Shown here: positions 1 to 64,000 of the stretch, piece after piece | Numbering within the stretch: position 1 is the first letter of the stretch | Layout of the letters: each line of letters starts with the position of its first letter | Made by a program: the position numbers and the translations under genes | Notes under the pieces: generated by a model | Seen by the model: only the letters and a program-made list of their open reading frames with translations | Told to the model about the DNA's origin: nothing | The model's database searches: none | Origin: Flavobacterium sp. 9R | GTDB lineage: Bacteria > Bacteroidota > Bacteroidia > Flavobacteriales > Flavobacteriaceae | Assembly (NCBI RefSeq): GCF_902506345.1 | Contig: NZ_LR733413.1 | Span: 2,069,892 to 2,133,891 of the forward strand | DNA: 64,000 nucleotides | Reading direction: 5' to 3'

Positions 1-879
1 AAAAAAGGCTTTTTTGCCTAGTTTTACCAAGTCCATAATGGTGGTATAGCCTGAGCGACAAAGGACGTATTCACTTTCGTTAAAGGTTTGTTCTAACTGG
101 CGGGTATTCATAAAATTGTAAAAAGTTACGTCACCTACTGTTTCTTTAACTTGTGTCTTTTCGATAATTCCTTTGATGAAAACCACTTTGCCTTTGAAAC
201 GTTTTACCTCTTCGGTTAATTTCTCTTCTAGGATGCCTCTTTGGGGTTCAGGCCCCGAAAGAATAATCATCAAATCGTATAGTTTTGGGCTGTCTTTTTT
301 GTGTAAACGACTTAGTGGACCAATGTAACGCACTGGAAAATGTTTTCCGTTTAAGTGGCCCAAATCGCCTGTTAGGTTAGGTGTTCCAGCCACATCGGGG
401 ACCCAACATTGTTTGTATTTTTTAATGATGATTTGATGTAATTTGCTAGTAAACCAAGTAGTGTTTCCGGTCATTACATTCAATTGATGGGTGATAAAAA
501 CAGAGGGTATTTTGGCGCTAAACACACCTAATCTATTATCTGAAATGATTCCATCTATTTCGTATTTGGTTACCCATTTTTGAACTAATTTCTTCTCTTC
601 TCTTATGGCTTCGAGCATTCTAGGCAAACTTTGAATGAGTTTCCATTTGAAATTTTTGCCATTCTTGGCATATTCTATTTGGTAGGAGGGAAGTTGTAGG
701 GTTTGAATGTAAGGGAATTCTTTTTTTAACAATTCGAGTGCTATACCATCAGAGGCGATGATGGGCGTGAAATTGTTTTCTTGCAGCGCCTTTATAATTG
801 GAATGCAGCGTGTGGCGTGGCCTAAGCCCCAGTTTAATGGAGCGATGAGTATCGTTTTTGAGCTAGAATCCAAAGTCAT
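1..879 (-). CDS. MurG-like glycosyltransferase (partial, C-terminus beyond window)
   Basis: The reading frame stays open from an ATG at 877-879 to the left edge: 293 residues with no stop. The N-terminus contains ILIAPLNWGLGHATRCIPII, the nucleotide-sugar transferase signature of MurG-like (GT28/GT-B) enzymes with the Gly-rich loop and GHATR motif. The last residues visible (RSGYTTIMDLVKLGKKAFF) match the donor-binding CRSG-YTTIMD region of this family. It probably transfers a sugar to a lipid or surface glycan at the cytoplasmic face of the inner membrane. The acceptor cannot be deduced. No partner gene is visible because the gene runs off the window. Confidence 0.8.
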   Translation of the reverse strand, partial: MTLDSSSKTILIAPLNWGLGHATRCIPIIKALQENNFTPIIASDGIALELLKKEFPYIQTLQLPSYQIEYAKNGKNFKWKLIQSLPRMLEAIREEKKLVQKWVTKYEIDGIISDNRLGVFSAKIPSVFITHQLNVMTGNTTWFTSKLHQIIIKKYKQCWVPDVAGTPNLTGDLGHLNGKHFPVRYIGPLSRLHKKDSPKLYDLMIILSGPEPQRGILEEKLTEEVKRFKGKVVFIKGIIEKTQVKETVGDVTFYNFMNTRQLEQTFNESEYVLCRSGYTTIMDLVKLGKKAFF

Positions 880-984
880 TTCGCAATCAAAATTAAGAAT
901 TTATACGAAGGCAAGGTAGCAATACTCCTATTTTTTTAAGTTTAGGCAACATTACCAAAAGTTTAATTTAACAACTGTTTACAT

Positions 985-1016
985 AAAAAAAGGCTTTCTC
1001 CTAAAAGAAAGCCTTT
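985..1016 (-). terminator. Intrinsic terminator after the PBCV-domain gene
   Basis: A perfect 10-bp stem (AAAGGCTTTC at 989-998, GAAAGCCTTT at 1007-1016) with an 8-nt loop is followed on the minus strand by a U-run (plus-strand A-run 985-990). It lies 25 bp beyond the stop of the gene ending at 1041. Confidence 0.85.
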
Positions 1017-1040
1017 GAAATACTGTGTTTTACTAGAAAA

Positions 1041-1598
1041 CTAGTTTTCGATATAGGTTTTATTTCCGTTTTTGTTGATGTAGTATCTTCCGCCTCTTGG
1101 GCCAGTGTACACTTTTTTGCCGTTGTATTCACCCGTTACTTTGTCTGGTGTTTTTGGTGCTTTTTCGGTAGTTTCTTTGATTTTTACTTCGCCTGTTTTT
1201 TTGGAAGTTGTAGCTTCTTTTTTGGCTTTGGTGGTTTTTTCAGCTGCTGCTTTTTCTGATTTTGTTTTTTCTGCTTTGGCTGTTGCTTTGGCTTTTTTGG
1301 CTTCTTTTTCAGCGGTTTCTTTTTCGGCAGCGGCTTTTTTGGCGGCTATAGTTGCTTTTCTTTTCTCGTTAGCGGCTTGTTGCTTGGCAGCTTTTTCCTC
1401 AGCGGCTTTGGCTTCTGCTTCTTTTTTGGCGGCTATAGTTGCTTTTCTTTTTTCGTTGGCTGCTTTTTGTTTGGCTTCTTTTTCGGCAGCAGAAACTTCT
1501 GTTTTAGTTTTTGTGGTTTTCTTTTTTGTGGCTGTTTCTTGGGCGAAAATAGTGTTGGACGCGATAAACAAGAAACATAAAATCAGTATTCTTTTCAT
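1041..1598 (-). CDS. Secreted Lys/Ala/Glu-rich protein with C-terminal PBCV-type basic adaptor domain
   Basis: The 185-residue product starts with a signal peptide (MKRILILCFLFIASNTIFAQ). Residues about 25-140 are a low-complexity Lys/Ala/Glu region likely to form a long charged helix. It contains two copies of a 29-residue unit including AANEKRKATIAAKK, and the DNA repeat has the same 87-bp spacing (starts near 1341 and 1428). The C-terminus (GKKVYTGPRGGRYYINKNGN, then KTYIEN) matches the small PBCV-specific basic adaptor domain known from chlorella-virus proteins and many flavobacterial proteins. The domain call is by recall of that motif. Its function is unknown; an exported, nucleic-acid- or polyanion-binding protein is possible from its charge. 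It stands alone, with its own terminator. Confidence 0.75.
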   Translation of the reverse strand: MKRILILCFLFIASNTIFAQETATKKKTTKTKTEVSAAEKEAKQKAANEKRKATIAAKKEAEAKAAEEKAAKQQAANEKRKATIAAKKAAAEKETAEKEAKKAKATAKAEKTKSEKAAAEKTTKAKKEATTSKKTGEVKIKETTEKAPKTPDKVTGEYNGKKVYTGPRGGRYYINKNGNKTYIEN

Positions 1599-1715
1599 AG
1601 TTTTAGGTTTTTAAATTAATGGAATACTAAAACTACTAATTATTTTTGGGAATTGGATATAAAGTTCTAAAAATCTTAGTGTTACTGTTGGCAAGAATGC
1701 CTCATTTTTCCTTTT

Positions 1716-1792
1716 AGTCCTGATAGGAACGGCATCCTCTTGTCTTGTCCTTACAACAAGACAAGAGATATAGTGGATAGCAGGAACCCCTG
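1716..1792 (+). repeat. Intergenic structured element, family E, copy 1
   Basis: The conserved 5' flank AGTCCTGATAGGAACGGCAT and 3' flank ATAGTGGATAGCAGGA enclose a 12-bp perfect stem (CTCTTGTCTTGT 1737-1748, ACAAGACAAGAG 1756-1767). The flanks recur at 10476, 14138, 18769 and 44932 around stems of unrelated sequence. This resembles the structured intergenic RNA/DNA elements common in Flavobacterium, possibly the Rfam flavo-1 class. That assignment is from memory. Confidence 0.75.
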
Positions 1793-1868
1793 ATGACTGA
1801 AAAAGCCTTTTGTTGGCTCTCCTTCTATTTAATTTTTGCTAAATAATAACCGTAGACTGCAATTATTT

Positions 1869-2017
1869 TTAACCACATAGAAACATAGAATTTTTTAGTT
1901 TTTAAAAAGAACTCAATAGACGTTTTACTATTCACATAGTCAATCTATGTGAAAAATATAGCTATTTCTATAGGTTCTTAAATTATTGAAAGTAAATCTA
2001 TGTTTCTATGTGGTTAA
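1869..2017. repeat. 149-bp palindromic (MITE/REP-like) element
   Basis: The outer arms form a 21-bp perfect inverted repeat (1869-1889 and 1997-2017, beginning TTAACCACATAGAAACATAG). A second perfect 9-bp inverted repeat is nested at 1931-1953 (TTCACATAG / CTATGTGAA). Between them is an imperfect pair, AAGAACTCAATAG and CTATAGGTTCTT. The interval has no open frame and could fold as one long hairpin or cruciform. The TTAA termini and nested symmetry suggest a small non-autonomous mobile element or a REP-type sequence. Confidence 0.75.
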
Positions 2018-2075
2018 TTTTTTATTATATTTTGAATTTCACCTAACGGTTTTAATAATACTATTTCAATTCTGA

Positions 2076-5000
2076 TTAAAAATAAGCTCTTAACTGCACA
2101 TTGCCGGTGTGAATGGCTGGACTGGTTTCGCTTTTTCGGCCTTGGTAGTTGAAATTAATGTCGAGAAATTGGGTGATGTTTTTTTGCAATAATACACGCC
2201 AAGTAAGGTTTTGACCGGTTTGTAAGCCTTCGAGCATTTGGAAACCTACGGCCGACTGTGCATTGCCATCGAATTGATTTTGATAAAAAGAGAGTTCGCC
2301 GTTGAGGGTGAATTTGGCATTGCGCGCATAACTAAATGCGGTTCCCAATCGGTTTTGTTGCAAGGTTTCGGCTTGTGCGAGTTGGTTTTCTTTGTGTTGA
2401 AATTCGTAAAACAATTCCCAACTGGCGTTTTTAGAAAATAAATAGCTGATTTTTGGAGCGATTTGATAGCCTTTGATGTCGAAATTTTTCTCAGCATAAT
2501 TTTCGGAAACCACGGCGGTAGCCAATGTTTTGGTAAAGAAGTTCAGCAGCCAACTTTTTTGAAACAAATGTTGGTATTGTAATTGGTGTGAGGCATTGCT
2601 GTTTTCCTGTGAGCCATTGGACAATAAACTCTTGGATTTGTTTTGCAAATAGGTGTAAGTGACCGAGTGTTTTTGTTTGCCTCGATTGAAAAATAAACTG
2701 TTTCTGAAGACGGAGTTGAGTCCCAAAACATCATCCTTCGGGCTTCCAAATGGATTCAAATCGAAGTTCCCGCCTTCGTTTTTAATTTTTCGGTCCATAA
2801 TAAACGAGGTTTGGTTGTAGAAATAGGAGGCTATTTTTTTGATTCCTTTTTCGTTTTGCCATTGGTTTGGGTTAATGATTAGGGATTGCGAAAACTTATT
2901 TTGATGGGTTTTGATAAAGATTTGGTTGGGCAAAAACACACGAATGTATTTGGCCAAATCGGGATAAGGCGCAATCTCGAATTCTTGTAATTCTTGAATG
3001 CCGTTGCCGTTGTAATCGTTCCAAGCATAGACACCTTGCCCCGCATTGACTTCTAAAAAAGTGAATTCTTGTTGGGCAATCGAACCCGAATTGGTTTCAT
3101 AGGCCGTGGTGCTTTGTACCAATTGTTTCCAAAAACGGTCGTTGTAGACCACTCTCGAATTGAGTGACGGTTCTTTTTGGGCTGAATTATTGGTGTATTC
3201 TAGGACACGATAATTAGCAAAAACAGACAAATCGCTTTTGGCAGTTTGAAAAACTTTCGATTTTAAACTGAAGGTCTGCGAGTGGTTGACGCGTTGTAAG
3301 ACGCCATTTTGAATACTGTCGTTGACTCTTTGCAAATATCCCAAAGCGACAAAGACTTTGGTACTATCGCCGCGACCCGCAAATCCTCCTATCTCTGAAA
3401 AACGCTGACTGATGGGAGTGAACGTTTGGGTACTTTTGATTTTTTCTTGGTTGTCTTCTAAACGGAAGGTTGCTCCCACCCAATTTTTCTTTTTGTGAAA
3501 ACGGACTTGCGTTTGTTGGCGAATAAAATTAGAAGTGCTCAATAAATTATCGCTTTTGAGTACGCTAGTCTGGTTTTGAAAACGCCAATTCGGAAGCTGG
3601 AAGTGCGCCATTATGCGGTGTTTTTGCCCAGAAAAAGAATCGGTAAAATCTAATTTTTCCAGTTGATAAGACGCATTGCCTTTTAACGCTCCTTTGTAGT
3701 TTGGGTTCCATTCGCTTTGGATTCCTGCAGTCCAAAAGCTTTGGTTACCAGTGGTTGTGGTACCCAAATTCCAATCTCGATTGAATTCGATGTTGAACAA
3801 GCGTTCAACCGTTTTGAAACTTTCGGCTATGTATTGGTAATTGCCTATGAAATCCAAATTCCATTTTCCGGTAAACAAGCGTTGTTTGGTGTTGAGTTTT
3901 GCGGCTAATCCTTTGTTTTGATTGTCATCAAGACTCGAAAACAAGTTTTGGTCGTTGTTGCTCACGCCAATTTCAAAATCAGTACTGCTTTTTTCATTTG
4001 GATGGTATTGCCCTAAAAAGGTGGCGATTTGTATTTTTTTGGGAGCAATGAGCGGAATTGTAGGCTCATATTCTCCTTGTAAAATCCCGTTGATGGGCGC
4101 TATGTATTCGTAAATTCGGCCAATGGCTCCAGCGTTTTTTAGAATATAATTTCCTTGATTTGGACCTATTTTGCTGAACCGAACATTGTACAAAACGGCT
4201 TGGTCATTGGTGGAAAATTCAAAGTATTCAATGCCATTGGCACTTTTTTTCTCGTACAAGATTTTGTTTTCAGAATACGAATCTTCATAGGCCGATGGCG
4301 CATTCATTTTGCTTGGGTCGTTGCCTGCATTTTGTAAAATGGCGACTTGTTCTTTGGACAAACTTTGCTGTACGGGTTGGTTTTTCAAGTCGCTTTCGGA
4401 ATACAAATAACTACCAAAACGCCAGTTTTTGTTCTCGTGCATTCCACCTCCATAGGCAACAATTCGGGTGTAATTTTGGTCTGTAAATTGGTATTCGACT
4501 ACAATCCGCATTTCGGAAGTGATGGTGAATAAAGGTGTAAAGACCAACTCACCCGCGTTGTAATCCATCACATAATCGTTGTTTTCACCACGTTTTAGCA
4601 AATTGCCATTGACATACACACGCTCTGAACCCGAAACAATCAATACGTAGGCTTCTTCATTATTGCCTTTGAGTTTATAAGGACCTTGATTGCCTTCTTG
4701 ACCAATAAACGCACTTCTGGCATATTGTCCTCGGACCAAACCAACAGCAGCCTCGATTTTGGTGTGTTTTTCGGTGTTGCCCCAATCGAATTGGGTGCTC
4801 AAACCCTGTACTTTTTTGTTGAAATTCATAAACTGAGACGTTCGATTTTCTAAAAACAAATCGCCTCCGCGGACTCTCCAATCTTTGCTGTACAATTCCA
4901 TAAAAATATTATCAAACTGATCCAGTCTTTGCGAATAGCCTCCGTCTTGTAGCGGAATATTGCTGTCTTGAATTGAGGCGCTAATACTGACTTTGTCAGA

Positions 5001-5525
5001 GAGTTTACCGCTGATTTGCAGATCCAAATTCGAGTTGAGCACCGCGTTTTGATTGTTGCCCACTGTCACCCCACGCGTGATGCTTCCAGAGGTATTGAGC
5101 CCATCAAAAGGCGTTGTTTTTTTGGGATTTGTCTCTGCCATTTGATATAAAGTACCCTTCAGCGCTTCGTTGTTGACCACTAAGCTGTCCGAGTAGACTT
5201 GATAGGTTTTCGTTAAAAAATCGGGATACTTTAGGTACTGAACCGTTAGTTCTTCGGTGGTAAGTTGCGAAAGGGAATGTAACAGCAAATAGCCTTTTTC
5301 AAAATTCACGCTGTAGTTTGTGGTGGGAAGTGTCTCTTTTTTGTCGGTTGTAATTTTAAAAAAACTCGGATTGATACTTGTTTTTTCTAACCAAATGGTA
5401 TCGGTAGTAACGCGGATTTTTTTAGTGCGATAGGACGATTGATTTTCCTGCGCGTAGACGCCAGAAAGCCAAAAGAAGACTCCAAGAAGCACAATTTTAT
5501 TCCACATAGCTACGATAACGTCCAA
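2076..5525 (-). CDS. Large outer-membrane beta-barrel-like protein, function unknown
   Basis: The 1149-residue product has a signal peptide. The in-frame ATG at 5507 (MWNKIVLLGVFFWLSGVYAQ) gives the cleaner signal sequence and is probably the true start. Residues about 150-260 carry GSITRGVTVGNNQ and LSDKVSISASIQDSNIPLQ, which resemble parts of SprA-like and other large Bacteroidota surface proteins. After about residue 550 the sequence alternates polar and aromatic residues, as in barrel strands, and it ends with an aromatic-rich C-terminus (NVQLRAYF). A calcium-loop-like stretch (AWNDYNGNGIQELQEFEIA) is seen near residue 840. No family with a known function was recognised. It is a single-gene unit. 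Confidence 0.6.
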   Translation of the reverse strand: MDVIVAMWNKIVLLGVFFWLSGVYAQENQSSYRTKKIRVTTDTIWLEKTSINPSFFKITTDKKETLPTTNYSVNFEKGYLLLHSLSQLTTEELTVQYLKYPDFLTKTYQVYSDSLVVNNEALKGTLYQMAETNPKKTTPFDGLNTSGSITRGVTVGNNQNAVLNSNLDLQISGKLSDKVSISASIQDSNIPLQDGGYSQRLDQFDNIFMELYSKDWRVRGGDLFLENRTSQFMNFNKKVQGLSTQFDWGNTEKHTKIEAAVGLVRGQYARSAFIGQEGNQGPYKLKGNNEEAYVLIVSGSERVYVNGNLLKRGENNDYVMDYNAGELVFTPLFTITSEMRIVVEYQFTDQNYTRIVAYGGGMHENKNWRFGSYLYSESDLKNQPVQQSLSKEQVAILQNAGNDPSKMNAPSAYEDSYSENKILYEKKSANGIEYFEFSTNDQAVLYNVRFSKIGPNQGNYILKNAGAIGRIYEYIAPINGILQGEYEPTIPLIAPKKIQIATFLGQYHPNEKSSTDFEIGVSNNDQNLFSSLDDNQNKGLAAKLNTKQRLFTGKWNLDFIGNYQYIAESFKTVERLFNIEFNRDWNLGTTTTGNQSFWTAGIQSEWNPNYKGALKGNASYQLEKLDFTDSFSGQKHRIMAHFQLPNWRFQNQTSVLKSDNLLSTSNFIRQQTQVRFHKKKNWVGATFRLEDNQEKIKSTQTFTPISQRFSEIGGFAGRGDSTKVFVALGYLQRVNDSIQNGVLQRVNHSQTFSLKSKVFQTAKSDLSVFANYRVLEYTNNSAQKEPSLNSRVVYNDRFWKQLVQSTTAYETNSGSIAQQEFTFLEVNAGQGVYAWNDYNGNGIQELQEFEIAPYPDLAKYIRVFLPNQIFIKTHQNKFSQSLIINPNQWQNEKGIKKIASYFYNQTSFIMDRKIKNEGGNFDLNPFGSPKDDVLGLNSVFRNSLFFNRGKQKHSVTYTYLQNKSKSLLSNGSQENSNASHQLQYQHLFQKSWLLNFFTKTLATAVVSENYAEKNFDIKGYQIAPKISYLFSKNASWELFYEFQHKENQLAQAETLQQNRLGTAFSYARNAKFTLNGELSFYQNQFDGNAQSAVGFQMLEGLQTGQNLTWRVLLQKNITQFLDINFNYQGRKSETSPAIHTGNVQLRAYF

Positions 5526-5540
5526 TGTTCAAAAGTAGTA

Positions 5541-5590
5541 TTTAATAGTGAATGGCAGTTAGTAATTAGTGAATAGTGCTTCGTAATTAG
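5541..5590. repeat. Degenerate phrase-like repeat
   Basis: The interval contains imperfect reiterations of TTAGTAATTAG / TAGTGAATAGTG. Similar phrases occur near 10631-10684, 27815-27840 and 43440-43463, always between genes. Confidence 0.4.
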
Positions 5591-5799
5591 ATAGATTTTG
5601 GTAGTGAAGAATTATAATTAGATTGGTGAATTAAGGTTGAAGAGTACTGTTCTTTCGATTTTTGAGCTTGGATTTGTAGGAATTAATGGTATATTTGGTT
5701 AGCAAATAAAGTTTGTTAAGCTAAAATTCTAATCTAGCATCATAATTTGAATCTTGAAATTGAATGAGATGCAAAAAATAATTTCATCCAATAATAGTT

Positions 5800-6270
5800 A
5801 TGAAAAAAATATTTCCTATTCTAATTGTCGTATTGATTACTACGGGCTTTATAAGTAATTCTGATAAAGTTGATTTAAAAACTTTTGCTGAAGAAGCAAT
5901 GAATAAATCTAAAATTGGTGCTAATCCTACAATTGTAATTACCGAATATTCAGCCAAAATTTATTCAAAAATTGATTTGAAACATTCTGTTTTTAGAAAT
6001 TTAAAAAGAGAAGGTTTGTTTATTATAAATAAGAATTCTGATTTGTTGGAAGAATTGTATGGTGAAGAAACTAAAAGAAATGGAGCAATTGTTTATATGA
6101 ATGCTCATAATCCTAAGCCAAATTTGAAACAATTGAGAATAGTTTTGAACGGTAAAGAAATTCCCAAATCTGTTTCAGATACTTTAAAATTAAATAACAT
6201 TCAAGGTTTTGTTTGCCTTAAGAAAAGAGATACAGAAAAGTACATCGGCTATATTAATACACTGGATTAG
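5800..6270 (+). CDS. Secreted protein of unknown function
   Basis: The 156-residue product has an N-terminal hydrophobic signal segment (MKKIFPILIVVLITTGFIS). The rest is soluble and contains no motif I recognise. The C-terminal half (QLRIVLNGKEIPKS) weakly recalls the NG(K/R)EI phrases of TonB-plug or carboxypeptidase-regulatory-like proteins, but that is not enough to assign a family. It ends 28 bp before the CPBP protease gene and may share its transcript. Confidence 0.65.
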   Translation: MKKIFPILIVVLITTGFISNSDKVDLKTFAEEAMNKSKIGANPTIVITEYSAKIYSKIDLKHSVFRNLKREGLFIINKNSDLLEELYGEETKRNGAIVYMNAHNPKPNLKQLRIVLNGKEIPKSVSDTLKLNNIQGFVCLKKRDTEKYIGYINTLD

Positions 6271-6298
6271 TTTCAAAACGAACTCATTAAACCATTTT

Positions 6299-7000
6299 AT
6301 GTTTTTCAATTTATTTACTGTTTTTAATCCTTCTGAAGAAAGTTACGAGTCTTATGATTGGAAGGCAAAAATCAAAAACCTTTTGTTGTCTTATTGCTAT
6401 ATGTATTTAGCAATCATACTAAGTGCTATTTTTTTGCTAAGACCACTAGACTATTTAGTTACCGACATATTGGGTTTTCCCTCTATAATGGAGGCAATAG
6501 GAAAATCTAGTGATAGGATTGCTACTATTTCTTTTTGGTTTGTTGTCATAATAATACCAATAATCGAAGAGATTTTATTTCGCCTTTTTTTGAATTTCAA
6601 GAAAAAGGAAATTTGCCTTAGTGTATTTTTTATGTTGCTGTTGGCATTAGGAATTCGGGTTACTAGTGATGCGTTGTTTTTGCTTTCTACTTGGGTAAAG
6701 GTTGGAATTTCGCTTTCGGTTGTTGTAGTGCTGTATTTTTTTGTAATTGACAACATCAAGTTTTCAATTCGTTTACAAAGAAGCCTAACGATAGTTTCAA
6801 TAATAACATTTGGTCTGATGCATATTGATAACTTAGAAAAGATATATTATTCTTTACTATTGATTTACCCATTCTTTGTTCTTCCACAAATGTTGATTGG
6901 TTATTTTGCTACTAATTTGAGATTGAAACAAGGTTTTGTATGGGGATTACTGCTGCATAGTATGACTAATTTGACTTTTTTTCTGCTGCATAAAATATAA
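6299..7000 (+). CDS. CPBP (CAAX/Rce1-like) family intramembrane metalloprotease
   Basis: The 233-residue product is mostly hydrophobic with six to eight predicted membrane helices. The three family motifs are present: EExxxR (E90, E91, R95 in IIEEILFR), FxxxH (F171 to H175 in FGLMH) and HxxxN (H220, N224 in HSMTN). These line the active site of the type II CAAX prenyl endopeptidase/bacteriocin-processing family. The frame is open upstream to 6209, but ATG 6299 lies just after the previous gene's stop and starts a plausible cytoplasmic N-terminus, so it is preferred. The substrate is unknown. It is followed after 4 bp by DUF2200, so the two are probably co-transcribed. Confidence 0.85.
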
Positions 7001-7004
7001 TACT

Positions 7005-7367
7005 ATGGCACATCCTAAAAATTATGAACGCGTTTTTGCAATGACTTTTGCGAGTGTTTATCCGCATTATTTAGCCAAAGTCCTCAAAAAAAATCACACC
7101 CAAGAAGAACTTGATACCATTATTTGTTGGCTAACAAGGTATACACCACAAGCCTTGCAGCATCAAATGGAAACGAAAGTAGATTTTGAAACTTTTTTTG
7201 CCCAAGCACCTCAATTGCACCCGAACGCTAGCCAAATTACTGGAGTGATTTGTGGCTATCGTGTTGAAGACATCGAACACCCGTTGATGCAGAAAATTCG
7301 CTATTTAGATAAATTGGTCGATGAGTTGGCCAATGGAAAAGCTATGGAGAAGATTTTGAGGAGTTAG
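7005..7367 (+). CDS. DUF2200 family protein
   Basis: This 120-residue cytoplasmic protein matches the DUF2200 pattern: [15 protein letters not shown], then [26 protein letters not shown], and the C-terminal [20 protein letters not shown]. The length is normal for the family. Its biochemical function is unknown. It lies 4 bp after the CPBP protease and ends before a shared bidirectional terminator. Confidence 0.85.
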
Positions 7368-7412
7368 CAAGCGAACTGTTTTAGTAATTAATGCGATTTA
7401 TTTTCAATAAAA

Positions 7413-7447
7413 AAAGACCATTTTAAAATAATTTCAAAATGGTCTTT
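7413..7447. terminator. Bidirectional intrinsic terminator
   Basis: A perfect 12-bp stem (AAAGACCATTTT 7413-7424, AAAATGGTCTTT 7436-7447) is flanked by A-run and T-run. It serves the converging DUF2200 (+) and aspartokinase (-) genes. Confidence 0.9.
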
Positions 7448-7454
7448 TTCGTTT

Positions 7455-8714
7455 TTATAAAGTCTCTTTGGTGATGATTTGCATCGTTTCACGACTGACT
7501 TGTTTGAGCAAGACAATCTTATTTTCTTCTACCAATTTAGCGGCTTGGTCGTTAAAATGACGAATGGTGTACAAGGTCACATCTTCGTTAAACTCTACTT
7601 TGAATTTCTTAGAGAGTTTAGCATTCAATTCCCCGAAATTCCCGAATTTGTCTTCCACGCAAACCGAGAAACTAATCGCCGAGTTTTGAATCAAGTTCAC
7701 TTTGATTTTGTACTTATGGAACAAAGCAAAGATTTCACTAATGTTTTCCTCCATAATGAAAGAAAAATCAATAGACGAAAGTGAAATCATCAACTGATTG
7801 CGTTTTACGATAAAACAAGGCATTTTAGGCTCCAAGTCGGGACCTTTTGCAACAGCGGTTCCTTTTAATAATGGGTTTACAAATGATTTTACGAACAAAG
7901 GAATTTCCTTTTTCTGTAAAGGTTGTAAGGTTTTTGGGTGAATTACCGTGGCGCCGTAAAAAGCTAATTCAATCGCTTCACGATACGAAATCTGATTCAA
8001 CAAACTTGCATTTTCAAAATACCTTGGGTCGGCATTCATTACGCCAGGAACGTCTTTCCAAATCGTTACGCTTTCGGCGTTCAAGCAATAGGCAAAAATA
8101 GCCGCAGTATAATCCGATCCTTCTCTTCCTAAAGTGGTCGTAAAGTTATTTTCATCCGATCCCAAAAATCCCTGAGTGATGTTTAGGCTTTTTGATTTAA
8201 TAGTTTTGGTAATGTTCTTTTTAGTTTGATCCCAATCTACTTCGGCATCACGATAGTTGGAGTTGGTTTTTACCAAATTGCGTACATCTACCCATTGCGT
8301 TTCTATGCCCATAAAGCTCATAAAATGACTCAAAATAGTAGTCGAAATCAATTCTCCAAAACTCACGATTTGATCGTACACAAAATTGTAATTCGGCGAT
8401 TTGTTGTGTGCTAAGAAATATTCTAAGTCGGCAAACTGAGCATTTACCGCTTCAAAAACGGGATGACTTTCATCTTCGAACAAATCCAAAACAATTTGGT
8501 TATGGTACTTTTTTACTTCTTGTACTGAAGAATTCAATTCAGCTGATTTATCAAAATAGTTCTTGATGACTTCTTCTAAAGCATTGGTGGTTTTTCCCAT
8601 TGCAGAAACCACTAATAATACATCTTCATACCCAACGGTTTTCAATACGTGGTGTACATTTTTTATTCCTTCGGCATCTTTAACAGATGCACCTCCAAAT
8701 TTAAATACTCTCAT
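7455..8714 (-). CDS. lysC: Aspartate kinase (monofunctional)
   Basis: The 419-residue enzyme phosphorylates aspartate, the first step toward lysine, threonine and methionine. The N-terminal KFGGASVKD is the kinase lysine/phosphate-binding signature. TTLGREGSDYTAA and VTIWKDVPGVMNADPR are the nucleotide- and aspartate-binding segments. The C-terminal about 120 residues have the ACT regulatory fold pattern (LISLSSIDFSFIMEENISEIF...VNLIQNSAISFSVCVED). There is no homoserine dehydrogenase extension. The gene symbol is by function, since paralogues such as thrA-type kinases occur in this group. It stands 68 bp downstream of the GNAT gene on the same strand. Confidence 0.9.
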   Translation of the reverse strand: MRVFKFGGASVKDAEGIKNVHHVLKTVGYEDVLLVVSAMGKTTNALEEVIKNYFDKSAELNSSVQEVKKYHNQIVLDLFEDESHPVFEAVNAQFADLEYFLAHNKSPNYNFVYDQIVSFGELISTTILSHFMSFMGIETQWVDVRNLVKTNSNYRDAEVDWDQTKKNITKTIKSKSLNITQGFLGSDENNFTTTLGREGSDYTAAIFAYCLNAESVTIWKDVPGVMNADPRYFENASLLNQISYREAIELAFYGATVIHPKTLQPLQKKEIPLFVKSFVNPLLKGTAVAKGPDLEPKMPCFIVKRNQLMISLSSIDFSFIMEENISEIFALFHKYKIKVNLIQNSAISFSVCVEDKFGNFGELNAKLSKKFKVEFNEDVTLYTIRHFNDQAAKLVEENKIVLLKQVSRETMQIITKETL

Positions 8715-8782
8715 TGTGTCAACTTAAATTGTAAAACAATCTCTTGCTTTTGTGTATTTGAGCCAAAAGACTTGCTTTAATG

Positions 8783-9259
8783 TTATTTATTTTTTTCTAA
8801 AAATGCATCAATTCCGTTCTGATCCATTTGTACCACTCTCCAATCGTCCAATACTTTGGCACCTGAATTTTCATAGAAAGTAATGGCAGGCGTGTTCCAA
8901 TCCAATACATTCCATTCAATTCTTCTCACGCCATCGATTTTACCTTGCTCGATTATGGCAGAGTACAATGCAGAACCAAGACCAGTCCCACGCATACTTT
9001 CTTTGACCACCAAATCTTCTAAATGAATCGTTTTCCCTTTCCAAGTAGAATAGCGATAATAATACAAAGCGATCCCAACAATCTCTTGTTCTTTTTCGGC
9101 TACAAAGACAGAGAACAAAGGATTTTCACCAAAACCGTCTCTGATCAAATCCTCTTCGGTAATTACAACAGCTTCAGGCTCTTTTTCAAAGATAGCAAGT
9201 TCTTTGATGAGTGCCAAAACACCCTTCATATCCGTAGCGGTACCTTTTCGTATTATCAT
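8783..9259 (-). CDS. GNAT family N-acetyltransferase (diamine-acetyltransferase-like)
   Basis: The 158-residue product has the GNAT motif A (VVKESMRGTGLGSALYSAI, with the R-G-x-G-L-G acetyl-CoA loop) preceded by the LEDLVV strand. The C-terminal region is RRIEWNVLDWNTPAITFYENSGAKVL. The N-terminus (IRKGTATDMKGVLALIKELAIFEK) and this C-terminal pattern are like the spermidine/spermine acetyltransferase subgroup. The substrate is not proven. It is divergent from fbp, with a 171-bp shared upstream region. Confidence 0.85.
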   Translation of the reverse strand: MIIRKGTATDMKGVLALIKELAIFEKEPEAVVITEEDLIRDGFGENPLFSVFVAEKEQEIVGIALYYYRYSTWKGKTIHLEDLVVKESMRGTGLGSALYSAIIEQGKIDGVRRIEWNVLDWNTPAITFYENSGAKVLDDWRVVQMDQNGIDAFLEKNK

Positions 9260-9430
9260 CTTTTTTGATGTTTAGGTTCTAAATTGACTAAAAAAACAGA
9301 TAAAAATACATTTTTTTTGTCATTTTTATTACAAAGATACAATAGTGACCAACTATCTAAATAATTATTAATTCATTTTCACAAAAAAGCCGATATTTGT
9401 TACCTCAAACTAAACTACAACGATTTCGTA

Positions 9431-10444
9431 ATGGAAGAACGCAACAAAACCTTAGGTGAATTTATCATCGAAAAACAAAACCAATTTCAATACTCCTCGG
9501 GAGAGTTATCCCGAATCATCAACTCCATTCGCTTGGCGGCCAAAGTTGTAAATTACAAAGTGAACAAAGCCGGTCTAGTCGACATTATTGGAGCTGCTGG
9601 AGAACAAAACATTCAAGGCGAAGACCAACAAAAATTAGACGTCTATGCCAACGAAGTATTTATTCAAACCCTAATCAATCGAGAGATTGTATGCGGTATC
9701 GCCTCCGAAGAAAACGACGATTTCATCACCGTCGAAGGTTCGGACAGCAGTCACAACAACAAATATGTTGTATTGATGGATCCTCTTGATGGATCTTCTA
9801 ATATTGATGTAAACGTGTCGGTAGGAACTATTTTCTCCGTGTATCGTCGCGTTACGCCAATAGGAACTCCAGTAACTATCGAGGATTTCTTGCAACCAGG
9901 TATCAACCAAGTGGCGGCAGGTTATGTAATTTATGGTACCTCGACAATGTTGGTGTACACTACGGGGCACGGAGTAAACGGCTTTACGCTAAACCCAGCT
10001 ATCGGTACATTCTATCTGTCGCACCCTAATATGCAATATCCAAAAGACGGAACCATTTATTCTATCAACGAAGGGAATTACGTGCATTTCCCGCAAGGAG
10101 TCAAAGATTATATCAAATATTGCCAGCTCGAAGAAGGCGATCGTCCCTACACTTCGCGCTATATCGGAAGCTTGGTATCCGATTTTCACCGTAATATGAT
10201 CAAAGGTGGGATTTATTTGTACCCTACGAGTTCTAAAGCGCCCAACGGAAAATTGCGTTTGTTGTACGAATGCAATCCTATGGCTTTCCTTGCTGAGCAA
10301 GCTGGTGCCAAAGCATCGGACGGTTTTGGTCGCATTATGGAAATTCAACCTACAGAGTTGCACCAACGCGTACCCTTCTTTTGCGGTAGCTACAATATGG
10401 TCGAAAAAGCCGAAGAATTTATGGCAAAAGCAAAAAATAAGTAG
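9431..10444 (+). CDS. fbp: Fructose-1,6-bisphosphatase, class I
   Basis: The 337-residue enzyme hydrolyses fructose 1,6-bisphosphate in gluconeogenesis. It has the metal-binding [12 protein letters not shown] motif, an upstream acidic EEND metal ligand, GTIFSVYRR, and the substrate-binding NEGNY and KGGIYLYP segments with the FxxGS C-terminal region. The length is that expected for class I. The ATG at 9431 gives the standard N-terminus. A near-match to the Bacteroidota -7 box (GATATTTG, 9392-9399) lies 31 bp upstream. Transcription ends at the hairpin at 10580-10611. Confidence 0.95.
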
Positions 10445-10475
10445 GAGCGAAACAGTAGGCATTTTCAGCAAACAA

Positions 10476-10544
10476 GGTTCCTGCTCTCCGCTATATCTTT
10501 TGGGGCGAACCCAGCCCCAAAAGGATGCCGCTGCGATCAGGGCT
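10476..10544 (-). repeat. Intergenic structured element, family E, copy 2
   Basis: Read on the minus strand it has AGCCCTGATCGCAGCGGCAT, then a 9-bp stem (plus-strand TTTTGGGGC / GCCCCAAAA) and GATATAGCGGAGAGCAGGAA. The same flanks as at 1716 and 14138 surround an unrelated stem. It lies between converging genes fbp and the TerB-like gene. Confidence 0.75.
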
Positions 10545-10579
10545 ATAAGAAAAACAATTCGCTTCTTTGTAAGCATAAA

Positions 10580-10615
10580 AAAACCGGTAGCTGTAAAAAG
10601 CCACCGGTTTTCTGT
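10580..10615 (+). terminator. fbp terminator
   Basis: The stem AAAACCGGTAGCT (10580-10592) pairs with AGCCACCGGTTTT (10599-10611) with one mismatch. The loop is short and T-rich sequence follows. Confidence 0.75.
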
Positions 10616-10630
10616 TTTAAACTATTTTTC

Positions 10631-10684
10631 ACTAACGACTAAGAACTAGCTACTAATCACTAATTACTAAGGACTAATCACTAT
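10631..10684. repeat. Degenerate phrase-like repeat (ACTAATCACTAATTACTAA)
   Basis: Imperfect tandem reiterations of a short CTAATCACTAATTACTAAGG phrase lie before and into the stop of the TerB-like gene. Almost the same phrase recurs at 43440-43463, which also overlaps a minus-strand stop codon. Confidence 0.55.
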
Positions 10685-11112
10685 TTATTCATATTCTTCA
10701 TTTCAAAGATAAAAGTATCTAAGTCTACTTTTTTGTCAAGGAGCGTCAAAGCTTTGTTGACAATATAACCTACATTTCCTGGAGTAAAGCCTAGCGCCAA
10801 ACCAAAACGCATCAATAGTCGTTCTTGTTTATCACCTAAATGATGGTCAACGTGAACCATTCGACCCAAATCATACAATCTTTCTAAACGCTCCACATAC
10901 AAATAGGGAGGATTAATGTCATAGTTCAATGGGTTTTTTAAAATTTCGCGGTATTCCTCGGCAGAAATTTCCAAGCGAGAAGCCAGTTTGTCCAAAAAAG
11001 CTTGTTCTTCAGGGGTTGCATTTCCGTCTGCTAAAGCTACACGAACAATAGCTGAAAAATGACCTTTGTTGCGACTTTTGAATTCGTTATCAAATAAATC
11101 AGAAATTGACAT
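10681..11112 (-). CDS. TerB-like protein (tellurite-resistance TerB family fold)
   Basis: The ATG at 11110-11112 (MSISDLFDNEFKSRNKG) gives a 143-residue cytoplasmic protein. An upstream in-frame start at 11169 would add an unlikely hydrophobic/basic extension. The region AIVRVALADGNATPEEQAFLDKLASRL is the TerB/DjlA-like acidic helical signature. TerB-fold proteins are general helical modules, so tellurite resistance should not be inferred. It converges with fbp. Confidence 0.7.
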   Translation of the reverse strand: MSISDLFDNEFKSRNKGHFSAIVRVALADGNATPEEQAFLDKLASRLEISAEEYREILKNPLNYDINPPYLYVERLERLYDLGRMVHVDHHLGDKQERLLMRFGLALGFTPGNVGYIVNKALTLLDKKVDLDTFIFEMKNMNK

Positions 11113-11504
11113 AATAGTTGTTTTTATGGTTGTATTAAAGATACGAATTTTTTTAAAAATAAGAAGCAATGGCTAGTTGAAATCAGGGCATTCACTTTTA
11201 AAGATTTCCCCACAATCCGAGCATAGCGAATTGGCAAAGCAATTCACTAATAAATCAGGAGTTACAATATGTTTTAATGACACAAATTATTTATTTCTTT
11301 CTAAGTCTTTAAATTTGCGAATTTGCGGTGGATGCTACTTTTCAACCTCACGGACTTTCAGTATTCCAAACCAATCTAAGGACTTAAACTCATAGTGGTT
11401 TATTTTTAATAAAAATTAGTGAATTCGTGGCAAGTTTTCAAACCACTACTTTTCAAAAATTGTCGTAAGTTTACAGACCCTTAATCAAATTTATATAATT
11501 ACCT
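11113..11504. other. Gene-free interval
   Basis: No convincing gene lies in these 392 bp. It contains a 9-bp inverted repeat (TAGTGGTTT 11393-11401, AAACCACTA 11440-11448) and phrase-like stretches such as AATTTGCGAATTTGCGG and TTAGTGAATTCGTGGC. A plus-strand frame at 11177-11395 looks random. Confidence 0.5.
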
Positions 11505-12098
11505 ATGTCAGAATTTTGGATTTATTTTCAAATCGGTTTACGTCACGTTTTAGATATTCATGCTTATGACCATGTTTTATTTTTAATCGCTTTAGCAGTT
11601 CCTTATTCGTTTAACGATTGGAAGCGCATCTTGTTATTAGTTACCTTATTCACACTGGGGCATACTATGGCATTATTCCTATCTGTTTATGGTATTGTTG
11701 CCATAAAAGTAAATGTAGTCGAGTTGTTGATTCCTATTACGATTTTGATTACCGCTTTGTTTAATTTGTTTACCGCTGGGAAGTCCAGCAAAAAAGAGAG
11801 TATTAATTTGGTGTTTTTTATCACTTTGTTCTTTGGAATCATTCACGGTTTAGGATTCTCTAACTATTTCAAAACCATATTAGGCGGAACAGCCAATTCC
11901 AAATTATTACCGCTGTGCGAGTTCGCTTTAGGAATAGAAGCGGCACAAATTGCGGTAGTTTTTGTAGTTTTGGTACTGTCTTATATTGTACAAACAGTAT
12001 TTAGATTCTCCAAAAGAGATTGGACTTTGGTCATGTCTTCTTTTATAATCGGTGTAGTGCTTCCAATGATTATTGAAAGTGAATTTTGGTTACGATAA
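11505..12098 (+). CDS. HupE/UreJ family membrane protein
   Basis: The 197-residue integral membrane protein has about six helices. Conserved metal-permease-like motifs are HVLDIHAYDHVLFLIAL near the N-terminus, FTLGHTMAL in the second or third helix, and FFGIIHGLGFSNYF in the centre, typical of the HupE/UreJ-2 group (nickel or cobalt permease-like). No hydrogenase or urease gene is near, so the transported ion is unknown. It ends 2 bp before the dCMP deaminase start, starting a likely operon with that gene and the S41 protease. Confidence 0.8.
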   Translation: MSEFWIYFQIGLRHVLDIHAYDHVLFLIALAVPYSFNDWKRILLLVTLFTLGHTMALFLSVYGIVAIKVNVVELLIPITILITALFNLFTAGKSSKKESINLVFFITLFFGIIHGLGFSNYFKTILGGTANSKLLPLCEFALGIEAAQIAVVFVVLVLSYIVQTVFRFSKRDWTLVMSSFIIGVVLPMIIESEFWLR

Positions 12099-12100
12099 AA

Positions 12101-12532
12101 ATGAACGAAATAAAACTAAATAAATACGACAAAGCCTACTTGCGAATTGCGAGAGAATGGAGTTTGTTGTCGTATTGCAAACGCAAGCAAGTAGGAGCCA
12201 TCATTGTAAAAGACCGAATGATTATTTCGGATGGTTACAATGGAACGCCTTCAGGATTTGATAATTGTTGCGAAGATGCCGAAGGATTGACGCGTTGGGA
12301 TGTATTGCACGCCGAAGCGAATGCTATTCTCAAAGTAGCTCGGTCGACACAATCTTGTGAAGGAGCCACCTTGTACATCACACTTTCTCCCTGCAAAGAA
12401 TGCAGTAAGTTGATTCACCAATCCGGAATTAAGAGAGTGGTGTACCAAAACGGATATCGTGATGATTCTGGAATACAATTTTTAATCAAAGCAGGCGTTG
12501 AGGTAATTCACATTCCCAATTTAGACGACTAA
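12101..12532 (+). CDS. dCMP deaminase (ComEB-like)
   Basis: The ATG at 12101 lies 2 bp after the preceding stop and gives a 143-residue enzyme. Zinc-binding motifs of the cytidine/deoxycytidylate deaminase superfamily are HAEANAI (His ligand and catalytic Glu) and PCKEC (two Cys ligands). The internal insert DGYNGTPSGFDNCCED is typical of dCMP deaminases, which provide dUMP for thymidylate synthesis. Its stop is directly adjacent to the next gene's ATG (TAA-ATG), pointing to translational coupling. Confidence 0.9.
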   Translation: MNEIKLNKYDKAYLRIAREWSLLSYCKRKQVGAIIVKDRMIISDGYNGTPSGFDNCCEDAEGLTRWDVLHAEANAILKVARSTQSCEGATLYITLSPCKECSKLIHQSGIKRVVYQNGYRDDSGIQFLIKAGVEVIHIPNLDD

Positions 12533-14110
12533 ATGAAATTCGAAAACAAATATTTGCCCATACTTTTGAGTGCTACTTTAGCGCTTGGCGTAGGTATTGG
12601 CGGATGGTTGAATGTTTCGAGAGACCCTGGTTTGGTAGCTTCTAATGCTTCCAAATCAAAGTTGAATTCCTTGATTGATTTTATTAATAATGAATATGTA
12701 GACGATGTCAATACAGATTCTATTGTGAATTTGACAGTAGATAATATTTTGGCAAAGTTAGACCCTCATTCTGTGTATATTCCGCCAAGCGTACAAACAC
12801 AGGTTGCTGAGAGTATGAAAGGTGATTTTGTAGGTATTGGAATCAATTTTTACATGTACAAAGATACTGTTGCGGTCATAAAGCCTGTTGTTAATGGACC
12901 TTCGGCAAAAGCAGGAATACAAGCAGGTGATAGATTACTATACGCAGGAAAAACCAAATTATTCGGGCGCCATTTGCCTAGTGATAGTCTTTTTGCAAAA
13001 CTAAAAGGTGCCGTTGGTTCTGATATAGAAGTGACCGTTTACCGAAAAACTACACGTCAGAAGCTGAAATTCAAAATAAAAAGAGCGGTAATTCCACTGA
13101 AAAGTGTTGACGTGTCTTTGATGTTGAATCCTACGGTGGGTTATATCAAAATTAACCGTTTTTCTGAAACTACTTTTGCTGAATTTAATTCGGGATTGGC
13201 GCAGTTGAAAAAGCATGGTGCGCAAACCTTGGTCTTGGATTTGCGTGACAATGGTGGAGGTTATATGGAAGAAGCCATTGCGATAGCTGACCATTTTTTA
13301 AAAGATAATGACTTGATTGTTTTTACCAAAAGTAAAAGTGGAACAATAGAAAAAACCTTCGCTACGGAAAAAGGGAATTTTGAATCGGGCAGATTATTCG
13401 TTTTAATCAACGAAAATAGTGCTTCTGCAAGTGAAATTCTGGCTGGAGCGATACAAGACAACGATAGAGGAACCATAGTCGGGCGTCGTTCTTTTGGTAA
13501 AGGACTGGTGCAACGCGAAATGGATTTTAAAGACGGTTCTGCCGTGCGTTTGACCGTGGCAAGGTACTATACTCCTTCAGGACGTTCTATTCAAAAGCCT
13601 TATGCTAAAGGCAATGCCGATTATTTTAAAGAATCGGAACATCGTTTTTTGAATGGCGAATTGTACCACAAAGACAGTATTAAGGTAGCTGATACTTTGA
13701 AGTTCAAAACTAAAAAAGGGAAACTAGTCTATGGAGGCGGCGGAATCGTTCCTGATGTTTTTGTGCCAATTAGTTCCGAAAAAGGTGAGGAAAGTGCTTC
13801 TTTACTAGAACAATCGGGTATGGTGGGGCATTTTGTATTTGAAGAATTAGACCGAAATCGAAAAGCATTCAAAGGGTTAAGTTTTCAGGAGTTTCAGTCA
13901 AAATACAATTCTGATAACTATTTTGATTTGTTTCAAAAATATCTCGATAAAAATGGTTTGATATTACAATTAGAAAAGAGTAGGGGAGCAATTAATCAGT
14001 ATATAATTGCCGAATTTGCTAGACAGTTATATGGTGAAGACTATTTTTATCAAATTGTTTTAAAACAAGATGAAATGGTAAAAAAAGTCTTGTCTAAAAA
14101 AGGTCTTTAG
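12533..14110 (+). CDS. S41 family C-terminal processing peptidase (periplasmic)
   Basis: The 525-residue product has an N-terminal membrane anchor or signal (LPILLSATLALGVGIGGWL). A PDZ domain lies at about residues 90-170 (GDFVGIGINFY...PSAKAGIQAGDRLL). The S41 catalytic domain shows the nucleophile Ser in ENSASASEILAGAI and the general-base Lys in RRSFGKGLVQ. A C-terminal domain of about 130 residues follows. CtpA/Prc-type proteases trim envelope proteins. It is the last gene of the HupE-dCMP deaminase-S41 unit. Confidence 0.92.
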   Translation: MKFENKYLPILLSATLALGVGIGGWLNVSRDPGLVASNASKSKLNSLIDFINNEYVDDVNTDSIVNLTVDNILAKLDPHSVYIPPSVQTQVAESMKGDFVGIGINFYMYKDTVAVIKPVVNGPSAKAGIQAGDRLLYAGKTKLFGRHLPSDSLFAKLKGAVGSDIEVTVYRKTTRQKLKFKIKRAVIPLKSVDVSLMLNPTVGYIKINRFSETTFAEFNSGLAQLKKHGAQTLVLDLRDNGGGYMEEAIAIADHFLKDNDLIVFTKSKSGTIEKTFATEKGNFESGRLFVLINENSASASEILAGAIQDNDRGTIVGRRSFGKGLVQREMDFKDGSAVRLTVARYYTPSGRSIQKPYAKGNADYFKESEHRFLNGELYHKDSIKVADTLKFKTKKGKLVYGGGGIVPDVFVPISSEKGEESASLLEQSGMVGHFVFEELDRNRKAFKGLSFQEFQSKYNSDNYFDLFQKYLDKNGLILQLEKSRGAINQYIIAEFARQLYGEDYFYQIVLKQDEMVKKVLSKKGL

Positions 14111-14137
14111 ATGTTATTAAAATAGCTATTTCTGGCT

Positions 14138-14204
14138 AGCCCTGATGGTAGTGGCATCCTTTGCTGCCGTGGTTCGGCGGGAAAGATATAACGAACAGCA
14201 GGAG
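14138..14204 (+). repeat. Intergenic structured element, family E, copy 3
   Basis: AGCCCTGATGGTAGTGGCAT precedes an imperfect stem CTTTGCTGCCG / CGGCGGGAAAG, followed by ATATAACGAACAGCAGGA. It lies between converging genes (S41 protease and gldD). Confidence 0.75.
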
Positions 14205-14250
14205 GATTCGTAATTGAAAAATCTAATTGTTGTGCTCCAAAAAAAAAAAA

Positions 14251-14814
14251 TTACTTCCACTTTAAGGTTTCTATGATGTGCTGCATGTCATTTTTGATGT
14301 AGCTAGCCGCTGGCATAATAGAGTCGAAATTGGGTTTTGCGTAGAAATATACAGAGGCCGTCACAAAATGGCGAGTGCTATCGGTGGCGTAAAACTGCGA
14401 ATTGGTTGCCGCATTACCATCTACTTGATAAAACATACCGTAAACTTTTTTTTCAGGATTTAAATAGGGTTGTTCTATAATATCGTCGGCTTTTATTACG
14501 TGCTTAAAGGTTAGTTTTTGGGCATCGCGTAGCAATTGGTTGATATTGTTAGCTACGGGCTTGTAGGTCAAATAAATTGTTGCTTTCATTTTTGGGTAGG
14601 TAATGGTTAAGCTACAATCGTTTTTTCCTTTTATAATTGCTTTGTCATTTATTTCGAATGTAAATGGGCATTGGTTGCCGTAATCAACATATCTTGCTTC
14701 TGGGTAATCCAATCGCAAGTAGCCTGCAGGTTTGGGTAAAACATCGTCTTTGCACCCTACGGCAGAAAATAAACCTATAGTGAGTACTATGAATAAACTA
14801 ACTTTTTTTTTCAT
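14251..14814 (-). CDS. gldD: Gliding motility lipoprotein GldD
   Basis: The 187-residue lipoprotein has signal peptide and lipobox AVGC (Cys21). Conserved GldD segments follow: PKPAGYLRLDYPEARY, VYGMFYQVDGNAATNSQFYATDS and HFVTASVYFYAKPNFDSIMPAASYI, ending in ETLKWK. GldD is required for gliding and the associated type IX secretion in Flavobacterium johnsoniae. The upstream mutY and ssb neighbourhood is the same as in that species, but no gldE lies between ssb and gldD here (only 23 bp separate them). Confidence 0.9.
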   Translation of the reverse strand: MKKKVSLFIVLTIGLFSAVGCKDDVLPKPAGYLRLDYPEARYVDYGNQCPFTFEINDKAIIKGKNDCSLTITYPKMKATIYLTYKPVANNINQLLRDAQKLTFKHVIKADDIIEQPYLNPEKKVYGMFYQVDGNAATNSQFYATDSTRHFVTASVYFYAKPNFDSIMPAASYIKNDMQHIIETLKWK

Positions 14815-14837
14815 TGTGTATTTGATTGCAATTTGCT

Positions 14838-15275
14838 TTAAAATGGCAAATCGTTTATTGGCAAACCGCCATTTGAGGCGTCAAAGTTAGTATTTTTTGG
14901 TGATTCTTGAGTAGGATTGCTTTTGTTCTCATGGTCCTTTTTTGTGGTCAAAAAAGTAAATTCGGTTACCTGAATTTCAGTTGTTGATTTCATAGTACCG
15001 TCTTCGGCTTGCCATTGTCTGGATTTAATGCGTCCTTCTACATATATTTTATCGCCTTTCGAGAGGTATTTTTCGCATATTTCGGCGGCTTTGTTTCTTA
15101 CTACCAAATTGTGCCATTCGGTAGAAGTAATTTTTTCATTGGTCGATTTATTAATATATACTTCATTGGTTGCTAATTGAAAGCGGCCAATGCAGTTGCC
15201 TCCTTCAAAATAATGCATCTTAATGTCGTCGCCAAGATGTCCTATCAGCATCACTTTATTTAATGTTCCGTTCAT
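14838..15275 (-). CDS. ssb: Single-stranded DNA-binding protein
   Basis: The 145-residue product has the OB-fold SSB signature (LNKVMLIGHLGDD, then EWHNLVVRNKAAEICEKYLSKGDKIYVEGRIKSRQW). The acidic C-terminal tip INDLPF recruits repair and replication partners in characterised SSBs. The start ATG at 15275 gives the usual MNGTLNKVMLIG N-terminus. It lies between mutY (35 bp upstream) and gldD (23 bp downstream), so the three are probably one operon. Confidence 0.95.
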   Translation of the reverse strand: MNGTLNKVMLIGHLGDDIKMHYFEGGNCIGRFQLATNEVYINKSTNEKITSTEWHNLVVRNKAAEICEKYLSKGDKIYVEGRIKSRQWQAEDGTMKSTTEIQVTEFTFLTTKKDHENKSNPTQESPKNTNFDASNGGLPINDLPF

Positions 15276-15310
15276 AGCTTAATGGTATTTCAATCAAAGA
15301 TACATTTTTT

Positions 15311-16360
15311 TTAAAACTTTTTTGTAGCATCTTCTTCGATGAAATTATGTATCACTATTGGAAAAGGAAAGGTTCTCAATTGTTCGGGATTTACTCCGTC
15401 GGCCAATGTATTGTTTATGGTTACTTTCCAAAACTTGATATACAAATGCTGATGCGATAATTTATGAATCAAACTTATGGGATTCGCTTCTTGAATACTT
15501 ACAACTGAATCCCCAAAATCTGCATCGCTTTTAATTAATGGCGCTATGGTTTCAAATCCCTCTTCTTGTGTGGTTTCAAATAATGGGAATTCATAAAGAT
15601 TGTGCCAAATGCCTTTGTCTGTTCTTTGTTGTATTTTGGTATTGCCTTTTTTGTCTTGTAGTACTATATAATTAAAGTATCGTTTTCTGATTTTTATTTT
15701 TTTTGATTTGAAAGGCAATTGTCCAACGAGTCCTTTTTGCAAGGCAACGCAACTAGAATTGAAAATACAATTTTCGCAATCTGGATTTTTAGGAGTGCAA
15801 TGCATTGCTCCAAACTCCATAATGGCTTGATTGAAAAGTGCAGGCTGTTCTTTGGACAATAATTCGGCAGCCAAAGCAGTAAATTCTTTTTTGGTTTTTC
15901 CAGCGCTTATATCAGATTCGATTCCGAAGTAACGGGATACTACACGAAACACATTTCCATCTACTACAGGTACAGGTTCATTATAAGCAAATGAAGCAAT
16001 GGCGGCTGCAGTATATTCGCCAATACCTTTTAATTGAATAAGACCAGCATATGAGTTTGGAAAAACGCCGTCCAATTCATTTGCTATGTATTGTGCGGTT
16101 TGATGTAAGTTACGAGCACGCGAATAATACCCTAATCCTTGCCAAAGTTTAAGCACTTGTTGTTCGTCTGCCCTTGCTAATTCTTTTACTGTAGGAAAAG
16201 ATTCTAAAAACGCATAAAAATAAGGTGTTCCTTGCGCCACACGAGTCTGCTGAAGAATGATTTCTGAGAGCCAAATTGGGTAAGGATTTGTAGTATTTCG
16301 CCATGGTAAATCACGTTTATTTTGTAAATACCACTCAATTAGTAAGTTAGTAAAATTCAT
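15311..16360 (-). CDS. mutY: A/G-specific adenine DNA glycosylase
   Basis: The 349-residue base-excision repair enzyme removes adenine opposite 8-oxoguanine. It has catalytic Glu33 (LSEIILQQTR), the helix-hairpin-helix LKGIGEYTAAAIASFAY, catalytic Asp134 (PVVDGNVFRV) and the [4Fe-4S] cysteines C188, C195, C198 and C204 (C-x6-C-x2-C-x5-C). The C-terminal third is the NUDIX-like 8-oxoG recognition domain. It is the first gene of mutY-ssb-gldD. Confidence 0.95.
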   Translation of the reverse strand: MNFTNLLIEWYLQNKRDLPWRNTTNPYPIWLSEIILQQTRVAQGTPYFYAFLESFPTVKELARADEQQVLKLWQGLGYYSRARNLHQTAQYIANELDGVFPNSYAGLIQLKGIGEYTAAAIASFAYNEPVPVVDGNVFRVVSRYFGIESDISAGKTKKEFTALAAELLSKEQPALFNQAIMEFGAMHCTPKNPDCENCIFNSSCVALQKGLVGQLPFKSKKIKIRKRYFNYIVLQDKKGNTKIQQRTDKGIWHNLYEFPLFETTQEEGFETIAPLIKSDADFGDSVVSIQEANPISLIHKLSHQHLYIKFWKVTINNTLADGVNPEQLRTFPFPIVIHNFIEEDATKKF

Positions 16361-16419
16361 TTATTAATTATATGTAAGCAAAAGTAAAAGTTTATGTAAT
16401 TAAATTTTAACGAATTAGG

Positions 16420-16451
16420 TTGATTTATTGTTTTTTAAATTCGTATATTTG
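16420..16451 (+). promoter_or_regulatory. Bacteroidota-type promoter of the HU gene
   Basis: TTG at 16420-16422 and TATATTTG at 16444-16451 are spaced 21 bp, fitting the -33/-7 consensus of the Bacteroidota primary sigma factor. The same TATATTTGCAACC string is found before rplU. Confidence 0.7.
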
Positions 16452-16494
16452 CAACCTCAAAAAAAATAGTACAACATATTAAAAAGGAAAGAAA

Positions 16495-16785
16495 ATGACG
16501 AAAGCAGATATCGTAGCGAAGATTTCAGAAAAATTAGGTCTTGAAAAAGGAGATGTTCAAGCAACAGTTGAGACTTTTATGAATGAAGTTAAAACTTCAT
16601 TAGAAACTGGAGACAATGTGTATCTAAGAGGTTTCGGAAGCTTTATCGTTAAAACTAGAGCTGAAAAAACAGGAAGAAATATTTCTAAAAATACCACTAT
16701 TAAAATTCCAGCTCACAACATTCCAGCTTTTAAACCAGCTAAGGTGTTTGTAGAAGGTGTGAAAACAAATAACGAAGCAAAATAA
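16495..16785 (+). CDS. HU family DNA-binding protein
   Basis: This 96-residue nucleoid protein has the helical N-terminus MTKADIVAKISEKLGLEKGD and the GDNVYLRGFGSFIVKTRAEKTGRN arm motif with the conserved GFGSF. The basic beta-arm ends in IPAHNIPAFKPAK. HU/IHF proteins bend DNA and organise the nucleoid. A strong promoter lies upstream. A tiny basic-protein gene follows 30 bp downstream. Confidence 0.93.
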   Translation: MTKADIVAKISEKLGLEKGDVQATVETFMNEVKTSLETGDNVYLRGFGSFIVKTRAEKTGRNISKNTTIKIPAHNIPAFKPAKVFVEGVKTNNEAK

Positions 16786-16815
16786 TCTATTAATTAATCA
16801 TAAAATCTTCAGGAT

Positions 16816-16908
16816 ATGCCAAGTGGTAAAAAAAGAAAGAGACATAAGGTAGCGACGCACAAACGTAAAAAAAGAGCGAGAGCTAACCGTCATAAAAAGA
16901 AAAAGTAG
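16816..16908 (+). CDS. 30-residue Lys/Arg-rich protein, probable lineage-specific ribosomal protein
   Basis: An ATG at 16816 opens a 30-codon frame ending at TAG 16906-16908. The peptide starts MPSGKKRKRHKVATHKRKKR and has more than half Lys/Arg/His residues, with no acidic residue. This short peptide is widely conserved in Bacteroidota next to the rng or HU genes, as far as I recall. It may correspond to the small extra large-subunit protein (bL38) described in Flavobacterium ribosomes; that identification is tentative. It is followed directly by a terminator. Confidence 0.75.
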   Translation: MPSGKKRKRHKVATHKRKKRARANRHKKKK

Positions 16909-16928
16909 TTTTAAACTACTTTTTTCTT
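16901..16928 (+). terminator. Terminator after the small basic-protein gene
   Basis: AAAGTAGTTT / AAACTACTTT pairs as a 10-bp stem with almost no loop beyond the inner TTTAAA bases, followed by a T-rich run. It overlaps the stop codon of the 30-residue gene. Confidence 0.75.
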
Positions 16929-16948
16929 TTTAAAAGTTCATTGAAATT

Positions 16949-17145
16949 TGAATTTCAGACATTAGATTTCAGACTTCAGATTGCAGCTTAAACTGCATAC
17001 TGCTCTCTGAAAACTGCCGACTGAAACTTCATCCGGGTCAAACCTGTTAAATATTGTTTAATCCATCCTTACAATTCAGTTATGAGTTATAAGTTATGAG
17101 TTATGAGTTGTAAAACTGAAAACTGAAAGCCGAAACTGAAAACTT
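16949..17145. repeat. Low-complexity phrase repeats
   Basis: Three kinds of degenerate short repeats occur in series. The first is TTTCAGAC/TTAGA/TTCAGATT phrases (16951-16987). The second is TTATGAGTTATAAGTTATGA repeats (17079-17109). The third is AAACTGAAAACTGAAAGCCG repeats (17113-17144). There is no open frame. This is the leader region of rng. Confidence 0.6.
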
Positions 17146-17161
17146 TAACGTATGGATAAAA

Positions 17162-18715
17162 ATGTACAGCGTGAATAAAGAACTAATTATTCGTTCTAGT
17201 TCAGAAGCCGTAGATTTTGCCTTATTAAAAGATGGAAAACTAATTGAATTACACAAAGAACAAGAAACTAGCAACTTTCAAGTAGGTGATATTTTTATTG
17301 CCAAAATAAGAAAACCAGTTGCAGGCTTAAATGCTGCTTTTGTAAATGTAGGCTATGAAAAAGATGCCTTTTTGCATTATCATGACTTAGGTCCTAATCT
17401 TGCTTCTCAATTGAAATTCATAAAACTTGTAAGCGCAGGTAAAATAAAAGATTTCTCCCTAAAAAACTTTCAGTTTGAAAAAGAGATTGATAAAGACGGC
17501 ACCATTACTGATGTTTTGAATGCCAATCAATCCGTATTAGTACAAGTAGTAAAAGAGCCTATATCTACCAAAGGACCAAGAATTAGTGCAGAACTATCCT
17601 TGGCTGGACGTTTTATAGTGCTTGTTCCTTTTTCTGATCGCGTTTCTATTTCTCAAAAAATAGAAGACAAAAAAGAAAAAGATCGATTAAAAAAACTTGT
17701 ACAATCCATCAAACCAAAAGGCTTTGGCGTTATTGTTCGTACAGTAGCCGAAGGCAAAAATACAGCCGAATTAGAAAAAGATTTGCATAACCTGCTTAGC
17801 AGATGGAATGCAATGTGTAAGAAATTACCAACTGCTCATCATCCGTCAAAAGTATTAGGTGAGCTCAATAGAGCCTCTTCAATTCTTCGAGACGTGTTTA
17901 ATGATACCTTTAGTGGTATTCAAATAGATGATGAAGAGTTGTACCAACAAACAAAGGATTACTTGCAAGAAATTGCACCATCCAAACAATCAATCGTAAA
18001 GTTTTATCAATCGAAAGACACACCAATCTTCGAGAAATATAACATAGAGAGACAAATCAAAACATCTTTCGGGAAAACGGTTTCCATGAGTAAAGGTGCC
18101 TATTTGATAATAGAACATACTGAAGCACTTCACGTTATAGACGTAAATAGCGGTAATCGTTCGAATAAGGCTACCAATCAAGAAGACACCGCAATGGAAG
18201 TAAATATGATAGCCGCTGCCGAAATCGCAAGACAATTGCGTTTGAGAGATATGGGCGGAATCATAGTTGTTGATTTTATTGATATGGCTAATCCCGATAA
18301 TCGTAAAGTCTTATTCGACTTCTTAAGAGAAGAGATGAGCGATGATAAAGCTAAACACAAGATCTTGCCTCCTAGTAAATTTGGATTAGTTCAAATTACT
18401 AGACAAAGAGTAAGACCAGAAGTCAATATCAAAACTAGAGAAGAAGATCCAAACAATGAAAATGGCGAAATTGAAGCGCCAATTCAAATCATTGATAAAA
18501 TCGCTCTCGACCTTGAAAGACATCTAAAAAACCACAAAAAAGTAGTACTCAATGTACATCCCTTTGTGGCTGCATACCTCAGTAAAGGTTTTCCATCATT
18601 GCGTTCAAGATGGTTTTTTGAACACAAAAAGTGGGTGAAAATTATACCACGTGACGCTTACACGTACCTAGAATACCATTTCTATGACAAAAAAGGAAAT
18701 GTTATTACAGACTAA
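17162..18715 (+). CDS. rng: Ribonuclease G/E family endoribonuclease
   Basis: The 517-residue protein has an N-terminal S1 domain (GDIFIAKIRKPVAGLNAAFVNVGYEKDAFLHYHDLG). Its DNase I-like catalytic domain shows the two Mg-binding aspartate motifs HVIDVNSG and VVDFIDMA. The length is that of RNase G, without the long scaffold tail of RNase E. The ATG at 17162 is the nearest to the conserved N-terminus NKELIIRSSSEAVDFALL. It functions in rRNA maturation and mRNA decay. A terminator follows at 18723. Confidence 0.93.
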   Translation: MYSVNKELIIRSSSEAVDFALLKDGKLIELHKEQETSNFQVGDIFIAKIRKPVAGLNAAFVNVGYEKDAFLHYHDLGPNLASQLKFIKLVSAGKIKDFSLKNFQFEKEIDKDGTITDVLNANQSVLVQVVKEPISTKGPRISAELSLAGRFIVLVPFSDRVSISQKIEDKKEKDRLKKLVQSIKPKGFGVIVRTVAEGKNTAELEKDLHNLLSRWNAMCKKLPTAHHPSKVLGELNRASSILRDVFNDTFSGIQIDDEELYQQTKDYLQEIAPSKQSIVKFYQSKDTPIFEKYNIERQIKTSFGKTVSMSKGAYLIIEHTEALHVIDVNSGNRSNKATNQEDTAMEVNMIAAAEIARQLRLRDMGGIIVVDFIDMANPDNRKVLFDFLREEMSDDKAKHKILPPSKFGLVQITRQRVRPEVNIKTREEDPNNENGEIEAPIQIIDKIALDLERHLKNHKKVVLNVHPFVAAYLSKGFPSLRSRWFFEHKKWVKIIPRDAYTYLEYHFYDKKGNVITD

Positions 18716-18722
18716 AACAAAC

Positions 18723-18757
18723 AAAACCGTTATTCGAAAGAGTAGCGGTTTTTTTGT
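18723..18757 (+). terminator. rng terminator
   Basis: AAAACCGTTATTC and GAGTAGCGGTTTT pair with two mismatches. The stem is followed by seven Ts. Confidence 0.75.
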
Positions 18758-18768
18758 GTCTTATTTTT

Positions 18769-18852
18769 AGGAGCTATTTCCAGCTATCCGTTACAATCTT
18801 ATATGCCGAACACCGGCACATAAGGATTTTCACTACTATCTGGGCTAGGGCT
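18769..18852 (-). repeat. Intergenic structured element, family E, copy 4
   Basis: On the minus strand AGCCCTAGCCCAGATAGTAG precedes a 10-bp stem with one mismatch (plus strand TTATATGCCG / CGGCACATAA). GATTGTAACGGATAGCTGGA and AATAGCTCCT follow. This copy is more diverged than the others. It lies between converging rng and tadA. Confidence 0.7.
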
Positions 18853-18865
18853 TTAAGGAGTTCAA

Positions 18866-19309
18866 TTACTTTCTTTTCTCTGCAAAAAATCGCTTCATCA
18901 AATCGGCTGCTTCTTCTGCTAAAACACCTCTGACTACAGTAGTTTTGGGATGCAATTGAGTACCCATTTTTTCATACCCACGGTGCGTATCACTAGCCCC
19001 AAAAACAATTTTAGCAATTTGACTCCAATACAAAGCCCCTGCGCACATTTGGCAAGGTTCTAAAGTCACATACAAAGTACAATCTTTTAAATATTTTCCG
19101 CCCAAGAAATTGGCAGCTGCAGTTATAGCTTGCATTTCGGCGTGGGCCGTAACATCGTTGAGTAATTCGGTCAAATTATGGGTGCGAGCAATGACTTTGT
19201 CGGCCACAACAATAACGGCTCCCACAGGAATTTCACCTTTGTCAAAAGCCATTTCAGCTTCTTGCAAAGCTTTTTTCATAAAATATTCGTCGGTGAAAGG
19301 ATCTATCAT
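18866..19309 (-). CDS. tadA: tRNA-specific adenosine deaminase
   Basis: The 147-residue zinc deaminase has the motifs TAHAEMQAI (His ligand and catalytic Glu) and PCQMCAGAL (Cys ligands). The N-terminal FMKKALQEAEMAFDKGEIPVGAVIV and the C-terminal RGVLAEEAADLMKRFFAEKR are typical of TadA, which makes inosine at the wobble position of tRNA-Arg(ACG). A guanine-deaminase-type role is less likely. It is divergent from dxs. A small palindrome (CCCGC-CATA-GCGGG, 19320-19333) lies between the two starts. Confidence 0.9.
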   Translation of the reverse strand: MIDPFTDEYFMKKALQEAEMAFDKGEIPVGAVIVVADKVIARTHNLTELLNDVTAHAEMQAITAAANFLGGKYLKDCTLYVTLEPCQMCAGALYWSQIAKIVFGASDTHRGYEKMGTQLHPKTTVVRGVLAEEAADLMKRFFAEKRK

Positions 19310-19395
19310 AGCCGCCTAACCCGCCATAGCGGGAATAATTAAGTGAATCGCAAAAATATAAAAAACAAAACCGTAAATTCGCTTTTTGATTATAA

Positions 19396-21174
19396 ATGAA
19401 AACCAACTTACTCGAACATATCAACAATCCAAAGGATTTACGCTTACTAAATGAAGCGCAACTTCCTCTTTTGGCTCAAGAATTACGCGATTTTATAATC
19501 AATATTGTGGCAGTAAAAGAGGGGCATCTTGGCGCCAGTCTTGGCGTGGTTGAATTGACCATTGCTTTGCATTATGTATTTGATACACCAAATGATTTAT
19601 TAATTTGGGATGTAGGTCATCAAGCCTATGGGCATAAAATTTTAACGGAAAGGAAAAATAGTTTTCATACCAACAGACAGCTCAATGGTCTTTCTGGATT
19701 TCCAAAAAGAAGCGAGAGTATTTATGATGCCTTTGGTGTTGGCCACTCATCGACCTCAATTTCCGCAGCATTAGGAATGGCGATTGCTTCCAACTTAAAA
19801 GGAGATTTCGAAAAACAACATATTGCCGTAATTGGCGATGCTTCAATCGCTTCAGGAATGGCCTTTGAAGGACTCAATCATGCAGGTGTGACTGATGCGA
19901 ATTTGTTGGTCATTTTAAACGACAATGCCATAGGAATCGATCCCAGTGTTGGAGCCTTAAAAGAGTATCTTACAGCTGTAAAAGAAGGGAAAAACCATCG
20001 ACAAAATAATATGATTAAATCCCTGAATTTCGACTATTCAGGTCCAATTGATGGTCATGATCTTCCTGCTGTTATCAAAGAATTAAAACGCTTAAAAAAC
20101 GTAAAAGGACCTAAATTCCTTCATGTTATTACCACCAAAGGTAAAGGACTACAACAAGCTGAAGAAAATCAGGTTCAATACCATGCGCCTGGCAAGTTTA
20201 ATGCAGAGACAGGAGATTTACTTCCCAAATCAGAAGCTAACTTGCCTCCAAAATATCAAGATGTTTTTGGTTTAACACTTTTAGATTTAGCTCGAAAGAA
20301 TGAAAAAATCATCGGAATAACACCAGCGATGCCTTCTGGTAGTTCTCTAAAATTTATGATGGATGAACTTCCAAAACGCGCATTTGATGTAGGTATTGCT
20401 GAACAACATGCAGTCACATTAGCAGCAGGAATGGCGACTCAAGGGATGATAGTTTATTGTAATATCTATTCTACTTTTTTGCAAAGGGCTTACGATCAGC
20501 TTATTCATGATGTAGCTCTCCAAAAATTGCCTGTTGTTTTTTGTTTGGATAGAGCGGGATTGGTTGGCGAAGATGGCGCTACACATCATGGTGTTTTTGA
20601 TTTAGCCTATTTGAGATGCATTCCGAATTTGATGATTTATGCCCCGTTGAACGAAATAGAACTGCAAAACATCTTATATACTGTACAATTAGGTATCGAC
20701 CAACCCATAGCCATTCGCTATCCAAGAGGCAGAGGTGAATTTGTAGATTGGAAGTCGCCTTACAAAAAAATCCTTATCGGAAAAGCAAATTGTCAAAATA
20801 AAGGCACAAAAATTGCTGTGCTTTCAACTGGGACTATTGGAAATAATGTAACAAAAGCAATTGAAGATTTAGACAATAAGACGTTTTTTGCTCATTATCA
20901 TTTTGGCTTTGTAAAACCATTAGACGAAATACTTTTGCATACTATTTTTGAACAATTTGAAACGATAATTACGATAGAAGATGGAGTGGTAACTGGAGGT
21001 TTTGGTTCAGCCATACTTGAGTTTTCTGCTTTTCATAACTATCAGAAAATAATTAAAACACTAGGAATCCCGGATACTTTTATTGAACAAGCCACTATAA
21101 ACGAATTACAATACGCATGCAAAATTGACGTTAAAAGCTTGAAGCAGTTTTTTTCAACCTTCAAAATCAGTTAA
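19396..21174 (+). CDS. dxs: 1-deoxy-D-xylulose-5-phosphate synthase
   Basis: The 592-residue thiamine-diphosphate enzyme is the first of the MEP isoprenoid pathway. Visible are DVGHQAYGHKILTER, GHSSTSISAALGMA, the TPP-binding GDASIASGMAFEGLNHAG...NDNAIGIDPSVGAL, and transketolase domain 2 (DVGIAEQHAVTLAAGMA...DRAGLVGEDGATHHGVFDL). The third domain has IEDGVVTGGFGSAILEF. It is slightly shorter than the enterobacterial enzyme, as usual in Bacteroidota. DUF3078 follows 24 bp downstream. Confidence 0.95.
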   Translation: MKTNLLEHINNPKDLRLLNEAQLPLLAQELRDFIINIVAVKEGHLGASLGVVELTIALHYVFDTPNDLLIWDVGHQAYGHKILTERKNSFHTNRQLNGLSGFPKRSESIYDAFGVGHSSTSISAALGMAIASNLKGDFEKQHIAVIGDASIASGMAFEGLNHAGVTDANLLVILNDNAIGIDPSVGALKEYLTAVKEGKNHRQNNMIKSLNFDYSGPIDGHDLPAVIKELKRLKNVKGPKFLHVITTKGKGLQQAEENQVQYHAPGKFNAETGDLLPKSEANLPPKYQDVFGLTLLDLARKNEKIIGITPAMPSGSSLKFMMDELPKRAFDVGIAEQHAVTLAAGMATQGMIVYCNIYSTFLQRAYDQLIHDVALQKLPVVFCLDRAGLVGEDGATHHGVFDLAYLRCIPNLMIYAPLNEIELQNILYTVQLGIDQPIAIRYPRGRGEFVDWKSPYKKILIGKANCQNKGTKIAVLSTGTIGNNVTKAIEDLDNKTFFAHYHFGFVKPLDEILLHTIFEQFETIITIEDGVVTGGFGSAILEFSAFHNYQKIIKTLGIPDTFIEQATINELQYACKIDVKSLKQFFSTFKIS

Positions 21175-21198
21175 TTTGCATTTATTAAAACGCCAATA

Positions 21199-22269
21199 AT
21201 GAAATTTTTATCAATACCACTTTTATTATTTTTCTTTAGTTTTTCTTTTCAAACTTTTGCACAAGAAACCACACCAATACCAGAAGTTACAAACGATTCT
21301 ATTATTCTATTGACTCCAACTGCTGGGCCTACTTTCAGGCCTTTTGTAATTCCAACGTCATTGCCCCCTATAAAAGCACCAACTATTAGAAAAACTTCTG
21401 TGAATACATTAGGAATTTCAAACTGGATAAAAAAAAATAAGCTAGGTTTTGATATTACTCAAATTGCTTTTGTAAACTGGAATGCAGGGGGTACAAGCTC
21501 TATATCTGGATTAGTAAAAGGAAATTTCATAAGAGTCTACACCAGAGAAAATTATAAATGGCAAAATGAATTGATCTTTCGCTATGGTCTCAATAAACAA
21601 GATGGAATTGAATTGCGAAAAACAGATGATGCGGTTTTGATTAACTCCACTTTTGGTTATCGAAAGGATACCTTGACCAATTGGTATTACTCGGCAAAAT
21701 TTAATTTTAATACTCAATTTACAGCTGGTTACTCTTATCCAAATAAAGAAGTGGCTATTTCTAGAGCTTTTGCACCTGCCTATGTATTCATAGGTTTGGG
21801 AGCTGAAAAGATTGATAAAAAAAAGAATTACTCTTATTACATCTCTCCATTTACATCAAAAACAACTTTAGTTTTAGATCAAACATTAGCAGATCAGGGA
21901 GCTTTTGGAGTTGATGCAGCCATTTATGATACGAATGGAGTACTTATACAAAAAGGGAAACGATCGAGATCAGAGCTGGGTTTTCTTTTTTCAAGCCAAA
22001 TTAAAAAGGAAATTTTTAAAAACATTCATCTGGATAACAGATTGAGTTTGTACTCGGATTATATTAATAGATTTGGTAACGTTGATATAGATTGGAATCT
22101 TCAGTTAGAACTTGTAGTTAATAAATATGTCAAAGCTAATATTGGTTCACAATTAATTTATGACGATGATATTAAATCTAAAAGAGAAGAAAACGGTGTT
22201 CAAATCACTGAGGGGCCAAAAGTTCAATTAAAGCAAGTCTTGGGAGTAGGTATTGTTTATGAGTTTTAA
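21199..22269 (+). CDS. DUF3078 family outer-membrane protein
   Basis: The 356-residue protein has a signal peptide (MKFLSIPLLLFFFSFSFQTFAQ), a Pro-rich linker to about residue 65 and a predicted beta-barrel. The family segments are FDITQIAFVNWNAGGTSSISGLV, WQNELIFRYGLNKQDG and a C-terminal LKQVLGVGIVYEF ending in an aromatic residue. DUF3078 proteins are widespread in Bacteroidota; their role is not known. It is likely co-transcribed with dxs and ends at a strong terminator. Confidence 0.85.
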   Translation: MKFLSIPLLLFFFSFSFQTFAQETTPIPEVTNDSIILLTPTAGPTFRPFVIPTSLPPIKAPTIRKTSVNTLGISNWIKKNKLGFDITQIAFVNWNAGGTSSISGLVKGNFIRVYTRENYKWQNELIFRYGLNKQDGIELRKTDDAVLINSTFGYRKDTLTNWYYSAKFNFNTQFTAGYSYPNKEVAISRAFAPAYVFIGLGAEKIDKKKNYSYYISPFTSKTTLVLDQTLADQGAFGVDAAIYDTNGVLIQKGKRSRSELGFLFSSQIKKEIFKNIHLDNRLSLYSDYINRFGNVDIDWNLQLELVVNKYVKANIGSQLIYDDDIKSKREENGVQITEGPKVQLKQVLGVGIVYEF

Positions 22270-22270
22270 A

Positions 22271-22306
22271 AACAAAAAGATCCGTTGTAAGGCGGATCTT
22301 TTTGTT
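22271..22306 (+). terminator. Intrinsic terminator after DUF3078
   Basis: A 14-bp perfect stem (AACAAAAAGATCCG 22271-22284, CGGATCTTTTTGTT 22293-22306) with an 8-nt loop is followed by T-rich sequence. Confidence 0.9.
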
Positions 22307-22440
22307 TTTAAAATGAATTTTCAATACTCAACTAATTGTTTATAACTTCCAGAATGCAATGTTTTTTTTGTTTCATTAACAACATTATAACAACAATCTC
22401 ATTAATAACAAATGCAAAAAAAGCAACTCTATAACACTTG

Positions 22441-23784
22441 TTAATTTTTTGCAGCCGTAAGTGTTTTATAAATCAGTAAGGCATTCCCATCTGTCAACAT
22501 CGAAATATAATGGCAGATGTGTAATAAGCGTTCGTATAAATTTTCTTTTTCGAGATGGTGCTTTTCTGGAAGCATTTTTAAAATAAGTTGGTCGTAATTG
22601 GAAGCCTTACCTTCAAATTTGTTATTGAAAGCAACAATAAATTTATCCAAAAGGGTTTGGATAATTTGATAGCCCACCAATTCTTTTTCAATCACTTCTC
22701 TACTCTGATAAATATTCTTGACACTAATTTTGATGATATCATCCATTTGTGCTTTGTATTTGCTTTTATCCATTAAAGCGAATGGAAAATTACCAGCAAG
22801 AATGTGGTTCTCGTTCTCGATAAAGACTTTTACAGCATCATTTATTAAACTTCCTATTGCCAAGGCGCGCAAATAGCTAATTCTGTCTTCTTTAGTTTCT
22901 AATGTTTTGTATTTAGAAGAATCAATACTATCTTTTACCAACTTAATTAAATATTCTAGTGCAAAATCTTCCGAAATTAATCCCAAATTGATTCCGTCTT
23001 CAAAATCAATAATTGTATAACAGATATCATCAGCAGCTTCGACCAAATACGCCAATGGATGTCTTTCGAAGCCAATATCTGGATTTTTTTTGTTGGGAAT
23101 CATTCCCATTTCTAAAGCTACTTCTTGAAAAAAATCTTTATCGGTTTGAAAGAAACCATATTTTTTATCAGCAATATTTTTGGTAGGCTTTTTTGGCAAA
23201 CTCTCTTTTGGATATTTCATAAAAGCACCTAAAGTAGCAAACGATAAACGAATTCCACCTTCGACTCCTGGACGAGAACTATTCAATACCGAAAAGCCAT
23301 TAGCATTACCTTCAAAATCTACCAAATCTTGCCACTGCTTAGGACTCAATTGATTTTTATATTGTTGCCCTTTTCCAATTGAAAAATACTCCCCAATAGC
23401 TTTTTCGCCAGAATGTCCAAATGGGGGATTTCCAATGTCGTGAGCGAGAGAAGCCGCAGCAACAATGGCTCCAAAATCATTCATCTGATAGCCGTGAATA
23501 TCTTGTAAGTAGGGATATTTTTCAATTATTTTTTTTCCAACTAATCTTCCTAAAGAACGTCCTACCACTGAAACCTCTAGACTATGTGTTAAACGAGTGT
23601 GCACAAAATCGGTTTTAGACAATGGAATTACCTGAGTTTTGTCTTGTAAACTTCTAAAAGCAGACGAAAAAATGATTCTGTCATAATCTACTTCAAACCC
23701 TAGACGAGTTTCATCTTGTTCGATTCTCAAACGCTTTCCTGTGTCGCCTTGACGTTTTAATGATAATAGTTGTTCCCAGTTCAT
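22441..23784 (-). CDS. dgt: dGTP triphosphohydrolase / dNTPase (HD superfamily)
   Basis: The ATG at 23784 (MNWEQLLSLKRQGDTGKRLR) gives 447 residues and matches the usual N-terminus. An ATG at 23811 would add nine residues. HD-domain metal ligands are seen in HTRLTHSLEVS and SLAHDIGNPPFGHSGE. It hydrolyses dNTPs to nucleosides and triphosphate, controlling dNTP pools. It is the last gene of a minus-strand series after the AAA ATPase (55 bp). Confidence 0.9.
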   Translation of the reverse strand: MNWEQLLSLKRQGDTGKRLRIEQDETRLGFEVDYDRIIFSSAFRSLQDKTQVIPLSKTDFVHTRLTHSLEVSVVGRSLGRLVGKKIIEKYPYLQDIHGYQMNDFGAIVAAASLAHDIGNPPFGHSGEKAIGEYFSIGKGQQYKNQLSPKQWQDLVDFEGNANGFSVLNSSRPGVEGGIRLSFATLGAFMKYPKESLPKKPTKNIADKKYGFFQTDKDFFQEVALEMGMIPNKKNPDIGFERHPLAYLVEAADDICYTIIDFEDGINLGLISEDFALEYLIKLVKDSIDSSKYKTLETKEDRISYLRALAIGSLINDAVKVFIENENHILAGNFPFALMDKSKYKAQMDDIIKISVKNIYQSREVIEKELVGYQIIQTLLDKFIVAFNNKFEGKASNYDQLILKMLPEKHHLEKENLYERLLHICHYISMLTDGNALLIYKTLTAAKN

Positions 23785-23839
23785 TTTATTTTGTGCATGA
23801 TTAGTTGTCAAATATACAAATACGATTGGTTATATATTT

Positions 23840-24559
23840 CTATTCGGATAAATCCTGAGGATGATTCGCAATAGCGTCTTGAATCACATTGTTTTTCACT
23901 GATTGGAGCAAATGGTTTTTAGCTTCAGCAAAAGTAATGTCGTACAAGCGTTCCATTTTTTGGAATTGAAGTGGATACTTTTGAAGTAAGGTGTTATAAT
24001 AAGTATCTAAAACGGCAGCGTTGGGTGCAGTAAACTCGAGTTGCAATTCGAAGCGACGCACTAAGGCCTCATCTATCATTTGGATTTGATTGGTTGCAGC
24101 GATAAAAACAGAGCGACTCGGAAAACTATCAATCAACTGAATAATGGAATTGACCACGCGTTTCATCTCTGTATTGTCTTTGTTGTCATAATCCCTAATT
24201 TGCCCTAAAGAATCGAACTCGTCAAAAAACAATACGGCACTTTCGTACTGTACTTCTTTAAATAAACCTTCTATATTTTTAGAGGTTTCTCCTAGTTTAG
24301 ACGAAACAATTCTAGAAAGGTTGACAATAATGAGTTTTTTATCTAATTTTTTAGCAATGGCTTTGGCAGTCATCGTTTTTCCACAACCTGTTTTGCCATA
24401 AAGCAACATTTTATTGGCTACTGGTAAATCATATTTTTCGAGTACTTTTCGAAATTGATACTCTTTCAAAAATTGATTAATTTGTTGTGAAACGGCTTCA
24501 TTAAAGACAACATCTTCAAGGAGGACATTACTTCGGTCCGTGAAATATAATAAACTCAA
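23840..24559 (-). CDS. Small AAA family ATPase
   Basis: The 239-residue single-module AAA protein has Walker A GKTGCGKT (residues 55-62), Walker B AVLFFDEFD (Asp113, Glu114), a sensor-1 Asn in AATNQIQMID and an arginine finger in ALVRRFELQLEF. It resembles the ATPase core of FtsH or proteasomal AAA proteins, but it has no protease or membrane domain. It starts 27 bp after the ParE-type toxin gene and probably shares its transcript. Its function is unknown. Confidence 0.85.
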   Translation of the reverse strand: MSLLYFTDRSNVLLEDVVFNEAVSQQINQFLKEYQFRKVLEKYDLPVANKMLLYGKTGCGKTMTAKAIAKKLDKKLIIVNLSRIVSSKLGETSKNIEGLFKEVQYESAVLFFDEFDSLGQIRDYDNKDNTEMKRVVNSIIQLIDSFPSRSVFIAATNQIQMIDEALVRRFELQLEFTAPNAAVLDTYYNTLLQKYPLQFQKMERLYDITFAEAKNHLLQSVKNNVIQDAIANHPQDLSE

Positions 24560-24586
24560 AGGGATTGGAATGTTAAAAGGTTTAAC

Positions 24587-24886
24587 TTATAAACCAAGTC
24601 TTTTTGACCAGTTTTTTGGAGAGCGAGAGGTGTGAAAAACAGCAATAACTATAATCTTATTATCTTTGTATGTATAATGAATTCCATAAGGGAATCTTGA
24701 AATAAATCGGATTTTAATATCTTTATATTTCTTTTGGAAAGCTTCTGGGTTTCTCAAAATTGCATCAATTCCTGCTTCAAGACACAATTCAAAATCATAA
24801 GAAAGACCCGTTCTCTGTTCTTCATACCATAAAACAGCGGCCTCAATATCAAATAATGCTTCTTTTGTAAATTGAATATCACGCAT
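24587..24886 (-). CDS. Type II toxin, RelE/ParE superfamily
   Basis: The 99-residue protein has the ParE-like pattern ALFDIEAAVLWYEEQRTGLSYDF...RFISRFPYGIHYTYKDNKIIVIAVFHTSRSPKNW. The Arg/His-containing strands and the helical hairpin at residues 10-45 are typical. Its ATG overlaps the antitoxin stop by one base, indicating a two-gene module. It is likely either a gyrase inhibitor (ParE) or an mRNA interferase (RelE); the sequence cannot decide. Confidence 0.88.
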   Translation of the reverse strand: MRDIQFTKEALFDIEAAVLWYEEQRTGLSYDFELCLEAGIDAILRNPEAFQKKYKDIKIRFISRFPYGIHYTYKDNKIIVIAVFHTSRSPKNWSKRLGL

Positions 24887-25092
24887 TATCTAATCGTTTT
24901 CAAATGCGCTTTTACGGCCTCCCATGAATACAATTCAGATTTGCCATCTTCTAAATTTCGAAGTCGTATATCCAACTCTTTTTGTATTTCATCAGAGATT
25001 TCTAATTCGTTTTTAGCAATACTATCCCATAATTGTTCTGCGAAAACAATTTTTTCAGCATTACTATATTTTGAAAAATCCTTAATCTCCAT
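24886..25092 (-). CDS. Addiction-module antitoxin (Unstab_antitox family)
   Basis: The 68-residue acidic helical protein fits the short addiction-module antitoxin family by its pattern AEKIVFAEQLWDSIAKNE...ELDIRLRNLEDGKSELYSWEAVKAHL. It lies directly upstream of the ParE-type toxin with stop/start overlap. Antitoxins of this family bind the toxin and usually autorepress. Confidence 0.85.
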   Translation of the reverse strand: MEIKDFSKYSNAEKIVFAEQLWDSIAKNELEISDEIQKELDIRLRNLEDGKSELYSWEAVKAHLKTIR

Positions 25093-25178
25093 GATTAGCT
25101 ATTTTTTATGATAACAAATTTAAGCAAATAAATGAATGTTTGTAAGGATGGGTATTATTTTAAGAATTTTTGAAAAAA

Positions 25179-25208
25179 AAAGAGGTTGCCTAAAATGGCA
25201 ACCTCTTT
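25179..25208 (-). terminator. nrdA terminator
   Basis: A perfect 12-bp stem (AAAGAGGTTGCC 25179-25190, GGCAACCTCTTT 25197-25208) with a 6-nt loop is followed by a U-run on the minus strand. Confidence 0.9.
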
Positions 25209-25215
25209 AACTTAA

Positions 25216-27639
25216 TTAAGACCCACACATTTCGCAGTCATCTGGTCCTGCGTTTTTGGCCAATTCAATCATGGCTCTGTATTCTTCAGGAGTCATTTCT
25301 ACTGTTTCGATTTCAACCGCTTCAAGGGGTCTTGCTTTAGGTTTACTTTCTGGAATTGTCTCTTCTTTTTTGTCATTATTCAACGTGAACTTAATAGCAT
25401 CTACTGCTGCTTTGGTTCTCAAATAGTACATTCCTGTTTTTAGTCCTGATTGCCAAGCATAGAAATGCATAGAAGTTAATTTTGAATAATTAGCATCTTG
25501 CATGAACAAGTTCAGTGACTGTGATTGGTCAATAAAATAACCTCTTTGACGGGACATATCAATAATGTCTTTCATAGACATTTCCCAAACTGTTTTGTAC
25601 AATTCTTTTAAATCTTGAGGAATGGTATCGATGTTTTGAACAGAACCATTATTTCTCATGATTTCTTGTTTCAACGTTTCATTCCATAAACCACGTTCTA
25701 CAAGGTCATGTAGTAAATGTTTGTTAACAACGATGAACTCTCCAGAAAGTACACGTCTTGTGTAAATATTAGAGGTGTATGGTTCAAATGCTTCGTTATT
25801 TCCTAGAATTTGTGAAGTGGATGCTGTTGGCATAGGCGCAACCAATAGTGAATTTCTAACACCATGTTGCATAACTTCTTTTCTTAAAGACGCCCAATCC
25901 CATCTTCCAGATAATTCTTCGTCTTTCAATCCCCAAAGATTGTGTTGGAACTCTCCTTGAGAAATTGGAGAACCTTCAAAGGTCGAATATGGACCTTCCT
26001 CTTTAGCCATTTCCATAGAAGCGGTAACAGCTGCAAAGTAGAGTGTTTCGAAAATTTCTTGATTCAATTTCTTTGCTTCATCGCTTGTAAAAGGCATTCT
26101 AAGTAAGATAAAAGCATCTGCTAATCCTTGTACTCCCAATCCAACTGGACGGTGGCGCATATTTGAATTTTGAGCTTCTTTTACAGGATAGTAATTTCTG
26201 TCGATTACTTTATTTAAATTTCTGGTTACACGTTTGGTTACTTTGAACATTAATTCATGATTGAATTTTCCGTTTTCAACAAACATTGGTAATGAAATAG
26301 AAGCAAGGTTACATACCGCAATTTCATCTTTTGAAGTGTACTCCATAATTTCGGTGCACAAGTTAGAGGAACGAATCGTACCAAGATTTTTTTGATTCGA
26401 TTTGCGATTTGCAGCATCTTTATAGAGCATATACGGTGTTCCTGTCTCAATTTGAGATTCAAGAATTTTCTCCCATAATTCGCGAGCTTTTATCGTTTTT
26501 CTTCCTTTACCACGATTTTCATAATCAGTATACATCGTTTCGAACTCTTCTCCGTATACATCATACAAACCTGGACACTCATTTGGGCACATTAAAGTCC
26601 AATTCCCATCTTCTTGCACGCGTTTCATGAATAAATCTGAAGTCCACATTGCAAAGAATAAATCTCTAGCACGCATTTCTTCTTTTCCTGTGTTTTTCTT
26701 TAAATCCAAAAATTCAAAGATGTCAGCATGCCAAGTTTCGATATAAATTGCAAAACTACCTTTACGTTTTCCTCCACCTTGGTCTACATAACGAGCAGTA
26801 TCGTTGAATACACGCAACATAGGAACAATTCCGTTTGATGTTCCGTTGGTGCCTCTGATATAAGAACCAGTAGCTCTTACATTATGAATAGAAAGTCCAA
26901 TTCCTCCAGCAGATTGCGAAATTTTAGCCGTTTGTTTTAATGTGTCATAAATTCCGTCAATACTATCGTCCTGCATTGCCAAAAGGAAACAAGAAGACAT
27001 TTGAGGTTTTGGTGTTCCAGCATTAAATAAAGTTGGTGTAGCGTGCGTAAAGAATTTTTTAGACATCAAGTCGTAAGTTTCAATTACTGCCTCAAGGTCA
27101 TTAAGGTGAATACCTACGGCAACACGCATCAACATATGTTGTGGACGCTCTACGATTTTACCATTTATTTTTAAAAGATACGAACGCTCTAATGTTTTAA
27201 AACCAAAATAGTCATAGTTAAAATCACGGTTATAAATGATATGTGAATTTAGGAATTCGGCATTTTCCATAATTACTTTATGAACTTCATCAGAAAGTAG
27301 TGGAGCTTCTTGTCCGTTTCTAGGATTCACATAGTGATACATTTCATTCATCGTTTCAGAGAACGATTTATTAGTGTTTTTATGTAAATTAGAAATAGCA
27401 ATACGAGCAGCTAGTTGAGCATAATCAGGATGCGCAATAGTCATAGATGCAGCTGTTTCGGCTGCTAAGTTGTCTAATTCAGAAGTAGATACACCATCAT
27501 AAAGGCCTTCGATTACTCTCATAGCCACTTTTACAGCATCTACTAAATCATTCAAACCATAGCACAGTTTTTTAATTCTATCTGTGATTTTGTCGAACAT
27601 TACCGGCTCTTTATGGCCATCTCTTTTTACTACGTACAT
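25216..27639 (-). CDS. nrdA: Ribonucleoside-diphosphate reductase, large (alpha) subunit
   Basis: The 807-residue class I enzyme makes dNDPs. It has an N-terminal ATP-cone ([25 protein letters not shown]), the substrate-site Cys in PQMSSCFLL, the active-site NLCTEI loop (Cys and Glu), and [19 protein letters not shown]. The C-terminal redox pair is CEMC (Cys802, Cys805). nrdB lies 213 bp upstream on the same strand. The short palindrome AGCAAA-TCCC-TTTGCT lies just upstream of the start. The overall type is the eukaryote-like class Ia group. Confidence 0.95.
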
Positions 27640-27852
27640 AAGTTTTGGTTTTAAAAAACAGCAAATCCCTTTGCTATTTTAGGGTATTTGTAATAATTGA
27701 ATTGGGAAACTAATCCCTAGAATGTATTGATTCGTTAGAGGTAAATGATTCCTTATCACCATAAAAATCTGTGCCCAATTGAAGGACAAAATTTAATAGG
27801 TAATAAAAAGAACTAGTTACTTCTAATTACTAAACGATACTACTTAACTTTT

Positions 27853-28830
27853 TTAAAAATCAGCGTCGAATGAAATCTTCTGCGCGTCACTATCTGTGTT
27901 CATTACGCCCGCTTTCTGATATTCTGCTACTTTTTTCTCAAAGAAATTGGTTTTTCCTTGTAATGAAATCATGTCCATGAAATCAAAAGGATTTGTGGTA
28001 TTGTATTCTCTTTCGCAACCTAACTCAACCAACAAACGGTCGGTTACGAATTCTAAATATTGTGTCATTAATCCTGCATTCATTCCAATCAAACTTACTG
28101 GAAGTGATTCAGTGATAAACTCTCTTTCAATATTTAATGCGTCAACTAAAATTTCTCTTATTCGCTCTTTAGGTACTTTATTAATCAAATGGTGATTATG
28201 TAAATGCACCGCGAAATCACAGTGAACTCCTTCATCACGAGAAATCAACTCGTTAGAAAAAGTCAATCCTGGCATTAAGCCACGTTTTTTTAACCAAAAA
28301 ATAGAACAAAAACTTCCTGAAAAGAAAATCCCTTCAACAGCGGCAAAAGCAATTAATCGCTCTGCAAATGAATCAGATTCAATCCATTTTAACGCCCAAT
28401 CAGCTTTTTTCTTGATGGCAGGGAATACTTCGATAGCGGTAAATAATTCGTTTTTCTCAGATTCATCTTTTACATAAGTATCAATCAATAAAGAATAGGT
28501 TTCGCTATGAATGTTCTCCATCATAATTTGAAAACCATAGAAAAATTTAGCTTCTGCATATTGTACTTCGTTTACAAAGTTTTCAGCTAGATTTTCATTT
28601 ACAATTCCATCAGAAGCAGCAAAAAAAGCTAAAATGTGTTTGATAAAGTATTTTTCATCCTCATTTAGCCTGTTGTTCCAATCATTAAGGTCTTGTGATA
28701 AGTCAATTTCTTCCGCAGTCCAAAAACTAGCTTCCATTTTCTTATACCATTCCCAAATATCATGATGCTTGATAGGAAAAATCACGAAACGATTTTTATT
28801 TTCTTGTAAAATTGGTTCTAATTGTGACAT
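27853..28830 (-). CDS. nrdB: Ribonucleoside-diphosphate reductase, small (beta) subunit
   Basis: This 325-residue di-iron protein provides the tyrosyl radical. Its ligands include Asp43 ([11 protein letters not shown]), Glu105 and His108 (MMENIHSE). Tyr98 in FFYGFQ is placed like the radical Tyr of eukaryotic R2. The later ligands are in [13 protein letters not shown] and [15 protein letters not shown]. The C-terminal tail ends in ISFDADF, the likely alpha-subunit docking peptide. It is upstream of nrdA on the same strand. Confidence 0.95.
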
Positions 28831-28979
28831 TTTTATTGTTTCTTTTTTTTTGATTTTTTAAGAGAATTTTAATCCATCTGTGGATTACAAAGATTGTGAA
28901 ATATTGTGTGTTTAAAAAGTCAAACTTATTCACAATCGCCCCTAGTTTTTAACAAAGGGTGATTTTCAAAATAATAAAC

Positions 28980-29041
28980 CGGCATTTTTTAACTTGCTGA
29001 TTTGTAGTTATTTGTAAAATACAAATTCAGCTAAAGTGCCG
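28980..29041 (-). other. Inverted repeat with two alternative pairings upstream of nrdB
   Basis: CGGCA (28980-28984) and TGCCG (29037-29041) close a stem that continues as GCTGATTTGTA (28996-29006) against TACAAATTCAGC (29020-29031) with one bulge. A second ATTTGTA at 29010-29016 can pair instead with TACAAAT 29020-29026. The structure lies between the DUF3109 stop and the nrdB start. It could be a 3'-end structure of the former or a leader element of the latter. Confidence 0.45.
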
Positions 29042-29095
29042 TAAAATATAGGATTTTTAAACTGCTGTGCAAGTGAAAAATAATATTTTTTGGAT

Positions 29096-29662
29096 TTATT
29101 TTTTTAAATCATTTGCTACTTTTTCGAGCTCCATATACCAGTCTTCTCCAAACCTTCTAATGAGTGCTTCTTTGACAAATTTATACACCGGAACTTCTAA
29201 TTCTTTTCCAAGTGAACAGGCATCGTCACAAATATCCCATTTGTCGTAATTGACGGCAGCGAAATCACTAAAATCTTTCACTCTTATAGGGTACAAATGG
29301 CAAGAAACTGGTTTTTTCCAGTCAACTATTCCCTGGTTGTAGGCTTGTTCGATACCGCAAAGTGCTGTAGCTCCATCAAAAATAACATAAGCACAATCTT
29401 TATTGTCGATTAATGGTGTTTCTAAATCGCCATCCGTTCCTTTTATCCAGGTGCCTTGGGCTTCTATTGCTTGGATTCCTTGTTTGCGTAAAAAAGGTTT
29501 TACTTTAGGATAGATGGTTTCAAGTATTTTAGTTTCCTCAAGACTCAAAGGTGCACCAGCATCACCGTCAACACAACAAGCGCCTTTGCAAGCAGATAAA
29601 TTACATACAAATTCTTTTTCGAGTATATCTTCGGATACGATGGTTTTTCCTAATTGAAACAT
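29096..29662 (-). CDS. DUF3109 family cysteine-rich protein
   Basis: The 188-residue cytoplasmic protein has the conserved cysteine pattern CNLSACKGACCVDGDAGAPL near the N-terminus, then KDCAYV, ALCGIEQAY, SCHLYPIRV and ICDDACSLGK. This is similar to the zinc/iron-sulfur oxidoreductase-like YkgJ/Fli-type cysteine cluster proteins. DUF3109 is the family recalled. It probably binds Zn or an Fe-S cluster. It has no experimentally assigned role known to me. Confidence 0.85.
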   Translation of the reverse strand: MFQLGKTIVSEDILEKEFVCNLSACKGACCVDGDAGAPLSLEETKILETIYPKVKPFLRKQGIQAIEAQGTWIKGTDGDLETPLIDNKDCAYVIFDGATALCGIEQAYNQGIVDWKKPVSCHLYPIRVKDFSDFAAVNYDKWDICDDACSLGKELEVPVYKFVKEALIRRFGEDWYMELEKVANDLKK

Positions 29663-29919
29663 GGATATGTGCTACTTTTAATTTTGCTGCAAAGTTAGTC
29701 AATCTAGTGGAGTCTATTAAAGTTTGCGTCTTCTTTAACGGTTGTAATCAATAAAAAAGAGGAAGATTCGATTTTGGGCTATTTTTGATAACTATCAAAT
29801 CTGAGGAAAACTGATGAACTTAGCGTGTTATTTGATAAAAAAATATTAAAAAACCTCGATTTATTGCAACAAAGTATTAAAAATCTGCTCAATGTTTTAC
29901 CTTTGTCAACAAAAAAAGT

Positions 29920-30498
29920 ATGTTAGAATTCAACTTAAGAGAGGTAGCAACTGTAGGAATGGTACTATTTGCGGTTATTGATATTGTGGGTTCGATTCCA
30001 ATTATCATTAATCTTAGAGCCAAACACGGACATATTGAGTCTGAAAAAGCTTCGCTTGTTGCTGGCTTAATAATGATTGTTTTTCTTTTTATTGGTAAAG
30101 AATTTTTGAGCCTAATTGGAATAGATGTTCACTCATTTGCTGTTGCGGGTTCATTTGTATTATTCTTTTTGGCATTAGAAATGATTCTTGGCATACATCT
30201 TTATAGAGATGAAGAAGCAAATTCTGCTTCTATTGTCCCGATTGCTTTTCCTTTAATTGCTGGTGCGGGAACGATGACGACACTGTTATCTCTTCGTTCT
30301 CAATTTCATACTATCAACATTTTGATTGGAATTATTTTAAACATTATTTTGGTTTATATTGTTTTGAAATCTTCAGGTAAAATCGAAAAAATGTTGGGAA
30401 AAAACGGACTTGGCGTAGTGCGAAAAACTTTTGGAGTAGTGCTTTTAGCTATTGCTGTTAAATTATTTGCTGCTAATGTTAAAGGTTTGTTTGCCTAA
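29920..30498 (+). CDS. MarC family integral membrane protein
   Basis: The 192-residue protein has about six membrane segments. It has the family pattern VGMVLFAVIDIVGSIPIIINL, a central IVPIAFPLIAGAGTMTTLLSL and a C-terminal GVVRKTFGVVLLAIAVKLF. MarC proteins were once linked to multiple antibiotic resistance; their function is unresolved. The first gene of a plus-strand run, it has a 257-bp region shared with the divergent DUF3109 gene. Confidence 0.88.
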   Translation: MLEFNLREVATVGMVLFAVIDIVGSIPIIINLRAKHGHIESEKASLVAGLIMIVFLFIGKEFLSLIGIDVHSFAVAGSFVLFFLALEMILGIHLYRDEEANSASIVPIAFPLIAGAGTMTTLLSLRSQFHTINILIGIILNIILVYIVLKSSGKIEKMLGKNGLGVVRKTFGVVLLAIAVKLFAANVKGLFA

Positions 30499-30581
30499 AG
30501 TAAAATTTTATAAATTTACCCCCTTGAATAGTTTTAATGCCTTTTGATTGTATCTAAAGTTATAAGGTATTAAAAAATTAA

Positions 30582-30797
30582 TTGATGAATACCATGAAAA
30601 TCTTTACTACTGTTTTAATTTTCTTAGCTGCTGCTTTAATTGTTTTTAATATTACTTTATTGGATTTTTCAGAGCCCTTCAAAGGCAACAGTGGTGTTGC
30701 ACTTATTGGAGTTGGAGCCTCATTTTGTGCAATTTTAATCCTTCTTATTTTTAGAATATCTAAAAAAATTGAAGAAAAAATGAACGACAACATTTAG
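30582..30797 (+). CDS. Small two-helix membrane protein
   Basis: The 71-residue product (possible alternative start ATG 30594, MKIFTTVL) has two hydrophobic segments (about 7-27 and 40-60) and a positively charged C-terminal tail. No family was recognised. Its TAG stop is directly followed by the ATG of the flavoprotein gene, indicating coupled translation. Confidence 0.7.
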   Translation: MMNTMKIFTTVLIFLAAALIVFNITLLDFSEPFKGNSGVALIGVGASFCAILILLIFRISKKIEEKMNDNI

Positions 30798-31403
30798 ATG
30801 TTTGATGTTCTAATTATTGGAGGTGGTGTTTCTGGAATGTCTTGTGCTTTAGTATTGGGTTCAGCTCAAAATAAACCTTTTGTGTCAACTAAGAAAATTG
30901 GCATTTTCACTCATCAAAAATCCTCTTCTTTACAAGAAGCCTTATTTAATAATGCTTATGGAATTCCACCTGGAACTTTAGGCAGTGAATTATTAAAGCA
31001 AAGTAACTTACATTTAGTAACTGTTTATCCGCACATTACTCAGATTCCTGAAGAAAAAGTATTGAAAATTGAGGGCGACTACCCTGAATTTAAAGTAATC
31101 ACTAATAAAAATTCTTATACAACCCGAAACCTTATTGTTGGTATTGGGTCCTCAAACACGTTTGCTATTGAAGGTTTGATGCACTATGTCGAGCCTCATA
31201 AAAAAGCATTGCCCGAAAAGCAACGCATACAATTGCGAAACACAGACCACAAAGTAGCGGAAGGGATTTATGTTATAGGTACACTAGCGGGTTGGAGAAG
31301 TCAATTGGCAATCGCTGCAGGAAGTGGTGCAGCAGTAGCAACTGATATTTTGACTTTGTGGAATGATAATATACCAACACACGCACACGATAGCATTCGT
31401 TAG
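30798..31403 (+). CDS. Compact NAD(P)/FAD-dependent oxidoreductase (thioredoxin-reductase-like)
   Basis: The 201-residue protein has the dinucleotide-binding N-terminus VLIIGGGVSGMSCALVLG and the C-terminal FAD segment GIYVIGTLAGWRSQLAIAAGSGAAVA. It is about 100 residues shorter than thioredoxin reductase. It lacks the NADPH domain and any CxxC redox pair, so electron transfer of the thioredoxin type is unlikely. Such short flavoproteins are known in Bacteroidota; the substrate is unknown. It is coupled to the upstream small membrane protein. Confidence 0.8.
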   Translation: MFDVLIIGGGVSGMSCALVLGSAQNKPFVSTKKIGIFTHQKSSSLQEALFNNAYGIPPGTLGSELLKQSNLHLVTVYPHITQIPEEKVLKIEGDYPEFKVITNKNSYTTRNLIVGIGSSNTFAIEGLMHYVEPHKKALPEKQRIQLRNTDHKVAEGIYVIGTLAGWRSQLAIAAGSGAAVATDILTLWNDNIPTHAHDSIR

Positions 31404-31454
31404 TTGTACATCCTAAATGATAGATTGTCTCTTGGTTTAAAGAATACATATAAA

Positions 31455-31484
31455 AAAAGCATTCGTTTATGGCGAATGCTTTTT
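31455..31484. terminator. Bidirectional intrinsic terminator
   Basis: A perfect 11-bp stem (AAAAGCATTCG 31455-31465, CGAATGCTTTT 31473-31483) is flanked by A and T runs. It serves the converging flavoprotein and heavy-metal lipoprotein genes. Confidence 0.88.
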
Positions 31485-31503
31485 AGTTTAAGAATTTTTC
31501 TAC

Positions 31504-31878
31504 CTATGACTTAGTATTTACCACTTTATAGGTTTTCCCATCGGCAACGCCTTCAATTACTTGAGTTAGGGACGTTGGGTTTTGAACCGTTTTGTCAAAA
31601 GATACAGTAGCTAACTTTTTGTCAAAATCAACAGTAGCTTTTTCTACCCCTTCAGATTCTGCTAATTTTTTCTCGATAGTTTTTGTGCATCCAACAGCAC
31701 AAGTCATTCCTGTGATTTCGAAACTTGCGGTTTGTACATTTGCTGCTGCAATTGGTTTTTTTACTACTTCAGTTTTTGTTTCTTTTGTTGCTACTTCAGT
31801 AGATTTTTCCTCGTGTTTACAGCTTACCACTGCTAGGCCGATAATGGCTATAGCTGTTATTGTTTTTGTAATATTCAT
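31504..31878 (-). CDS. Lipoprotein with heavy-metal-associated (HMA) domain
   Basis: The ATG at 31878 (MNITKTITAIAIIGLAVVSC) gives a clean lipoprotein signal with the lipidated Cys in VVSC, and a 124-residue product. An upstream ATG at 31911 is unlikely. A Lys/Glu/Thr-rich linker leads to the HMA domain from about residue 52 (ASFEITGMTCAVGCTKTIEKKL). The metal site is CxxxC rather than the usual CxxC; this form is common in flavobacterial homologues. It is a likely periplasmic or surface Cu(I)/Zn chaperone. Confidence 0.82.
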   Translation of the reverse strand: MNITKTITAIAIIGLAVVSCKHEEKSTEVATKETKTEVVKKPIAAANVQTASFEITGMTCAVGCTKTIEKKLAESEGVEKATVDFDKKLATVSFDKTVQNPTSLTQVIEGVADGKTYKVVNTKS

Positions 31879-31975
31879 AGTTATGTTATTTGCAATTGTT
31901 GATTGAGGCAAAATTAATTAAAAAAGCATCTAAATATTCCCAAAATAATTACAATTTTGAACCAAAATAAAATAG

Positions 31976-32842
31976 ATGATATCAAAACAAATCAAATGGG
32001 GCTATTTGCTGCTTTTATCTCTTATATGGGGGAGTTCTTTCATATTAATCAAAAAAGGATTGGTAGGCTTAACGGCTTTTCAGTTGGGGTCGTTGCGTAT
32101 TATTTTTGCTGCACTTTTTTTGTTGGTGATTGGTTTTAGAAGTTTAGTGAAAATTCCGCATCATCAATGGAAATACATTGCTTTGACTTCTTTGTTTGGA
32201 ACGTTTATTCCTGCGTATTTGTTTGCTATTGCGCAAACGCAAATAGATAGTTCCATAAGTTCTATTCTCAATTCCTTAACGCCTTTGAATACTTTGTTGA
32301 TTGGAGCACTTTTCTTCAGTTTGGATTTTAGACGCAATCAAATTTTTGGAGTATTGATTGGTTTAGTGGGTAGCGCTTTGTTGATTTGGAATGGCGCGGT
32401 ACATCATCCCAATCAAAATTATTATTATGCTTTTTTGGTTTTGATTGCTTCGATTTGCTATGCTACAAATGTCAATTTGATAAAAAAGTATTTATCGGAT
32501 TTGCCTCCGTTGAGTATTACAACGGGTAATTTTTTGGTTTTGCTTTTTCCAGCTTTAGCGGTGTTATACAGTACTGATTTTTTCGCTATTACTTATGGGG
32601 CGGAAGTTCAAGAATCGGTGTTGTATATTTTGATTTTGGGAGTGTTGGGGACGGGTATTGCCAATATCATTTTCTTTAAACTCATTCAGATTTCGTCGCC
32701 TGTTTTTGCGACTTCGGTTACGTATTTGATTCCAGTGGTAGCTTTCTTTTGGGGAATGTTAGACCAAGAGTTATTAACGCCTGTGCAGCTTTTTGGAGCT
32801 TTTATTGTTTTGGTTGGGGTATATTTATCGGCCAGAAAATAA
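31976..32842 (+). CDS. EamA (DMT) family transporter
   Basis: This 288-residue inner-membrane protein has ten predicted helices in two EamA repeats. The first repeat begins WGYLLLLSLIWGSSFILIKKGL. The second begins YYAFLVLIASICYATNVNLIKKYL and includes the family's terminal GAFIVLVGVYLSARK. Drug/metabolite exporters of this family carry amino acids or metabolites; the substrate cannot be inferred. A structured repeat element follows. Confidence 0.88.
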   Translation: MISKQIKWGYLLLLSLIWGSSFILIKKGLVGLTAFQLGSLRIIFAALFLLVIGFRSLVKIPHHQWKYIALTSLFGTFIPAYLFAIAQTQIDSSISSILNSLTPLNTLLIGALFFSLDFRRNQIFGVLIGLVGSALLIWNGAVHHPNQNYYYAFLVLIASICYATNVNLIKKYLSDLPPLSITTGNFLVLLFPALAVLYSTDFFAITYGAEVQESVLYILILGVLGTGIANIIFFKLIQISSPVFATSVTYLIPVVAFFWGMLDQELLTPVQLFGAFIVLVGVYLSARK

Positions 32843-32860
32843 GTGTTTTGTAACGGGTTT

Positions 32861-32974
32861 GCGTGAGGGATAGAAGCTAGTTACCAAAGTAACGCGTATA
32901 GCCCGACCGCAGTTGCCAAAAGAGGCGTATAGCGCGCTAGTCATATGCCTCTTTTGGTAAATGGGGTCACGCCC
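32861..32974 (+). repeat. Intergenic structured element, family F, copy 1
   Basis: It begins GCGTGAGGGATAGAAGCTAG, continues with TTACCAAAGTAACGCGTATA and GCCCGAC, and ends GGGTCACGCCC. The termini GCGTG and CACGC pair. An internal stem pairs TTGCCAAAAGAGGC with GCCTCTTTTGGTAA. A copy with a different stem lies at 55908. It lies between converging genes. Confidence 0.75.
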
Positions 32975-32990
32975 AAAATAGTATAAACGA

Positions 32991-33020
32991 AAAAAGACTG
33001 CCGATGAGAGCAGTCTTTTT
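32991..33020. terminator. Intrinsic terminator
   Basis: A perfect 11-bp stem (AAAAAGACTGC 32991-33001, GCAGTCTTTTT 33010-33020) serves the minus-strand M16 gene and possibly the EamA gene. Confidence 0.88.
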
Positions 33021-33039
33021 GTTTTAATTTAAGTTGTGA

Positions 33040-35097
33040 TTATTGAAAATCGGCATCGGTTACGCCTTCGTTGATTTTTACATCAGACATTTTAATGTCT
33101 AATTCAAAACCTACATTTTGGATGATGTTGAAAGGAACTTTTACGCCTTTTACTTCTCTATAATCGCCATAATTGGTGGTTTGCGTCATACTTTGACCTC
33201 CTTGTTCTAAAACTTTAGATTCGGCTACTTTTAGACCTGTTGTGGTGTCATAGAAATAAGTTGTTTTGCCGTCTTTGATTCCGTAAGCATCTTTACCATT
33301 GATGGTTTCGATACCTGAAAGAGTAATGTCTGCTTTTTTTAGTAAAGTTACTTCTTCAAATGTTGTTGCGCTAGCTTTCATAGCGTCTAAGTCTTTGCCA
33401 GTGAAATCTCTGCGTTGTCCTTGTTGAATGGCATAGGCTCCTTTTTCGTTTACTACTTGTTTCATCAAGCTCATAGCTCCCATCGCCAATTCTACCATCA
33501 TCTTTCCTTTGCTGTCAATTTTTGAAGTAAAGCTTAATGGAGAAGGTGCTTGTGGAATGGTTGTAGAACCAGTCATAGCGATGGTTTTTACATTGGCCAC
33601 AGCTTTGTCTCCACCAATAGCTTTGATGTAGTTTTCTAAAACACTTTTGGCGGTAACTCCAGCTGGAATTTCTTTTTTGGTTACTGGTTTTTCTACTGGA
33701 TTGCCATATTTGTCAAAAAAGAACAATGGCAATTTTAGTTTTTCTAAACCAGGTGTTATCTCACTTGCTTTACCAACGATTACGATTCTGGTGTTGTCTA
33801 ATAAGAAGTATTTATTAGCTACGCGTTGAATATCATCAGGTGTTACAGCATTGATGGTTTGAATGTATTTTTCGTAAAAATCGGCAGGCAATTGTTCTGT
33901 CTCGATATTTAAAGCGTAGCGTGCCACGGCTTGTGGTTTTTGAACTTGCATTACAAAACGACCAATGTATCCTGCTTTTACGTTTTTCAAGACTTCGGCA
34001 TCCACTTTCTCGGTTCTGATTTTTTTGATTTCTTTGATGAATTCAACCACAGCACTATCAGTAACGGCATTTCGAACAGCAGAATTAGCTACAAATTTGG
34101 TTACATATTTTCCGCTACCAATTTCAGAACGTGCGCCGTAAGTCCAAGCGTGTTTTTCTCTCAAATTCATATTCAAATACGAATTGAAATCACCACCCAA
34201 AATTTGATTAGCAATCACTGCTGGGAAAAAATCTGGGTCATTCATTTTTAGATTCAAGGTGTTGACCAACGAAATTTCGGATTGTACAGCATTTGGTACA
34301 TCTACTATGTTGATTTGTAATTGACCTACGTTTGGATTAGCGGTATAGTTTTCTTTGGTAATGGTTTTTTTCTCCCAAGCACCAAATAGTTTTTCAACAG
34401 CAGCTTTGGTTTCTTTGAATTTTACGTCTCCAATGATTACCAAATAAGCGTTTTCTGGTACAAAACGAGTAGCGTAGTTGCTTTGAACATCAGCAAGTGT
34501 TACGTTTTTTAAAGTCTCTTCAGAAACGTATTCACCAGAAGGATGATTTTTGCCAAAAGCAAGTACATCAACAACTCGGCTAGAAATTGCGGCTACACTT
34601 TTCTCATTGGCTTTTAATCCTTCAATCATTTTCGCTTTGTCTTTGTCGAATTCTTCTTGTGTGAAAAGCGGAAACAAAGAACCTTCGGCTAACAATTCTA
34701 AAACACGTCCAGAATATTTAGATAGTGCACTTGCGGAAGCGCCTTGAGAAGAGAAGTTGATATTAGCTCCTAAGAAATCAATTTCTTCATTGAATACATC
34801 TTTTGGAGTTTTTTGACTTCCGTTACCTACTAGGCTACTAGTTAAATCATCTACTCCTTTTTTATTTCCTTCGGCAAAAGGAGGGTTGTCTAAAGTTAGA
34901 TTAAAAGAAACGCGAGGAAGTTTGTGGTTTTCTACGACCATCACTTTTAGTCCATTTTTTAGGACAAAGCTTTGTGGCTTCTTGATTTGAACCATCGGAG
35001 AAGCTCCTGGTTTGGGTTGTGGTCTGTTTTGCGCTTGCATAATTCCTGTTACTAAGAATAGGGTTAAGAGGATGCTTATATTTTTCATAATGTTCAT
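33040..35097 (-). CDS. M16 family peptidase-like protein lacking the zinc motif, with C-terminal extension
   Basis: The 685-residue exported protein has the signal MKNISILLTLFLVTGIMQAQ if started at the ATG three codons in (35088). Residues about 35-470 show the two-domain M16 fold, but the HxxEH position reads LTSSLVGNGSQ, so no zinc site is present. A C-terminal domain (about 490-685) is an outer-membrane lipoprotein-sorting-like beta domain (ETINGKDAYGIKDGKTTYFYDTTTGLKVA...TQTTNYGDYREVKGVKVPF). It lies 6 bp after the active M16 gene. The pair resembles alpha/beta subunits of a processing peptidase. Confidence 0.88.
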   Translation of the reverse strand: MNIMKNISILLTLFLVTGIMQAQNRPQPKPGASPMVQIKKPQSFVLKNGLKVMVVENHKLPRVSFNLTLDNPPFAEGNKKGVDDLTSSLVGNGSQKTPKDVFNEEIDFLGANINFSSQGASASALSKYSGRVLELLAEGSLFPLFTQEEFDKDKAKMIEGLKANEKSVAAISSRVVDVLAFGKNHPSGEYVSEETLKNVTLADVQSNYATRFVPENAYLVIIGDVKFKETKAAVEKLFGAWEKKTITKENYTANPNVGQLQINIVDVPNAVQSEISLVNTLNLKMNDPDFFPAVIANQILGGDFNSYLNMNLREKHAWTYGARSEIGSGKYVTKFVANSAVRNAVTDSAVVEFIKEIKKIRTEKVDAEVLKNVKAGYIGRFVMQVQKPQAVARYALNIETEQLPADFYEKYIQTINAVTPDDIQRVANKYFLLDNTRIVIVGKASEITPGLEKLKLPLFFFDKYGNPVEKPVTKKEIPAGVTAKSVLENYIKAIGGDKAVANVKTIAMTGSTTIPQAPSPLSFTSKIDSKGKMMVELAMGAMSLMKQVVNEKGAYAIQQGQRRDFTGKDLDAMKASATTFEEVTLLKKADITLSGIETINGKDAYGIKDGKTTYFYDTTTGLKVAESKVLEQGGQSMTQTTNYGDYREVKGVKVPFNIIQNVGFELDIKMSDVKINEGVTDADFQ

Positions 35098-35103
35098 ATC
35101 TTG

Positions 35104-36426
35104 TTATTTTGCCTTTTCTGCTGCTGGTACGTAATCTAAAACTAATCGTTGATTTGGGTTTAAATACTTTTTGGCAACGTCTCTAATTTCTTCTCTTGTG
35201 ATAGAGTGAATCATTTCTATTTCTGTATTGATTAGGTTGATATCACCATACAATAAATAATAGCTAGCCAAATTTTCAGCAATTCCCTCAATAGAAGCAT
35301 TAGAGCTCACAAAATTGTTGTCGAACTTGTTTTGCAGTTTTTGATAATCTTTCTCAGAAATTAATTCGGTTTGCAATTTTGTTATTTCTTCATCAATTTC
35401 TTTTAAGATATCTGTTGGGGAATTTTGTCCCATTGGTAAACCATACAAAATATACATTCCGTAATCTTCTTGACTGTTGCTAAAAGCACCTACTTGTAGT
35501 GCAATTTTTTTGTCGTCTACAATTTTCTTGTACAATTTAGAGCTTTTACCATCGCTTAAATAAGAAGAAATAAGGTCTAAAACGCGTGCATCTCTAGTTT
35601 TCATTGAAGGCGTTCTGTAAGCCGCAACAATAGCTGGAATTTGAATGTTGTTGTCTTCAAATCTAGCTTTTATAGTTTCGGTTATAGGTTCTTCGATGAA
35701 TTGTTCTCTTTTAATTGGAGCTCCTTTAGGAATTGTTCCAAAATACTGTGCAATCCATTTTTTGGCTTGGTCTTTTTTGAAATCGCCAGCTACTACCAAA
35801 ACAGCATTGTTTGGGATATAGAATTTTTTGTTGAACGCTTGAAATTCTTCTAAAGTGGCAGCGTCTAAATGTTCCATAGAACCGATTGTTGCCCAACGGT
35901 AAGGGTGTTTTTTGAACAGGTTTTCTTTTACTACCGCTTGAAATCTACCATAAGGTTGGTTGTCCATTCGGGTTCTTTTTTCCTCTTTTACTACCTCGTT
36001 TTGTGTATCTACACCAATTTTGTTGATTACTGGATGCAATAATCTTTCGGATTCCATCCAAAGGGCTAATTCTAAATTGTTTGATGGAAAAACTTCATAA
36101 TAATAGGTTCTATCGTCTGAAGTATTAGCGTTGTTTACACCTCCGTTGGCAGTTACAATCTTGAACCATTCTCCACGTTTGATGTTTTCGGTTCCTTCAA
36201 ATAACAAATGCTCAAAAAAGTGAGCAAAACCAGTACGGTCTGGTCTTTCATCTTTAGAACCTACGTGGTACATTACTGAAGTGATTGCTACAGGAGCAGA
36301 CGGGTCTTGGTGTAAAATGACATGCATTCCATTGTCTAAGTCGTACTCTTCAAACGCTACTTTTTGAGCCGAGGCAACGCCTCCAAGCATCAATACGCTA
36401 CTCAAAGCCATTATTGTTTTTTTCAT
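35104..36426 (-). CDS. M16 family zinc metallopeptidase, catalytic subunit
   Basis: The 440-residue exported protein has a signal peptide (MKKTIMALSSVLMLGGVASA). It has the inverted zinc motif HFFEH (in GFAHFFEHLLFEGTENI) and a downstream Glu ligand in ELALWMESERLLHPV...NEVVKEEKRTRMDNQ. It is expected to degrade or process peptides in the periplasm with the adjacent inactive partner. The two genes are separated by 6 bp. Confidence 0.92.
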   Translation of the reverse strand: MKKTIMALSSVLMLGGVASAQKVAFEEYDLDNGMHVILHQDPSAPVAITSVMYHVGSKDERPDRTGFAHFFEHLLFEGTENIKRGEWFKIVTANGGVNNANTSDDRTYYYEVFPSNNLELALWMESERLLHPVINKIGVDTQNEVVKEEKRTRMDNQPYGRFQAVVKENLFKKHPYRWATIGSMEHLDAATLEEFQAFNKKFYIPNNAVLVVAGDFKKDQAKKWIAQYFGTIPKGAPIKREQFIEEPITETIKARFEDNNIQIPAIVAAYRTPSMKTRDARVLDLISSYLSDGKSSKLYKKIVDDKKIALQVGAFSNSQEDYGMYILYGLPMGQNSPTDILKEIDEEITKLQTELISEKDYQKLQNKFDNNFVSSNASIEGIAENLASYYLLYGDINLINTEIEMIHSITREEIRDVAKKYLNPNQRLVLDYVPAAEKAK

Positions 36427-36615
36427 AAAGATTATTAAAATTTTGTTGTTGCATTAGTTTAGGTTTCATAAAATATGTTACATCAAATGTACTTTATTTT
36501 AGGAGTTCTTGTAAATAGAATCTTGTTTTTGCATGATTTTAACATTAGTTCAAACAGTGTAAATGACCTAAAAATCAGAGGGTAATAGGGATTGAAATAT
36601 TTTTTGGACATTAGA

Positions 36616-36645
36616 TTGCAGGATTAATTTTTAGTTGTATATTTG
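36616..36645 (+). promoter_or_regulatory. Bacteroidota-type promoter of rplU-rpmA
   Basis: TTG at 36616-36618 and TATATTTG at 36638-36645 are spaced 19 bp, a full match to the -33/-7 consensus. The predicted start falls in the A-rich leader before rplU. Confidence 0.78.
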
Positions 36646-36675
36646 CAACCTTAAAAATCAATAAATCAATTTGGT

Positions 36676-37104
36676 ATGTATGCAATCGTAGAGATAGCAG
36701 GGCAACAATTTAAAGTAAGCAAAGACTTAAAGGTTTATGTTCACCGTTTGGCTAATGAAGAAGGTTCAAAAGTTTCTTTTGACAAAGTTCTTTTATTAGA
36801 CGATAATGGAAATGTAACTTTAGGCGCCCCAGCTATAGAAGGTGCTTCAGTAGAAGCTAAAGTGTTACAACACTTAAAAGGAGATAAAGTTATCGTTTTC
36901 AAAAAGAAAAGAAGAAAAGGATACAAAAAAAGAAATGGTCACAGACAATATCTTACTCAAATTGTAATTGAAGGTATTACTGCATCTGGAACAGCTAAAA
37001 AAGCAGCTCCAAAAAAAGCAGCTGTTGAAGCTACAACTGAAGAAGCGCCAGCTCCTAAAGTAAAAAAAGCTCCAAAAGCTAAAAAAGAAGATACAAAAGA
37101 ATAA
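36676..37104 (+). CDS. rplU: 50S ribosomal protein L21 with basic C-terminal tail
   Basis: The first about 100 residues are the L21 fold (MYAIVEIAGQQFKVSKDLKV...VIVFKKKRRKGYKKRNGHRQYLTQIVIEGI). Residues about 105-142 form an Ala/Lys-rich tail (KKAAPKKAAVEATTEEAPAP...) absent from the E. coli protein but common in Bacteroidota. It is upstream of rpmA in the conserved L21-L27 operon. Confidence 0.95.
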   Translation: MYAIVEIAGQQFKVSKDLKVYVHRLANEEGSKVSFDKVLLLDDNGNVTLGAPAIEGASVEAKVLQHLKGDKVIVFKKKRRKGYKKRNGHRQYLTQIVIEGITASGTAKKAAPKKAAVEATTEEAPAPKVKKAPKAKKEDTKE

Positions 37105-37128
37105 TAACAATATTAAAACCAATACGTC

Positions 37129-37389
37129 ATGGCTCACAAGAAAGGTGTCGGTAGTTCTAAGAATGGTAGAGAATCAGAATCAAAACGTTTAGGCGTTAAG
37201 ATTTTTGGTGGTCAAGCTGCTATTGCTGGGAACATCATCGTAAGACAAAGAGGTTCTAAACACAATCCAGGTGCTAATGTTTACATTAGTAAAGATCATA
37301 CTTTACACGCTAAAGTTGATGGAGTTGTGAAGTTCCAAAAGAAAAAAGATAATAAATCATACGTTTCTGTACTTCCATTTGAAGCATAA
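37129..37389 (+). CDS. rpmA: 50S ribosomal protein L27
   Basis: The 86-residue product begins [20 protein letters not shown], the peptidyl-transferase-centre tail of L27, with the conserved [15 protein letters not shown] core. There is no cleavable N-terminal extension of the Firmicutes type. It is 24 bp after rplU. Confidence 0.96.
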
Positions 37390-37411
37390 GAAATAGGATT
37401 ATAATTATTAC

Positions 37412-37442
37412 AAAGCCTGTCAATCAAGAATTGACAGGCTTT
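37412..37442. terminator. Bidirectional terminator (rpmA and patatin gene)
   Basis: A perfect 13-bp stem (AAAGCCTGTCAAT 37412-37424, ATTGACAGGCTTT 37430-37442) with a 5-nt loop is flanked by A/T runs. Confidence 0.9.
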
Positions 37443-37448
37443 TCTTTT

Positions 37449-39818
37449 TTATGATGGATTGAATAATAATCCAATGCTGAAAAACAATTTTATCTTATTA
37501 TTGTTCACCCAAGAGGTATCAAAAATGATAGGTCCTAAAAAGGTGTTGTACGAAATGGTAGCGCCGCTTGACAGTAACATGCTTGTGGCATCTTGATCTT
37601 GCCATTTTCCTTTTGGTGCATAAAAATTTCTCTTGAAATCATTGAAGTCTTGAAAGCCGACAGCAGCAACATCAACATGTGGGATTAAATAGATTTTGGA
37701 GGCAAGATTAGTTTGTAAACTTAGGTTTACTTTTATGAATTGACTGACATTGAGTTCGTTTTCTTGTAAACCTGCAAATGTTACGCTGTTTTTCAAAGGA
37801 TTTGGTGTGTAGCCTCCAATGAAGTATTTAGATGCATATCCAAACTGAGCGGTAGAAATTTGATTAGATTGTATTTTATCTTCAAACAATAGCCCTGCAC
37901 TAGCTTCCATAATAAGAACTTTATTTTTTATCGGAATTCTATTTTCGTAGCTAAAGTTGAATTTTGTAAAGGGATTAAGGCTGCCGCTATAGTTTTGAGC
38001 ACTATTGTTGGCATAGTTTATGTCAACATCTTGGCGAATCGAACGAGATAAGGCTACTTGTAGTTTGTTACCTGTTGAGGCAAAAAATACTTTGTTTAAA
38101 TTATCCGTATGATAATGAACATCCATTTCTATTTGGTTGAGGTAGTAGCTTCTTAACGTGAAGATAGTATTAAAGCCTGGATCTGTTTTTGGGCGCAAAT
38201 GGGTATAATGATAGTTGAGTCCGAAGCCAAAATAGTTTTTTAAAGAATTGATGTTTCTATTGATTTGGTTCTCAAAATGAAAGGCATTGAATTGGAGATT
38301 GTCTGCTTTTTTACGTTGTATAAAAACATCTTGAGTAAGGCGCTGACCATAAGCTTCTGAGCGCCACCACCAATTTTTTTCTTGACCAAATATTTTTTGG
38401 TATTGCAATCTTATTCTAGGTTGTTGCGCAATATCACCAGTAACTAAAATTCGAGACGACTCTCCTAATAAATTCCTTCCAGTATAATTTATGATGGCGC
38501 CAAAGCCTCTAAAAGTGTCAAAATGTAGCGAGGCTTTCATTTGGCTTTTGTAATATTCAGAGGCGTTGAGTTGTAGATGAGTTTTGTTGTCTTTTGAAAA
38601 AGTGGTGTAATTGATTTGATTGAACAGATTAGTTCCCATTGCTTTTCTAATTCCTTCGGCAATGTCTTCAATAGTATATTTGTTGTTTGTTTCTATACCA
38701 GCACGTTTTTTAACTAATTCAAGATTAGCGTCGCTAAAGTTGTTGTAAAGAATAGTGTCTAATACAAATGCTCTATCTAAAATAGGAAGTTGCGGTTTTG
38801 TCGTAGGGAAAGTTTTTAGTTTTTCGGCTAATGCTACCAAGGCTCGGATGTTTTGGTTTGTAGCAACTTTGCCTTCTTTATAAATTTCTTTACTGGCATT
38901 AAAATCACCAGTAGAATAAGTTAAATTAGGATAATGGCTAAATAATATATCGCAGAGTTTTTTGTTTTTTTCATTCTTTAAATTACTTGTAAGCATAGTC
39001 GATTGAAAAATAAGCGTCGAAAGATTTTCTAGTTTTTCAATAGTTACTTTATCGTCTCCTACATCGCTCCCAATAATGATATCGGCACCCATATTTTTGG
39101 CAATATCAGTGGGGAAATTGTCTAGCATTCCGCCATCTACCAAAATGGTGTTTTGGTAAGGTACTGGTTTGAATACACCTGGAATAGACATACTTGCTCT
39201 CATTGCTAAGCCAATGGAACCTTCGCCAAGAATGACTGTTTTTCCATTCAAAATGTCAGTGGCTACTGCTCGATATGGAATCGGTAATTTGTCGAAATTA
39301 GAAACGTTATAGGCGGGATAAGTGATTAGCGAAATGAATTCTCTAAGATTTTGGTCATTTAATAAGGAGGATTTAATGACAGGTTTGTAATTTTTCACAT
39401 CGATGTCTATTAAATAGCGACTGAATTCGCCCATTTCCTCTACGCTAACGTTGTTTAGGGAAACCTTTCCGCCTAACAATTCGTCCCAACGAGTACTATT
39501 AGCAATTTTGGCAATACTGTCACCGGAATAACCCATGGCGTATAATCCTCCCACAACACTTCCCATACTAGTTCCAATAACCAAATCAGGTACGATGCCC
39601 AGCGAATCGAGAGCTTGAATCACAGGAATATGCGCAATTCCTTTGGCTCCGCCACCACTAAGAACTAAAGCTACTTTTGGTTTTTTATTCTGTGAAAAAT
39701 GATGTTGCGGTACTGTCAATAACACAATCAATAAGAAAAAAGACAGCCAATGTGACTTGAAAGTAAACTTGTTCAAAGGATAAAAATCGATTCTAAAGTG
39801 CTCTTTTTTTTGTTTCAT
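37449..39818 (-). CDS. Patatin-like phospholipase fused to an outer-membrane beta-barrel (PlpD type)
   Basis: The 789-residue protein has a signal segment (about 24-42). A patatin domain follows: the oxyanion motif GGGAKG at 55-60, nucleophile Ser84 in GTSMG, and catalytic Asp in VDGGMLDNFP. After it comes a POTRA-like region (IEDIAEGIRKAMGTNLFNQINYT) and a Omp85/BamA-type C-terminal barrel ending in GLLFNPS. This architecture is that of type Vd autotransporter-like phospholipases such as PlpD. It is expected to be anchored in the outer membrane and to release the hydrolase domain or display it at the surface. It stands alone. Confidence 0.9.
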   Translation of the reverse strand: MKQKKEHFRIDFYPLNKFTFKSHWLSFFLLIVLLTVPQHHFSQNKKPKVALVLSGGGAKGIAHIPVIQALDSLGIVPDLVIGTSMGSVVGGLYAMGYSGDSIAKIANSTRWDELLGGKVSLNNVSVEEMGEFSRYLIDIDVKNYKPVIKSSLLNDQNLREFISLITYPAYNVSNFDKLPIPYRAVATDILNGKTVILGEGSIGLAMRASMSIPGVFKPVPYQNTILVDGGMLDNFPTDIAKNMGADIIIGSDVGDDKVTIEKLENLSTLIFQSTMLTSNLKNEKNKKLCDILFSHYPNLTYSTGDFNASKEIYKEGKVATNQNIRALVALAEKLKTFPTTKPQLPILDRAFVLDTILYNNFSDANLELVKKRAGIETNNKYTIEDIAEGIRKAMGTNLFNQINYTTFSKDNKTHLQLNASEYYKSQMKASLHFDTFRGFGAIINYTGRNLLGESSRILVTGDIAQQPRIRLQYQKIFGQEKNWWWRSEAYGQRLTQDVFIQRKKADNLQFNAFHFENQINRNINSLKNYFGFGLNYHYTHLRPKTDPGFNTIFTLRSYYLNQIEMDVHYHTDNLNKVFFASTGNKLQVALSRSIRQDVDINYANNSAQNYSGSLNPFTKFNFSYENRIPIKNKVLIMEASAGLLFEDKIQSNQISTAQFGYASKYFIGGYTPNPLKNSVTFAGLQENELNVSQFIKVNLSLQTNLASKIYLIPHVDVAAVGFQDFNDFKRNFYAPKGKWQDQDATSMLLSSGATISYNTFLGPIIFDTSWVNNNKIKLFFSIGLLFNPS

Positions 39819-40157
39819 ATTTTGGAGGCCAATAAGTTAGCGAACTCATTCTTTTTGTTGCCTTCTAAAATACTAAATTAGAACAAGAAACAAACGTTCT
39901 TCTTTTGTTAAAGTTTTGAGTGCTTGATGGTTGATGAATCTTGGTGTTTTTTATAATCAATTTCTTTTGGTTAAAAGAAATTGAAAAGGTTTCTTAGAAA
40001 AAAGTATTGGAAAAGGAAACCCTCACAGTACAACTGAATTTAGTTCAGTTTTCTGCAAGGGTTTGTTTGTAGTCTAAGTGATTTGGAAAAGTTTACTCAA
40101 AAGTTGCGTTTTCCTGAAAACAAGTTATTTATAATATCCTAAAATAGAAATGATAAT
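39819..40157. other. Gene-free interval with an elongated terminator-like hairpin
   Basis: The 339-bp gap between two minus-strand genes has no credible frame. At 40017-40063 AAACCCTCACAG and TGCAAGGGTTT surround a second hairpin (ACTGAA 40033-40038, TTCAGT 40044-40049). The outer arms share their sequence with the terminators at 41656 and 43408. Confidence 0.55.
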
Positions 40158-40505
40158 TTACTGTTGGTCAAGTTTTTTAGTCATTGTAAAACCAATAAAT
40201 AATGCGGCACCAGCCATTGTGAAAATAGTTGCAGGATATAATGCGCTTTCATTTAAGGAAGTGTATGTCGAAAGTAACAATGCTATAAATACGCCTATAC
40301 CTATACCCATAAGTAATAATGCCAAGTTTAAAAGTATTATTTTTGAAAATGAGGTTGAGCTTTTATCTCTGCCCATAAAAATGCTTGCATCAATACCTTT
40401 TTCGATAAGTGCCAAACGTTCTTTGTTTCTTGTTGATAGATAAAGGTAAATAATACCGAAAATTGCTAAGAACAAGCTGATTGGAATTAAAATTTCTGCG
40501 ATCAT
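40158..40505 (-). CDS. DUF6249-type membrane protein
   Basis: The ATG at 40505 (MIAEILIPISLFLAIFGIIYLYL) gives 115 residues with three hydrophobic segments. A short conserved-looking cytoplasmic part, STRNKERLALIEKGIDASIF, is the DUF6249 pattern. It is divergent from the ECF sigma gene and preceded by a mirror-image ECF-type promoter, so it is probably a target of that sigma factor. Function unknown. Confidence 0.75.
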   Translation of the reverse strand: MIAEILIPISLFLAIFGIIYLYLSTRNKERLALIEKGIDASIFMGRDKSSTSFSKIILLNLALLLMGIGIGVFIALLLSTYTSLNESALYPATIFTMAGAALFIGFTMTKKLDQQ

Positions 40506-40547
40506 AATTTTTTTGATTTTAAATTGATTAATGTATTTGTTAGCTAT

Positions 40548-40573
40548 GACGACGCTGTTTAAGATTAGGTTAC
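40548..40573 (-). promoter_or_regulatory. ECF-type promoter of the DUF6249 gene
   Basis: On the minus strand GTAACC (40573-40568) and GTCGTC (40553-40548) are separated by exactly 14 bp. The predicted start is about 36 nt from the gene's ATG. It is the same motif and spacing as the promoter of the divergent sigma gene. Confidence 0.65.
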
Positions 40574-40608
40574 ACATTTTTTGAAAAAAATATTTCTTGC
40601 GTTTTATT

Positions 40609-40634
40609 GTAACCTATAGCAAAGACTTGTCGTC
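40609..40634 (+). promoter_or_regulatory. ECF-type promoter of the sigma factor gene (autoregulation)
   Basis: GTAACC at 40609-40614 and GTCGTC at 40629-40634 are separated by 14 bp, typical of -35 (AAC) and -10 (CGTC) boxes of ECF sigma factors. The predicted start lies only about 5 nt before ATG 40645, so the mRNA would be almost leaderless. Confidence 0.65.
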
Positions 40635-40644
40635 TGATGTAAAT

Positions 40645-41235
40645 ATGAACAGTTTTAAAGAGCAATACTATATTACTAAAATCCTCGAAGGTGACTCGAA
40701 TGCATTTGCTGTATTGGTCGATCAATACAAAGATTTGGTCTTTTCGTTGTCTTTGAAAATGCTTAAAAATAGGGAAGAAGCCGAGGAAGCTGCTCAGGAT
40801 ACTTTTGTAAAAGTGTTTAAGTCACTTAATAATTTTAAAGGGGATTCAAAATTTTCAACTTGGATTTACAAAGTAACTTATAATACTTGTTTAGATCAAC
40901 TCAAAAAGAACAAAAGAGTGCAGGATACGATTCCGATAGATGATTTTTCTGAGAATCAAATACAAAACTTAGAAAATGTTTTGGATGCTATCGATGAAAG
41001 AGATCGAAATAAAATGATTCAGGATTGTATTCATTTGTTGCCGAGCGAAGAAGCTTTTTTATTGATCTTGTTTTATTTTGAAGAACAATCTTTGGAGGAA
41101 ATTTCAAAGATTATAGATTGTACTGCCAATAATGTTAAAGTGAAACTTTATAGAAGCAGAAAAAAAATTGCTTCTATTTTAAAAATGCGTTTAGAACCCG
41201 AAATACTTGAATGTTATGGAAGCAAACGAAAATAA
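40645..41235 (+). CDS. ECF RNA polymerase sigma factor
   Basis: The ATG at 40645 (MNSFKEQYYITKILEGDSNAF) gives 196 residues. An in-frame TTG at 40597 would precede the promoter boxes and is rejected. Region 2 is seen in FAVLVDQYKDLVFSLSLKMLKNREEAEEAAQDTFVKVFKSL and FKGDSKFSTWIYKVTYNTCLDQLKK. Region 4 is in LLPSEEAFLLILFYFEEQSLEEISKIIDCTANNVKVKLYRSRKKI. The downstream membrane protein overlaps its end by 20 bp. Confidence 0.92.
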   Translation: MNSFKEQYYITKILEGDSNAFAVLVDQYKDLVFSLSLKMLKNREEAEEAAQDTFVKVFKSLNNFKGDSKFSTWIYKVTYNTCLDQLKKNKRVQDTIPIDDFSENQIQNLENVLDAIDERDRNKMIQDCIHLLPSEEAFLLILFYFEEQSLEEISKIIDCTANNVKVKLYRSRKKIASILKMRLEPEILECYGSKRK

Positions 41236-41620
41236 AGACCTAGAAAAATTAGTAGATAAGATGATGAGTGATCTAACTTTAGAATCACCTTCTATTGATT
41301 TTACTTCAAAAGTAATGGCTCAAGTTGCGGCAACAAAAGTAAGTGAGGTTACTTTGTATAAACCTTTAATTCCAAAATCAATATTTATAGCTGTTTTTGG
41401 ATTTACTTGTTTGTTGACAATTTATCTTTCTATTTATGGTGAAACGACACCCGAAAGTTGGTTGAATTTTATTAACTACGAAAAGTTATTCAATACTAGA
41501 TTATTGAAAGGATTTACAATTTCTACAATTTCGATGTATGCTATTGTGGCTTCTACAGTTATGTTTTGTATTCAAATAGGTTTTTTAAAAAATTACTTTA
41601 ACAAACGAATTGGAGTTTAA
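41216..41620 (+). CDS. Membrane protein, putative anti-sigma partner
   Basis: The 134-residue product from ATG 41216 has an acidic N-terminal region (MEANENKDLEKLVDKMMSDL) and two membrane segments (about 62-82 and 108-130). The overlap with the sigma gene is the usual arrangement for an anti-sigma factor. However, no zinc-binding HxxxCxxC motif is present. The anti-sigma role is inferred from position only. Confidence 0.7.
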   Translation: MEANENKDLEKLVDKMMSDLTLESPSIDFTSKVMAQVAATKVSEVTLYKPLIPKSIFIAVFGFTCLLTIYLSIYGETTPESWLNFINYEKLFNTRLLKGFTISTISMYAIVASTVMFCIQIGFLKNYFNKRIGV

Positions 41621-41655
41621 ATTATTTTATTGTTGAAATTGCCCAAAAAACAACA

Positions 41656-41679
41656 AACCCTCACAGTAATGTGAGGGTT
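41656..41679. terminator. Hairpin terminator between the sigma operon and the YoeB module
   Basis: AACCCTCAC (41656-41664) and GTGAGGGTT (41671-41679) make a perfect 9-bp stem with a 6-nt loop. It is positioned for both converging transcripts. Confidence 0.75.
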
Positions 41680-41733
41680 AATATATGCGCTATTTGATTT
41701 GGGTAAGGTTACCTTGTGTTGAAATTTAAATAG

Positions 41734-42015
41734 TTATTTGTCATTATAATGTCCTAAAGCAGAAATGATAATCACTACTACTTCGTGGTCAATAATTTCA
41801 TAAATTAATCGGTCTTTTTTGTTAATTTGTCTAGACCATACATTTTCGGTTTTGTATTTAAGTTTTTCAGGCTTACCAATTCCAGTTGTTGGATGTATTT
41901 CTAATTCCAGAAATATCTTTTCAATTTTTGAAATATCTGTTTTTTTACCTGACTTTTTTATTTTAGATAAATCAGCAAGGGCTTCTTTGCTTATTTCTAT
42001 TGTATATCTGCCCAT
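41734..42015 (-). CDS. Txe/YoeB family toxin
   Basis: The 93-residue RelE-superfamily protein has the YoeB/Txe signature HPTTGIGKPEKLKYKTENVWSRQINKKDRLIYEI and the terminal ALGHY. The C-terminal GHY provides the catalytic His/Tyr of the YoeB ribosome-dependent mRNA interferases. The gene overlaps the antitoxin gene by 19 bp. Confidence 0.9.
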   Translation of the reverse strand: MGRYTIEISKEALADLSKIKKSGKKTDISKIEKIFLELEIHPTTGIGKPEKLKYKTENVWSRQINKKDRLIYEIIDHEVVVIIISALGHYNDK

Positions 42016-42221
42016 ATATTTTTGGCATCTACTTTGGTGTAGTTTTCTTCTCTGTAGGTAGCATCTTGAAAATTTTTATGATGTTTTTCTAACCTTTCGA
42101 TTATCTCGGGATTTGTAATTTCATTATTTTGCTCAATTACTTCCACATCAAATGCTTTCAAAATTTTTTTGATGATGGCAATTTGAGAAATGTCTTTTAT
42201 GTTTACCGTTAATGTAGTCAT
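41997..42221 (-). CDS. Antitoxin partner of the YoeB-like toxin (DUF2683-like)
   Basis: The 74-residue protein begins MTTLTVNIKDISQIAIIKKILKAFDVEVIEQ, like small DUF2683-type antitoxins, and has a charged C-terminus (EENYTKVDAKNIWADI) suited to wrap the toxin. It is not a classic YefM/Phd-type antitoxin by sequence. Confidence 0.75.
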   Translation of the reverse strand: MTTLTVNIKDISQIAIIKKILKAFDVEVIEQNNEITNPEIIERLEKHHKNFQDATYREENYTKVDAKNIWADIQ

Positions 42222-42293
42222 TTTGATAAGTAATCAATTAAGATACAAAGATATAGAATATTTGAACTTATTGTTGTTTGTTTGATTGTTAAA

Positions 42294-42326
42294 AAAACTC
42301 CTAGACTTGGAAAGAATAGGAGTTTT
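42294..42326 (-). terminator. Terminator of the XRE operon
   Basis: AAAACTCCTA (42294-42303) and TAGGAGTTTT (42317-42326) form a perfect 10-bp stem. The A-run at 42291-42297 becomes the U-run on the minus strand. Confidence 0.82.
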
Positions 42327-42355
42327 GGTGTTTTGAGATTTCGAAAAAAGTATTT

Positions 42356-42670
42356 TTACTGATTAATTAATTCTTCTTGCTCAGTTCCAAACACTTTTAC
42401 CAAGAAATCTTTTATTGAAGGAGCGAGCATTTTGTATAGTTCAATTTTATTTTCGGGGACATCTTTTTCAGATATTGTCAAGAAATAAACAATTGCTTTT
42501 GGGACTTCTAAAGCTTCACAAATTTTTTCCAATGTTTCTGGGTTTGGTTCATAAACACCATTGATAATTTGTGATAATGCAGTTGGGCTTTTTCCAATTT
42601 TTTTAGAAAGTTCAATTTGTGTAATTCCTTTTTTCTTAATAATTGAACTAATTACTTCTCCTATTTTCAT
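42356..42670 (-). CDS. XRE-type helix-turn-helix regulator
   Basis: The 104-residue protein has the HTH at about 12-60 (IIKKKGITQIELSKKIGKSPTALSQIINGVYEPNPETLEKICEAL). The C-terminal tail is acidic and helical. It heads no visible target gene, but two small unknown genes lie directly upstream in the same direction, so it is probably part of a three-gene accessory cassette. Confidence 0.88.
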   Translation of the reverse strand: MKIGEVISSIIKKKGITQIELSKKIGKSPTALSQIINGVYEPNPETLEKICEALEVPKAIVYFLTISEKDVPENKIELYKMLAPSIKDFLVKVFGTEQEELINQ

Positions 42671-42685
42671 AATTTAATTTTATTG

Positions 42686-42865
42686 TCAAAAGAAATCAGA
42701 TATTATTTTTATTAAACAAGCAATAATCTCCAAAATTTTTAATTCTGTTTTGGCATTCGTTAATTCTTCTTTAATTTCTGATAATAATTTTTTATTTTCT
42801 TCTGATGTTTTTTCTGAAGCAATAGCTTCATTTATTTTTTCTATTATATGTTTCATCTGTTTCAT
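42686..42865 (-). CDS. 59-residue coiled-coil-like protein
   Basis: An open frame from ATG 42865 to TGA 42686-42688 encodes 59 residues starting MKQMKHIIEKINEAIASEKT. Heptad-like Leu/Ile spacing (NKKLLSEIKEELTNAKTEL) is followed by a hydrophobic C-terminal segment (KILEIIACLIKIISDFF) that may be a membrane tail. It lies 15 bp before the XRE gene. Function unknown; it fits a small membrane-tethered or toxin-like peptide. Confidence 0.5.
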   Translation of the reverse strand: MKQMKHIIEKINEAIASEKTSEENKKLLSEIKEELTNAKTELKILEIIACLIKIISDFF

Positions 42866-42881
42866 TGTATTAATATTATAA

Positions 42882-42898
42882 TGAGGTGCTTTACCTCA
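42882..42898 (-). other. Short hairpin between cassette genes
   Basis: TGAGGT (42882-42887) and ACCTCA (42893-42898) pair. It lies between the stop of the 145-residue gene and the 59-residue gene start. No U-run follows, so it may be a processing or attenuator site. Confidence 0.35.
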
Positions 42899-42904
42899 CT
42901 AATC

Positions 42905-43342
42905 CTAATTAAATACAATAACTGAATGTGTGTCGTCTAAGTTTTTGAAATTGAAACAACAAATTTTTCTAATCTGTTCTCTTTTATTTTGTAATAATTT
43001 TTTTCTAAGATTATTTATGTTTTTTAAAACTCCGGATAATGATTTAAACGATTTCTTAGATATTTCAAAAAGTGTTCTATTTATATAGTAGTTGTATAAT
43101 TGTTTGCTAAAGTTTGCATTAAAAGTATTATCATTAGAGAAAAGAAGCTCTTCTAATTCTTTTAATGAAAGATTGTCTAAGTACTTTTTGGTAGCTAGCC
43201 AATCGTCTTCTTCATAGAACAGTTTTTTCAAAACATCCAAAGAAGACTGGATATCCTTAAAGCTATTTTCCATAGCTAAAACTATAGCGTCAATGCTTTT
43301 TTGAAGTTTAAATGTATTGATGTAGAATTTGGTATTATTCAT
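42905..43342 (-). CDS. Unknown helical protein of accessory cassette
   Basis: The 145-residue, Lys/Asn/Leu-rich product (MNNTKFYINTFKLQKSIDAI...) is predicted to be mainly helical and has no recognised domain. Its Asn/Lys-rich codon use differs from neighbouring core genes, suggesting later acquisition. It is first of a minus-strand trio with the 59-residue peptide and the XRE regulator. Confidence 0.65.
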   Translation of the reverse strand: MNNTKFYINTFKLQKSIDAIVLAMENSFKDIQSSLDVLKKLFYEEDDWLATKKYLDNLSLKELEELLFSNDNTFNANFSKQLYNYYINRTLFEISKKSFKSLSGVLKNINNLRKKLLQNKREQIRKICCFNFKNLDDTHSVIVFN

Positions 43343-43407
43343 AAATGATTAATTATTAAGCTAATTTAAGTAAAACTTAAATAACAACCAAATTATTTTA
43401 ATAAAAA

Positions 43408-43431
43408 AACCCTCACATTTCTGCAAGGGTT
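43408..43431 (-). terminator. ahcY terminator with GAAA tetraloop
   Basis: On the minus strand AACCCTTGCA and TGTGAGGGTT form a 10-bp stem, including two G-U pairs, capped by GAAA and followed by a U-run. It shares the AACCCTCACA arm with the hairpins at 40017 and 41656. Confidence 0.88.
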
Positions 43432-43439
43432 CTGAATTA

Positions 43440-43463
43440 TCACTAAGGACTAATTACTAAATT
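43440..43463. repeat. Phrase repeat at the ahcY stop
   Basis: TCACTAAGGACTAATTACTA resembles the phrase at 10645-10684. It runs into the stop codon of ahcY. Confidence 0.4.
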
Positions 43464-44778
43464 AGTATCTGTAATATTCTGGTTTGAATGGACCTTGAAC
43501 TTCAACACCAATGTATTCTGCTTGATCTTGACGTAAAGTCTCTAATTCAACACCTAATTTAGCTAAGTGCAACATCGCTACTTTTTCATCTAAATGCTTT
43601 GGTAACATATACACTTCATTTTTGTAAGCAGCACTGTTTTTCCACAATTCGATTTGAGCCAAAGTTTGGTTAGTAAATGAGTTACTCATTACAAAACTTG
43701 GGTGACCTGTAGCACAACCAAGGTTTACCAAACGACCTTCTGCCAAAATGATGATGTCATTACCGTTGATAGTATATTTGTCAACTTGTGGTTTGATTTC
43801 GATTTTTGAAGCGCCGTGGTTTTTGTTCAACCAAGCCATATCAATTTCGTTATCAAAGTGTCCGATGTTACAAACGATAGTTTTGTCTTTCATTTTTTCA
43901 AAATGAGAACCCAAAACGATGTCTTTGTTTCCAGTTGTAGTAATAATGATATCAGCTGTAGCGATAACAGTATCTAATTTTTTAACTTCAAAACCGTCCA
44001 TTGCAGCTTGCAAAGCACAAATTGGATCAATTTCAGTAACCGTTACAATAGATCCAGCACCTCTAAAAGAAGCAGCTGTTCCTTTTCCTACGTCTCCGTA
44101 TCCACAAACGATTACTCTTTTTCCAGCCAACATAATATCTGTAGCACGACGAACTGCATCAACAGCAGATTCTTTACAACCGTATTTGTTGTCAAATTTA
44201 GATTTAGTAACAGAGTCGTTTACGTTGATCGCTGGCATTGGTAATGTTCCCGCTTTTACTCTTTCGTATAATCTGTGAACACCAGTAGTGGTTTCTTCAG
44301 ACAATCCTTTGATTCCGGCAACCAATTCTGGGTAACGATCAATAACCATATTAGTCAAATCTCCACCGTCATCCAAAATCATATTCAATGGTTTTCTGTC
44401 TTCACCAAAGAACAACGTTTGCTCAATACACCAGTCAAAAGACTCTTCGTCAAGACCTTTCCAAGCATACACCTGAATTCCAGCAGCAGCAATAGCAGCA
44501 GCAGCCTGATCTTGAGTAGAAAAAATGTTACAAGAACTCCAAGTCACTTCAGCTCCAAGCGCAATCAAAGTCTCGATCAAAACTGCAGTTTGAATCGTCA
44601 TATGTAAACATCCTGCAATACGAGCTCCCTTCAAAGGTTGTTCGTCTTTGTATTCTGCACGAAGCGCCATCAAACCTGGCATTTCAGCTTCTGCTAATTC
44701 AATTTCTTTTCTTCCCCAAGCTGCTAAGGAAATGTCTTTCACTTTGTAAGCCACATAAGGCATAGTTGCTGTACTCAT
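43462..44778 (-). CDS. ahcY: Adenosylhomocysteinase (SAH hydrolase)
   Basis: The 438-residue enzyme splits S-adenosylhomocysteine to adenosine and homocysteine. It has the substrate-binding [14 protein letters not shown] and DDGGDLTNM and the catalytic [15 protein letters not shown]. The NAD-binding [21 protein letters not shown] and [13 protein letters not shown] also match. The C-terminus ends FKPEYYRY, matching the conserved KPDHYRY end. Length is normal. Confidence 0.97.
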
Positions 44779-44931
44779 TTATAGTATATTTGTATATTGA
44801 AATTTTTTGCAAATTTACGTAATAAGTTTAGAAATAAACGAATTTCTATAAGATTTGTGAATTGTTTAATTCCTTAAGCGTTAGAATTTTAAATGCCTTG
44901 TCAATTGCACATACAAAGTTGGTCAACTATA

Positions 44932-45006
44932 AGGAGCTAATCCTGCTGTCCACTATATCTTGTATGGCGAACCCCGCCATACAAGGATGCCGTTCCCATC
45001 AGGGCT
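44932..45006 (-). repeat. Intergenic structured element, family E, copy 5
   Basis: On the minus strand AGCCCTGATGGGAACGGCAT leads to an 11-bp stem (plus strand CTTGTATGGCG / CGCCATACAAG), then GATATAGTGGACAGCAGGAT and AGCTCCT. It is the only copy in a divergent (promoter-containing) gap, between ahcY and the phosphopantetheinyl transferase gene. Confidence 0.78.
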
Positions 45007-45074
45007 AGGCAATGTGCTAAACAACAAGAGAATTGTATTCAAAAACCAAACTATAAACGACACCTTATTTACAA

Positions 45075-45719
45075 ATGCCGTTATTCAAAACCCTCCAGTA
45101 TACTCAAGAAACTACACTCTATGTCTGGCACATCACTGAGATGTTCTCGGATTTATACGAACAAGTACACTTGAACACAATTAGCACCCAACGACTCAAC
45201 GGAATGAAGTCGCAATTGCATCAGCGCGCCTTTTTGAGTGTTCGAAAATTACTAGCCGAAGCTGGATATACCGACTTTGATTTGTTTTATGATGCTTCAG
45301 GCAAGCCTCATTTGAACGACAAAAAATACATTTCCATTACGCATTCACACGAATTCTCGGCCATCATCATAAGCAATCAAACTGTCGGGATTGATATCGA
45401 ATTGCAACGAGAAAAAATCCTTCGCATCGCCGATAAATTTGTCGATACTGCTGAGTTATCTCGACTGCAAAGCTTCTCAACAGAAGATTATATTCGCAAG
45501 TTAACAGTAAAATGGGGCGCCAAAGAAGCCATTTTCAAAATATGCAACGAAAAAGGCATTAGTTTTAAGAACCACATCAAAGTCAGTCCATTTGAGTTAG
45601 ACCAAAAGGAAACCACAGCCATTTTGGATTTCGAAAAAAAGAAGCAATGGTTTACTATTTGTTTTGATGAGTTCGATTCATTTACTTTAGTTTATGCTTT
45701 TGAAAAAAACGAGCAATAG
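45075..45719 (+). CDS. 4'-phosphopantetheinyl transferase superfamily protein
   Basis: The 214-residue enzyme has the VGIDIELQRE motif (Mg-binding Asp and Glu) and WGAKEAIFKI (W-x-x-KE-A) of the Sfp/AcpS/EntD type. The spacing of about 50 residues between motifs fits Sfp-type enzymes. It transfers the 4'-phosphopantetheine arm from CoA to a carrier protein Ser. It starts a plus-strand operon. Confidence 0.87.
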   Translation: MPLFKTLQYTQETTLYVWHITEMFSDLYEQVHLNTISTQRLNGMKSQLHQRAFLSVRKLLAEAGYTDFDLFYDASGKPHLNDKKYISITHSHEFSAIIISNQTVGIDIELQREKILRIADKFVDTAELSRLQSFSTEDYIRKLTVKWGAKEAIFKICNEKGISFKNHIKVSPFELDQKETTAILDFEKKKQWFTICFDEFDSFTLVYAFEKNEQ

Positions 45720-45776
45720 TATGTATTCTTTCAGTAGTTTTGTGTCAACTCAGCAAATGGCTGTAAGATGATTATT

Positions 45777-46496
45777 ATGAAAAATATTTATCAAGATATT
45801 CTGTTGGCAAAAAAAGAAAAACGCAAGCTCCTTGCCATTCTTCTCGACCCCGATAAAATTGATTTGAATGCGGTTCCTGCTTTAATTCAAAAAGTGATAA
45901 ACGCTCCAGCCACACACGTTTTTATTGGTGGAAGCCACGTAACTCATAATATTATAGACGAGTTAATTCTAAAGATTAAAAGCAGTTGTGAGTTACCTAT
46001 TGTGCTTTTCCCTGGCAATCCATCTCAAATTTCTATTCACGCCGATGGTATTTTGTTTTTGTCCTTATTATCCGGTCGCAATCCCGATTTTTTAATCGAA
46101 CATCAGGTAAAAGCAGCTCCAATTCTCAAAAAAACCGACTTAGAAATTATTCCTACCAGTTATCTTTTGATAGAAAGTGGCAACGAAACGGCAGTAGCTC
46201 GGGTGAGTAAAACAACACCCATATCACGAATCGATGTCGAGGAGGTTTGTAATACCGCGATGGCAGGCGAAATGCTAGGGCATCAGCTCATTTATCTCGA
46301 AGCAGGAAGTGGCGCAAAACAATCGGTTCCACTAGAAATGATTCGGGAAGTTGCTAAAAACACCACTATTCCACTAGTTGTTGGCGGAGGTATTACCTCT
46401 TTGTTAGGGATACAAAATGCGTATGAAGCAGGAGCTGATTTGGTAGTAATAGGAACAGCTTTTGAAAAAAATCCTTCTTTTTTTGAAAATAAATAA
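45777..46496 (+). CDS. Geranylgeranylglyceryl/heptaprenylglyceryl phosphate synthase family protein
   Basis: The 239-residue TIM-barrel prenyltransferase shows LAILLDPDKID, HVFIGGSHVTHNII, IVLFPGNPSQIS, GILFLSLLSGRNPDFLIEHQ, YLEAGSGAKQSVP and the phosphate-binding VVGGGITS...GADLVVIGTAFE. Bacteroidota members attach a prenyl group to glycerol-1-phosphate. The ATG at 45777 is preferred over 45768. PnuC-family gene follows 13 bp downstream. Confidence 0.9.
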   Translation: MKNIYQDILLAKKEKRKLLAILLDPDKIDLNAVPALIQKVINAPATHVFIGGSHVTHNIIDELILKIKSSCELPIVLFPGNPSQISIHADGILFLSLLSGRNPDFLIEHQVKAAPILKKTDLEIIPTSYLLIESGNETAVARVSKTTPISRIDVEEVCNTAMAGEMLGHQLIYLEAGSGAKQSVPLEMIREVAKNTTIPLVVGGGITSLLGIQNAYEAGADLVVIGTAFEKNPSFFENK

Positions 46497-46509
46497 TACC
46501 CGATAAACA

Positions 46510-47142
46510 ATGATTGATTATTTTTTTGCACAATATAAAGACTATTCCACACTGATGGTTAGTCTGGAACTCATTGCCATTTTCTTTGGTTTAGCCAGTG
46601 TTTGGTTTGCCAAAAAAGATAATATTTTGGTATTTCCAACGGGTTTGGTTAGTACTTCAATCTATGCCTATTTGCTTTGGCAATGGGAGTTATTGGGCGA
46701 TTCGATGATCAATGTGTATTATTTTGTGATGAGTCTTTACGGTTGGTACCATTGGACACGCAAAAAAGGGGATGAAGTAGAATTTCCGATTTCACGGACT
46801 ACAAACAAAGATAAAACGTATGGACTTTTTATTTTTGTTTGTACGATTATTTTCGTCATAGTTGTGTATCTTTATTTTGGTAAATTTACTACTTGGTATT
46901 CTTATGTTGATACCTTATTGACGGCTATATTTTTTGTTGGCATGTGGTTAATGGCCAAACGAAAAATAGAGAATTGGATTTTTTGGATTATTGGAGATTG
47001 TATTTCAATACCATTATATTTTGCAAAAGGCTACACTTTTACCAGCCTTCAATACTTTATATTCACAATTATTGCCTTTTACGGTTATTTAGAATGGAAG
47101 AAAATCTTAGACAAAACACAAAAACAGGAGCTTCAGAAATAA
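46510..47142 (+). CDS. PnuC/PnuT-family vitamin transporter
   Basis: The 210-residue protein has seven or eight membrane segments and the Pnu motif YGWYHWTRKK (WxxW type). Pnu proteins import nicotinamide riboside (PnuC), thiamine (PnuT) or riboflavin (PnuX), using downstream kinases for trapping. The downstream TonB receptor carries a TPP riboswitch and the next gene is a NadR-type kinase, so both thiamine and nicotinamide riboside remain possible. It overlaps the kinase gene by 49 bp. Confidence 0.85.
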   Translation: MIDYFFAQYKDYSTLMVSLELIAIFFGLASVWFAKKDNILVFPTGLVSTSIYAYLLWQWELLGDSMINVYYFVMSLYGWYHWTRKKGDEVEFPISRTTNKDKTYGLFIFVCTIIFVIVVYLYFGKFTTWYSYVDTLLTAIFFVGMWLMAKRKIENWIFWIIGDCISIPLYFAKGYTFTSLQYFIFTIIAFYGYLEWKKILDKTQKQELQK

Positions 47143-49229
47143 TACGAATTGCCATTTTTGGGCCTGAATCTACAGGTAAAACCACTTTGGCGAAGCAATT
47201 AGCCGAGTATTATAAAACAGTTTGGGTACCCGAATTTGCACGCGACTATTTACAAGAAAAGTTAGATAGTGGTCGTGGTGTTTGTGACATTGATGATATG
47301 TTACCCATAGCTTATGGTCAAACCAAATTAGAAAACGAAAGTGCGGCTATAGCAAATACTTATTTGTTTTGTGATACAAATTTGATGGTGACCAAAGTGT
47401 TTTCTGAATTGTATTATAACTTTTGTGATTCGTTATTGGATAAAGCGGCTCGCACTCACCAATACGACCTTTTTTTTCTAACAGATATTGATGTGCCGTG
47501 GGAAGATGACGGCCTGAGAGACAGTCCTGAAGGGCGAGATTCCATTTTTTCCGTTTTTAGACAATCGCTAATAGATAATAAAAAGCCCTTTATTACACTA
47601 TCAGGGGATAAGGAAACACGCTTGAAAAAAGCCGTTTCCGTTCTAAATGATTTGAATGTTGCTAAAAAAATGGGTATTGATTCTCGAAATTTTGTTCAAA
47701 TTTATGAACACGGTATTCCACTAGAAAGAGTACGTGAACAATTAGAGTTTTATCAAAACGGAATTCCGAAGGCAATTCTTGATAGACCCGCAACAGTAAA
47801 TGATGGAATTTTGCGTCTTGCAACTGAAGATTTTTTAGATAAAGCTGCTTTTTTTGATGAGAACAAAGCAAGTTTGAAACTGATGAAGTTAGTTCCAGCT
47901 TCGGGAGCTGCAACACGAATGTTTAAGTTTTTGAATGAATTTCTAAGAGATTATCATTACGAGACGGAGAGTATTAATGCTTACATCAACAGAAAACGCG
48001 ATTTGGAGCTCTCGCTTTTTATTGTTGGGATGGATAAGTTCTCCTTTTTTGAAGCGATAGATAAGAGGCTTAAGACTGATTTTGCCGACTTTGAGTTTTG
48101 GCCAGCAGACAAAAAAAATTATTATTTCATAACGTATTTATTATATCCTGATTATTTCGATTTTGCGAGTAAACCTAAGGGTGTTTTGCCTTTTCATAAA
48201 TATTCAGATCACGTAGCAACTCCATTTGAGGAGCATCTCAACGAATGTGTGGCTTATGCAGCTGTTCAACAAAAAGGGCATTTGCATTTCACTATTACGG
48301 AATCCCATCAATTGTTGTTTGATAAATTAGAGCAAGAATTTAAAAGCAAAATCGAATCAGATTCCAATACTCTTATCGAAGTTGGATATTCCTATCAAGA
48401 TAAATCAACCGATTCTATTACAGTGGATACCAATAATCGTTTGGCTCGAAATCAAAATAAAGAACTTTTGTTCCGTCCTGGCGGTCACGGTGCTTTGATC
48501 GAAAATCTCAATGCTTTGGACGCTGATATTGTTTTTATCAAAAACATTGATAATGTTATTCAAAATCATATTGAGGCGATTGCCTTATATAAAAAGGGAT
48601 TAGCAGGTGTTTTACTTGGATTTCAACAACGTGTTTTTTCCTATTTAAGAGCCATTTATGGTCAAGAAGTAGGTGAAGATGAAGTTGATGAAATTGTTCT
48701 TTTCGTTCAAAAGGAACTCAATATAGAACTGGATAAAGGCTTTTCTAAGTTTACTTTTGATAATAAAATAAAAGAATTGATTCGAGTTTTAGATCGTCCT
48801 ATTCGTGTTTGCGGAATGGTTATTAATGAAGGCGAACCTGGTGGTGGTCCTTTTTGGGTAATTGATGGAAAGGGAAAAACAACTTTGCAGATTGTTGAAT
48901 CGTCTCAAGTTGATTTAAAAAATGAAAAACAGCAACTTATATTAGAAAGTGCTACTCATTTTAACCCCGTAGATTTGGTATGTGGAATCAAGAATTATCA
49001 AAACGAAAAATTTGATTTGACACGTTATGTTGATCCGCTTAGTGGGTTTATTTTAGAGAGAAAGTTAGGCAACGAAACTATTAAATCATATGAATTGCCA
49101 GGTTTATGGAATGGAGCTATGGCTAAATGGATAACGATTTTTGTTGAGGTTCCAATGGTGACTTTTAATCCAGTAAAAAATGTAAACGATTTACTGAAAC
49201 CAGCGCACCAGTTCCATCAAAGTTTGTAG
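47094..49229 (+). CDS. Fusion of NadR-type ribosylnicotinamide-kinase-like domain and DUF4301
   Basis: The ATG at 47094 (MEENLRQNTKTGASEIIRIA) gives 711 residues; the frame is open further upstream inside the Pnu gene. Residues about 18-185 are a NadR-type P-loop kinase: Walker A GPESTGKT (23-30), VPEFARDYL and LFCDTNLMVTKVF. From about 195 onward the sequence matches DUF4301, with LVPASGAATRMFKFL, GVLPFHKYSDHVATPFEEHL, LLFRPGGHGALIENLNALDADIVFIKNIDNV and VCGMVINEGEPGGGPFWV. The DUF4301 N-terminus (PASGAATRM) recalls nucleotidyltransferases. An internal ATG at 47670 (Met193) could start a separate DUF4301 protein. It sits between Pnu and arfB. Confidence 0.85.
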   Translation: MEENLRQNTKTGASEIIRIAIFGPESTGKTTLAKQLAEYYKTVWVPEFARDYLQEKLDSGRGVCDIDDMLPIAYGQTKLENESAAIANTYLFCDTNLMVTKVFSELYYNFCDSLLDKAARTHQYDLFFLTDIDVPWEDDGLRDSPEGRDSIFSVFRQSLIDNKKPFITLSGDKETRLKKAVSVLNDLNVAKKMGIDSRNFVQIYEHGIPLERVREQLEFYQNGIPKAILDRPATVNDGILRLATEDFLDKAAFFDENKASLKLMKLVPASGAATRMFKFLNEFLRDYHYETESINAYINRKRDLELSLFIVGMDKFSFFEAIDKRLKTDFADFEFWPADKKNYYFITYLLYPDYFDFASKPKGVLPFHKYSDHVATPFEEHLNECVAYAAVQQKGHLHFTITESHQLLFDKLEQEFKSKIESDSNTLIEVGYSYQDKSTDSITVDTNNRLARNQNKELLFRPGGHGALIENLNALDADIVFIKNIDNVIQNHIEAIALYKKGLAGVLLGFQQRVFSYLRAIYGQEVGEDEVDEIVLFVQKELNIELDKGFSKFTFDNKIKELIRVLDRPIRVCGMVINEGEPGGGPFWVIDGKGKTTLQIVESSQVDLKNEKQQLILESATHFNPVDLVCGIKNYQNEKFDLTRYVDPLSGFILERKLGNETIKSYELPGLWNGAMAKWITIFVEVPMVTFNPVKNVNDLLKPAHQFHQSL

Positions 49230-49230
49230 T

Positions 49231-49632
49231 ATGGAAATAGATCAAATCGTAAAAGAACTGCAATTTAAGGCGGTTAGAAGTAGTGGTGCTGGAGGGCAAA
49301 ACGTCAATAAAGTATCATCTAAAGTGGTTTTAACTTTTGATTTGAAACAATCTCAAGCCTTAACCGAGGAAGAGAAAATAGTATTAGAAAACAAATTAGC
49401 CAATAGATTAACGTCAGAACAACTTTTGATTTTGCATTGTGATGAAGACCGAAGTCAACTCAAAAACAAAGCTATTGTGATTAAACGTTTCTTAGCGATA
49501 ATCCGCGATGGATTGTTTGTTCCCAAAGAAAGAAAAGCCACTAAAATTCCAAAATCGGCCATAAGAAAACGAATTAAGGATAAAAAGAGTTTGTCAGATA
49601 TTAAACAATCTAGACGGAAACCCGATTTTTAG
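49231..49632 (+). CDS. arfB: Peptidyl-tRNA hydrolase ArfB (ribosome rescue)
   Basis: The 133-residue protein has the release-factor GGQ motif in SGAGGQNVNKVSSKV and a basic C-terminal tail (KERKATKIPKSAIRKRIKDKKSLSDIKQSRRKPDF) that binds the mRNA channel. This is the ArfB/YaeJ size and architecture, without a codon-recognition domain. It starts 1 bp after the DUF4301 fusion, so it is probably co-transcribed. Confidence 0.92.
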   Translation: MEIDQIVKELQFKAVRSSGAGGQNVNKVSSKVVLTFDLKQSQALTEEEKIVLENKLANRLTSEQLLILHCDEDRSQLKNKAIVIKRFLAIIRDGLFVPKERKATKIPKSAIRKRIKDKKSLSDIKQSRRKPDF

Positions 49633-49659
49633 TAGTTTCAAAAACTTTAAACTTTAGAC

Positions 49660-49689
49660 TTGGAACTTCAAACAAATGATTTATATTTG
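49660..49689 (+). promoter_or_regulatory. Promoter of the TPP-riboswitch transcript
   Basis: TTG (49660-49662) and TATATTTG (49682-49689) are spaced 19 bp, the Bacteroidota -33/-7 pattern. The predicted start, near 49695, matches the 5' end of the riboswitch. Confidence 0.78.
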
Positions 49690-49695
49690 CCCCGT

Positions 49696-49770
49696 CTCAA
49701 AGGGGTGCTCTAAATAACGAGCTGAGATCATACCCAAAGAACCTGGGCGGGTAATGCTGCCAAGGGAAAA
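49696..49770 (+). promoter_or_regulatory. TPP (THI-box) riboswitch
   Basis: The conserved blocks appear in order: AAAGGGGTGCTC, GAGCTGAGATCATACCC, AAGAACCTGGGCGGGTAATG and CTGCCAAGGGAA. This is the THI element consensus (GGGGUGC, CUGAGA, ACCC, GAACCUG, GGUAAUGC, AGGGA). It lies 109 nt before the TonB receptor ATG. No U-run terminator lies between, so control of translation is likely. Confidence 0.92.
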
Positions 49771-49771
49771 A

Positions 49772-49809
49772 ATGACAAAATTGTAGAGTGCACGCTATTG
49801 TCTTGTCAT
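49772..49809 (+). other. Linker hairpin of the TPP leader
   Basis: ATGACAA (49772-49778) and TTGTCAT (49803-49809) pair, with extra inner pairing (TAG/CTA), directly after the riboswitch aptamer. A second hairpin, CGTAAA 49862-49867 and TTTACG 49872-49877, ends one base before the TonB receptor ATG (49879-49881) and could block ribosome entry. Confidence 0.5.
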
Positions 49810-49878
49810 AGAAACAAATCATTTATTAATTTAAAACAAAAGAATAATTCCCCCTTTTATTCGTAAAACTATTTACGG

Positions 49879-52020
49879 ATGAGCACTTTATTTTATTCAA
49901 AAAGTACAAAGACAGTTCCTTTACGTCTTTTTTCTATTCTCTTTTTTCTATTCTCTAGTATCACTTTTGCACAAGTACAAGACACTACCAAAGTCAACCA
50001 ATTGGATGATGTTTTGGTCTCGGCAGTGCGTGTGACTTCTAAAACGCCGGTTTCTTTTAGCAATTTGACCAAAAAACAAATCCAGTTCCGCAATTTAGGT
50101 CAGGACATTCCAACGCTTATGAATTATATGCCTTCGGTGGTAACTACTTCGGATGCAGGTAATGGAATTGGTTATTCGGGAATACGCGTTCGTGGTAGTG
50201 ATGCCACCCGAGTAAACGTAACCATCAACGGAATTCCATACAATGATTCTGAAAGTCACGGTACCTATTGGGTGAATATGCCTGATTTCGTTTCTTCAGT
50301 TGAAAGTATTCAATTGCAGCGCGGTGTAGGAACTTCTACCAATGGTTCAGGAGCTTTTGGAGCGAGTTTGAATATGCTAACCGATTCGTATACCAAAGAA
50401 GCAAGTGCTGAAATTGCCAGCTCAGTAGGAAGTTTTAATACTTTGAAAAACACAGTTAAATTCAGTACGGGTTTATTAAACGACCATTTTGAAATCGCAG
50501 GACGTTTATCTGTTTTGCAATCTGACGGATACATTGACCGCGCTAGTTCAGACTTAAAATCGTATTTCTTGCAAGGGACTTATGTGGGGAAAACTACATT
50601 ACTAAAAGCCTTGGTTTTTGGAGGAAAAGAAAAAACATACCAAGCTTGGAACGGGATTGATGGGGCAACGCTGAATAGCAATCCCAGATTTAATTCCGCA
50701 GGAATGTATACAGACGAGGCGGGAAATACTCGTTTTTATGATAATGAAACCGATAACTACCAACAAGACCACTCGCAATTGCATTGGAACGAAAGATGGT
50801 CGGATAACTGGAGTTCTAATTTTGCCTTGCATTATACCAAAGGGAAAGGCTATTACGAAAATTACAAAGAAGATGCTAAGTTTTCTAGTTATGGTTTGAA
50901 TCCGATTGATGTGAATGGAACTACCATTAACAAAACTGATTTGGTGCGCCAAAAATGGTTAGATAATGATTTTTATGGGACTACTTTTTCTGCTAATTAT
51001 ACTACGGATGCCTTACAGTTAATTTTGGGTGGAGGTTACAATAAGTATGAAGGCCTTCATTTTGGAAAAGTAATTTGGGCGCGTTACGCTTCTCAAAGTG
51101 AGTTGGGAGATCGTTATTATGAAGATTTTGCCACGAAAACTGATGGGAACTTTTTTGCTAAAGCCAATTATCAAGTTTCAGAGCAATTGAGTTTGTATGG
51201 TGATTTGCAATACCGTCACGTACAGTACAAAGCCGATAGTCCAGAAACTGGGTTGGTCAATGATACCTTTCGTTTTTTTAATCCCAAAGCGGGTTTGAAT
51301 TATAAGTTCGACCAGGAGAACACGATGTATTTTTCGTATGCAAGAGCCAACCGCGAACCGAATCGCACCGATTATGAAAATGGTGGCGTGCAACCTGAAA
51401 CGTTAGATGACTTTGAATTGGGATGGCGTTTGAACAATGAAAAAATACAATTGAATACCAATATCTACTATATGGCATATAAAAACCAGTTGATTTTGAC
51501 TGGAAAATTAGATGATGTGGGAGCTCCTATTCGTTCAAATAGTGAAAAAAGCTATCGTTTAGGTCTTGAGGTGGATGCCACTATTGCTTTGTCAGAGCAG
51601 TGGATGGTTCGTCCTAACTTTACTTTAAGTGCTAATAAGAATGTAGATTTGAATGTTACAGGAACGTACTATGGAACAAAGGATATTGCTTATTCTCCTT
51701 CAGTAATTGTGGGCAATGTATTGGTGTTTTCGCCTATTAAAGCTTTGCATTTGTCTTTGTTGCAAAAATTTGTAGGAGAGCAATTTATGAACAACATCGA
51801 GTTGCCTGCTGCAAAACTGGCTGATTACTTTGTAAATGACTTCAATGTGAGCTACAGCTTTAAACCCAAAACAATCTTTAAAGAAATTGTGTTAAGCGGA
51901 TTAATGAATAATTTTTTGGATAAAAAGTATGTGTCTAACGGGTATATGTATGACATCTATCCTTCGTATTACCCACAAGCAGGTATTAATTTCTTAGCAG
52001 GATTGAATTTGAAATTTTAA
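49879..52020 (+). CDS. TonB-dependent outer-membrane receptor, predicted thiamine uptake
   Basis: The 713-residue protein has a signal peptide (to about residue 32, ITFAQ). The TonB-box-like DDVLVSAVRV leads to the plug (LMNYMPSVVTTSDAGNGIGYSGIRVRGSDATRVNVTINGIPYNDSESHGTYWVNMPDF) and a 22-strand-type barrel ending in AGINFLAGLNLKF. The TPP riboswitch in its leader places it in thiamine uptake. The periplasmic side could be handled by the Pnu-family transporter upstream. Confidence 0.9.
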   Translation: MSTLFYSKSTKTVPLRLFSILFFLFSSITFAQVQDTTKVNQLDDVLVSAVRVTSKTPVSFSNLTKKQIQFRNLGQDIPTLMNYMPSVVTTSDAGNGIGYSGIRVRGSDATRVNVTINGIPYNDSESHGTYWVNMPDFVSSVESIQLQRGVGTSTNGSGAFGASLNMLTDSYTKEASAEIASSVGSFNTLKNTVKFSTGLLNDHFEIAGRLSVLQSDGYIDRASSDLKSYFLQGTYVGKTTLLKALVFGGKEKTYQAWNGIDGATLNSNPRFNSAGMYTDEAGNTRFYDNETDNYQQDHSQLHWNERWSDNWSSNFALHYTKGKGYYENYKEDAKFSSYGLNPIDVNGTTINKTDLVRQKWLDNDFYGTTFSANYTTDALQLILGGGYNKYEGLHFGKVIWARYASQSELGDRYYEDFATKTDGNFFAKANYQVSEQLSLYGDLQYRHVQYKADSPETGLVNDTFRFFNPKAGLNYKFDQENTMYFSYARANREPNRTDYENGGVQPETLDDFELGWRLNNEKIQLNTNIYYMAYKNQLILTGKLDDVGAPIRSNSEKSYRLGLEVDATIALSEQWMVRPNFTLSANKNVDLNVTGTYYGTKDIAYSPSVIVGNVLVFSPIKALHLSLLQKFVGEQFMNNIELPAAKLADYFVNDFNVSYSFKPKTIFKEIVLSGLMNNFLDKKYVSNGYMYDIYPSYYPQAGINFLAGLNLKF

Positions 52021-52041
52021 TTTTTAGTTTACTTATTTTTA

Positions 52042-52074
52042 AAATCCAGCATCTTTTTGATGCTGGATTTTTTT
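52042..52074 (+). terminator. Terminator after the TonB receptor
   Basis: A 12-bp perfect stem (AAATCCAGCATC 52042-52053, GATGCTGGATTT 52059-52070) with a 5-nt loop is followed by a T-run. Confidence 0.9.
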
Positions 52075-52119
52075 GAAATATCACTAAAAGTGGGTATTGT
52101 GAAATGTTTTTTTTTCTTA

Positions 52120-52177
52120 CATTTTTGTAACGGTTAACCAAAAAACTTTTTATAAATTTAAAACCGTTACAAAAATG
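52120..52177 (+). promoter_or_regulatory. 16-bp perfect inverted repeat spanning the start codon of the small peptide gene
   Basis: CATTTTTGTAACGGTT (52120-52135) and AACCGTTACAAAAATG (52162-52177) are exact reverse complements separated by 26 bp. The right arm ends with the ATG (52175-52177) of the 76-residue gene. In RNA this could mask the start codon; in DNA it could be two operator half-sites. Confidence 0.7.
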
Positions 52178-52405
52178 AAAAAAATGATTTTTACTGCTAT
52201 GGCAGTTTTGGCGTTTAGCGCTGTTTCAGTAGCAAACACTATTGAAGTAAAAGAAGAAGTTGTAGTAAACAACGAGAGTAAAGAAGTAATAGGAACTCCT
52301 TGTGAAGACTCTGCAATAAACTCTTATGAGGAATTTATTAATGCTTTTCATGATGGAGAAGATGATTTGGATTTACTTAATGACTTATTGAGTGTTTGCC
52401 ATTAA
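52175..52405 (+). CDS. Small secreted acidic peptide, unknown
   Basis: The 76-residue product has a signal peptide (MKKMIFTAMAVLAFSAVSVA) and a mature part rich in Glu/Asp (NTIEVKEEVVVNNESKEVIG...EFINAFHDGEDDLDLLNDLLSVCH) with two Cys residues, possibly a disulfide. No family was recognised. It precedes a GLPGLI/TonB receptor pair and has a long perfect inverted repeat across its start. Confidence 0.7.
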   Translation: MKKMIFTAMAVLAFSAVSVANTIEVKEEVVVNNESKEVIGTPCEDSAINSYEEFINAFHDGEDDLDLLNDLLSVCH

Positions 52406-52429
52406 TAAATTATGAAAAATAAATTAATT

Positions 52430-52460
52430 CCTTCCAAATTAAACTTTGGAAGGTTTTTTT
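52430..52460 (+). terminator. Terminator between the small peptide and the GLPGLI gene
   Basis: CCTTCCAAA (52430-52438) and TTTGGAAGG (52445-52453) form a 9-bp stem followed by seven Ts (52454-52460). It is flanked by a 21-bp direct repeat (52403-52423, 52462-52482). Confidence 0.82.
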
Positions 52461-52470
52461 CTAATAAATT

Positions 52471-53166
52471 ATGAAAAATAAAATTTACTTTATCCTTATT
52501 CTTATTACGAACTTTGCTTTTTGTCAATCAGGGAGTATTATTTATTCTGTAAAAATTGATTCCTCTGCATCTCAGGATATTAAAAAGTATCGTGAACTAA
52601 TTGATAAAATGATAGAATATGCAAATAATCAAAAATTTGAATTGCAATTCAACAAAAGCAATTCTATTTTTAAGATTTGTGATGTTATGTCTAAGGATCC
52701 AATGTTTAACGAAAAGGAAAATAGGACTGCACGATTAGCTTTGACTTCAGGATTTGATTTTTTTATTGACAGTTCGAAAAGAATTGACTTAGAGATCAAA
52801 GCTAACAATCAATTAGTAGAATCTGGTGTTGGCAAAATTAATTGGGATATTACCACTGAATCAAAATCAATTAGTAATTATCTCTGCTATAAAGCTATTA
52901 AATTAATTCCTTTTGTAGATCGATACGGAGAAAATAAAACTAAACAGGTGGTTGCATGGTTCGCACCTAGTTTGCCTTTTCCTTTTGGACCAAAAAATTT
53001 TTATGGATTGCCAGGTTTAATCCTTGAACTACATGAAAACAAAACGACTTATTTGGCCACCAAGATTGTGCTTACTGATAAAGAATTTAAAATAGATTTC
53101 CCAAAGGGAAAAACTATACCAAAGGAGGAATATGACAAGAAACTAAAAGCCCAAATGGGAATGTAA
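52471..53166 (+). CDS. GLPGLI family protein
   Basis: The 231-residue secreted protein (signal MKNKIYFILILITNFAFCQ) carries the family-naming FYGLPGLILELHENKTTYLATKI. Early segments include SIIYSVKIDSSASQDI. GLPGLI proteins are lineage-specific exported proteins usually found beside TonB-type outer-membrane proteins, as here (53220). Their role is unknown. The start codon lies in the second copy of the 21-bp direct repeat. Confidence 0.9.
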   Translation: MKNKIYFILILITNFAFCQSGSIIYSVKIDSSASQDIKKYRELIDKMIEYANNQKFELQFNKSNSIFKICDVMSKDPMFNEKENRTARLALTSGFDFFIDSSKRIDLEIKANNQLVESGVGKINWDITTESKSISNYLCYKAIKLIPFVDRYGENKTKQVVAWFAPSLPFPFGPKNFYGLPGLILELHENKTTYLATKIVLTDKEFKIDFPKGKTIPKEEYDKKLKAQMGM

Positions 53167-53219
53167 AGAAAGTTTCAGCCAATATCCCATACTAAACCAC
53201 AAGCGAACTAAACCAACCC

Positions 53220-55889
53220 ATGTCCAAATTCCTTTATTTTTTTCTTTTTATTACAACACTTGCTTTTGCCCAAAATCGTGTGATAACTGGTGTGGTAGTC
53301 GAGGCTAATCATAAACCCTTAGAATCAGCCAATGTCATTGCAAAACCTTTGCAAGAAAGAGCGAGTTTGAAATTTGCTATTGCAGATAATAAAGGGCGCT
53401 ACCGCTTAGAGTTAGAGAAAGAGGTAAAATATGAAATCACGGTTTCTTACATTGGGTTTGTAGAGCAAGTTTGGATTACGACTCCTGATGATACCGAAAA
53501 AACACATGATTTTATACTCCAACCCACAGGAGAACAACTCAAAGAAATTGTTATTAAACATGAATTCAAACCGATAGTCATCAAAAAAGATACCTTGACC
53601 TTTGATGTAAAGAGTTTTGCGAACGGGAATGAACGTAAAATGAAAGAGGTCTTAGAAAAGTTACCAGGTGTTGAGGTAGACAAAAAAGGAAATGTTACCG
53701 TACAAGGCAAAAAGGTAACCAAAATGTTAGTAGAAGGAAAATCTTTTTTTGGAGGAGGAAGCAAATTAGCCGTAGAAAATATTCCTGCCGATGCACTCGA
53801 TAAAATCGAAGTTATAGACCATTTTAATGAAGTGGGATTTATGAAGCAAGTGTCGGATAGTGATGATCTAGCCATGAATGTGAAGCTTAAAGCGGATAAA
53901 AAGAAATTTGTTTTTGGTGATGTAGAAGCCGGAATCGAAGTTGGCAATGCCGATAATGGTTTTTATTTGGCACATGCCGCTTTGTTTTATTACAGTCCAA
54001 AAACCAATTTGAGTTTTATAGGCGATGCCAACAATATCGGTAAACGCACCTTTACTTTTGATGATTTGTTACGATTTGGTGGGGGAATGAGTAGTTTTCT
54101 TTCGGGACGAAAATCGTTTACCAATTTGTATAGTTTTACCAATGATACAAATGAGCTTGTACAGAGTAAATCACAATTTGCGGCGCTCAATTTTAGTCAT
54201 GACTTATCAAGTAAAATAGAAATTTCTGGTTTCTCCATTTTTTCAAAAGTGTTTGCCGCTTCTCAATCGGAGAGTAGCAACGAATATTTGCAAAATAGTG
54301 CTGTAGCTTTTGAAAACAAATTGCAAAAAGGGGACAATCGTTCGTTACTTGGAATTTCCAATATAAAATTGAATTATTCGCCTAATGCTAAAGAAAAATG
54401 GTATTACAACGGGCAATACCAATCGAGTACAAATGATTTGAACAGTACTATTAATTCGGTGACCAATTTGGGGAGCAGTGTTTTTCAAACCTTAAATCAA
54501 GCCGATAATACCGCGATAAAGCAATACCTAGAATGGCATAAAAGTTATAACGATACTCATACAACGACTTTTGTAGTGAATCAAGCTTATGACAAAAATA
54601 CGCCGCAAACACGTTGGTTTACGGACCAACCTTTTTTAACGGGTATCATTCCCATTCAAGCCGATAACACTTATACCATTGATCAAATCAAAAGAGTACA
54701 AAATCACTCCATCGATGCACTTTTTAAGCATTATTGGGTATTAAATAATGCTAATCATTTGTATACTATTTTAGGAAACAACAACGGACGTTCTCAGTTG
54801 TTTACCTCCGAAAAACAGGTGTTGACCACCAATGTTATTAATGATTTTAGTACTGCTGGTTTTGGTAACGATATCAAGTATCAACTCAATGATGCTTATA
54901 TTGGGTTGGAGTACAAATTTAGAATTGGAAAATGGACGAATAAGCCCGCAATGTATAGCCATTGGTATGCTATGAAAACGGAACAAGCCTCTGGAAATAA
55001 AGTGGTAGAAAAGCAAGTTTGGTTGCCACAATGGACTAGTGAATTTGAATTCAATAAATCAGAAACCTTAAATTTTAGCTACAAACTCGAAGTGGGATTT
55101 CCTGAAGTAAGTCAGTTAGCGGATCAGTTCACGTTACAAAATTATAATTTGGTTTTTAAAGGGAATGCCTTGTTGGAAAATGAACAGTTTCATTCCGCAA
55201 ATTTGAGGTATTCCAAAATGAATATGTATCGCGGAATTACTTGGAATGCTATGGCGAGCTTTCTTAAAAAAGAAAAGACCATTCGTAATGAAGTGATTTT
55301 GCAAGGGATTAATCAAGTCAACAGTCCTTTTTTGAGAGACAATCCTGAAACAAATTATAATGTAAATGGGGCGTTTACTAAAAAAATATACCGTTTTAAC
55401 CTTCGACTCAATACGAGTTTAAGTTGGTTCAACTATTTGCAAACCTTGAATGGAGTGACAACTTCAAATGATAGGAATAACCAAAAAGTAGGTTTTTTGA
55501 TAAAAACAGCCTACAAGAAATGGCCAACAGTTAGTATGGGTTACACAAAAGGTTTTAGTCAGTTTAAAGGGATAACACAATCTAATTTTCAATCTGATAC
55601 TTGGAATGGAGATGCTGAAATTACGTTTTTTAAATATTGGACCTACAAGTTTGAGTATGAAAACACAAGCAATACTAACGCTAACCAGCAACGTAATTTT
55701 TATGATATTGCCAATACTTCTTTGCGCTATCAGAAAAAAAACAGCCCTTTTGGTTTTGAAGTAACAGTCAATAATGTATTGAATGCCACCGTAAAAAATG
55801 ATTATTCCTTTTCGGATTACTTAATCAGCGAGCGAAGTACTTTCGTTTTACCAAGAGTATTTATGTTGTCTGTAAGTTATAAATTGTAG
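53220..55889 (+). CDS. TonB-receptor-like outer-membrane protein with carboxypeptidase-regulatory-like domain
   Basis: The 889-residue protein has a signal peptide (MSKFLYFFLFITTLAFAQ). A CarboxypepD_reg-like beta-sandwich at about 20-95 (ITGVVVEANHKPLESANVIA...YRLELEKEVKYEITVSYIGF) is followed by a plug-like region (MKEVLEKLPGVEVDKKGNVTVQGKKVTKMLVEGKSFFGGG). A long barrel ends in VFMLSVSYKL. It is probably the outer-membrane partner of the GLPGLI protein 53 bp upstream. The substrate is unknown. Confidence 0.88.
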   Translation: MSKFLYFFLFITTLAFAQNRVITGVVVEANHKPLESANVIAKPLQERASLKFAIADNKGRYRLELEKEVKYEITVSYIGFVEQVWITTPDDTEKTHDFILQPTGEQLKEIVIKHEFKPIVIKKDTLTFDVKSFANGNERKMKEVLEKLPGVEVDKKGNVTVQGKKVTKMLVEGKSFFGGGSKLAVENIPADALDKIEVIDHFNEVGFMKQVSDSDDLAMNVKLKADKKKFVFGDVEAGIEVGNADNGFYLAHAALFYYSPKTNLSFIGDANNIGKRTFTFDDLLRFGGGMSSFLSGRKSFTNLYSFTNDTNELVQSKSQFAALNFSHDLSSKIEISGFSIFSKVFAASQSESSNEYLQNSAVAFENKLQKGDNRSLLGISNIKLNYSPNAKEKWYYNGQYQSSTNDLNSTINSVTNLGSSVFQTLNQADNTAIKQYLEWHKSYNDTHTTTFVVNQAYDKNTPQTRWFTDQPFLTGIIPIQADNTYTIDQIKRVQNHSIDALFKHYWVLNNANHLYTILGNNNGRSQLFTSEKQVLTTNVINDFSTAGFGNDIKYQLNDAYIGLEYKFRIGKWTNKPAMYSHWYAMKTEQASGNKVVEKQVWLPQWTSEFEFNKSETLNFSYKLEVGFPEVSQLADQFTLQNYNLVFKGNALLENEQFHSANLRYSKMNMYRGITWNAMASFLKKEKTIRNEVILQGINQVNSPFLRDNPETNYNVNGAFTKKIYRFNLRLNTSLSWFNYLQTLNGVTTSNDRNNQKVGFLIKTAYKKWPTVSMGYTKGFSQFKGITQSNFQSDTWNGDAEITFFKYWTYKFEYENTSNTNANQQRNFYDIANTSLRYQKKNSPFGFEVTVNNVLNATVKNDYSFSDYLISERSTFVLPRVFMLSVSYKL

Positions 55890-55907
55890 TTTGGAAATCT
55901 CTTTCCC

Positions 55908-56022
55908 GCGTGAGGGATAGGAGCTGGCTACCGAAGTAGCGCGGATAGCCCGACAGCTCACAACAAAGGGGGCGACTCACCAGCAAAATGAGTTGCCCCC
56001 TTTGTTGTGAGGTGGCACGCCC
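55908..56022 (+). repeat. Intergenic structured element, family F, copy 2
   Basis: It begins GCGTGAGGGATAGGAGCTGG, then CTACCGAAGTAGCGCGGATA and GCCCGAC, followed by a perfect 17-bp stem (CTCACAACAAAGGGGGC 55957-55973, GCCCCCTTTGTTGTGAG 55995-56011) and the closing GGCACGCCC. The stem is unrelated to that in copy 1 (32861) while the flanks are nearly identical. Confidence 0.8.
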
Positions 56023-56027
56023 AAATC

Positions 56028-56441
56028 TTAATTATATACTCTAATCACAGTTCCGATAACCTCTACGCGATATTGCTTTAGGGGATATTGTAGGTCGCTT
56101 AAGCCGGTAAATAAACTGTATTCTTTGCTGTCGCAGGGACAAATGGCGTTGATGCCTTTGATAGTTAGGGTAGAGCAATTGCTTAGTGCTTGATTCGGAC
56201 AAGCGGCATCGAATGCATTATAACCACTTCCGGTGTTGAAAACAATAAGTCCACGAGCTCCCGCTCCTGCATAAAAAATGGCATTACTCGCAAATTTTAA
56301 GTTGGAGTAAGCGGGTAAACTAGTATTGATGTCTACGGTAAAGGAGTAATTGGGAATATAGGGGTTTTTGTTCGCGACTCCATTGTCGCTACAGCTTGTA
56401 ATTATCAAGATTGCGAATAGAAAAAGCAGTTTTTTTATCAT
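56028..56441 (-). CDS. Lipoprotein with degenerate Rieske-like fold
   Basis: The 137-residue lipoprotein has signal and lipobox (LIITSC, Cys17). The C-terminal region has FDAACPNQALSNC and INAICPCDSKEYSLFTG, in the layout of Rieske ferredoxin domains, where C-x-H and C-x2-H normally bind [2Fe-2S]. Here no His is at the ligand positions; four Cys are present. The terminal LKQYRVEVIGTVIRVYN is the Rieske-type final strand. It may bind another metal or be structural. Confidence 0.72.
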   Translation of the reverse strand: MIKKLLFLFAILIITSCSDNGVANKNPYIPNYSFTVDINTSLPAYSNLKFASNAIFYAGAGARGLIVFNTGSGYNAFDAACPNQALSNCSTLTIKGINAICPCDSKEYSLFTGLSDLQYPLKQYRVEVIGTVIRVYN

Positions 56442-56538
56442 TTTAAAATAGCATCAAAGATTAGTGAAACAAATTTAATTTATTTAACTTTGGATTAGTT
56501 AAGGTTAACATTTAATTATAGCATAAAAAAAATTATAG

Positions 56539-56546
56539 TATATTTG
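56539..56546 (+). promoter_or_regulatory. -7 box of the greA promoter
   Basis: TATATTTG is at 56539-56546 in an AT-rich region. No good TTG is seen at the usual -33 distance. The predicted start is near 56552. Confidence 0.55.
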
Positions 56547-56553
56547 CGGAAAG

Positions 56554-56578
56554 AAATCCCGTCCTGATGGGATTTTTT
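56554..56578 (+). terminator. Promoter-proximal terminator-like hairpin in the greA leader
   Basis: AAATCCC (56554-56560) and GGGATTT (56569-56575) pair with an 8-nt loop and are followed by TTT. It begins within a few bases of the predicted start. A second hairpin, AAAACCAAT (56619-56627) and ATTGGTTTT (56636-56644), follows in the leader. Confidence 0.6.
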
Positions 56579-56693
56579 CTATTTTATATCAGTCAGGTAT
56601 TGTAATGTGAAACGTAAGAAAACCAATAGTATTGCATTGGTTTTATGCACAAGGAGACAAGAAAAAACCACTTAATTATTAACGCAAAAAGTT

Positions 56694-57170
56694 ATGAGTA
56701 AAGTATCTTATTATACAGCAGAAGGATTAAAAAAGTTAAAAGACGAATTGGATCACCTAAAAGGAGTGATGCGTCCTAAAGCTTCGCAGGACATTGCTGA
56801 TGCGAGAGACAAAGGAGATTTGTCTGAAAATGCAGAATATGATGCAGCCAAAGAAGCTCAAGGTTTGTTGGAAATGCGTATTTCTAAGCTAGAAGAAGTA
56901 TATGCTAATGCTAGATTGATTGATGAATCCCAATTGGACATTTCTAAAGTTTTGGTGCATTCTAATGTAAAGATTAAGAATCAAGGGAACGGAATGGAAA
57001 TGAAATATACCTTGGTAGCCGAAAGTGAAGCGGATTTGAAAACCGGAAAAATATCGGTAACTTCTCCAATCGGGAAAGGTTTGTTGGGTAAAAAAGTAGG
57101 CGAAGTAGCTGAAATTACCGTGCCTAACGGAGTATTGAAGTTTGAAATCATTGAAATTTCTCGCGACTAA
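56694..57170 (+). CDS. greA: Transcription elongation factor GreA
   Basis: The 158-residue protein has the N-terminal coiled coil (YYTAEGLKKLKDELDHLKGVMRPKASQDIADARDKGDLSENAEYDAAKEAQGLLEMRISKLEE) with the acidic tip (DLSENAEYD) that reaches the polymerase active site. The C-terminal FKBP-like domain has GKGLLGKKVGEVAEITVPNGVLKFEIIEI. It rescues backtracked RNA polymerase. HIT gene follows 8 bp downstream. Confidence 0.95.
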   Translation: MSKVSYYTAEGLKKLKDELDHLKGVMRPKASQDIADARDKGDLSENAEYDAAKEAQGLLEMRISKLEEVYANARLIDESQLDISKVLVHSNVKIKNQGNGMEMKYTLVAESEADLKTGKISVTSPIGKGLLGKKVGEVAEITVPNGVLKFEIIEISRD

Positions 57171-57178
57171 AAATAATA

Positions 57179-57571
57179 GTGATGAGTAGTATTTTTACCA
57201 AAATTGTAAATGGCGAAATTCCTTGCTACAAAGTAGCAGAAGAGGAGCAATTTTTAGCTTTTTTGGATGTTAATCCGAATGCAGTTGGTCATACGCTTTG
57301 TATTCCTAAGCAAGAAATTAACAAACTTTTTGATATGGATGAGGAATTGTACCTCGGGTTGATGCGTTTCTCAAAGAAAGTAGCCGCTGCTCTAGAAAAA
57401 ACAGTGCCTTGTGAACGAATAGGTATGGCTGTAATAGGACTAGAAGTACCTCACGCGCACGTGCATTTGATTCCGATTAATGAAATGAACGAGATGCGTT
57501 TTCAAAATAAAGTCAAATTGACAAAAGAGGAATTCGAAACTTTGGCCACAAAGATTCAACAGAATTTATAA
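57179..57571 (+). CDS. HIT family nucleotide-binding hydrolase
   Basis: The 130-residue protein (start 57179 or 57182) has the HIT motif VPHAHVHLIPI (HxHxH with the catalytic His) and the N-terminal FTKIVNGEIPCYKVAEEE of Hint-type HIT proteins. It probably hydrolyses adenosine phosphoramidates or Ap4A. Paired with greA in many Bacteroidota. Confidence 0.92.
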   Translation: MMSSIFTKIVNGEIPCYKVAEEEQFLAFLDVNPNAVGHTLCIPKQEINKLFDMDEELYLGLMRFSKKVAAALEKTVPCERIGMAVIGLEVPHAHVHLIPINEMNEMRFQNKVKLTKEEFETLATKIQQNL

Positions 57572-57648
57572 AATCTTTTTTTCATATATTTAAACACGAA
57601 TAGCAATCTTTGAATGCTGTTCGTTTTTTTTTATACCAATTCTCAATT

Positions 57649-58821
57649 ATGAAAATCTTTTTTTCTTATTGCCTCTTTTTTTGTGCCTTACTAACCTTTG
57701 GACAAACGAAAGATAATTTTGTTTTGATAGACGCAAAAATGGCAAAGATTCCAAAATTGTCTACAAAGAACACAAAAAGTATTGCCGATTATATTGCAAC
57801 TAATTTTAAGTCAGAAAACGAGAAACTAAGAGCAGCTTTTTTTTGGGTAGCATCTAATATTAGTTATGATGTGGCCAATATGGAAAATATTGAATTTAGC
57901 GATACTTCGGAACAGAAAATAGATAAAACGTTAACCACCAGAAAAGGAGTGTGTATTCATTATGCGGAACTTTTTAATGCGATTGTGAGTCAATTAGGCT
58001 TTGAAGGCGAAATCATTGAAGGATATACCAAGCAATTGGGTAAAGTGGCGTCATTATCTCACGCTTGGTGTGCAGTTAAGAGTGAGGGCAAGTGGTGGTT
58101 GTTTGACCCAACTTGGGGTGCAGGCAGCGTAAATAATGGTGTTTTTTCCAAAAAGCTCAATAATTTTTATTTTAAAACACCACCAAAAGCAATGTTAGAA
58201 ACCCATATGCCTTTTGATTATTTATGGCAATTGTCCCGATATCCTATTAGTAATGCTGAATTTATTTCAGGTAAATTAATAGTCAATCCAACTAAACCAG
58301 TTTTTAATTTCGCTGATGAAATTGAGAAGTTAAAACAAAAATCAGAAGAGATTAAGCTATTTGAATGTATTAGCAGAGTGGAAGCGAATGGTGTGTCAAC
58401 GAAGTTAATAAAAGACTATTTAGAAAATAAAAAGAACGAATTGTCTGGAAAAAGAAACAATCAAGCAGTAGAAAAATTGAACTTGATTGTAGAAGAAAGT
58501 AATGCTGCAACAGCTATGTTCAATGATTTTATTTTTTACAGAAATAAAAAGTTTAAACCAACTTTGCCTGATGATACAATTAGGGAAATGATTGCAGCAC
58601 CCAAAGCAAAAGTAGTAAAATGTCAAAAAGATTTGGATGGTATTGGGACTCTTAACGATAGCAATAGAGCGACTTTGACCGCTTTTCGTAAAAATTTAGC
58701 CGACTTGTTATTACAGATTGAAGAGCAGGAAAAATTTGTAAATGAGTATCTTAGTAAAGGCAAACTAGCTCGAAAATCAATGTTTAGCAAAGTAACTTGG
58801 TTCGGTTTGCCTGTAAATTAA
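57649..58821 (+). CDS. Transglutaminase-like domain protein
   Basis: The ATG at 57649 gives 390 residues with a signal peptide (MKIFFSYCLFFCALLTFGQ). The transglutaminase core shows the catalytic triad: Cys in TTRKGVCIHYAELFNAIV, His in SLSHAWCAVK, and Asp in WWLFDPTWGAG. The C-terminal about 190 residues are helical and charged. Such exported proteins may be proteases or crosslinking enzymes; the substrate is not known. Confidence 0.85.
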   Translation: MKIFFSYCLFFCALLTFGQTKDNFVLIDAKMAKIPKLSTKNTKSIADYIATNFKSENEKLRAAFFWVASNISYDVANMENIEFSDTSEQKIDKTLTTRKGVCIHYAELFNAIVSQLGFEGEIIEGYTKQLGKVASLSHAWCAVKSEGKWWLFDPTWGAGSVNNGVFSKKLNNFYFKTPPKAMLETHMPFDYLWQLSRYPISNAEFISGKLIVNPTKPVFNFADEIEKLKQKSEEIKLFECISRVEANGVSTKLIKDYLENKKNELSGKRNNQAVEKLNLIVEESNAATAMFNDFIFYRNKKFKPTLPDDTIREMIAAPKAKVVKCQKDLDGIGTLNDSNRATLTAFRKNLADLLLQIEEQEKFVNEYLSKGKLARKSMFSKVTWFGLPVN

Positions 58822-58838
58822 TCTTATTTTGAGTAAAT

Positions 58839-58873
58839 AAAAAAGGGGATTTCAATTTGAAATCCCCTTTTTT
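58839..58873. terminator. Bidirectional terminator
   Basis: A perfect 15-bp stem (AAAAAAGGGGATTTC 58839-58853, GAAATCCCCTTTTTT 58859-58873) with a 5-nt loop separates the transglutaminase-like gene and the GlsB/YeaQ gene. Confidence 0.92.
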
Positions 58874-58889
58874 ATTATGAACTATGAAA

Positions 58890-59129
58890 TTATTTTTTGA
58901 ATAAACTGATAACGAAAAGCAGTACCCAAGCGCCTCCAGCGGCAATAATTATTTGCCATAGTAGACCGCCGCCGCCAATTCCTAATTTCCCAGCAAGCCA
59001 GCCTCCAATGATACTACCAACAATACCCACAATGATATTTCCAAATAAGCCAAAACCACTACCTTTCCATAGTTGTCCGCCTAGCCATCCAGAAATGGCA
59101 CCGATCAAAAGAAAATACAAAAATTCCAT
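58890..59129 (-). CDS. GlsB/YeaQ/YmgE family stress response membrane protein
   Basis: The 79-residue protein has three membrane segments and the Gly-rich family pattern FLLIGAISGWLGGQLWKGSGFGLFGNIIVGIVGSIIGGWL. Members are transglycosylase-associated small membrane proteins induced by stress. The symbol is not assigned. Confidence 0.9.
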   Translation of the reverse strand: MEFLYFLLIGAISGWLGGQLWKGSGFGLFGNIIVGIVGSIIGGWLAGKLGIGGGGLLWQIIIAAGGAWVLLFVISLFKK

Positions 59130-59192
59130 AAGATTGTTATTTAAAGTTAATTAACTAAAATTAACGAAAAAATCAATGCAAATCACAGTAAA

Positions 59193-60338
59193 TCAATTTT
59201 TTACAAAAATGAGTTGCATAGCGGTACCTTTTCCTACTTCTGACTGTAATACTTTGATTTTTCCTTTGTGATAATCTTCAACAATGCGTTTGGTTAAAGA
59301 CAAGCCTAATCCCCATCCTCTTTTTTTGGTAGTATAGCCAGGCTCAAAGATTTTTTTAAATTGATTTTTTGGAATGCCGCTTCCTGTATCTGTGATGGTA
59401 ATTTTTACACTGTCGTTTTCCTCTTCAATGGCTAAATGTAATTTGCCTTTCCCTTTCATCGCATCAATGGCATTTTTAACCATATTTTCTATGGTCCAGC
59501 TATGTAAAGTAGCATTTAGCGGGATCAATATGCTTTTTTGCGTAGCGGAATGAGAAAATTCAATTTGTTTCGAAAAGCGAGATTGCAAATAGTCATAAGA
59601 AAGTAACGTTTCGGATACGATATCCATTTGTTCTAGTTTGGGTTCTGAACCAATTTTTGAAAATCGATCTGTAATGGTTTGCAGACGCTCGATATCTTTT
59701 TCAATTTCTTTGGTCGTACTTTCTGGGATATCTTCGGTTTTTAAAAGTTCAATCCAACCAATCAAAGAAGACAATGGAGTGCCAATTTGATGCGCTGTTT
59801 CCTTGGCCATTCCTGCCCAAAGTTTGTTTTGGGTGGCCATTTTAGTGCTCTTGTAATAATTATAAACTAGAGCAGCAAACAAGACGATGATAAGCAATAA
59901 AGCAATAGGATAATATTTTAATTGATTCAAAAGTGAAGAGTTGCCATAATACAGCTTTTGAATTCTTCCTGGGGCATAAACGATGTTAATAGGTTCGTTT
60001 TCGCCTTTTAATTTGCTTAAAAAAAGTCTTGATTTTTCAGTGTTTTGAATGATAGTAGTATCGATATTGACGGCATTTATGATACTGTCTTTCTCGGTAA
60101 GCATAATAGGAATGGAAGTGTTATTGCTAAAAATGAGTAGCGGCAAATCTACATCGGTGTTTTCATCGGCATTGATTAATGTCTTTTGTGCTTGAGCCCA
60201 AAGATTCATTTTTAACCGTTCTTCATTTTTAAATATTTGAAAAAAGGTATAAGTATTCCATAAAATTAAAGAAACCAAACAGAACGAGGAAGCAATAATG
60301 ATCCATCGAGTGGTGTTTCTTTTATTCGAAAAGTGCAT
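59193..60338 (-). CDS. Membrane-bound sensor histidine kinase
   Basis: The 381-residue kinase has two membrane segments (about 12-33 and 142-160) with a periplasmic domain of about 105 residues between them. The phospho-acceptor His183 lies in MAKETAHQIGTPLSSLIGW. The N box is MVKNAIDAMKG and the G boxes are ITDTGSGIPKNQFKKIFEPGYTTKKRGWGLGLSLTKRIVEDY. No response regulator is adjacent, so it is an orphan in this window. It is divergent from the flavin reductase gene. Confidence 0.9.
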   Translation of the reverse strand: MHFSNKRNTTRWIIIASSFCLVSLILWNTYTFFQIFKNEERLKMNLWAQAQKTLINADENTDVDLPLLIFSNNTSIPIMLTEKDSIINAVNIDTTIIQNTEKSRLFLSKLKGENEPINIVYAPGRIQKLYYGNSSLLNQLKYYPIALLLIIVLFAALVYNYYKSTKMATQNKLWAGMAKETAHQIGTPLSSLIGWIELLKTEDIPESTTKEIEKDIERLQTITDRFSKIGSEPKLEQMDIVSETLLSYDYLQSRFSKQIEFSHSATQKSILIPLNATLHSWTIENMVKNAIDAMKGKGKLHLAIEEENDSVKITITDTGSGIPKNQFKKIFEPGYTTKKRGWGLGLSLTKRIVEDYHKGKIKVLQSEVGKGTAMQLIFVKN

Positions 60339-60427
60339 AAGTTTCTTTTTTTAACTATAAATATAACGAATTTATGATGGTTGTATTTTACTTTTGTGAA
60401 AACAAAATAGCGCTTTAACTTCAATTT

Positions 60428-61303
60428 ATGGTAACTATAGATCCCAAAAGTATTCCTACCGCTCAGCTACAAGGTTATTTGCAAAGTTCAGTTGGTCCAA
60501 GACCCATTGCTTTTGCAAGTACAATAGATAGTAATGGAGTGCCTAATTTATCTCCTTTTAGTTTTTTTAATGTATTCAGTGCCAATCCTCCCATTTTGGT
60601 TTTTTCTCCCGCGCGTCGAGTTCGGGATAATACAACAAAACATACCTTGCAAAATGCTGAAGCTACTCGTGAAGTGGTGATAAATGTAGTGAATTATGAT
60701 ATGGTGCAGCAAACTTCTTTGTCGAGTACTGAATATCCAGAAGGAGTGAATGAGTTTTTAAAATCGGGATTTACTCCTATTCCGTCAACAATCGTAAAGC
60801 CCTATCGCGTAAAAGAATCTCCTGTGCAGTTTGAATGCAAAGTCACTCAAATTATTCCTTTGGGAACAGAAGGAGGAGCGGGTAATTTAATTTTGTGTGA
60901 AGTAGTAAAGTTACATATCGATGAGGCCATTTTGGATAGTAATGGAGCGATTGATCAACACAAAATTGATTTGGTTTCTAGATTAGGAGGAAATTGGTAT
61001 TCTAGGTCGAACGAAGGTCTTTTTGAAGTTGAAAAACCTTTAAATACGTTGGGTATTGGCGTCGATGCTATCCCTGATTTTATTAGAGAAAGTGCTTATT
61101 TTGACGGGAATGACTTAGGTAAATTAGGAAACATAGAAAAAATTCCAACAGAAGAAGAAATTACTATATTTGTAAAAGAAAATTTTGATGTCAAAGCGGT
61201 CCTCAGTGCCGACGATATGGATAAGAAATTTCAAAAAGCAAAAGAGTATTTAGTTAACGGAAAAGCTATAGAGGCTTGGAAGTTATTATTAGCCAAAAAG
61301 TAA
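60428..61303 (+). CDS. Flavin reductase-like (FMN-binding split barrel) protein
   Basis: The 291-residue protein has the family pattern SSVGPRPIAFASTIDSNGVPNLSPFSFFNVFSANPPILVFSP and NVVNYDMVQQTSLSSTEYPEGVNEF. The C-terminal about 60 residues form a helical extension (ADDMDKKFQKAKEYLVNGKAIEAWKLLLAKK). It likely binds FMN; the substrate is unknown. DUF3127 follows 12 bp downstream. Confidence 0.87.
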   Translation: MVTIDPKSIPTAQLQGYLQSSVGPRPIAFASTIDSNGVPNLSPFSFFNVFSANPPILVFSPARRVRDNTTKHTLQNAEATREVVINVVNYDMVQQTSLSSTEYPEGVNEFLKSGFTPIPSTIVKPYRVKESPVQFECKVTQIIPLGTEGGAGNLILCEVVKLHIDEAILDSNGAIDQHKIDLVSRLGGNWYSRSNEGLFEVEKPLNTLGIGVDAIPDFIRESAYFDGNDLGKLGNIEKIPTEEEITIFVKENFDVKAVLSADDMDKKFQKAKEYLVNGKAIEAWKLLLAKK

Positions 61304-61315
61304 ATTTTAAGTATT

Positions 61316-61696
61316 ATGGAAGTTTTAGGAAGAGTAAAAGTAATCAACCCTGTGCAACAAGTAAGTGCTTCTTTTAAAAAGAGAGAAGTTGTAGTAACTA
61401 CTGATGAGCAATACCCACAACATATTTCGATTGAATTTCAGCAAGACAAAACCGATTTATTGAATAGTTATGCAGTTGGGGAGCCAGTTAAAGTTTCTAT
61501 CAATTTAAGAGGGAGAGAATGGGTGAGTCCTCAAGGCGAAGTGAAACACTTTAATACTATTGTGGGATGGAGAATTGAGAAACAAGCTCCTGTTGCAGCT
61601 GCAGCTCCTGCTCAAGCACCAGCGATGCCAGCGGCAGAAACTTTTGCTCCAGCGACTAATTTTAATGAAGAAGAAGCAGACGATTTACCTTTCTAA
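61316..61696 (+). CDS. DUF3127 protein with SSB-like acidic tail
   Basis: The 126-residue protein has an OB-like core (LGRVKVINPVQQVSASFKKREVVVTTDE...INLRGREWVSPQGEVKHFNTIVGWRIEK) of DUF3127, an Ala/Pro-rich linker, and an acidic end NEEEADDLPF. The end is like that of the SSB of this window (INDLPF). The OB core plus tail suggests a nucleic-acid-related role; this is an inference. It follows the flavin reductase gene closely. Confidence 0.85.
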   Translation: MEVLGRVKVINPVQQVSASFKKREVVVTTDEQYPQHISIEFQQDKTDLLNSYAVGEPVKVSINLRGREWVSPQGEVKHFNTIVGWRIEKQAPVAAAAPAQAPAMPAAETFAPATNFNEEEADDLPF

Positions 61697-61723
61697 AAGA
61701 ATAAATTTCAAATTCTATATTCC

Positions 61724-61768
61724 AAATTCCAAAACATTACAATGTGTTGGGATTTGGAATTTTTTTTG
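61724..61768 (+). terminator. Terminator after DUF3127
   Basis: AAATTCCAAA (61724-61733) and TTTGGAATTT (61753-61762) pair, with an inner ACATT/AATGT stem, followed by a T-run. Confidence 0.75.
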
Positions 61769-61802
61769 ACGGCATTTGTAATTAAAGTATCGAACGCAAA
61801 AG

Positions 61803-62438
61803 ATGTATCATTTATCTAAAAACTTATTTTTTCCACCTGTTTCTGAGGCAAATGCTGATGGGATATTGGCTATTGGAGGTGATTTATCTCCAGAGCGATT
61901 GCAGTTGGCTTATTCAAGTGGGATTTTCCCTTGGTTCGAAGAAGATCAACCTATTATTTGGTGGTCGCCCAATCCAAGAATGGTACTTTTTCTAGAAGAT
62001 TTGGTAGTGTCGAAAAGTATGCGAAACATTTTGAATCGAAATATCTTTAAAGTCACTTTTAACCAAGATTTTAGAGCGGTTATTGCTCATTGCCAACGAG
62101 TAAAACGCGACGGACAAACAGGAACTTGGATTACAAATGATATGATTGAGGCCTATTGCAAATTACACGAATTAGGCATTGCAAAATCAGTTGAGGTTTG
62201 GCAAGACAATCAATTAGTAGGAGGATTGTATGGCGTTGATTTAGGACATATTTTTTGTGGGGAGAGTATGTTTTCTTTGGTTTCTAATGCTTCTAAAGTG
62301 GCATTTATTGCGTTGGTAAACCATCTTAAAATTAATAACTACCGTCTTTTGGATTGTCAAGTCTATAATGACCATTTAGCCAGTTTGGGTTGTGTAGAAA
62401 TTGAGCGTGACGATTTTATACGAATATTGAAAAGGTAA
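61803..62438 (+). CDS. aat: Leucyl/phenylalanyl-tRNA--protein transferase
   Basis: The 211-residue enzyme has the Aat signature FPPVSEANADGILAIGGDLSPERLQLAYSSGIFPWF, WWSPNPRMVLF and the C-terminal GESMFSLVSNASKVAFIALVNHL and DCQVYNDHLASLGC. It adds Leu or Phe to N-terminal Lys or Arg, marking proteins for ClpAP. Length is normal. Confidence 0.95.
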   Translation: MYHLSKNLFFPPVSEANADGILAIGGDLSPERLQLAYSSGIFPWFEEDQPIIWWSPNPRMVLFLEDLVVSKSMRNILNRNIFKVTFNQDFRAVIAHCQRVKRDGQTGTWITNDMIEAYCKLHELGIAKSVEVWQDNQLVGGLYGVDLGHIFCGESMFSLVSNASKVAFIALVNHLKINNYRLLDCQVYNDHLASLGCVEIERDDFIRILKR

Positions 62439-62449
62439 ATAAAATTTGC

Positions 62450-63022
62450 CTATCGATTCCTGATCCAACAACTTTCAATATGATCATTTACCATTCCTGT
62501 AGCTTGCATATGTGCGTAGATAACTGTTGAGCCTACAAACTTAAATCCCCGTTTTTTTAAATCCTTACTAATTGCATCCGAAATTGGCGAAGTAGCTGGA
62601 ACGTCTTTCAAGGTTTTAGGGTAATTATCAATAGGTGTATGGTTCACAAAGGCCCAAATGTATTTCGAAAAGCTTCCAAATTCTTCTTGGATTTTAATGA
62701 AATTTTGAGCGTTGGTTACAGCGGAATACACTTTCAGTTTGTTGCGAATGATACCTGCATCTTGTAATAATTCTTGAATTTTATAATCAGAATATTGGGC
62801 GATTTTTTTATAATCAAAATCGTCAAATGCTCTACGGAAATTGTCTCTTTTGTTTAAGATAGTAATCCAACTTAGGCCTGCTTGAAAGGTTTCTAATAGT
62901 AGAAATTCAAATAAAGTAGCATCGTCAAATACAGGTTTGCCCCATTCTTTATCGTGGTAGTTTTGGTATAGTGCACTAGAATTACACCAGCCACAGCGAT
63001 TTTTTTCATCTATAATTTTCAT
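62450..63022 (-). CDS. tag: DNA-3-methyladenine glycosylase I
   Basis: The 190-residue enzyme has RCGWCNSSALYQNYHDKEWGKPV at the N-terminus, with the Cys pair and His of the zinc snap, and the Glu-containing LFEFLLLETFQAGLSWITIL. The C-terminal GFKFVGSTVIYAHMQATGMVNDHIESC supplies the other ligands. It removes 3-methyladenine from DNA. The stop/start overlap with the upstream transporter gene is 4 bp. Confidence 0.95.
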   Translation of the reverse strand: MKIIDEKNRCGWCNSSALYQNYHDKEWGKPVFDDATLFEFLLLETFQAGLSWITILNKRDNFRRAFDDFDYKKIAQYSDYKIQELLQDAGIIRNKLKVYSAVTNAQNFIKIQEEFGSFSKYIWAFVNHTPIDNYPKTLKDVPATSPISDAISKDLKKRGFKFVGSTVIYAHMQATGMVNDHIESCWIRNR

Positions 63023-63678
63023 AGCGTATCTGTATCTTTTGATAAGAACTTTTTAATCAAATGGTGTCCCGCATAAATTACTGGAGTGAGGAGTATAGCA
63101 ATAGAAAGTTTAAAGGTATAGCCTGTTAATGCAGAACTTAAAAAGGTCTCAAAGTTGATTTTTCCAGGAAGCCAAAAAGCAATTCCTAAAACTATAAAGG
63201 AATCAAACAGTTGTGAAACTAGAGTTGAGCCTGTGGTTCTAAGCCAAATCTTAGTATCACCCGTTCGGTTTTTAAAAAACCAGAACACAGTTACATCGAT
63301 GAGCTGTGATACGAGAAAAGCAATGATACTTCCCACAATAATCCACATACTTTGTCCAAAAACAGCTTGAAATTGATCGTCGTTAACAGGGCTTATTCCT
63401 TTAGCAGCGGGAATACTCATAGCTAGTAATAGAATGAGAAACGAATAAGCGATAAGACAGGCCGTGATAAAGGAAAGTTTACGAACGCCTTTCTCTCCAA
63501 AATATTCATTGATTAAATCGGTGGTCAAGAATACTATTGGCCAAGGCAAAATACCAATACTCATTACAAAAGGGCCGATTTGGATTAACTTACCTCCAAT
63601 CAATTCGGCAGTAACAGCATTGGTAATGAAAATCCCTGCGAGAACAACAAAAACAAAATCTTTACGAGTTTTAAACAT
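63019..63678 (-). CDS. Queuosine precursor transporter (VUT/YhhQ family)
   Basis: The 219-residue integral membrane protein has six or seven helices and the family pattern FITNAVTAELIGGKLIQIG, FLTTDLINEYFGEKGVRKLSFI and FLVSQLIDVTVFWFFKNRTG, then STLVSQLFDSFIVLGIAFW. YhhQ-type proteins import preQ0/preQ1 for queuosine. It overlaps tag by 4 bp. No preQ1 riboswitch is seen. Confidence 0.92.
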   Translation of the reverse strand: MFKTRKDFVFVVLAGIFITNAVTAELIGGKLIQIGPFVMSIGILPWPIVFLTTDLINEYFGEKGVRKLSFITACLIAYSFLILLLAMSIPAAKGISPVNDDQFQAVFGQSMWIIVGSIIAFLVSQLIDVTVFWFFKNRTGDTKIWLRTTGSTLVSQLFDSFIVLGIAFWLPGKINFETFLSSALTGYTFKLSIAILLTPVIYAGHHLIKKFLSKDTDTL

Positions 63679-63778
63679 AGTTTTGAGTTTCTCAAAAATA
63701 GCATTTTATTTTGATTTGGTTTCTGTTTCGGAATGCGAACAGTTGTTAAATAAAAAATCCCATTCGACAAACGTAGAC

Positions 63779-64000
63779 TGAACCCAAAAGTTTGGACAAA
63801 TTTATAATTAATTTTGATAATGATGAGCTCGATATTTAGTCGGGCTCATTTTGTTTAAATTGGACTTGGTTCTGTCGTTATTGTAATAGTTTATATATTC
63901 TTTGATTTCCATTTTTAATTGCTTTATTGAGGTGTATTTTTTTAGATAAAACAATTCTGATTTTAATATTCCGAAGAAGTTTTCAATAATTGCATTATCT
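63779..64000 (-). mobile_element. Right end of an IS3-family insertion sequence (truncated by window edge)
   Basis: The terminal inverted-repeat-like end TGAACCCAAAAGTTTGGACA (63779-63798) borders a transposase gene on the minus strand. The other end lies beyond the window. The insertion point is 100 bp upstream of the queuosine transporter gene. Confidence 0.8.
63808..64000 (-). CDS. IS3-family transposase OrfB, C-terminal part (partial)
   Basis: The frame enters from the right edge and ends at TAA 63808-63810, giving 63 residues. The segment DNAIIENFFGILKSELFYLK carries the last acidic residue (Glu) of the DDE catalytic triad in the typical N-A-x-x-E-x-F-F-x-x-L-K context. It ends with YYNNDRTKSNLNKMSPTKYR. 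It belongs to the IS150-type rve integrase core. The N-terminal part is outside the window. Confidence 0.9.
   Translation of the reverse strand, partial: DNAIIENFFGILKSELFYLKKYTSIKQLKMEIKEYINYYNNDRTKSNLNKMSPTKYRAHHYQN

Follow-up and report, generated by a model that had tools for sequence, protein, structure and literature searches.

Among the described systems that come closest to the elements analysed here, REP families keep their stem, and integron attC sites combine an imperfect, mismatched basal stem with a variable apical part and a single folding strand. Flavo-1 shares these attC traits, but it does not form cassette arrays, the median spacing between its copies being 16 kb. It also resembles REP and REPIN elements, described together with the RAYT transposase, in being a short, high-copy, intergenic hairpin that serves as an IS110 target, and in the fold of one strand (PMC3116915). 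It differs from them in that its apical stem varies and is swapped between copies, and in that we found no link to RAYT. IS621, an IS110 element, targets the REP of E. coli (PMC11208160), and attC sites are also struck by IS1111-type elements (cited in PMC11208160). For Flavo-1 itself, Weinberg et al. (2010, PMC2864571) gave "probably" for an RNA and "probably not" for a cis-regulatory role. In the open-licence literature we found no paper on Flavo-1 stem exchange or on insertion sequences (ISs) aimed at Flavo-1.

Five Flavo-1 copies in the window

The window is a 64,000-nucleotide stretch of the Flavobacterium sp. 9R genome, in which an initial annotation had described five intergenic elements with constant flanks and completely different stems, "perhaps the flavo-1 class". 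The five elements are indeed copies of Flavo-1 (Rfam RF01705). The 76-position model was matched by cmscan over its full length (1-76) at all five places and on the strands described, at 63.8-75.4 bits against a gathering score of 42; the E-values of 1.3e-11 to 8e-15 exclude chance. The cmscan ends lie 1-5 bases from those first drawn. The features are as follows.

1712..1791, + strand: Flavo-1 copy 1, long-armed type B (cmscan, 63.8 bits)
about 1675 to about 1822: probable extent of copy 1 from its 5' arm to its 3' arm, ending GGCTCTCC (by analogy with the type B consensus fold)
10473..10548, - strand: Flavo-1 copy 2, long-armed type B (cmscan, 73.0 bits)
14134..14209, + strand: Flavo-1 copy 3, long-armed, intermediate in type (B/C) (cmscan, 64.1 bits)
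17162..18715, + strand: RNase E/G family gene adjoining copy 4, used as an orthology anchor (PF10150)
18773..18850, - strand: Flavo-1 copy 4, short type A (cmscan, 75.4 bits)
18799..18823, - strand: apical stem of copy 4, TTATGTGCCGGTGTTCGGCATATAA, exchanged along with the inner flanks in the comparison with G069
18866..19309, - strand: deaminase gene (MafB19-deam / dCMP_cyt_deam_1), which stops shortly before copy 4 (PF14437, PF00383)
43462..44778, - strand: ahcY, S-adenosylhomocysteine hydrolase gene, on the same strand as copy 5 (PF05221, PF00670)
44935..45010, - strand: Flavo-1 copy 5, short type A, separating the divergent ahcY and PPTase genes (cmscan, 70.6 bits)
45075..45719, + strand: 4'-phosphopantetheinyl transferase (PPTase) gene beside copy 5 (PF01648)

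The gene context agrees with the earlier reading of four copies at gene ends and one in a divergent gap: copy 1 lies at a gene end, copies 2, 3 and 4 lie between convergent neighbours (FBPase/TerB-like, S41 peptidase/GldD and RNase E-G/deaminase, respectively), and copy 5 separates ahcY from the phosphopantetheinyl transferase gene. The extent first given to the element was too small, as an outer AGC/GCT helix and a 3' side arm surround the hairpin; neither these nor the arm types found here are part of the RF01705 model. The flanks are less constant than first described and contain covarying base pairs; those of copy 4 (AGCCCAGATAGTAGTGAAAATCC ... GATTGTAACGGATAGCTGGAA) fit the consensus first quoted poorly, yet this copy has the top score of the five. 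The stem sequences vary, but copies 2-5 have a G/T-rich loop in common (GGGTT, TGGTT or GTGTT), closed by a G-C pair in copies 3-5.

One strand is built to fold

In both its pair counts and its consensus folds, Flavo-1 has a basal stem with internal loops, topped by an apical stem, and the base of the hairpin reads CTTT...AAAG-GATAT or similar. It is the annotated strand alone that is shaped for folding: among 166 distinct stems, all of which passed a pairing filter, we counted 38 G.T/T.G mismatches against 3 A.C/C.A mismatches (p = 1e-8), and 37 purine-purine against 2 pyrimidine-pyrimidine mismatches. In the basal part, 165 of 246 copies were parsed (the other 81 were dropped as unparsed by the pattern, and both members of orthologous pairs are included); the N pair there is AT in 73, GC in 65, CG in 16 and TA in 7 copies, and the basal mismatch is A.G in 130 and G.A in 34. 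Palindrome-keeping mutation alone would predict neither the excess of G.T over A.C nor the retention of the A.G/G.A pair; both argue for selection on structure and make the earlier case for such selection a stronger one. By simple patterns, the loops of the 146 genome copies are GNGTT in 69, CTTT-type in 35 and neither in 42.

A repeat that is free of orientation

A search of the genome with the RF01705 model, in which 150 candidates were scored, gave at least 146 matches at E <= 0.001, and 143 of these exceed the gathering score. By simple patterns, arm types A, B, C and D account for 29, 79, 24 and 14 copies, respectively, one copy assigned to B (C1_1177682) being D-like in appearance. No copy falls within an ORF at least 600 bases long. 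With respect to neighbouring genes, from a crude ORF call in which shorter ORFs overlapping a copy were discarded, 42 copies are tandem sense, 47 tandem antisense, 32 convergent and 18 divergent, and 7 have one neighbour missing. When type D and IS-cut copies were excluded, the scores of sense (33) and antisense (40) copies were equal (p = 0.90). Flavo-1 copies therefore do not follow transcription, since sense and antisense copies are about equally frequent and equally well preserved; against the RF01705 description, the element appears here as an orientation-free repeat.

Two other candidate roles were set aside. A terminator-like element, one of the possibilities first raised, is not supported: by inspection no T-run directly follows the Flavo-1 stem, and orientation is random to genes. 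Nor did we retain a replication-strand bias, with 73 leading and 66 lagging copies (dnaA at C1:239 kb, the terminus assumed to be half-way round). Flavo-1 is patchy across species, where our copy counts are floors obtained with stricter filters and capped scoring. A phage vehicle was set aside after a single strict exact pattern, which other variants would escape, had 0 matches in viral contigs.

Stems are exchanged at fixed sites

A synteny comparison, also proposed with the original description, was made with a sister species, G069, whose genome is a draft of about 300 contigs and 87% completeness. Among 85 orthologous Flavo-1 pairs the stem is kept in 70 and replaced, whole or at the tip, in 15, and both alleles fold as hairpins in all 15. 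The replaced stems have a mean identity of 0.63, against 0.57 for random pairs of own and G069 stems; their 60-base flanks have median identities of 0.95 and 0.93, although only one flank supports three of these pairs (copy 4, C16_106 and C1_1777461) and three others have a flank below 0.85 (C1_994210, C1_2375540 and C1_2184263). Because the 15 different stems still pair while their flanks stay 93-95% identical (medians), we conclude that the stems were exchanged rather than drifted. In the window, the stem of copy 1 is identical in G069, copy 2 differs by one stem-loop base, copy 3 by three, and copy 4 has an outright different stem at the same site; at the place of copy 5 a G069 contig begins.

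The boundaries were compared in 9 of the 15 replaced pairs. In 4 of them only the hairpin tip changed, with 5-9 basal bases kept per arm, and in the remaining 5 the whole stem, or the stem plus the inner flank, changed; as the extents differ, there is no fixed cut. We found no donor enrichment for replaced stems: an identical stem occurs elsewhere in the same genome for 4 of the 15 pairs, and one at 0.92 or better for 7, whereas a match at 0.92 exists for 59% of all copies in our genome and for 53% of those in G069. Stems nevertheless recur, as 36 copies form 14 groups with identical stems. Eight of these groups mix arm types by script (7 once one mistyped copy is set aside), and copies whose outer arms differ carry the very same stem, in some cases down to a shared mispaired base.

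In other species, Flavo-1 lies at the copy 4 site on the same strand in 11 of 28 loci (a weak twelfth match, L143 at 44 bits, was excluded), and in the copy 5 gap, again on the same strand, in 18 of 29 loci, 133-169 bases from ahcY, two of the 29 (L305 and L310) showing no PPTase gene. These counts, together with one of 10 of 20 named loci (among them L358, with only 43 bases upstream), were obtained from best BLAST hits or from a protein scan and are biased toward carriers. The copy 3 site gave no match in the 28 loci compared at copy 4, the flanks of some of which may not reach it. Stems differ across species at the copy 4 and copy 5 sites in separate assemblies, including the single-contig G010, G036 and G074. 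At the copy 4 site one identical stem is common to 4 of the 11 other species, and exchange is therefore not constant everywhere.

Of the earlier suggestion of a "mobile palindrome that exchanges its stem", the exchange has thus been borne out at fixed sites, and the mobility has not: we found no clean empty site, so movement of the whole element lacks support. One copy (C1_2570660) is absent in G069, where its place holds about 720 bases of other sequence with no Flavo-1 match (L313), and two unmatched copies in L102 have no close G069 counterpart.

An IS110-type insertion in Flavo-1

An IS110-type insertion interrupts ten Flavo-1 copies, always at one position. Across the 146 copies we located 10 right and 6 left IS ends, every left end directly after GCCCCGAT. 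A CGGG foot fitting the IS is present in all 10 cut copies and in 76 of the 136 others (p = 0.006). The right targets at the ten IS sites differ from one another at the two N positions, and one of these targets reads GATTATAG, a point against the explanation preferred below. By inspection, the IS end in this genome contains two guide-like stretches, GCCCCGATT and CTCTTCGATC, that match both Flavo-1 target sides. The IS of a relative (G089) has the guide-like stretches GCCCTGATT and CTCTTCTATC and the targets AGCCCTGAT / GATAGAAG, again by inspection, so that guide and target show a matching base change; some relatives' ISs have other guides and other targets. The coding part of the IS in our genome falls in assembly gaps, and the transposase is known from G089 only, where a 332-aa frame (L166) carries PF01548 (DEDD_Tnp_IS110) and PF02371 (Transposase_20).

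From these sequence matches we predict that a bridge RNA of the IS pairs with both target sides. The arrangement is like that of IS621 in its IS110 recombinase domains, its insertion into a repeated palindrome, and its left and right guide-like stretches in a looped non-coding end (PMC11208160). It differs in its target, which is Flavo-1, and in a shared core of GAT rather than CT.

What exchanges the stems

We consider it probable that Flavo-1 is a repeat that retains its basal stem but has its apical hairpin replaced between sister species, likely by gene conversion from other copies; ten of its copies were cut by an IS that its own bridge RNA is predicted to direct there. Gene conversion between copies would act together with selection on the strand-specific fold. 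Repair of a break or stalled fork at the hairpin may use another copy as template, by way of the short conserved flanks, and repair outcomes that do not pair would be lost. By analogy with REP elements, the fold might be selected by a protein that recognises a single strand, of DNA or RNA. We know of no Flavo-1-binding protein. The conserved flanks, at about 20 bases, are short for RecA-type conversion, which weighs against gene conversion.

The explanation closest to the existing listing is that Flavo-1 is transcribed as a structured RNA, either a small RNA or an element of a UTR, whose stem may take any sequence that pairs. The strand-specific fold, and the retention of copies 4 and 5 on one strand at their sites in other species, would suit such an RNA, and several 5' transcribed regions are reported to coincide with Flavo-1 matches (PMC9723704). 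On the other hand, the equal frequency and preservation of sense and antisense copies argue against it, as does a type A consensus that has no conserved upstream block as a possible promoter, and we judge it unlikely. Covariation can arise by exchange between copies, and compensated pairs within one genome are therefore not independent proof of RNA function. Mobilisation of a REP-type element by a Y1 (RAYT) transposase acting on a folded single DNA strand would account for the high copy number, intergenic placement, hairpin, patchy distribution and strand-specific fold, and for an IS110 target like that of IS621 in E. coli REP (PMC11208160). Yet Y1_Tnp has no match in three Flavo-1-rich genomes (G004, G029 and G030), Flavo-1 lies near only 1 of 20 Y1 loci (about 1.5 kb on each side), and a transposed copy would carry its own stem, whereas here the stem changes at a fixed site. 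Y1_Tnp counts do not track Flavo-1 counts, and we rejected RAYT mobilisation as a candidate; this origin is quite improbable. In several respects Flavo-1 resembles a REP, but the expected link to RAYT did not hold up.

Pairing might instead be kept by mutation, through template switching in the hairpin that copies one arm onto the other (quasipalindrome correction), a process known in yeast (PMC3820800). This would explain compensated single changes and perfect palindromes; it would, however, erase the G.T and A.G/G.A pairs, both of which are kept, would give no strand asymmetry, and cannot account for stems that are entirely new or for one mispaired stem occurring at two loci. We already disfavour it and assign it little probability. 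That the replaced stems are assembly chimaeras in G069 is the least credible explanation: the draft is fragmented and Flavo-1 flanks have words of about 20 bases in common, but chimaeras would repeat existing stems, and for 11 of the 15 pairs no identical stem exists at any other site of the same genome. The differing stems in the separate assemblies described above also speak against them.

A bolder variant of exchange is that Flavo-1 copies throughout the genome are sockets with interchangeable hairpin cassettes, in which an enzyme that reads the basal stem, folded on one DNA strand, would swap the hairpin between copies, and on which IS110 elements would home. We regard this as doubtful; if true, it would be a new kind of single-strand cassette exchange. 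The data shift Flavo-1 away from its long-standing listing as a likely RNA and closer to a REP-like repeat, and they offer two handles for tests, namely single-event stem changes between near-identical genomes and a guide-carrying IS110 element with a guide/target match. A GTAG or CGTC tag at one end is described as a REP/RAYT feature (PMC3733652). By eye, many Flavo-1 copies of types A-C seem to read TAG immediately before the CCC foot.

Flavo-1 membership, copy number and fold

The five elements that the initial annotation described in the window are all present, and they are members of the Flavo-1 family, each being a gathering-level match to Rfam RF01705:

Copy 1: 1712..1791, plus strand, Flavo-1 element
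Copy 2: 10473..10548, minus strand, Flavo-1 element
Copy 3: 14134..14209, plus strand, Flavo-1 element
Copy 4: 18773..18850, minus strand, Flavo-1 element beside an RNase E/G family gene and a deaminase gene
Copy 5: 44935..45010, minus strand, Flavo-1 element in the divergent gap between ahcY and a PPTase gene

In the 3.58 Mb genome as a whole, 150 candidates were scored and 146 matched at E <= 0.001, a lower bound; 143 of these exceed the family cut-off. Under stricter filters, matches were found in 34 of 36 same-genus genomes in a sample of relatives; the two genomes with no match under these filters, G018 and G020, are both 99% complete. In a sample of the phylum, 44 of 296 genomes had matches, as did 22 of 139 genera.

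For anatomy we took the 146 copies and a further 100 from the draft genome of the closest relative available, a sister species (G069); 165 of these 246 could be parsed. The flanks that had been called constant are not simply so: together they make up an imperfect basal stem, whose pairs covary even inside a single genome. In the parsed copies the variable base of GAT-N-G pairs with that of GGA-N-AGC (AT 73, GC 65, CG 16, TA 7, other 4), the outer fourth basal pair also varies (CG 97, TA 49, AT 13, GC 4, other 2), the RY/RY basal pairs covary, and the basal mismatch is A.G in 130 copies and G.A in 34. Consensus folding by type of outer arm (A, 31 sequences; B, 84; C, 19; D, 7) revealed an outer AGC/GCT helix in types A to C, which in types B and C holds a longer 3' side arm. 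Type D folds as a three-way junction, with the basal CCC/GGG inverted to GGG/CCC.

Strand and orientation

A pairing filter left 166 distinct stems, with 1925 paired positions, for a count of mismatches. G.T or T.G occurred 38 times versus 3 for A.C or C.A (p about 1e-8), and purine-purine mismatches 37 times versus 2 for pyrimidine-pyrimidine (36 versus 2 in the statistical test). Because a double-stranded DNA cruciform would lack such an asymmetry, the annotated strand is under selection as a single strand, whether RNA or DNA.

That strand is tied neither to transcription nor to replication direction. By a crude ORF call, which left 7 copies with one neighbour missing, gaps between tandem genes hold 42 sense and 47 antisense copies, and 32 copies lie in convergent gaps and 18 in divergent ones (p = 0.065). 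Model scores are alike for sense (n = 33) and antisense (n = 40) copies, type D and insertion-cut copies omitted (p = 0.90). With dnaA located and the terminus assumed, no leading/lagging bias was seen (73 versus 66). An F. psychrophilum transcriptome study likewise reports Flavo-1 matches in either orientation, often beyond transcribed regions, and several 5' transcribed regions that coincide with matches (PMC9723704).

Old sites with exchanged stems

Comparison of loci from other species indicates that the sites are old. The copy 5 gap carries Flavo-1 in 18 of 29 such loci and the copy 4 site in 11 of 28, always on the same strand (18/18 and 11/11), although loci were chosen by score and these counts lean toward carriers. 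At the copy 5 site the distance to ahcY is 133-169 bases in the 18 carriers, which have 16 different stems by reading; 10 of 20 named loci agree. Copy 5 is shared with F. succinicans DD5b, where the DNA is 97.5% identical over 1109 bases and the adjoining protein 97%. The 11 carriers of the copy 4 site have 8 different stems, one of them common to four species.

The exchange of stems is a new part of our findings. BLAST of flanks gave 85 orthologous pairs between this genome and the sister species, 65 of them matched on both flanks. Stem identity is two-peaked, with 70 pairs at 0.85 or above and 15 lower (0.43-0.76). These 15 replaced stems are near random-pair divergence (identity 0.63 versus 0.57), yet the median identities of their 60-base flanks are 0.95 and 0.93, a few pairs having weaker flanks, and those of their basal parts 0.92 and 0.96. 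Copy 4 belongs to this group: in the sister species it lies beside the same genes with the same outer ends, and its stem and inner flank are wholly different.

Within this genome, 14 groups of identical stems comprise 36 copies, and 7 or 8 groups mix arm types. The stem TCTTGGGGCGGGGTTCGACCCAAGA, mispaired base included, occurs in two copies of different arm type, A and D, and this favours copying over convergence. A simple donor story is opposed by donor frequencies: no enrichment was found, identical donors existing for 4 of the 15 replaced pairs and donors of at least 0.92 identity for 7, and copies in general have them no more rarely. Some stems may derive from other palindromes, since 18 of the 24 CCTGNCAGG-type arms in the DNA stretches examined, a kind of arm present in long stems, fall outside Flavo-1; the GGGGTTCG loop motif is confined to it there (21 of 21).

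Flavo-1 combines a strand-specific fold, persistent sites, replaced stems and a single place of IS insertion. We suggest that its hairpins would cause breaks or stalls that are repaired from another copy, and that selection on the fold would eliminate unpaired outcomes. A dedicated enzyme that swaps the hairpins is a less likely possibility, and a fixed cut is disfavoured because exchange boundaries vary; in 4 of 9 replaced pairs examined for boundaries, the hairpin tip alone was altered. Flavo-1 works like REP in several respects, and by that analogy our best guess is that a single-strand-binding protein recognises the fold, but on the RAYT feature it falls outside REP/RAYT.

Beside copy 2, the sister species has about 290 extra bases (window 10549-10582; its stretch L145, about 4387-4674). 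They contain GGCTCCAGCTTTAGCTGGAG-type palindromes and are bounded by native sequence, about 34 bases long, repeated in direct orientation.

IS110 insertion in Flavo-1

Homing of an IS110-type element on Flavo-1, by a predicted bridge RNA, is likewise new. One insertion cuts 10 of the 146 copies. In all ten right ends, ...AAATCTAAAG is followed by GAT and then by the second half of Flavo-1. The left ends, of which there are six, come directly after ...TAGCCCCGAT; the right target is GATNGNAG in nine and GATTATAG in one. Within a stem-loop of the insertion's end, in the transposase direction, lie two guide-like stretches (left and right as defined in PMC11208160): CTTATGCCCCGATTAGG has GCCCCGATT in common with the left target, and CTCTTCGATC, when reverse-complemented, gives GATCGAAGAG, which closely resembles right target GATNGNAG. 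A guide-fitting CGGG foot is present in 10/10 cut copies versus 76/136 others (p = 0.006). The coding part of this insertion falls in assembly gaps; the IS110-family transposase gene at L114 874-1905, the sole PF02371 match in the assembly, belongs to a different element.

Of 199 genomes from the genus, 16 carry the insertion's end, this one included. The relative G089 has a homologous IS with both IS110 Pfam domains and 92% identity at the end. This IS carries GCCCTGATT and CTCTTCTATC, and its host Flavo-1 copy reads AGCCCTGAT / GATAGAAG, so that guide and target depart from those of our genome at matching bases. Homologues in G135 have other guide-like stretches and are inserted at another sequence with no Flavo-1 match. 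Judged from these sequences, the bridge RNA seems to have been re-aimed between repeats in this genus.

The guide-like stretch of the IS110 relatives in G135 (L169, L182, L186, L189) matches GGTACTAC..., a different sequence that our genome too contains in one form, upstream of copy C1_787593 (L059). A short insert, either TGCTTCGCCAGTTCGCTTCGCTCGTGTG with about 28 bases or what remains of it, lies right after GAT, the place used by IS110, in copies C1_241200 (L046) and C1_123532 (L043) and in sister-species copies in L276 and L278. In a further genome (G128, L168 near 1620-1680), a Flavo-1 stem is reduced to its second half, which abuts an IS110 end; neither the right target nor the first arm of the stem is present, as if deleted.
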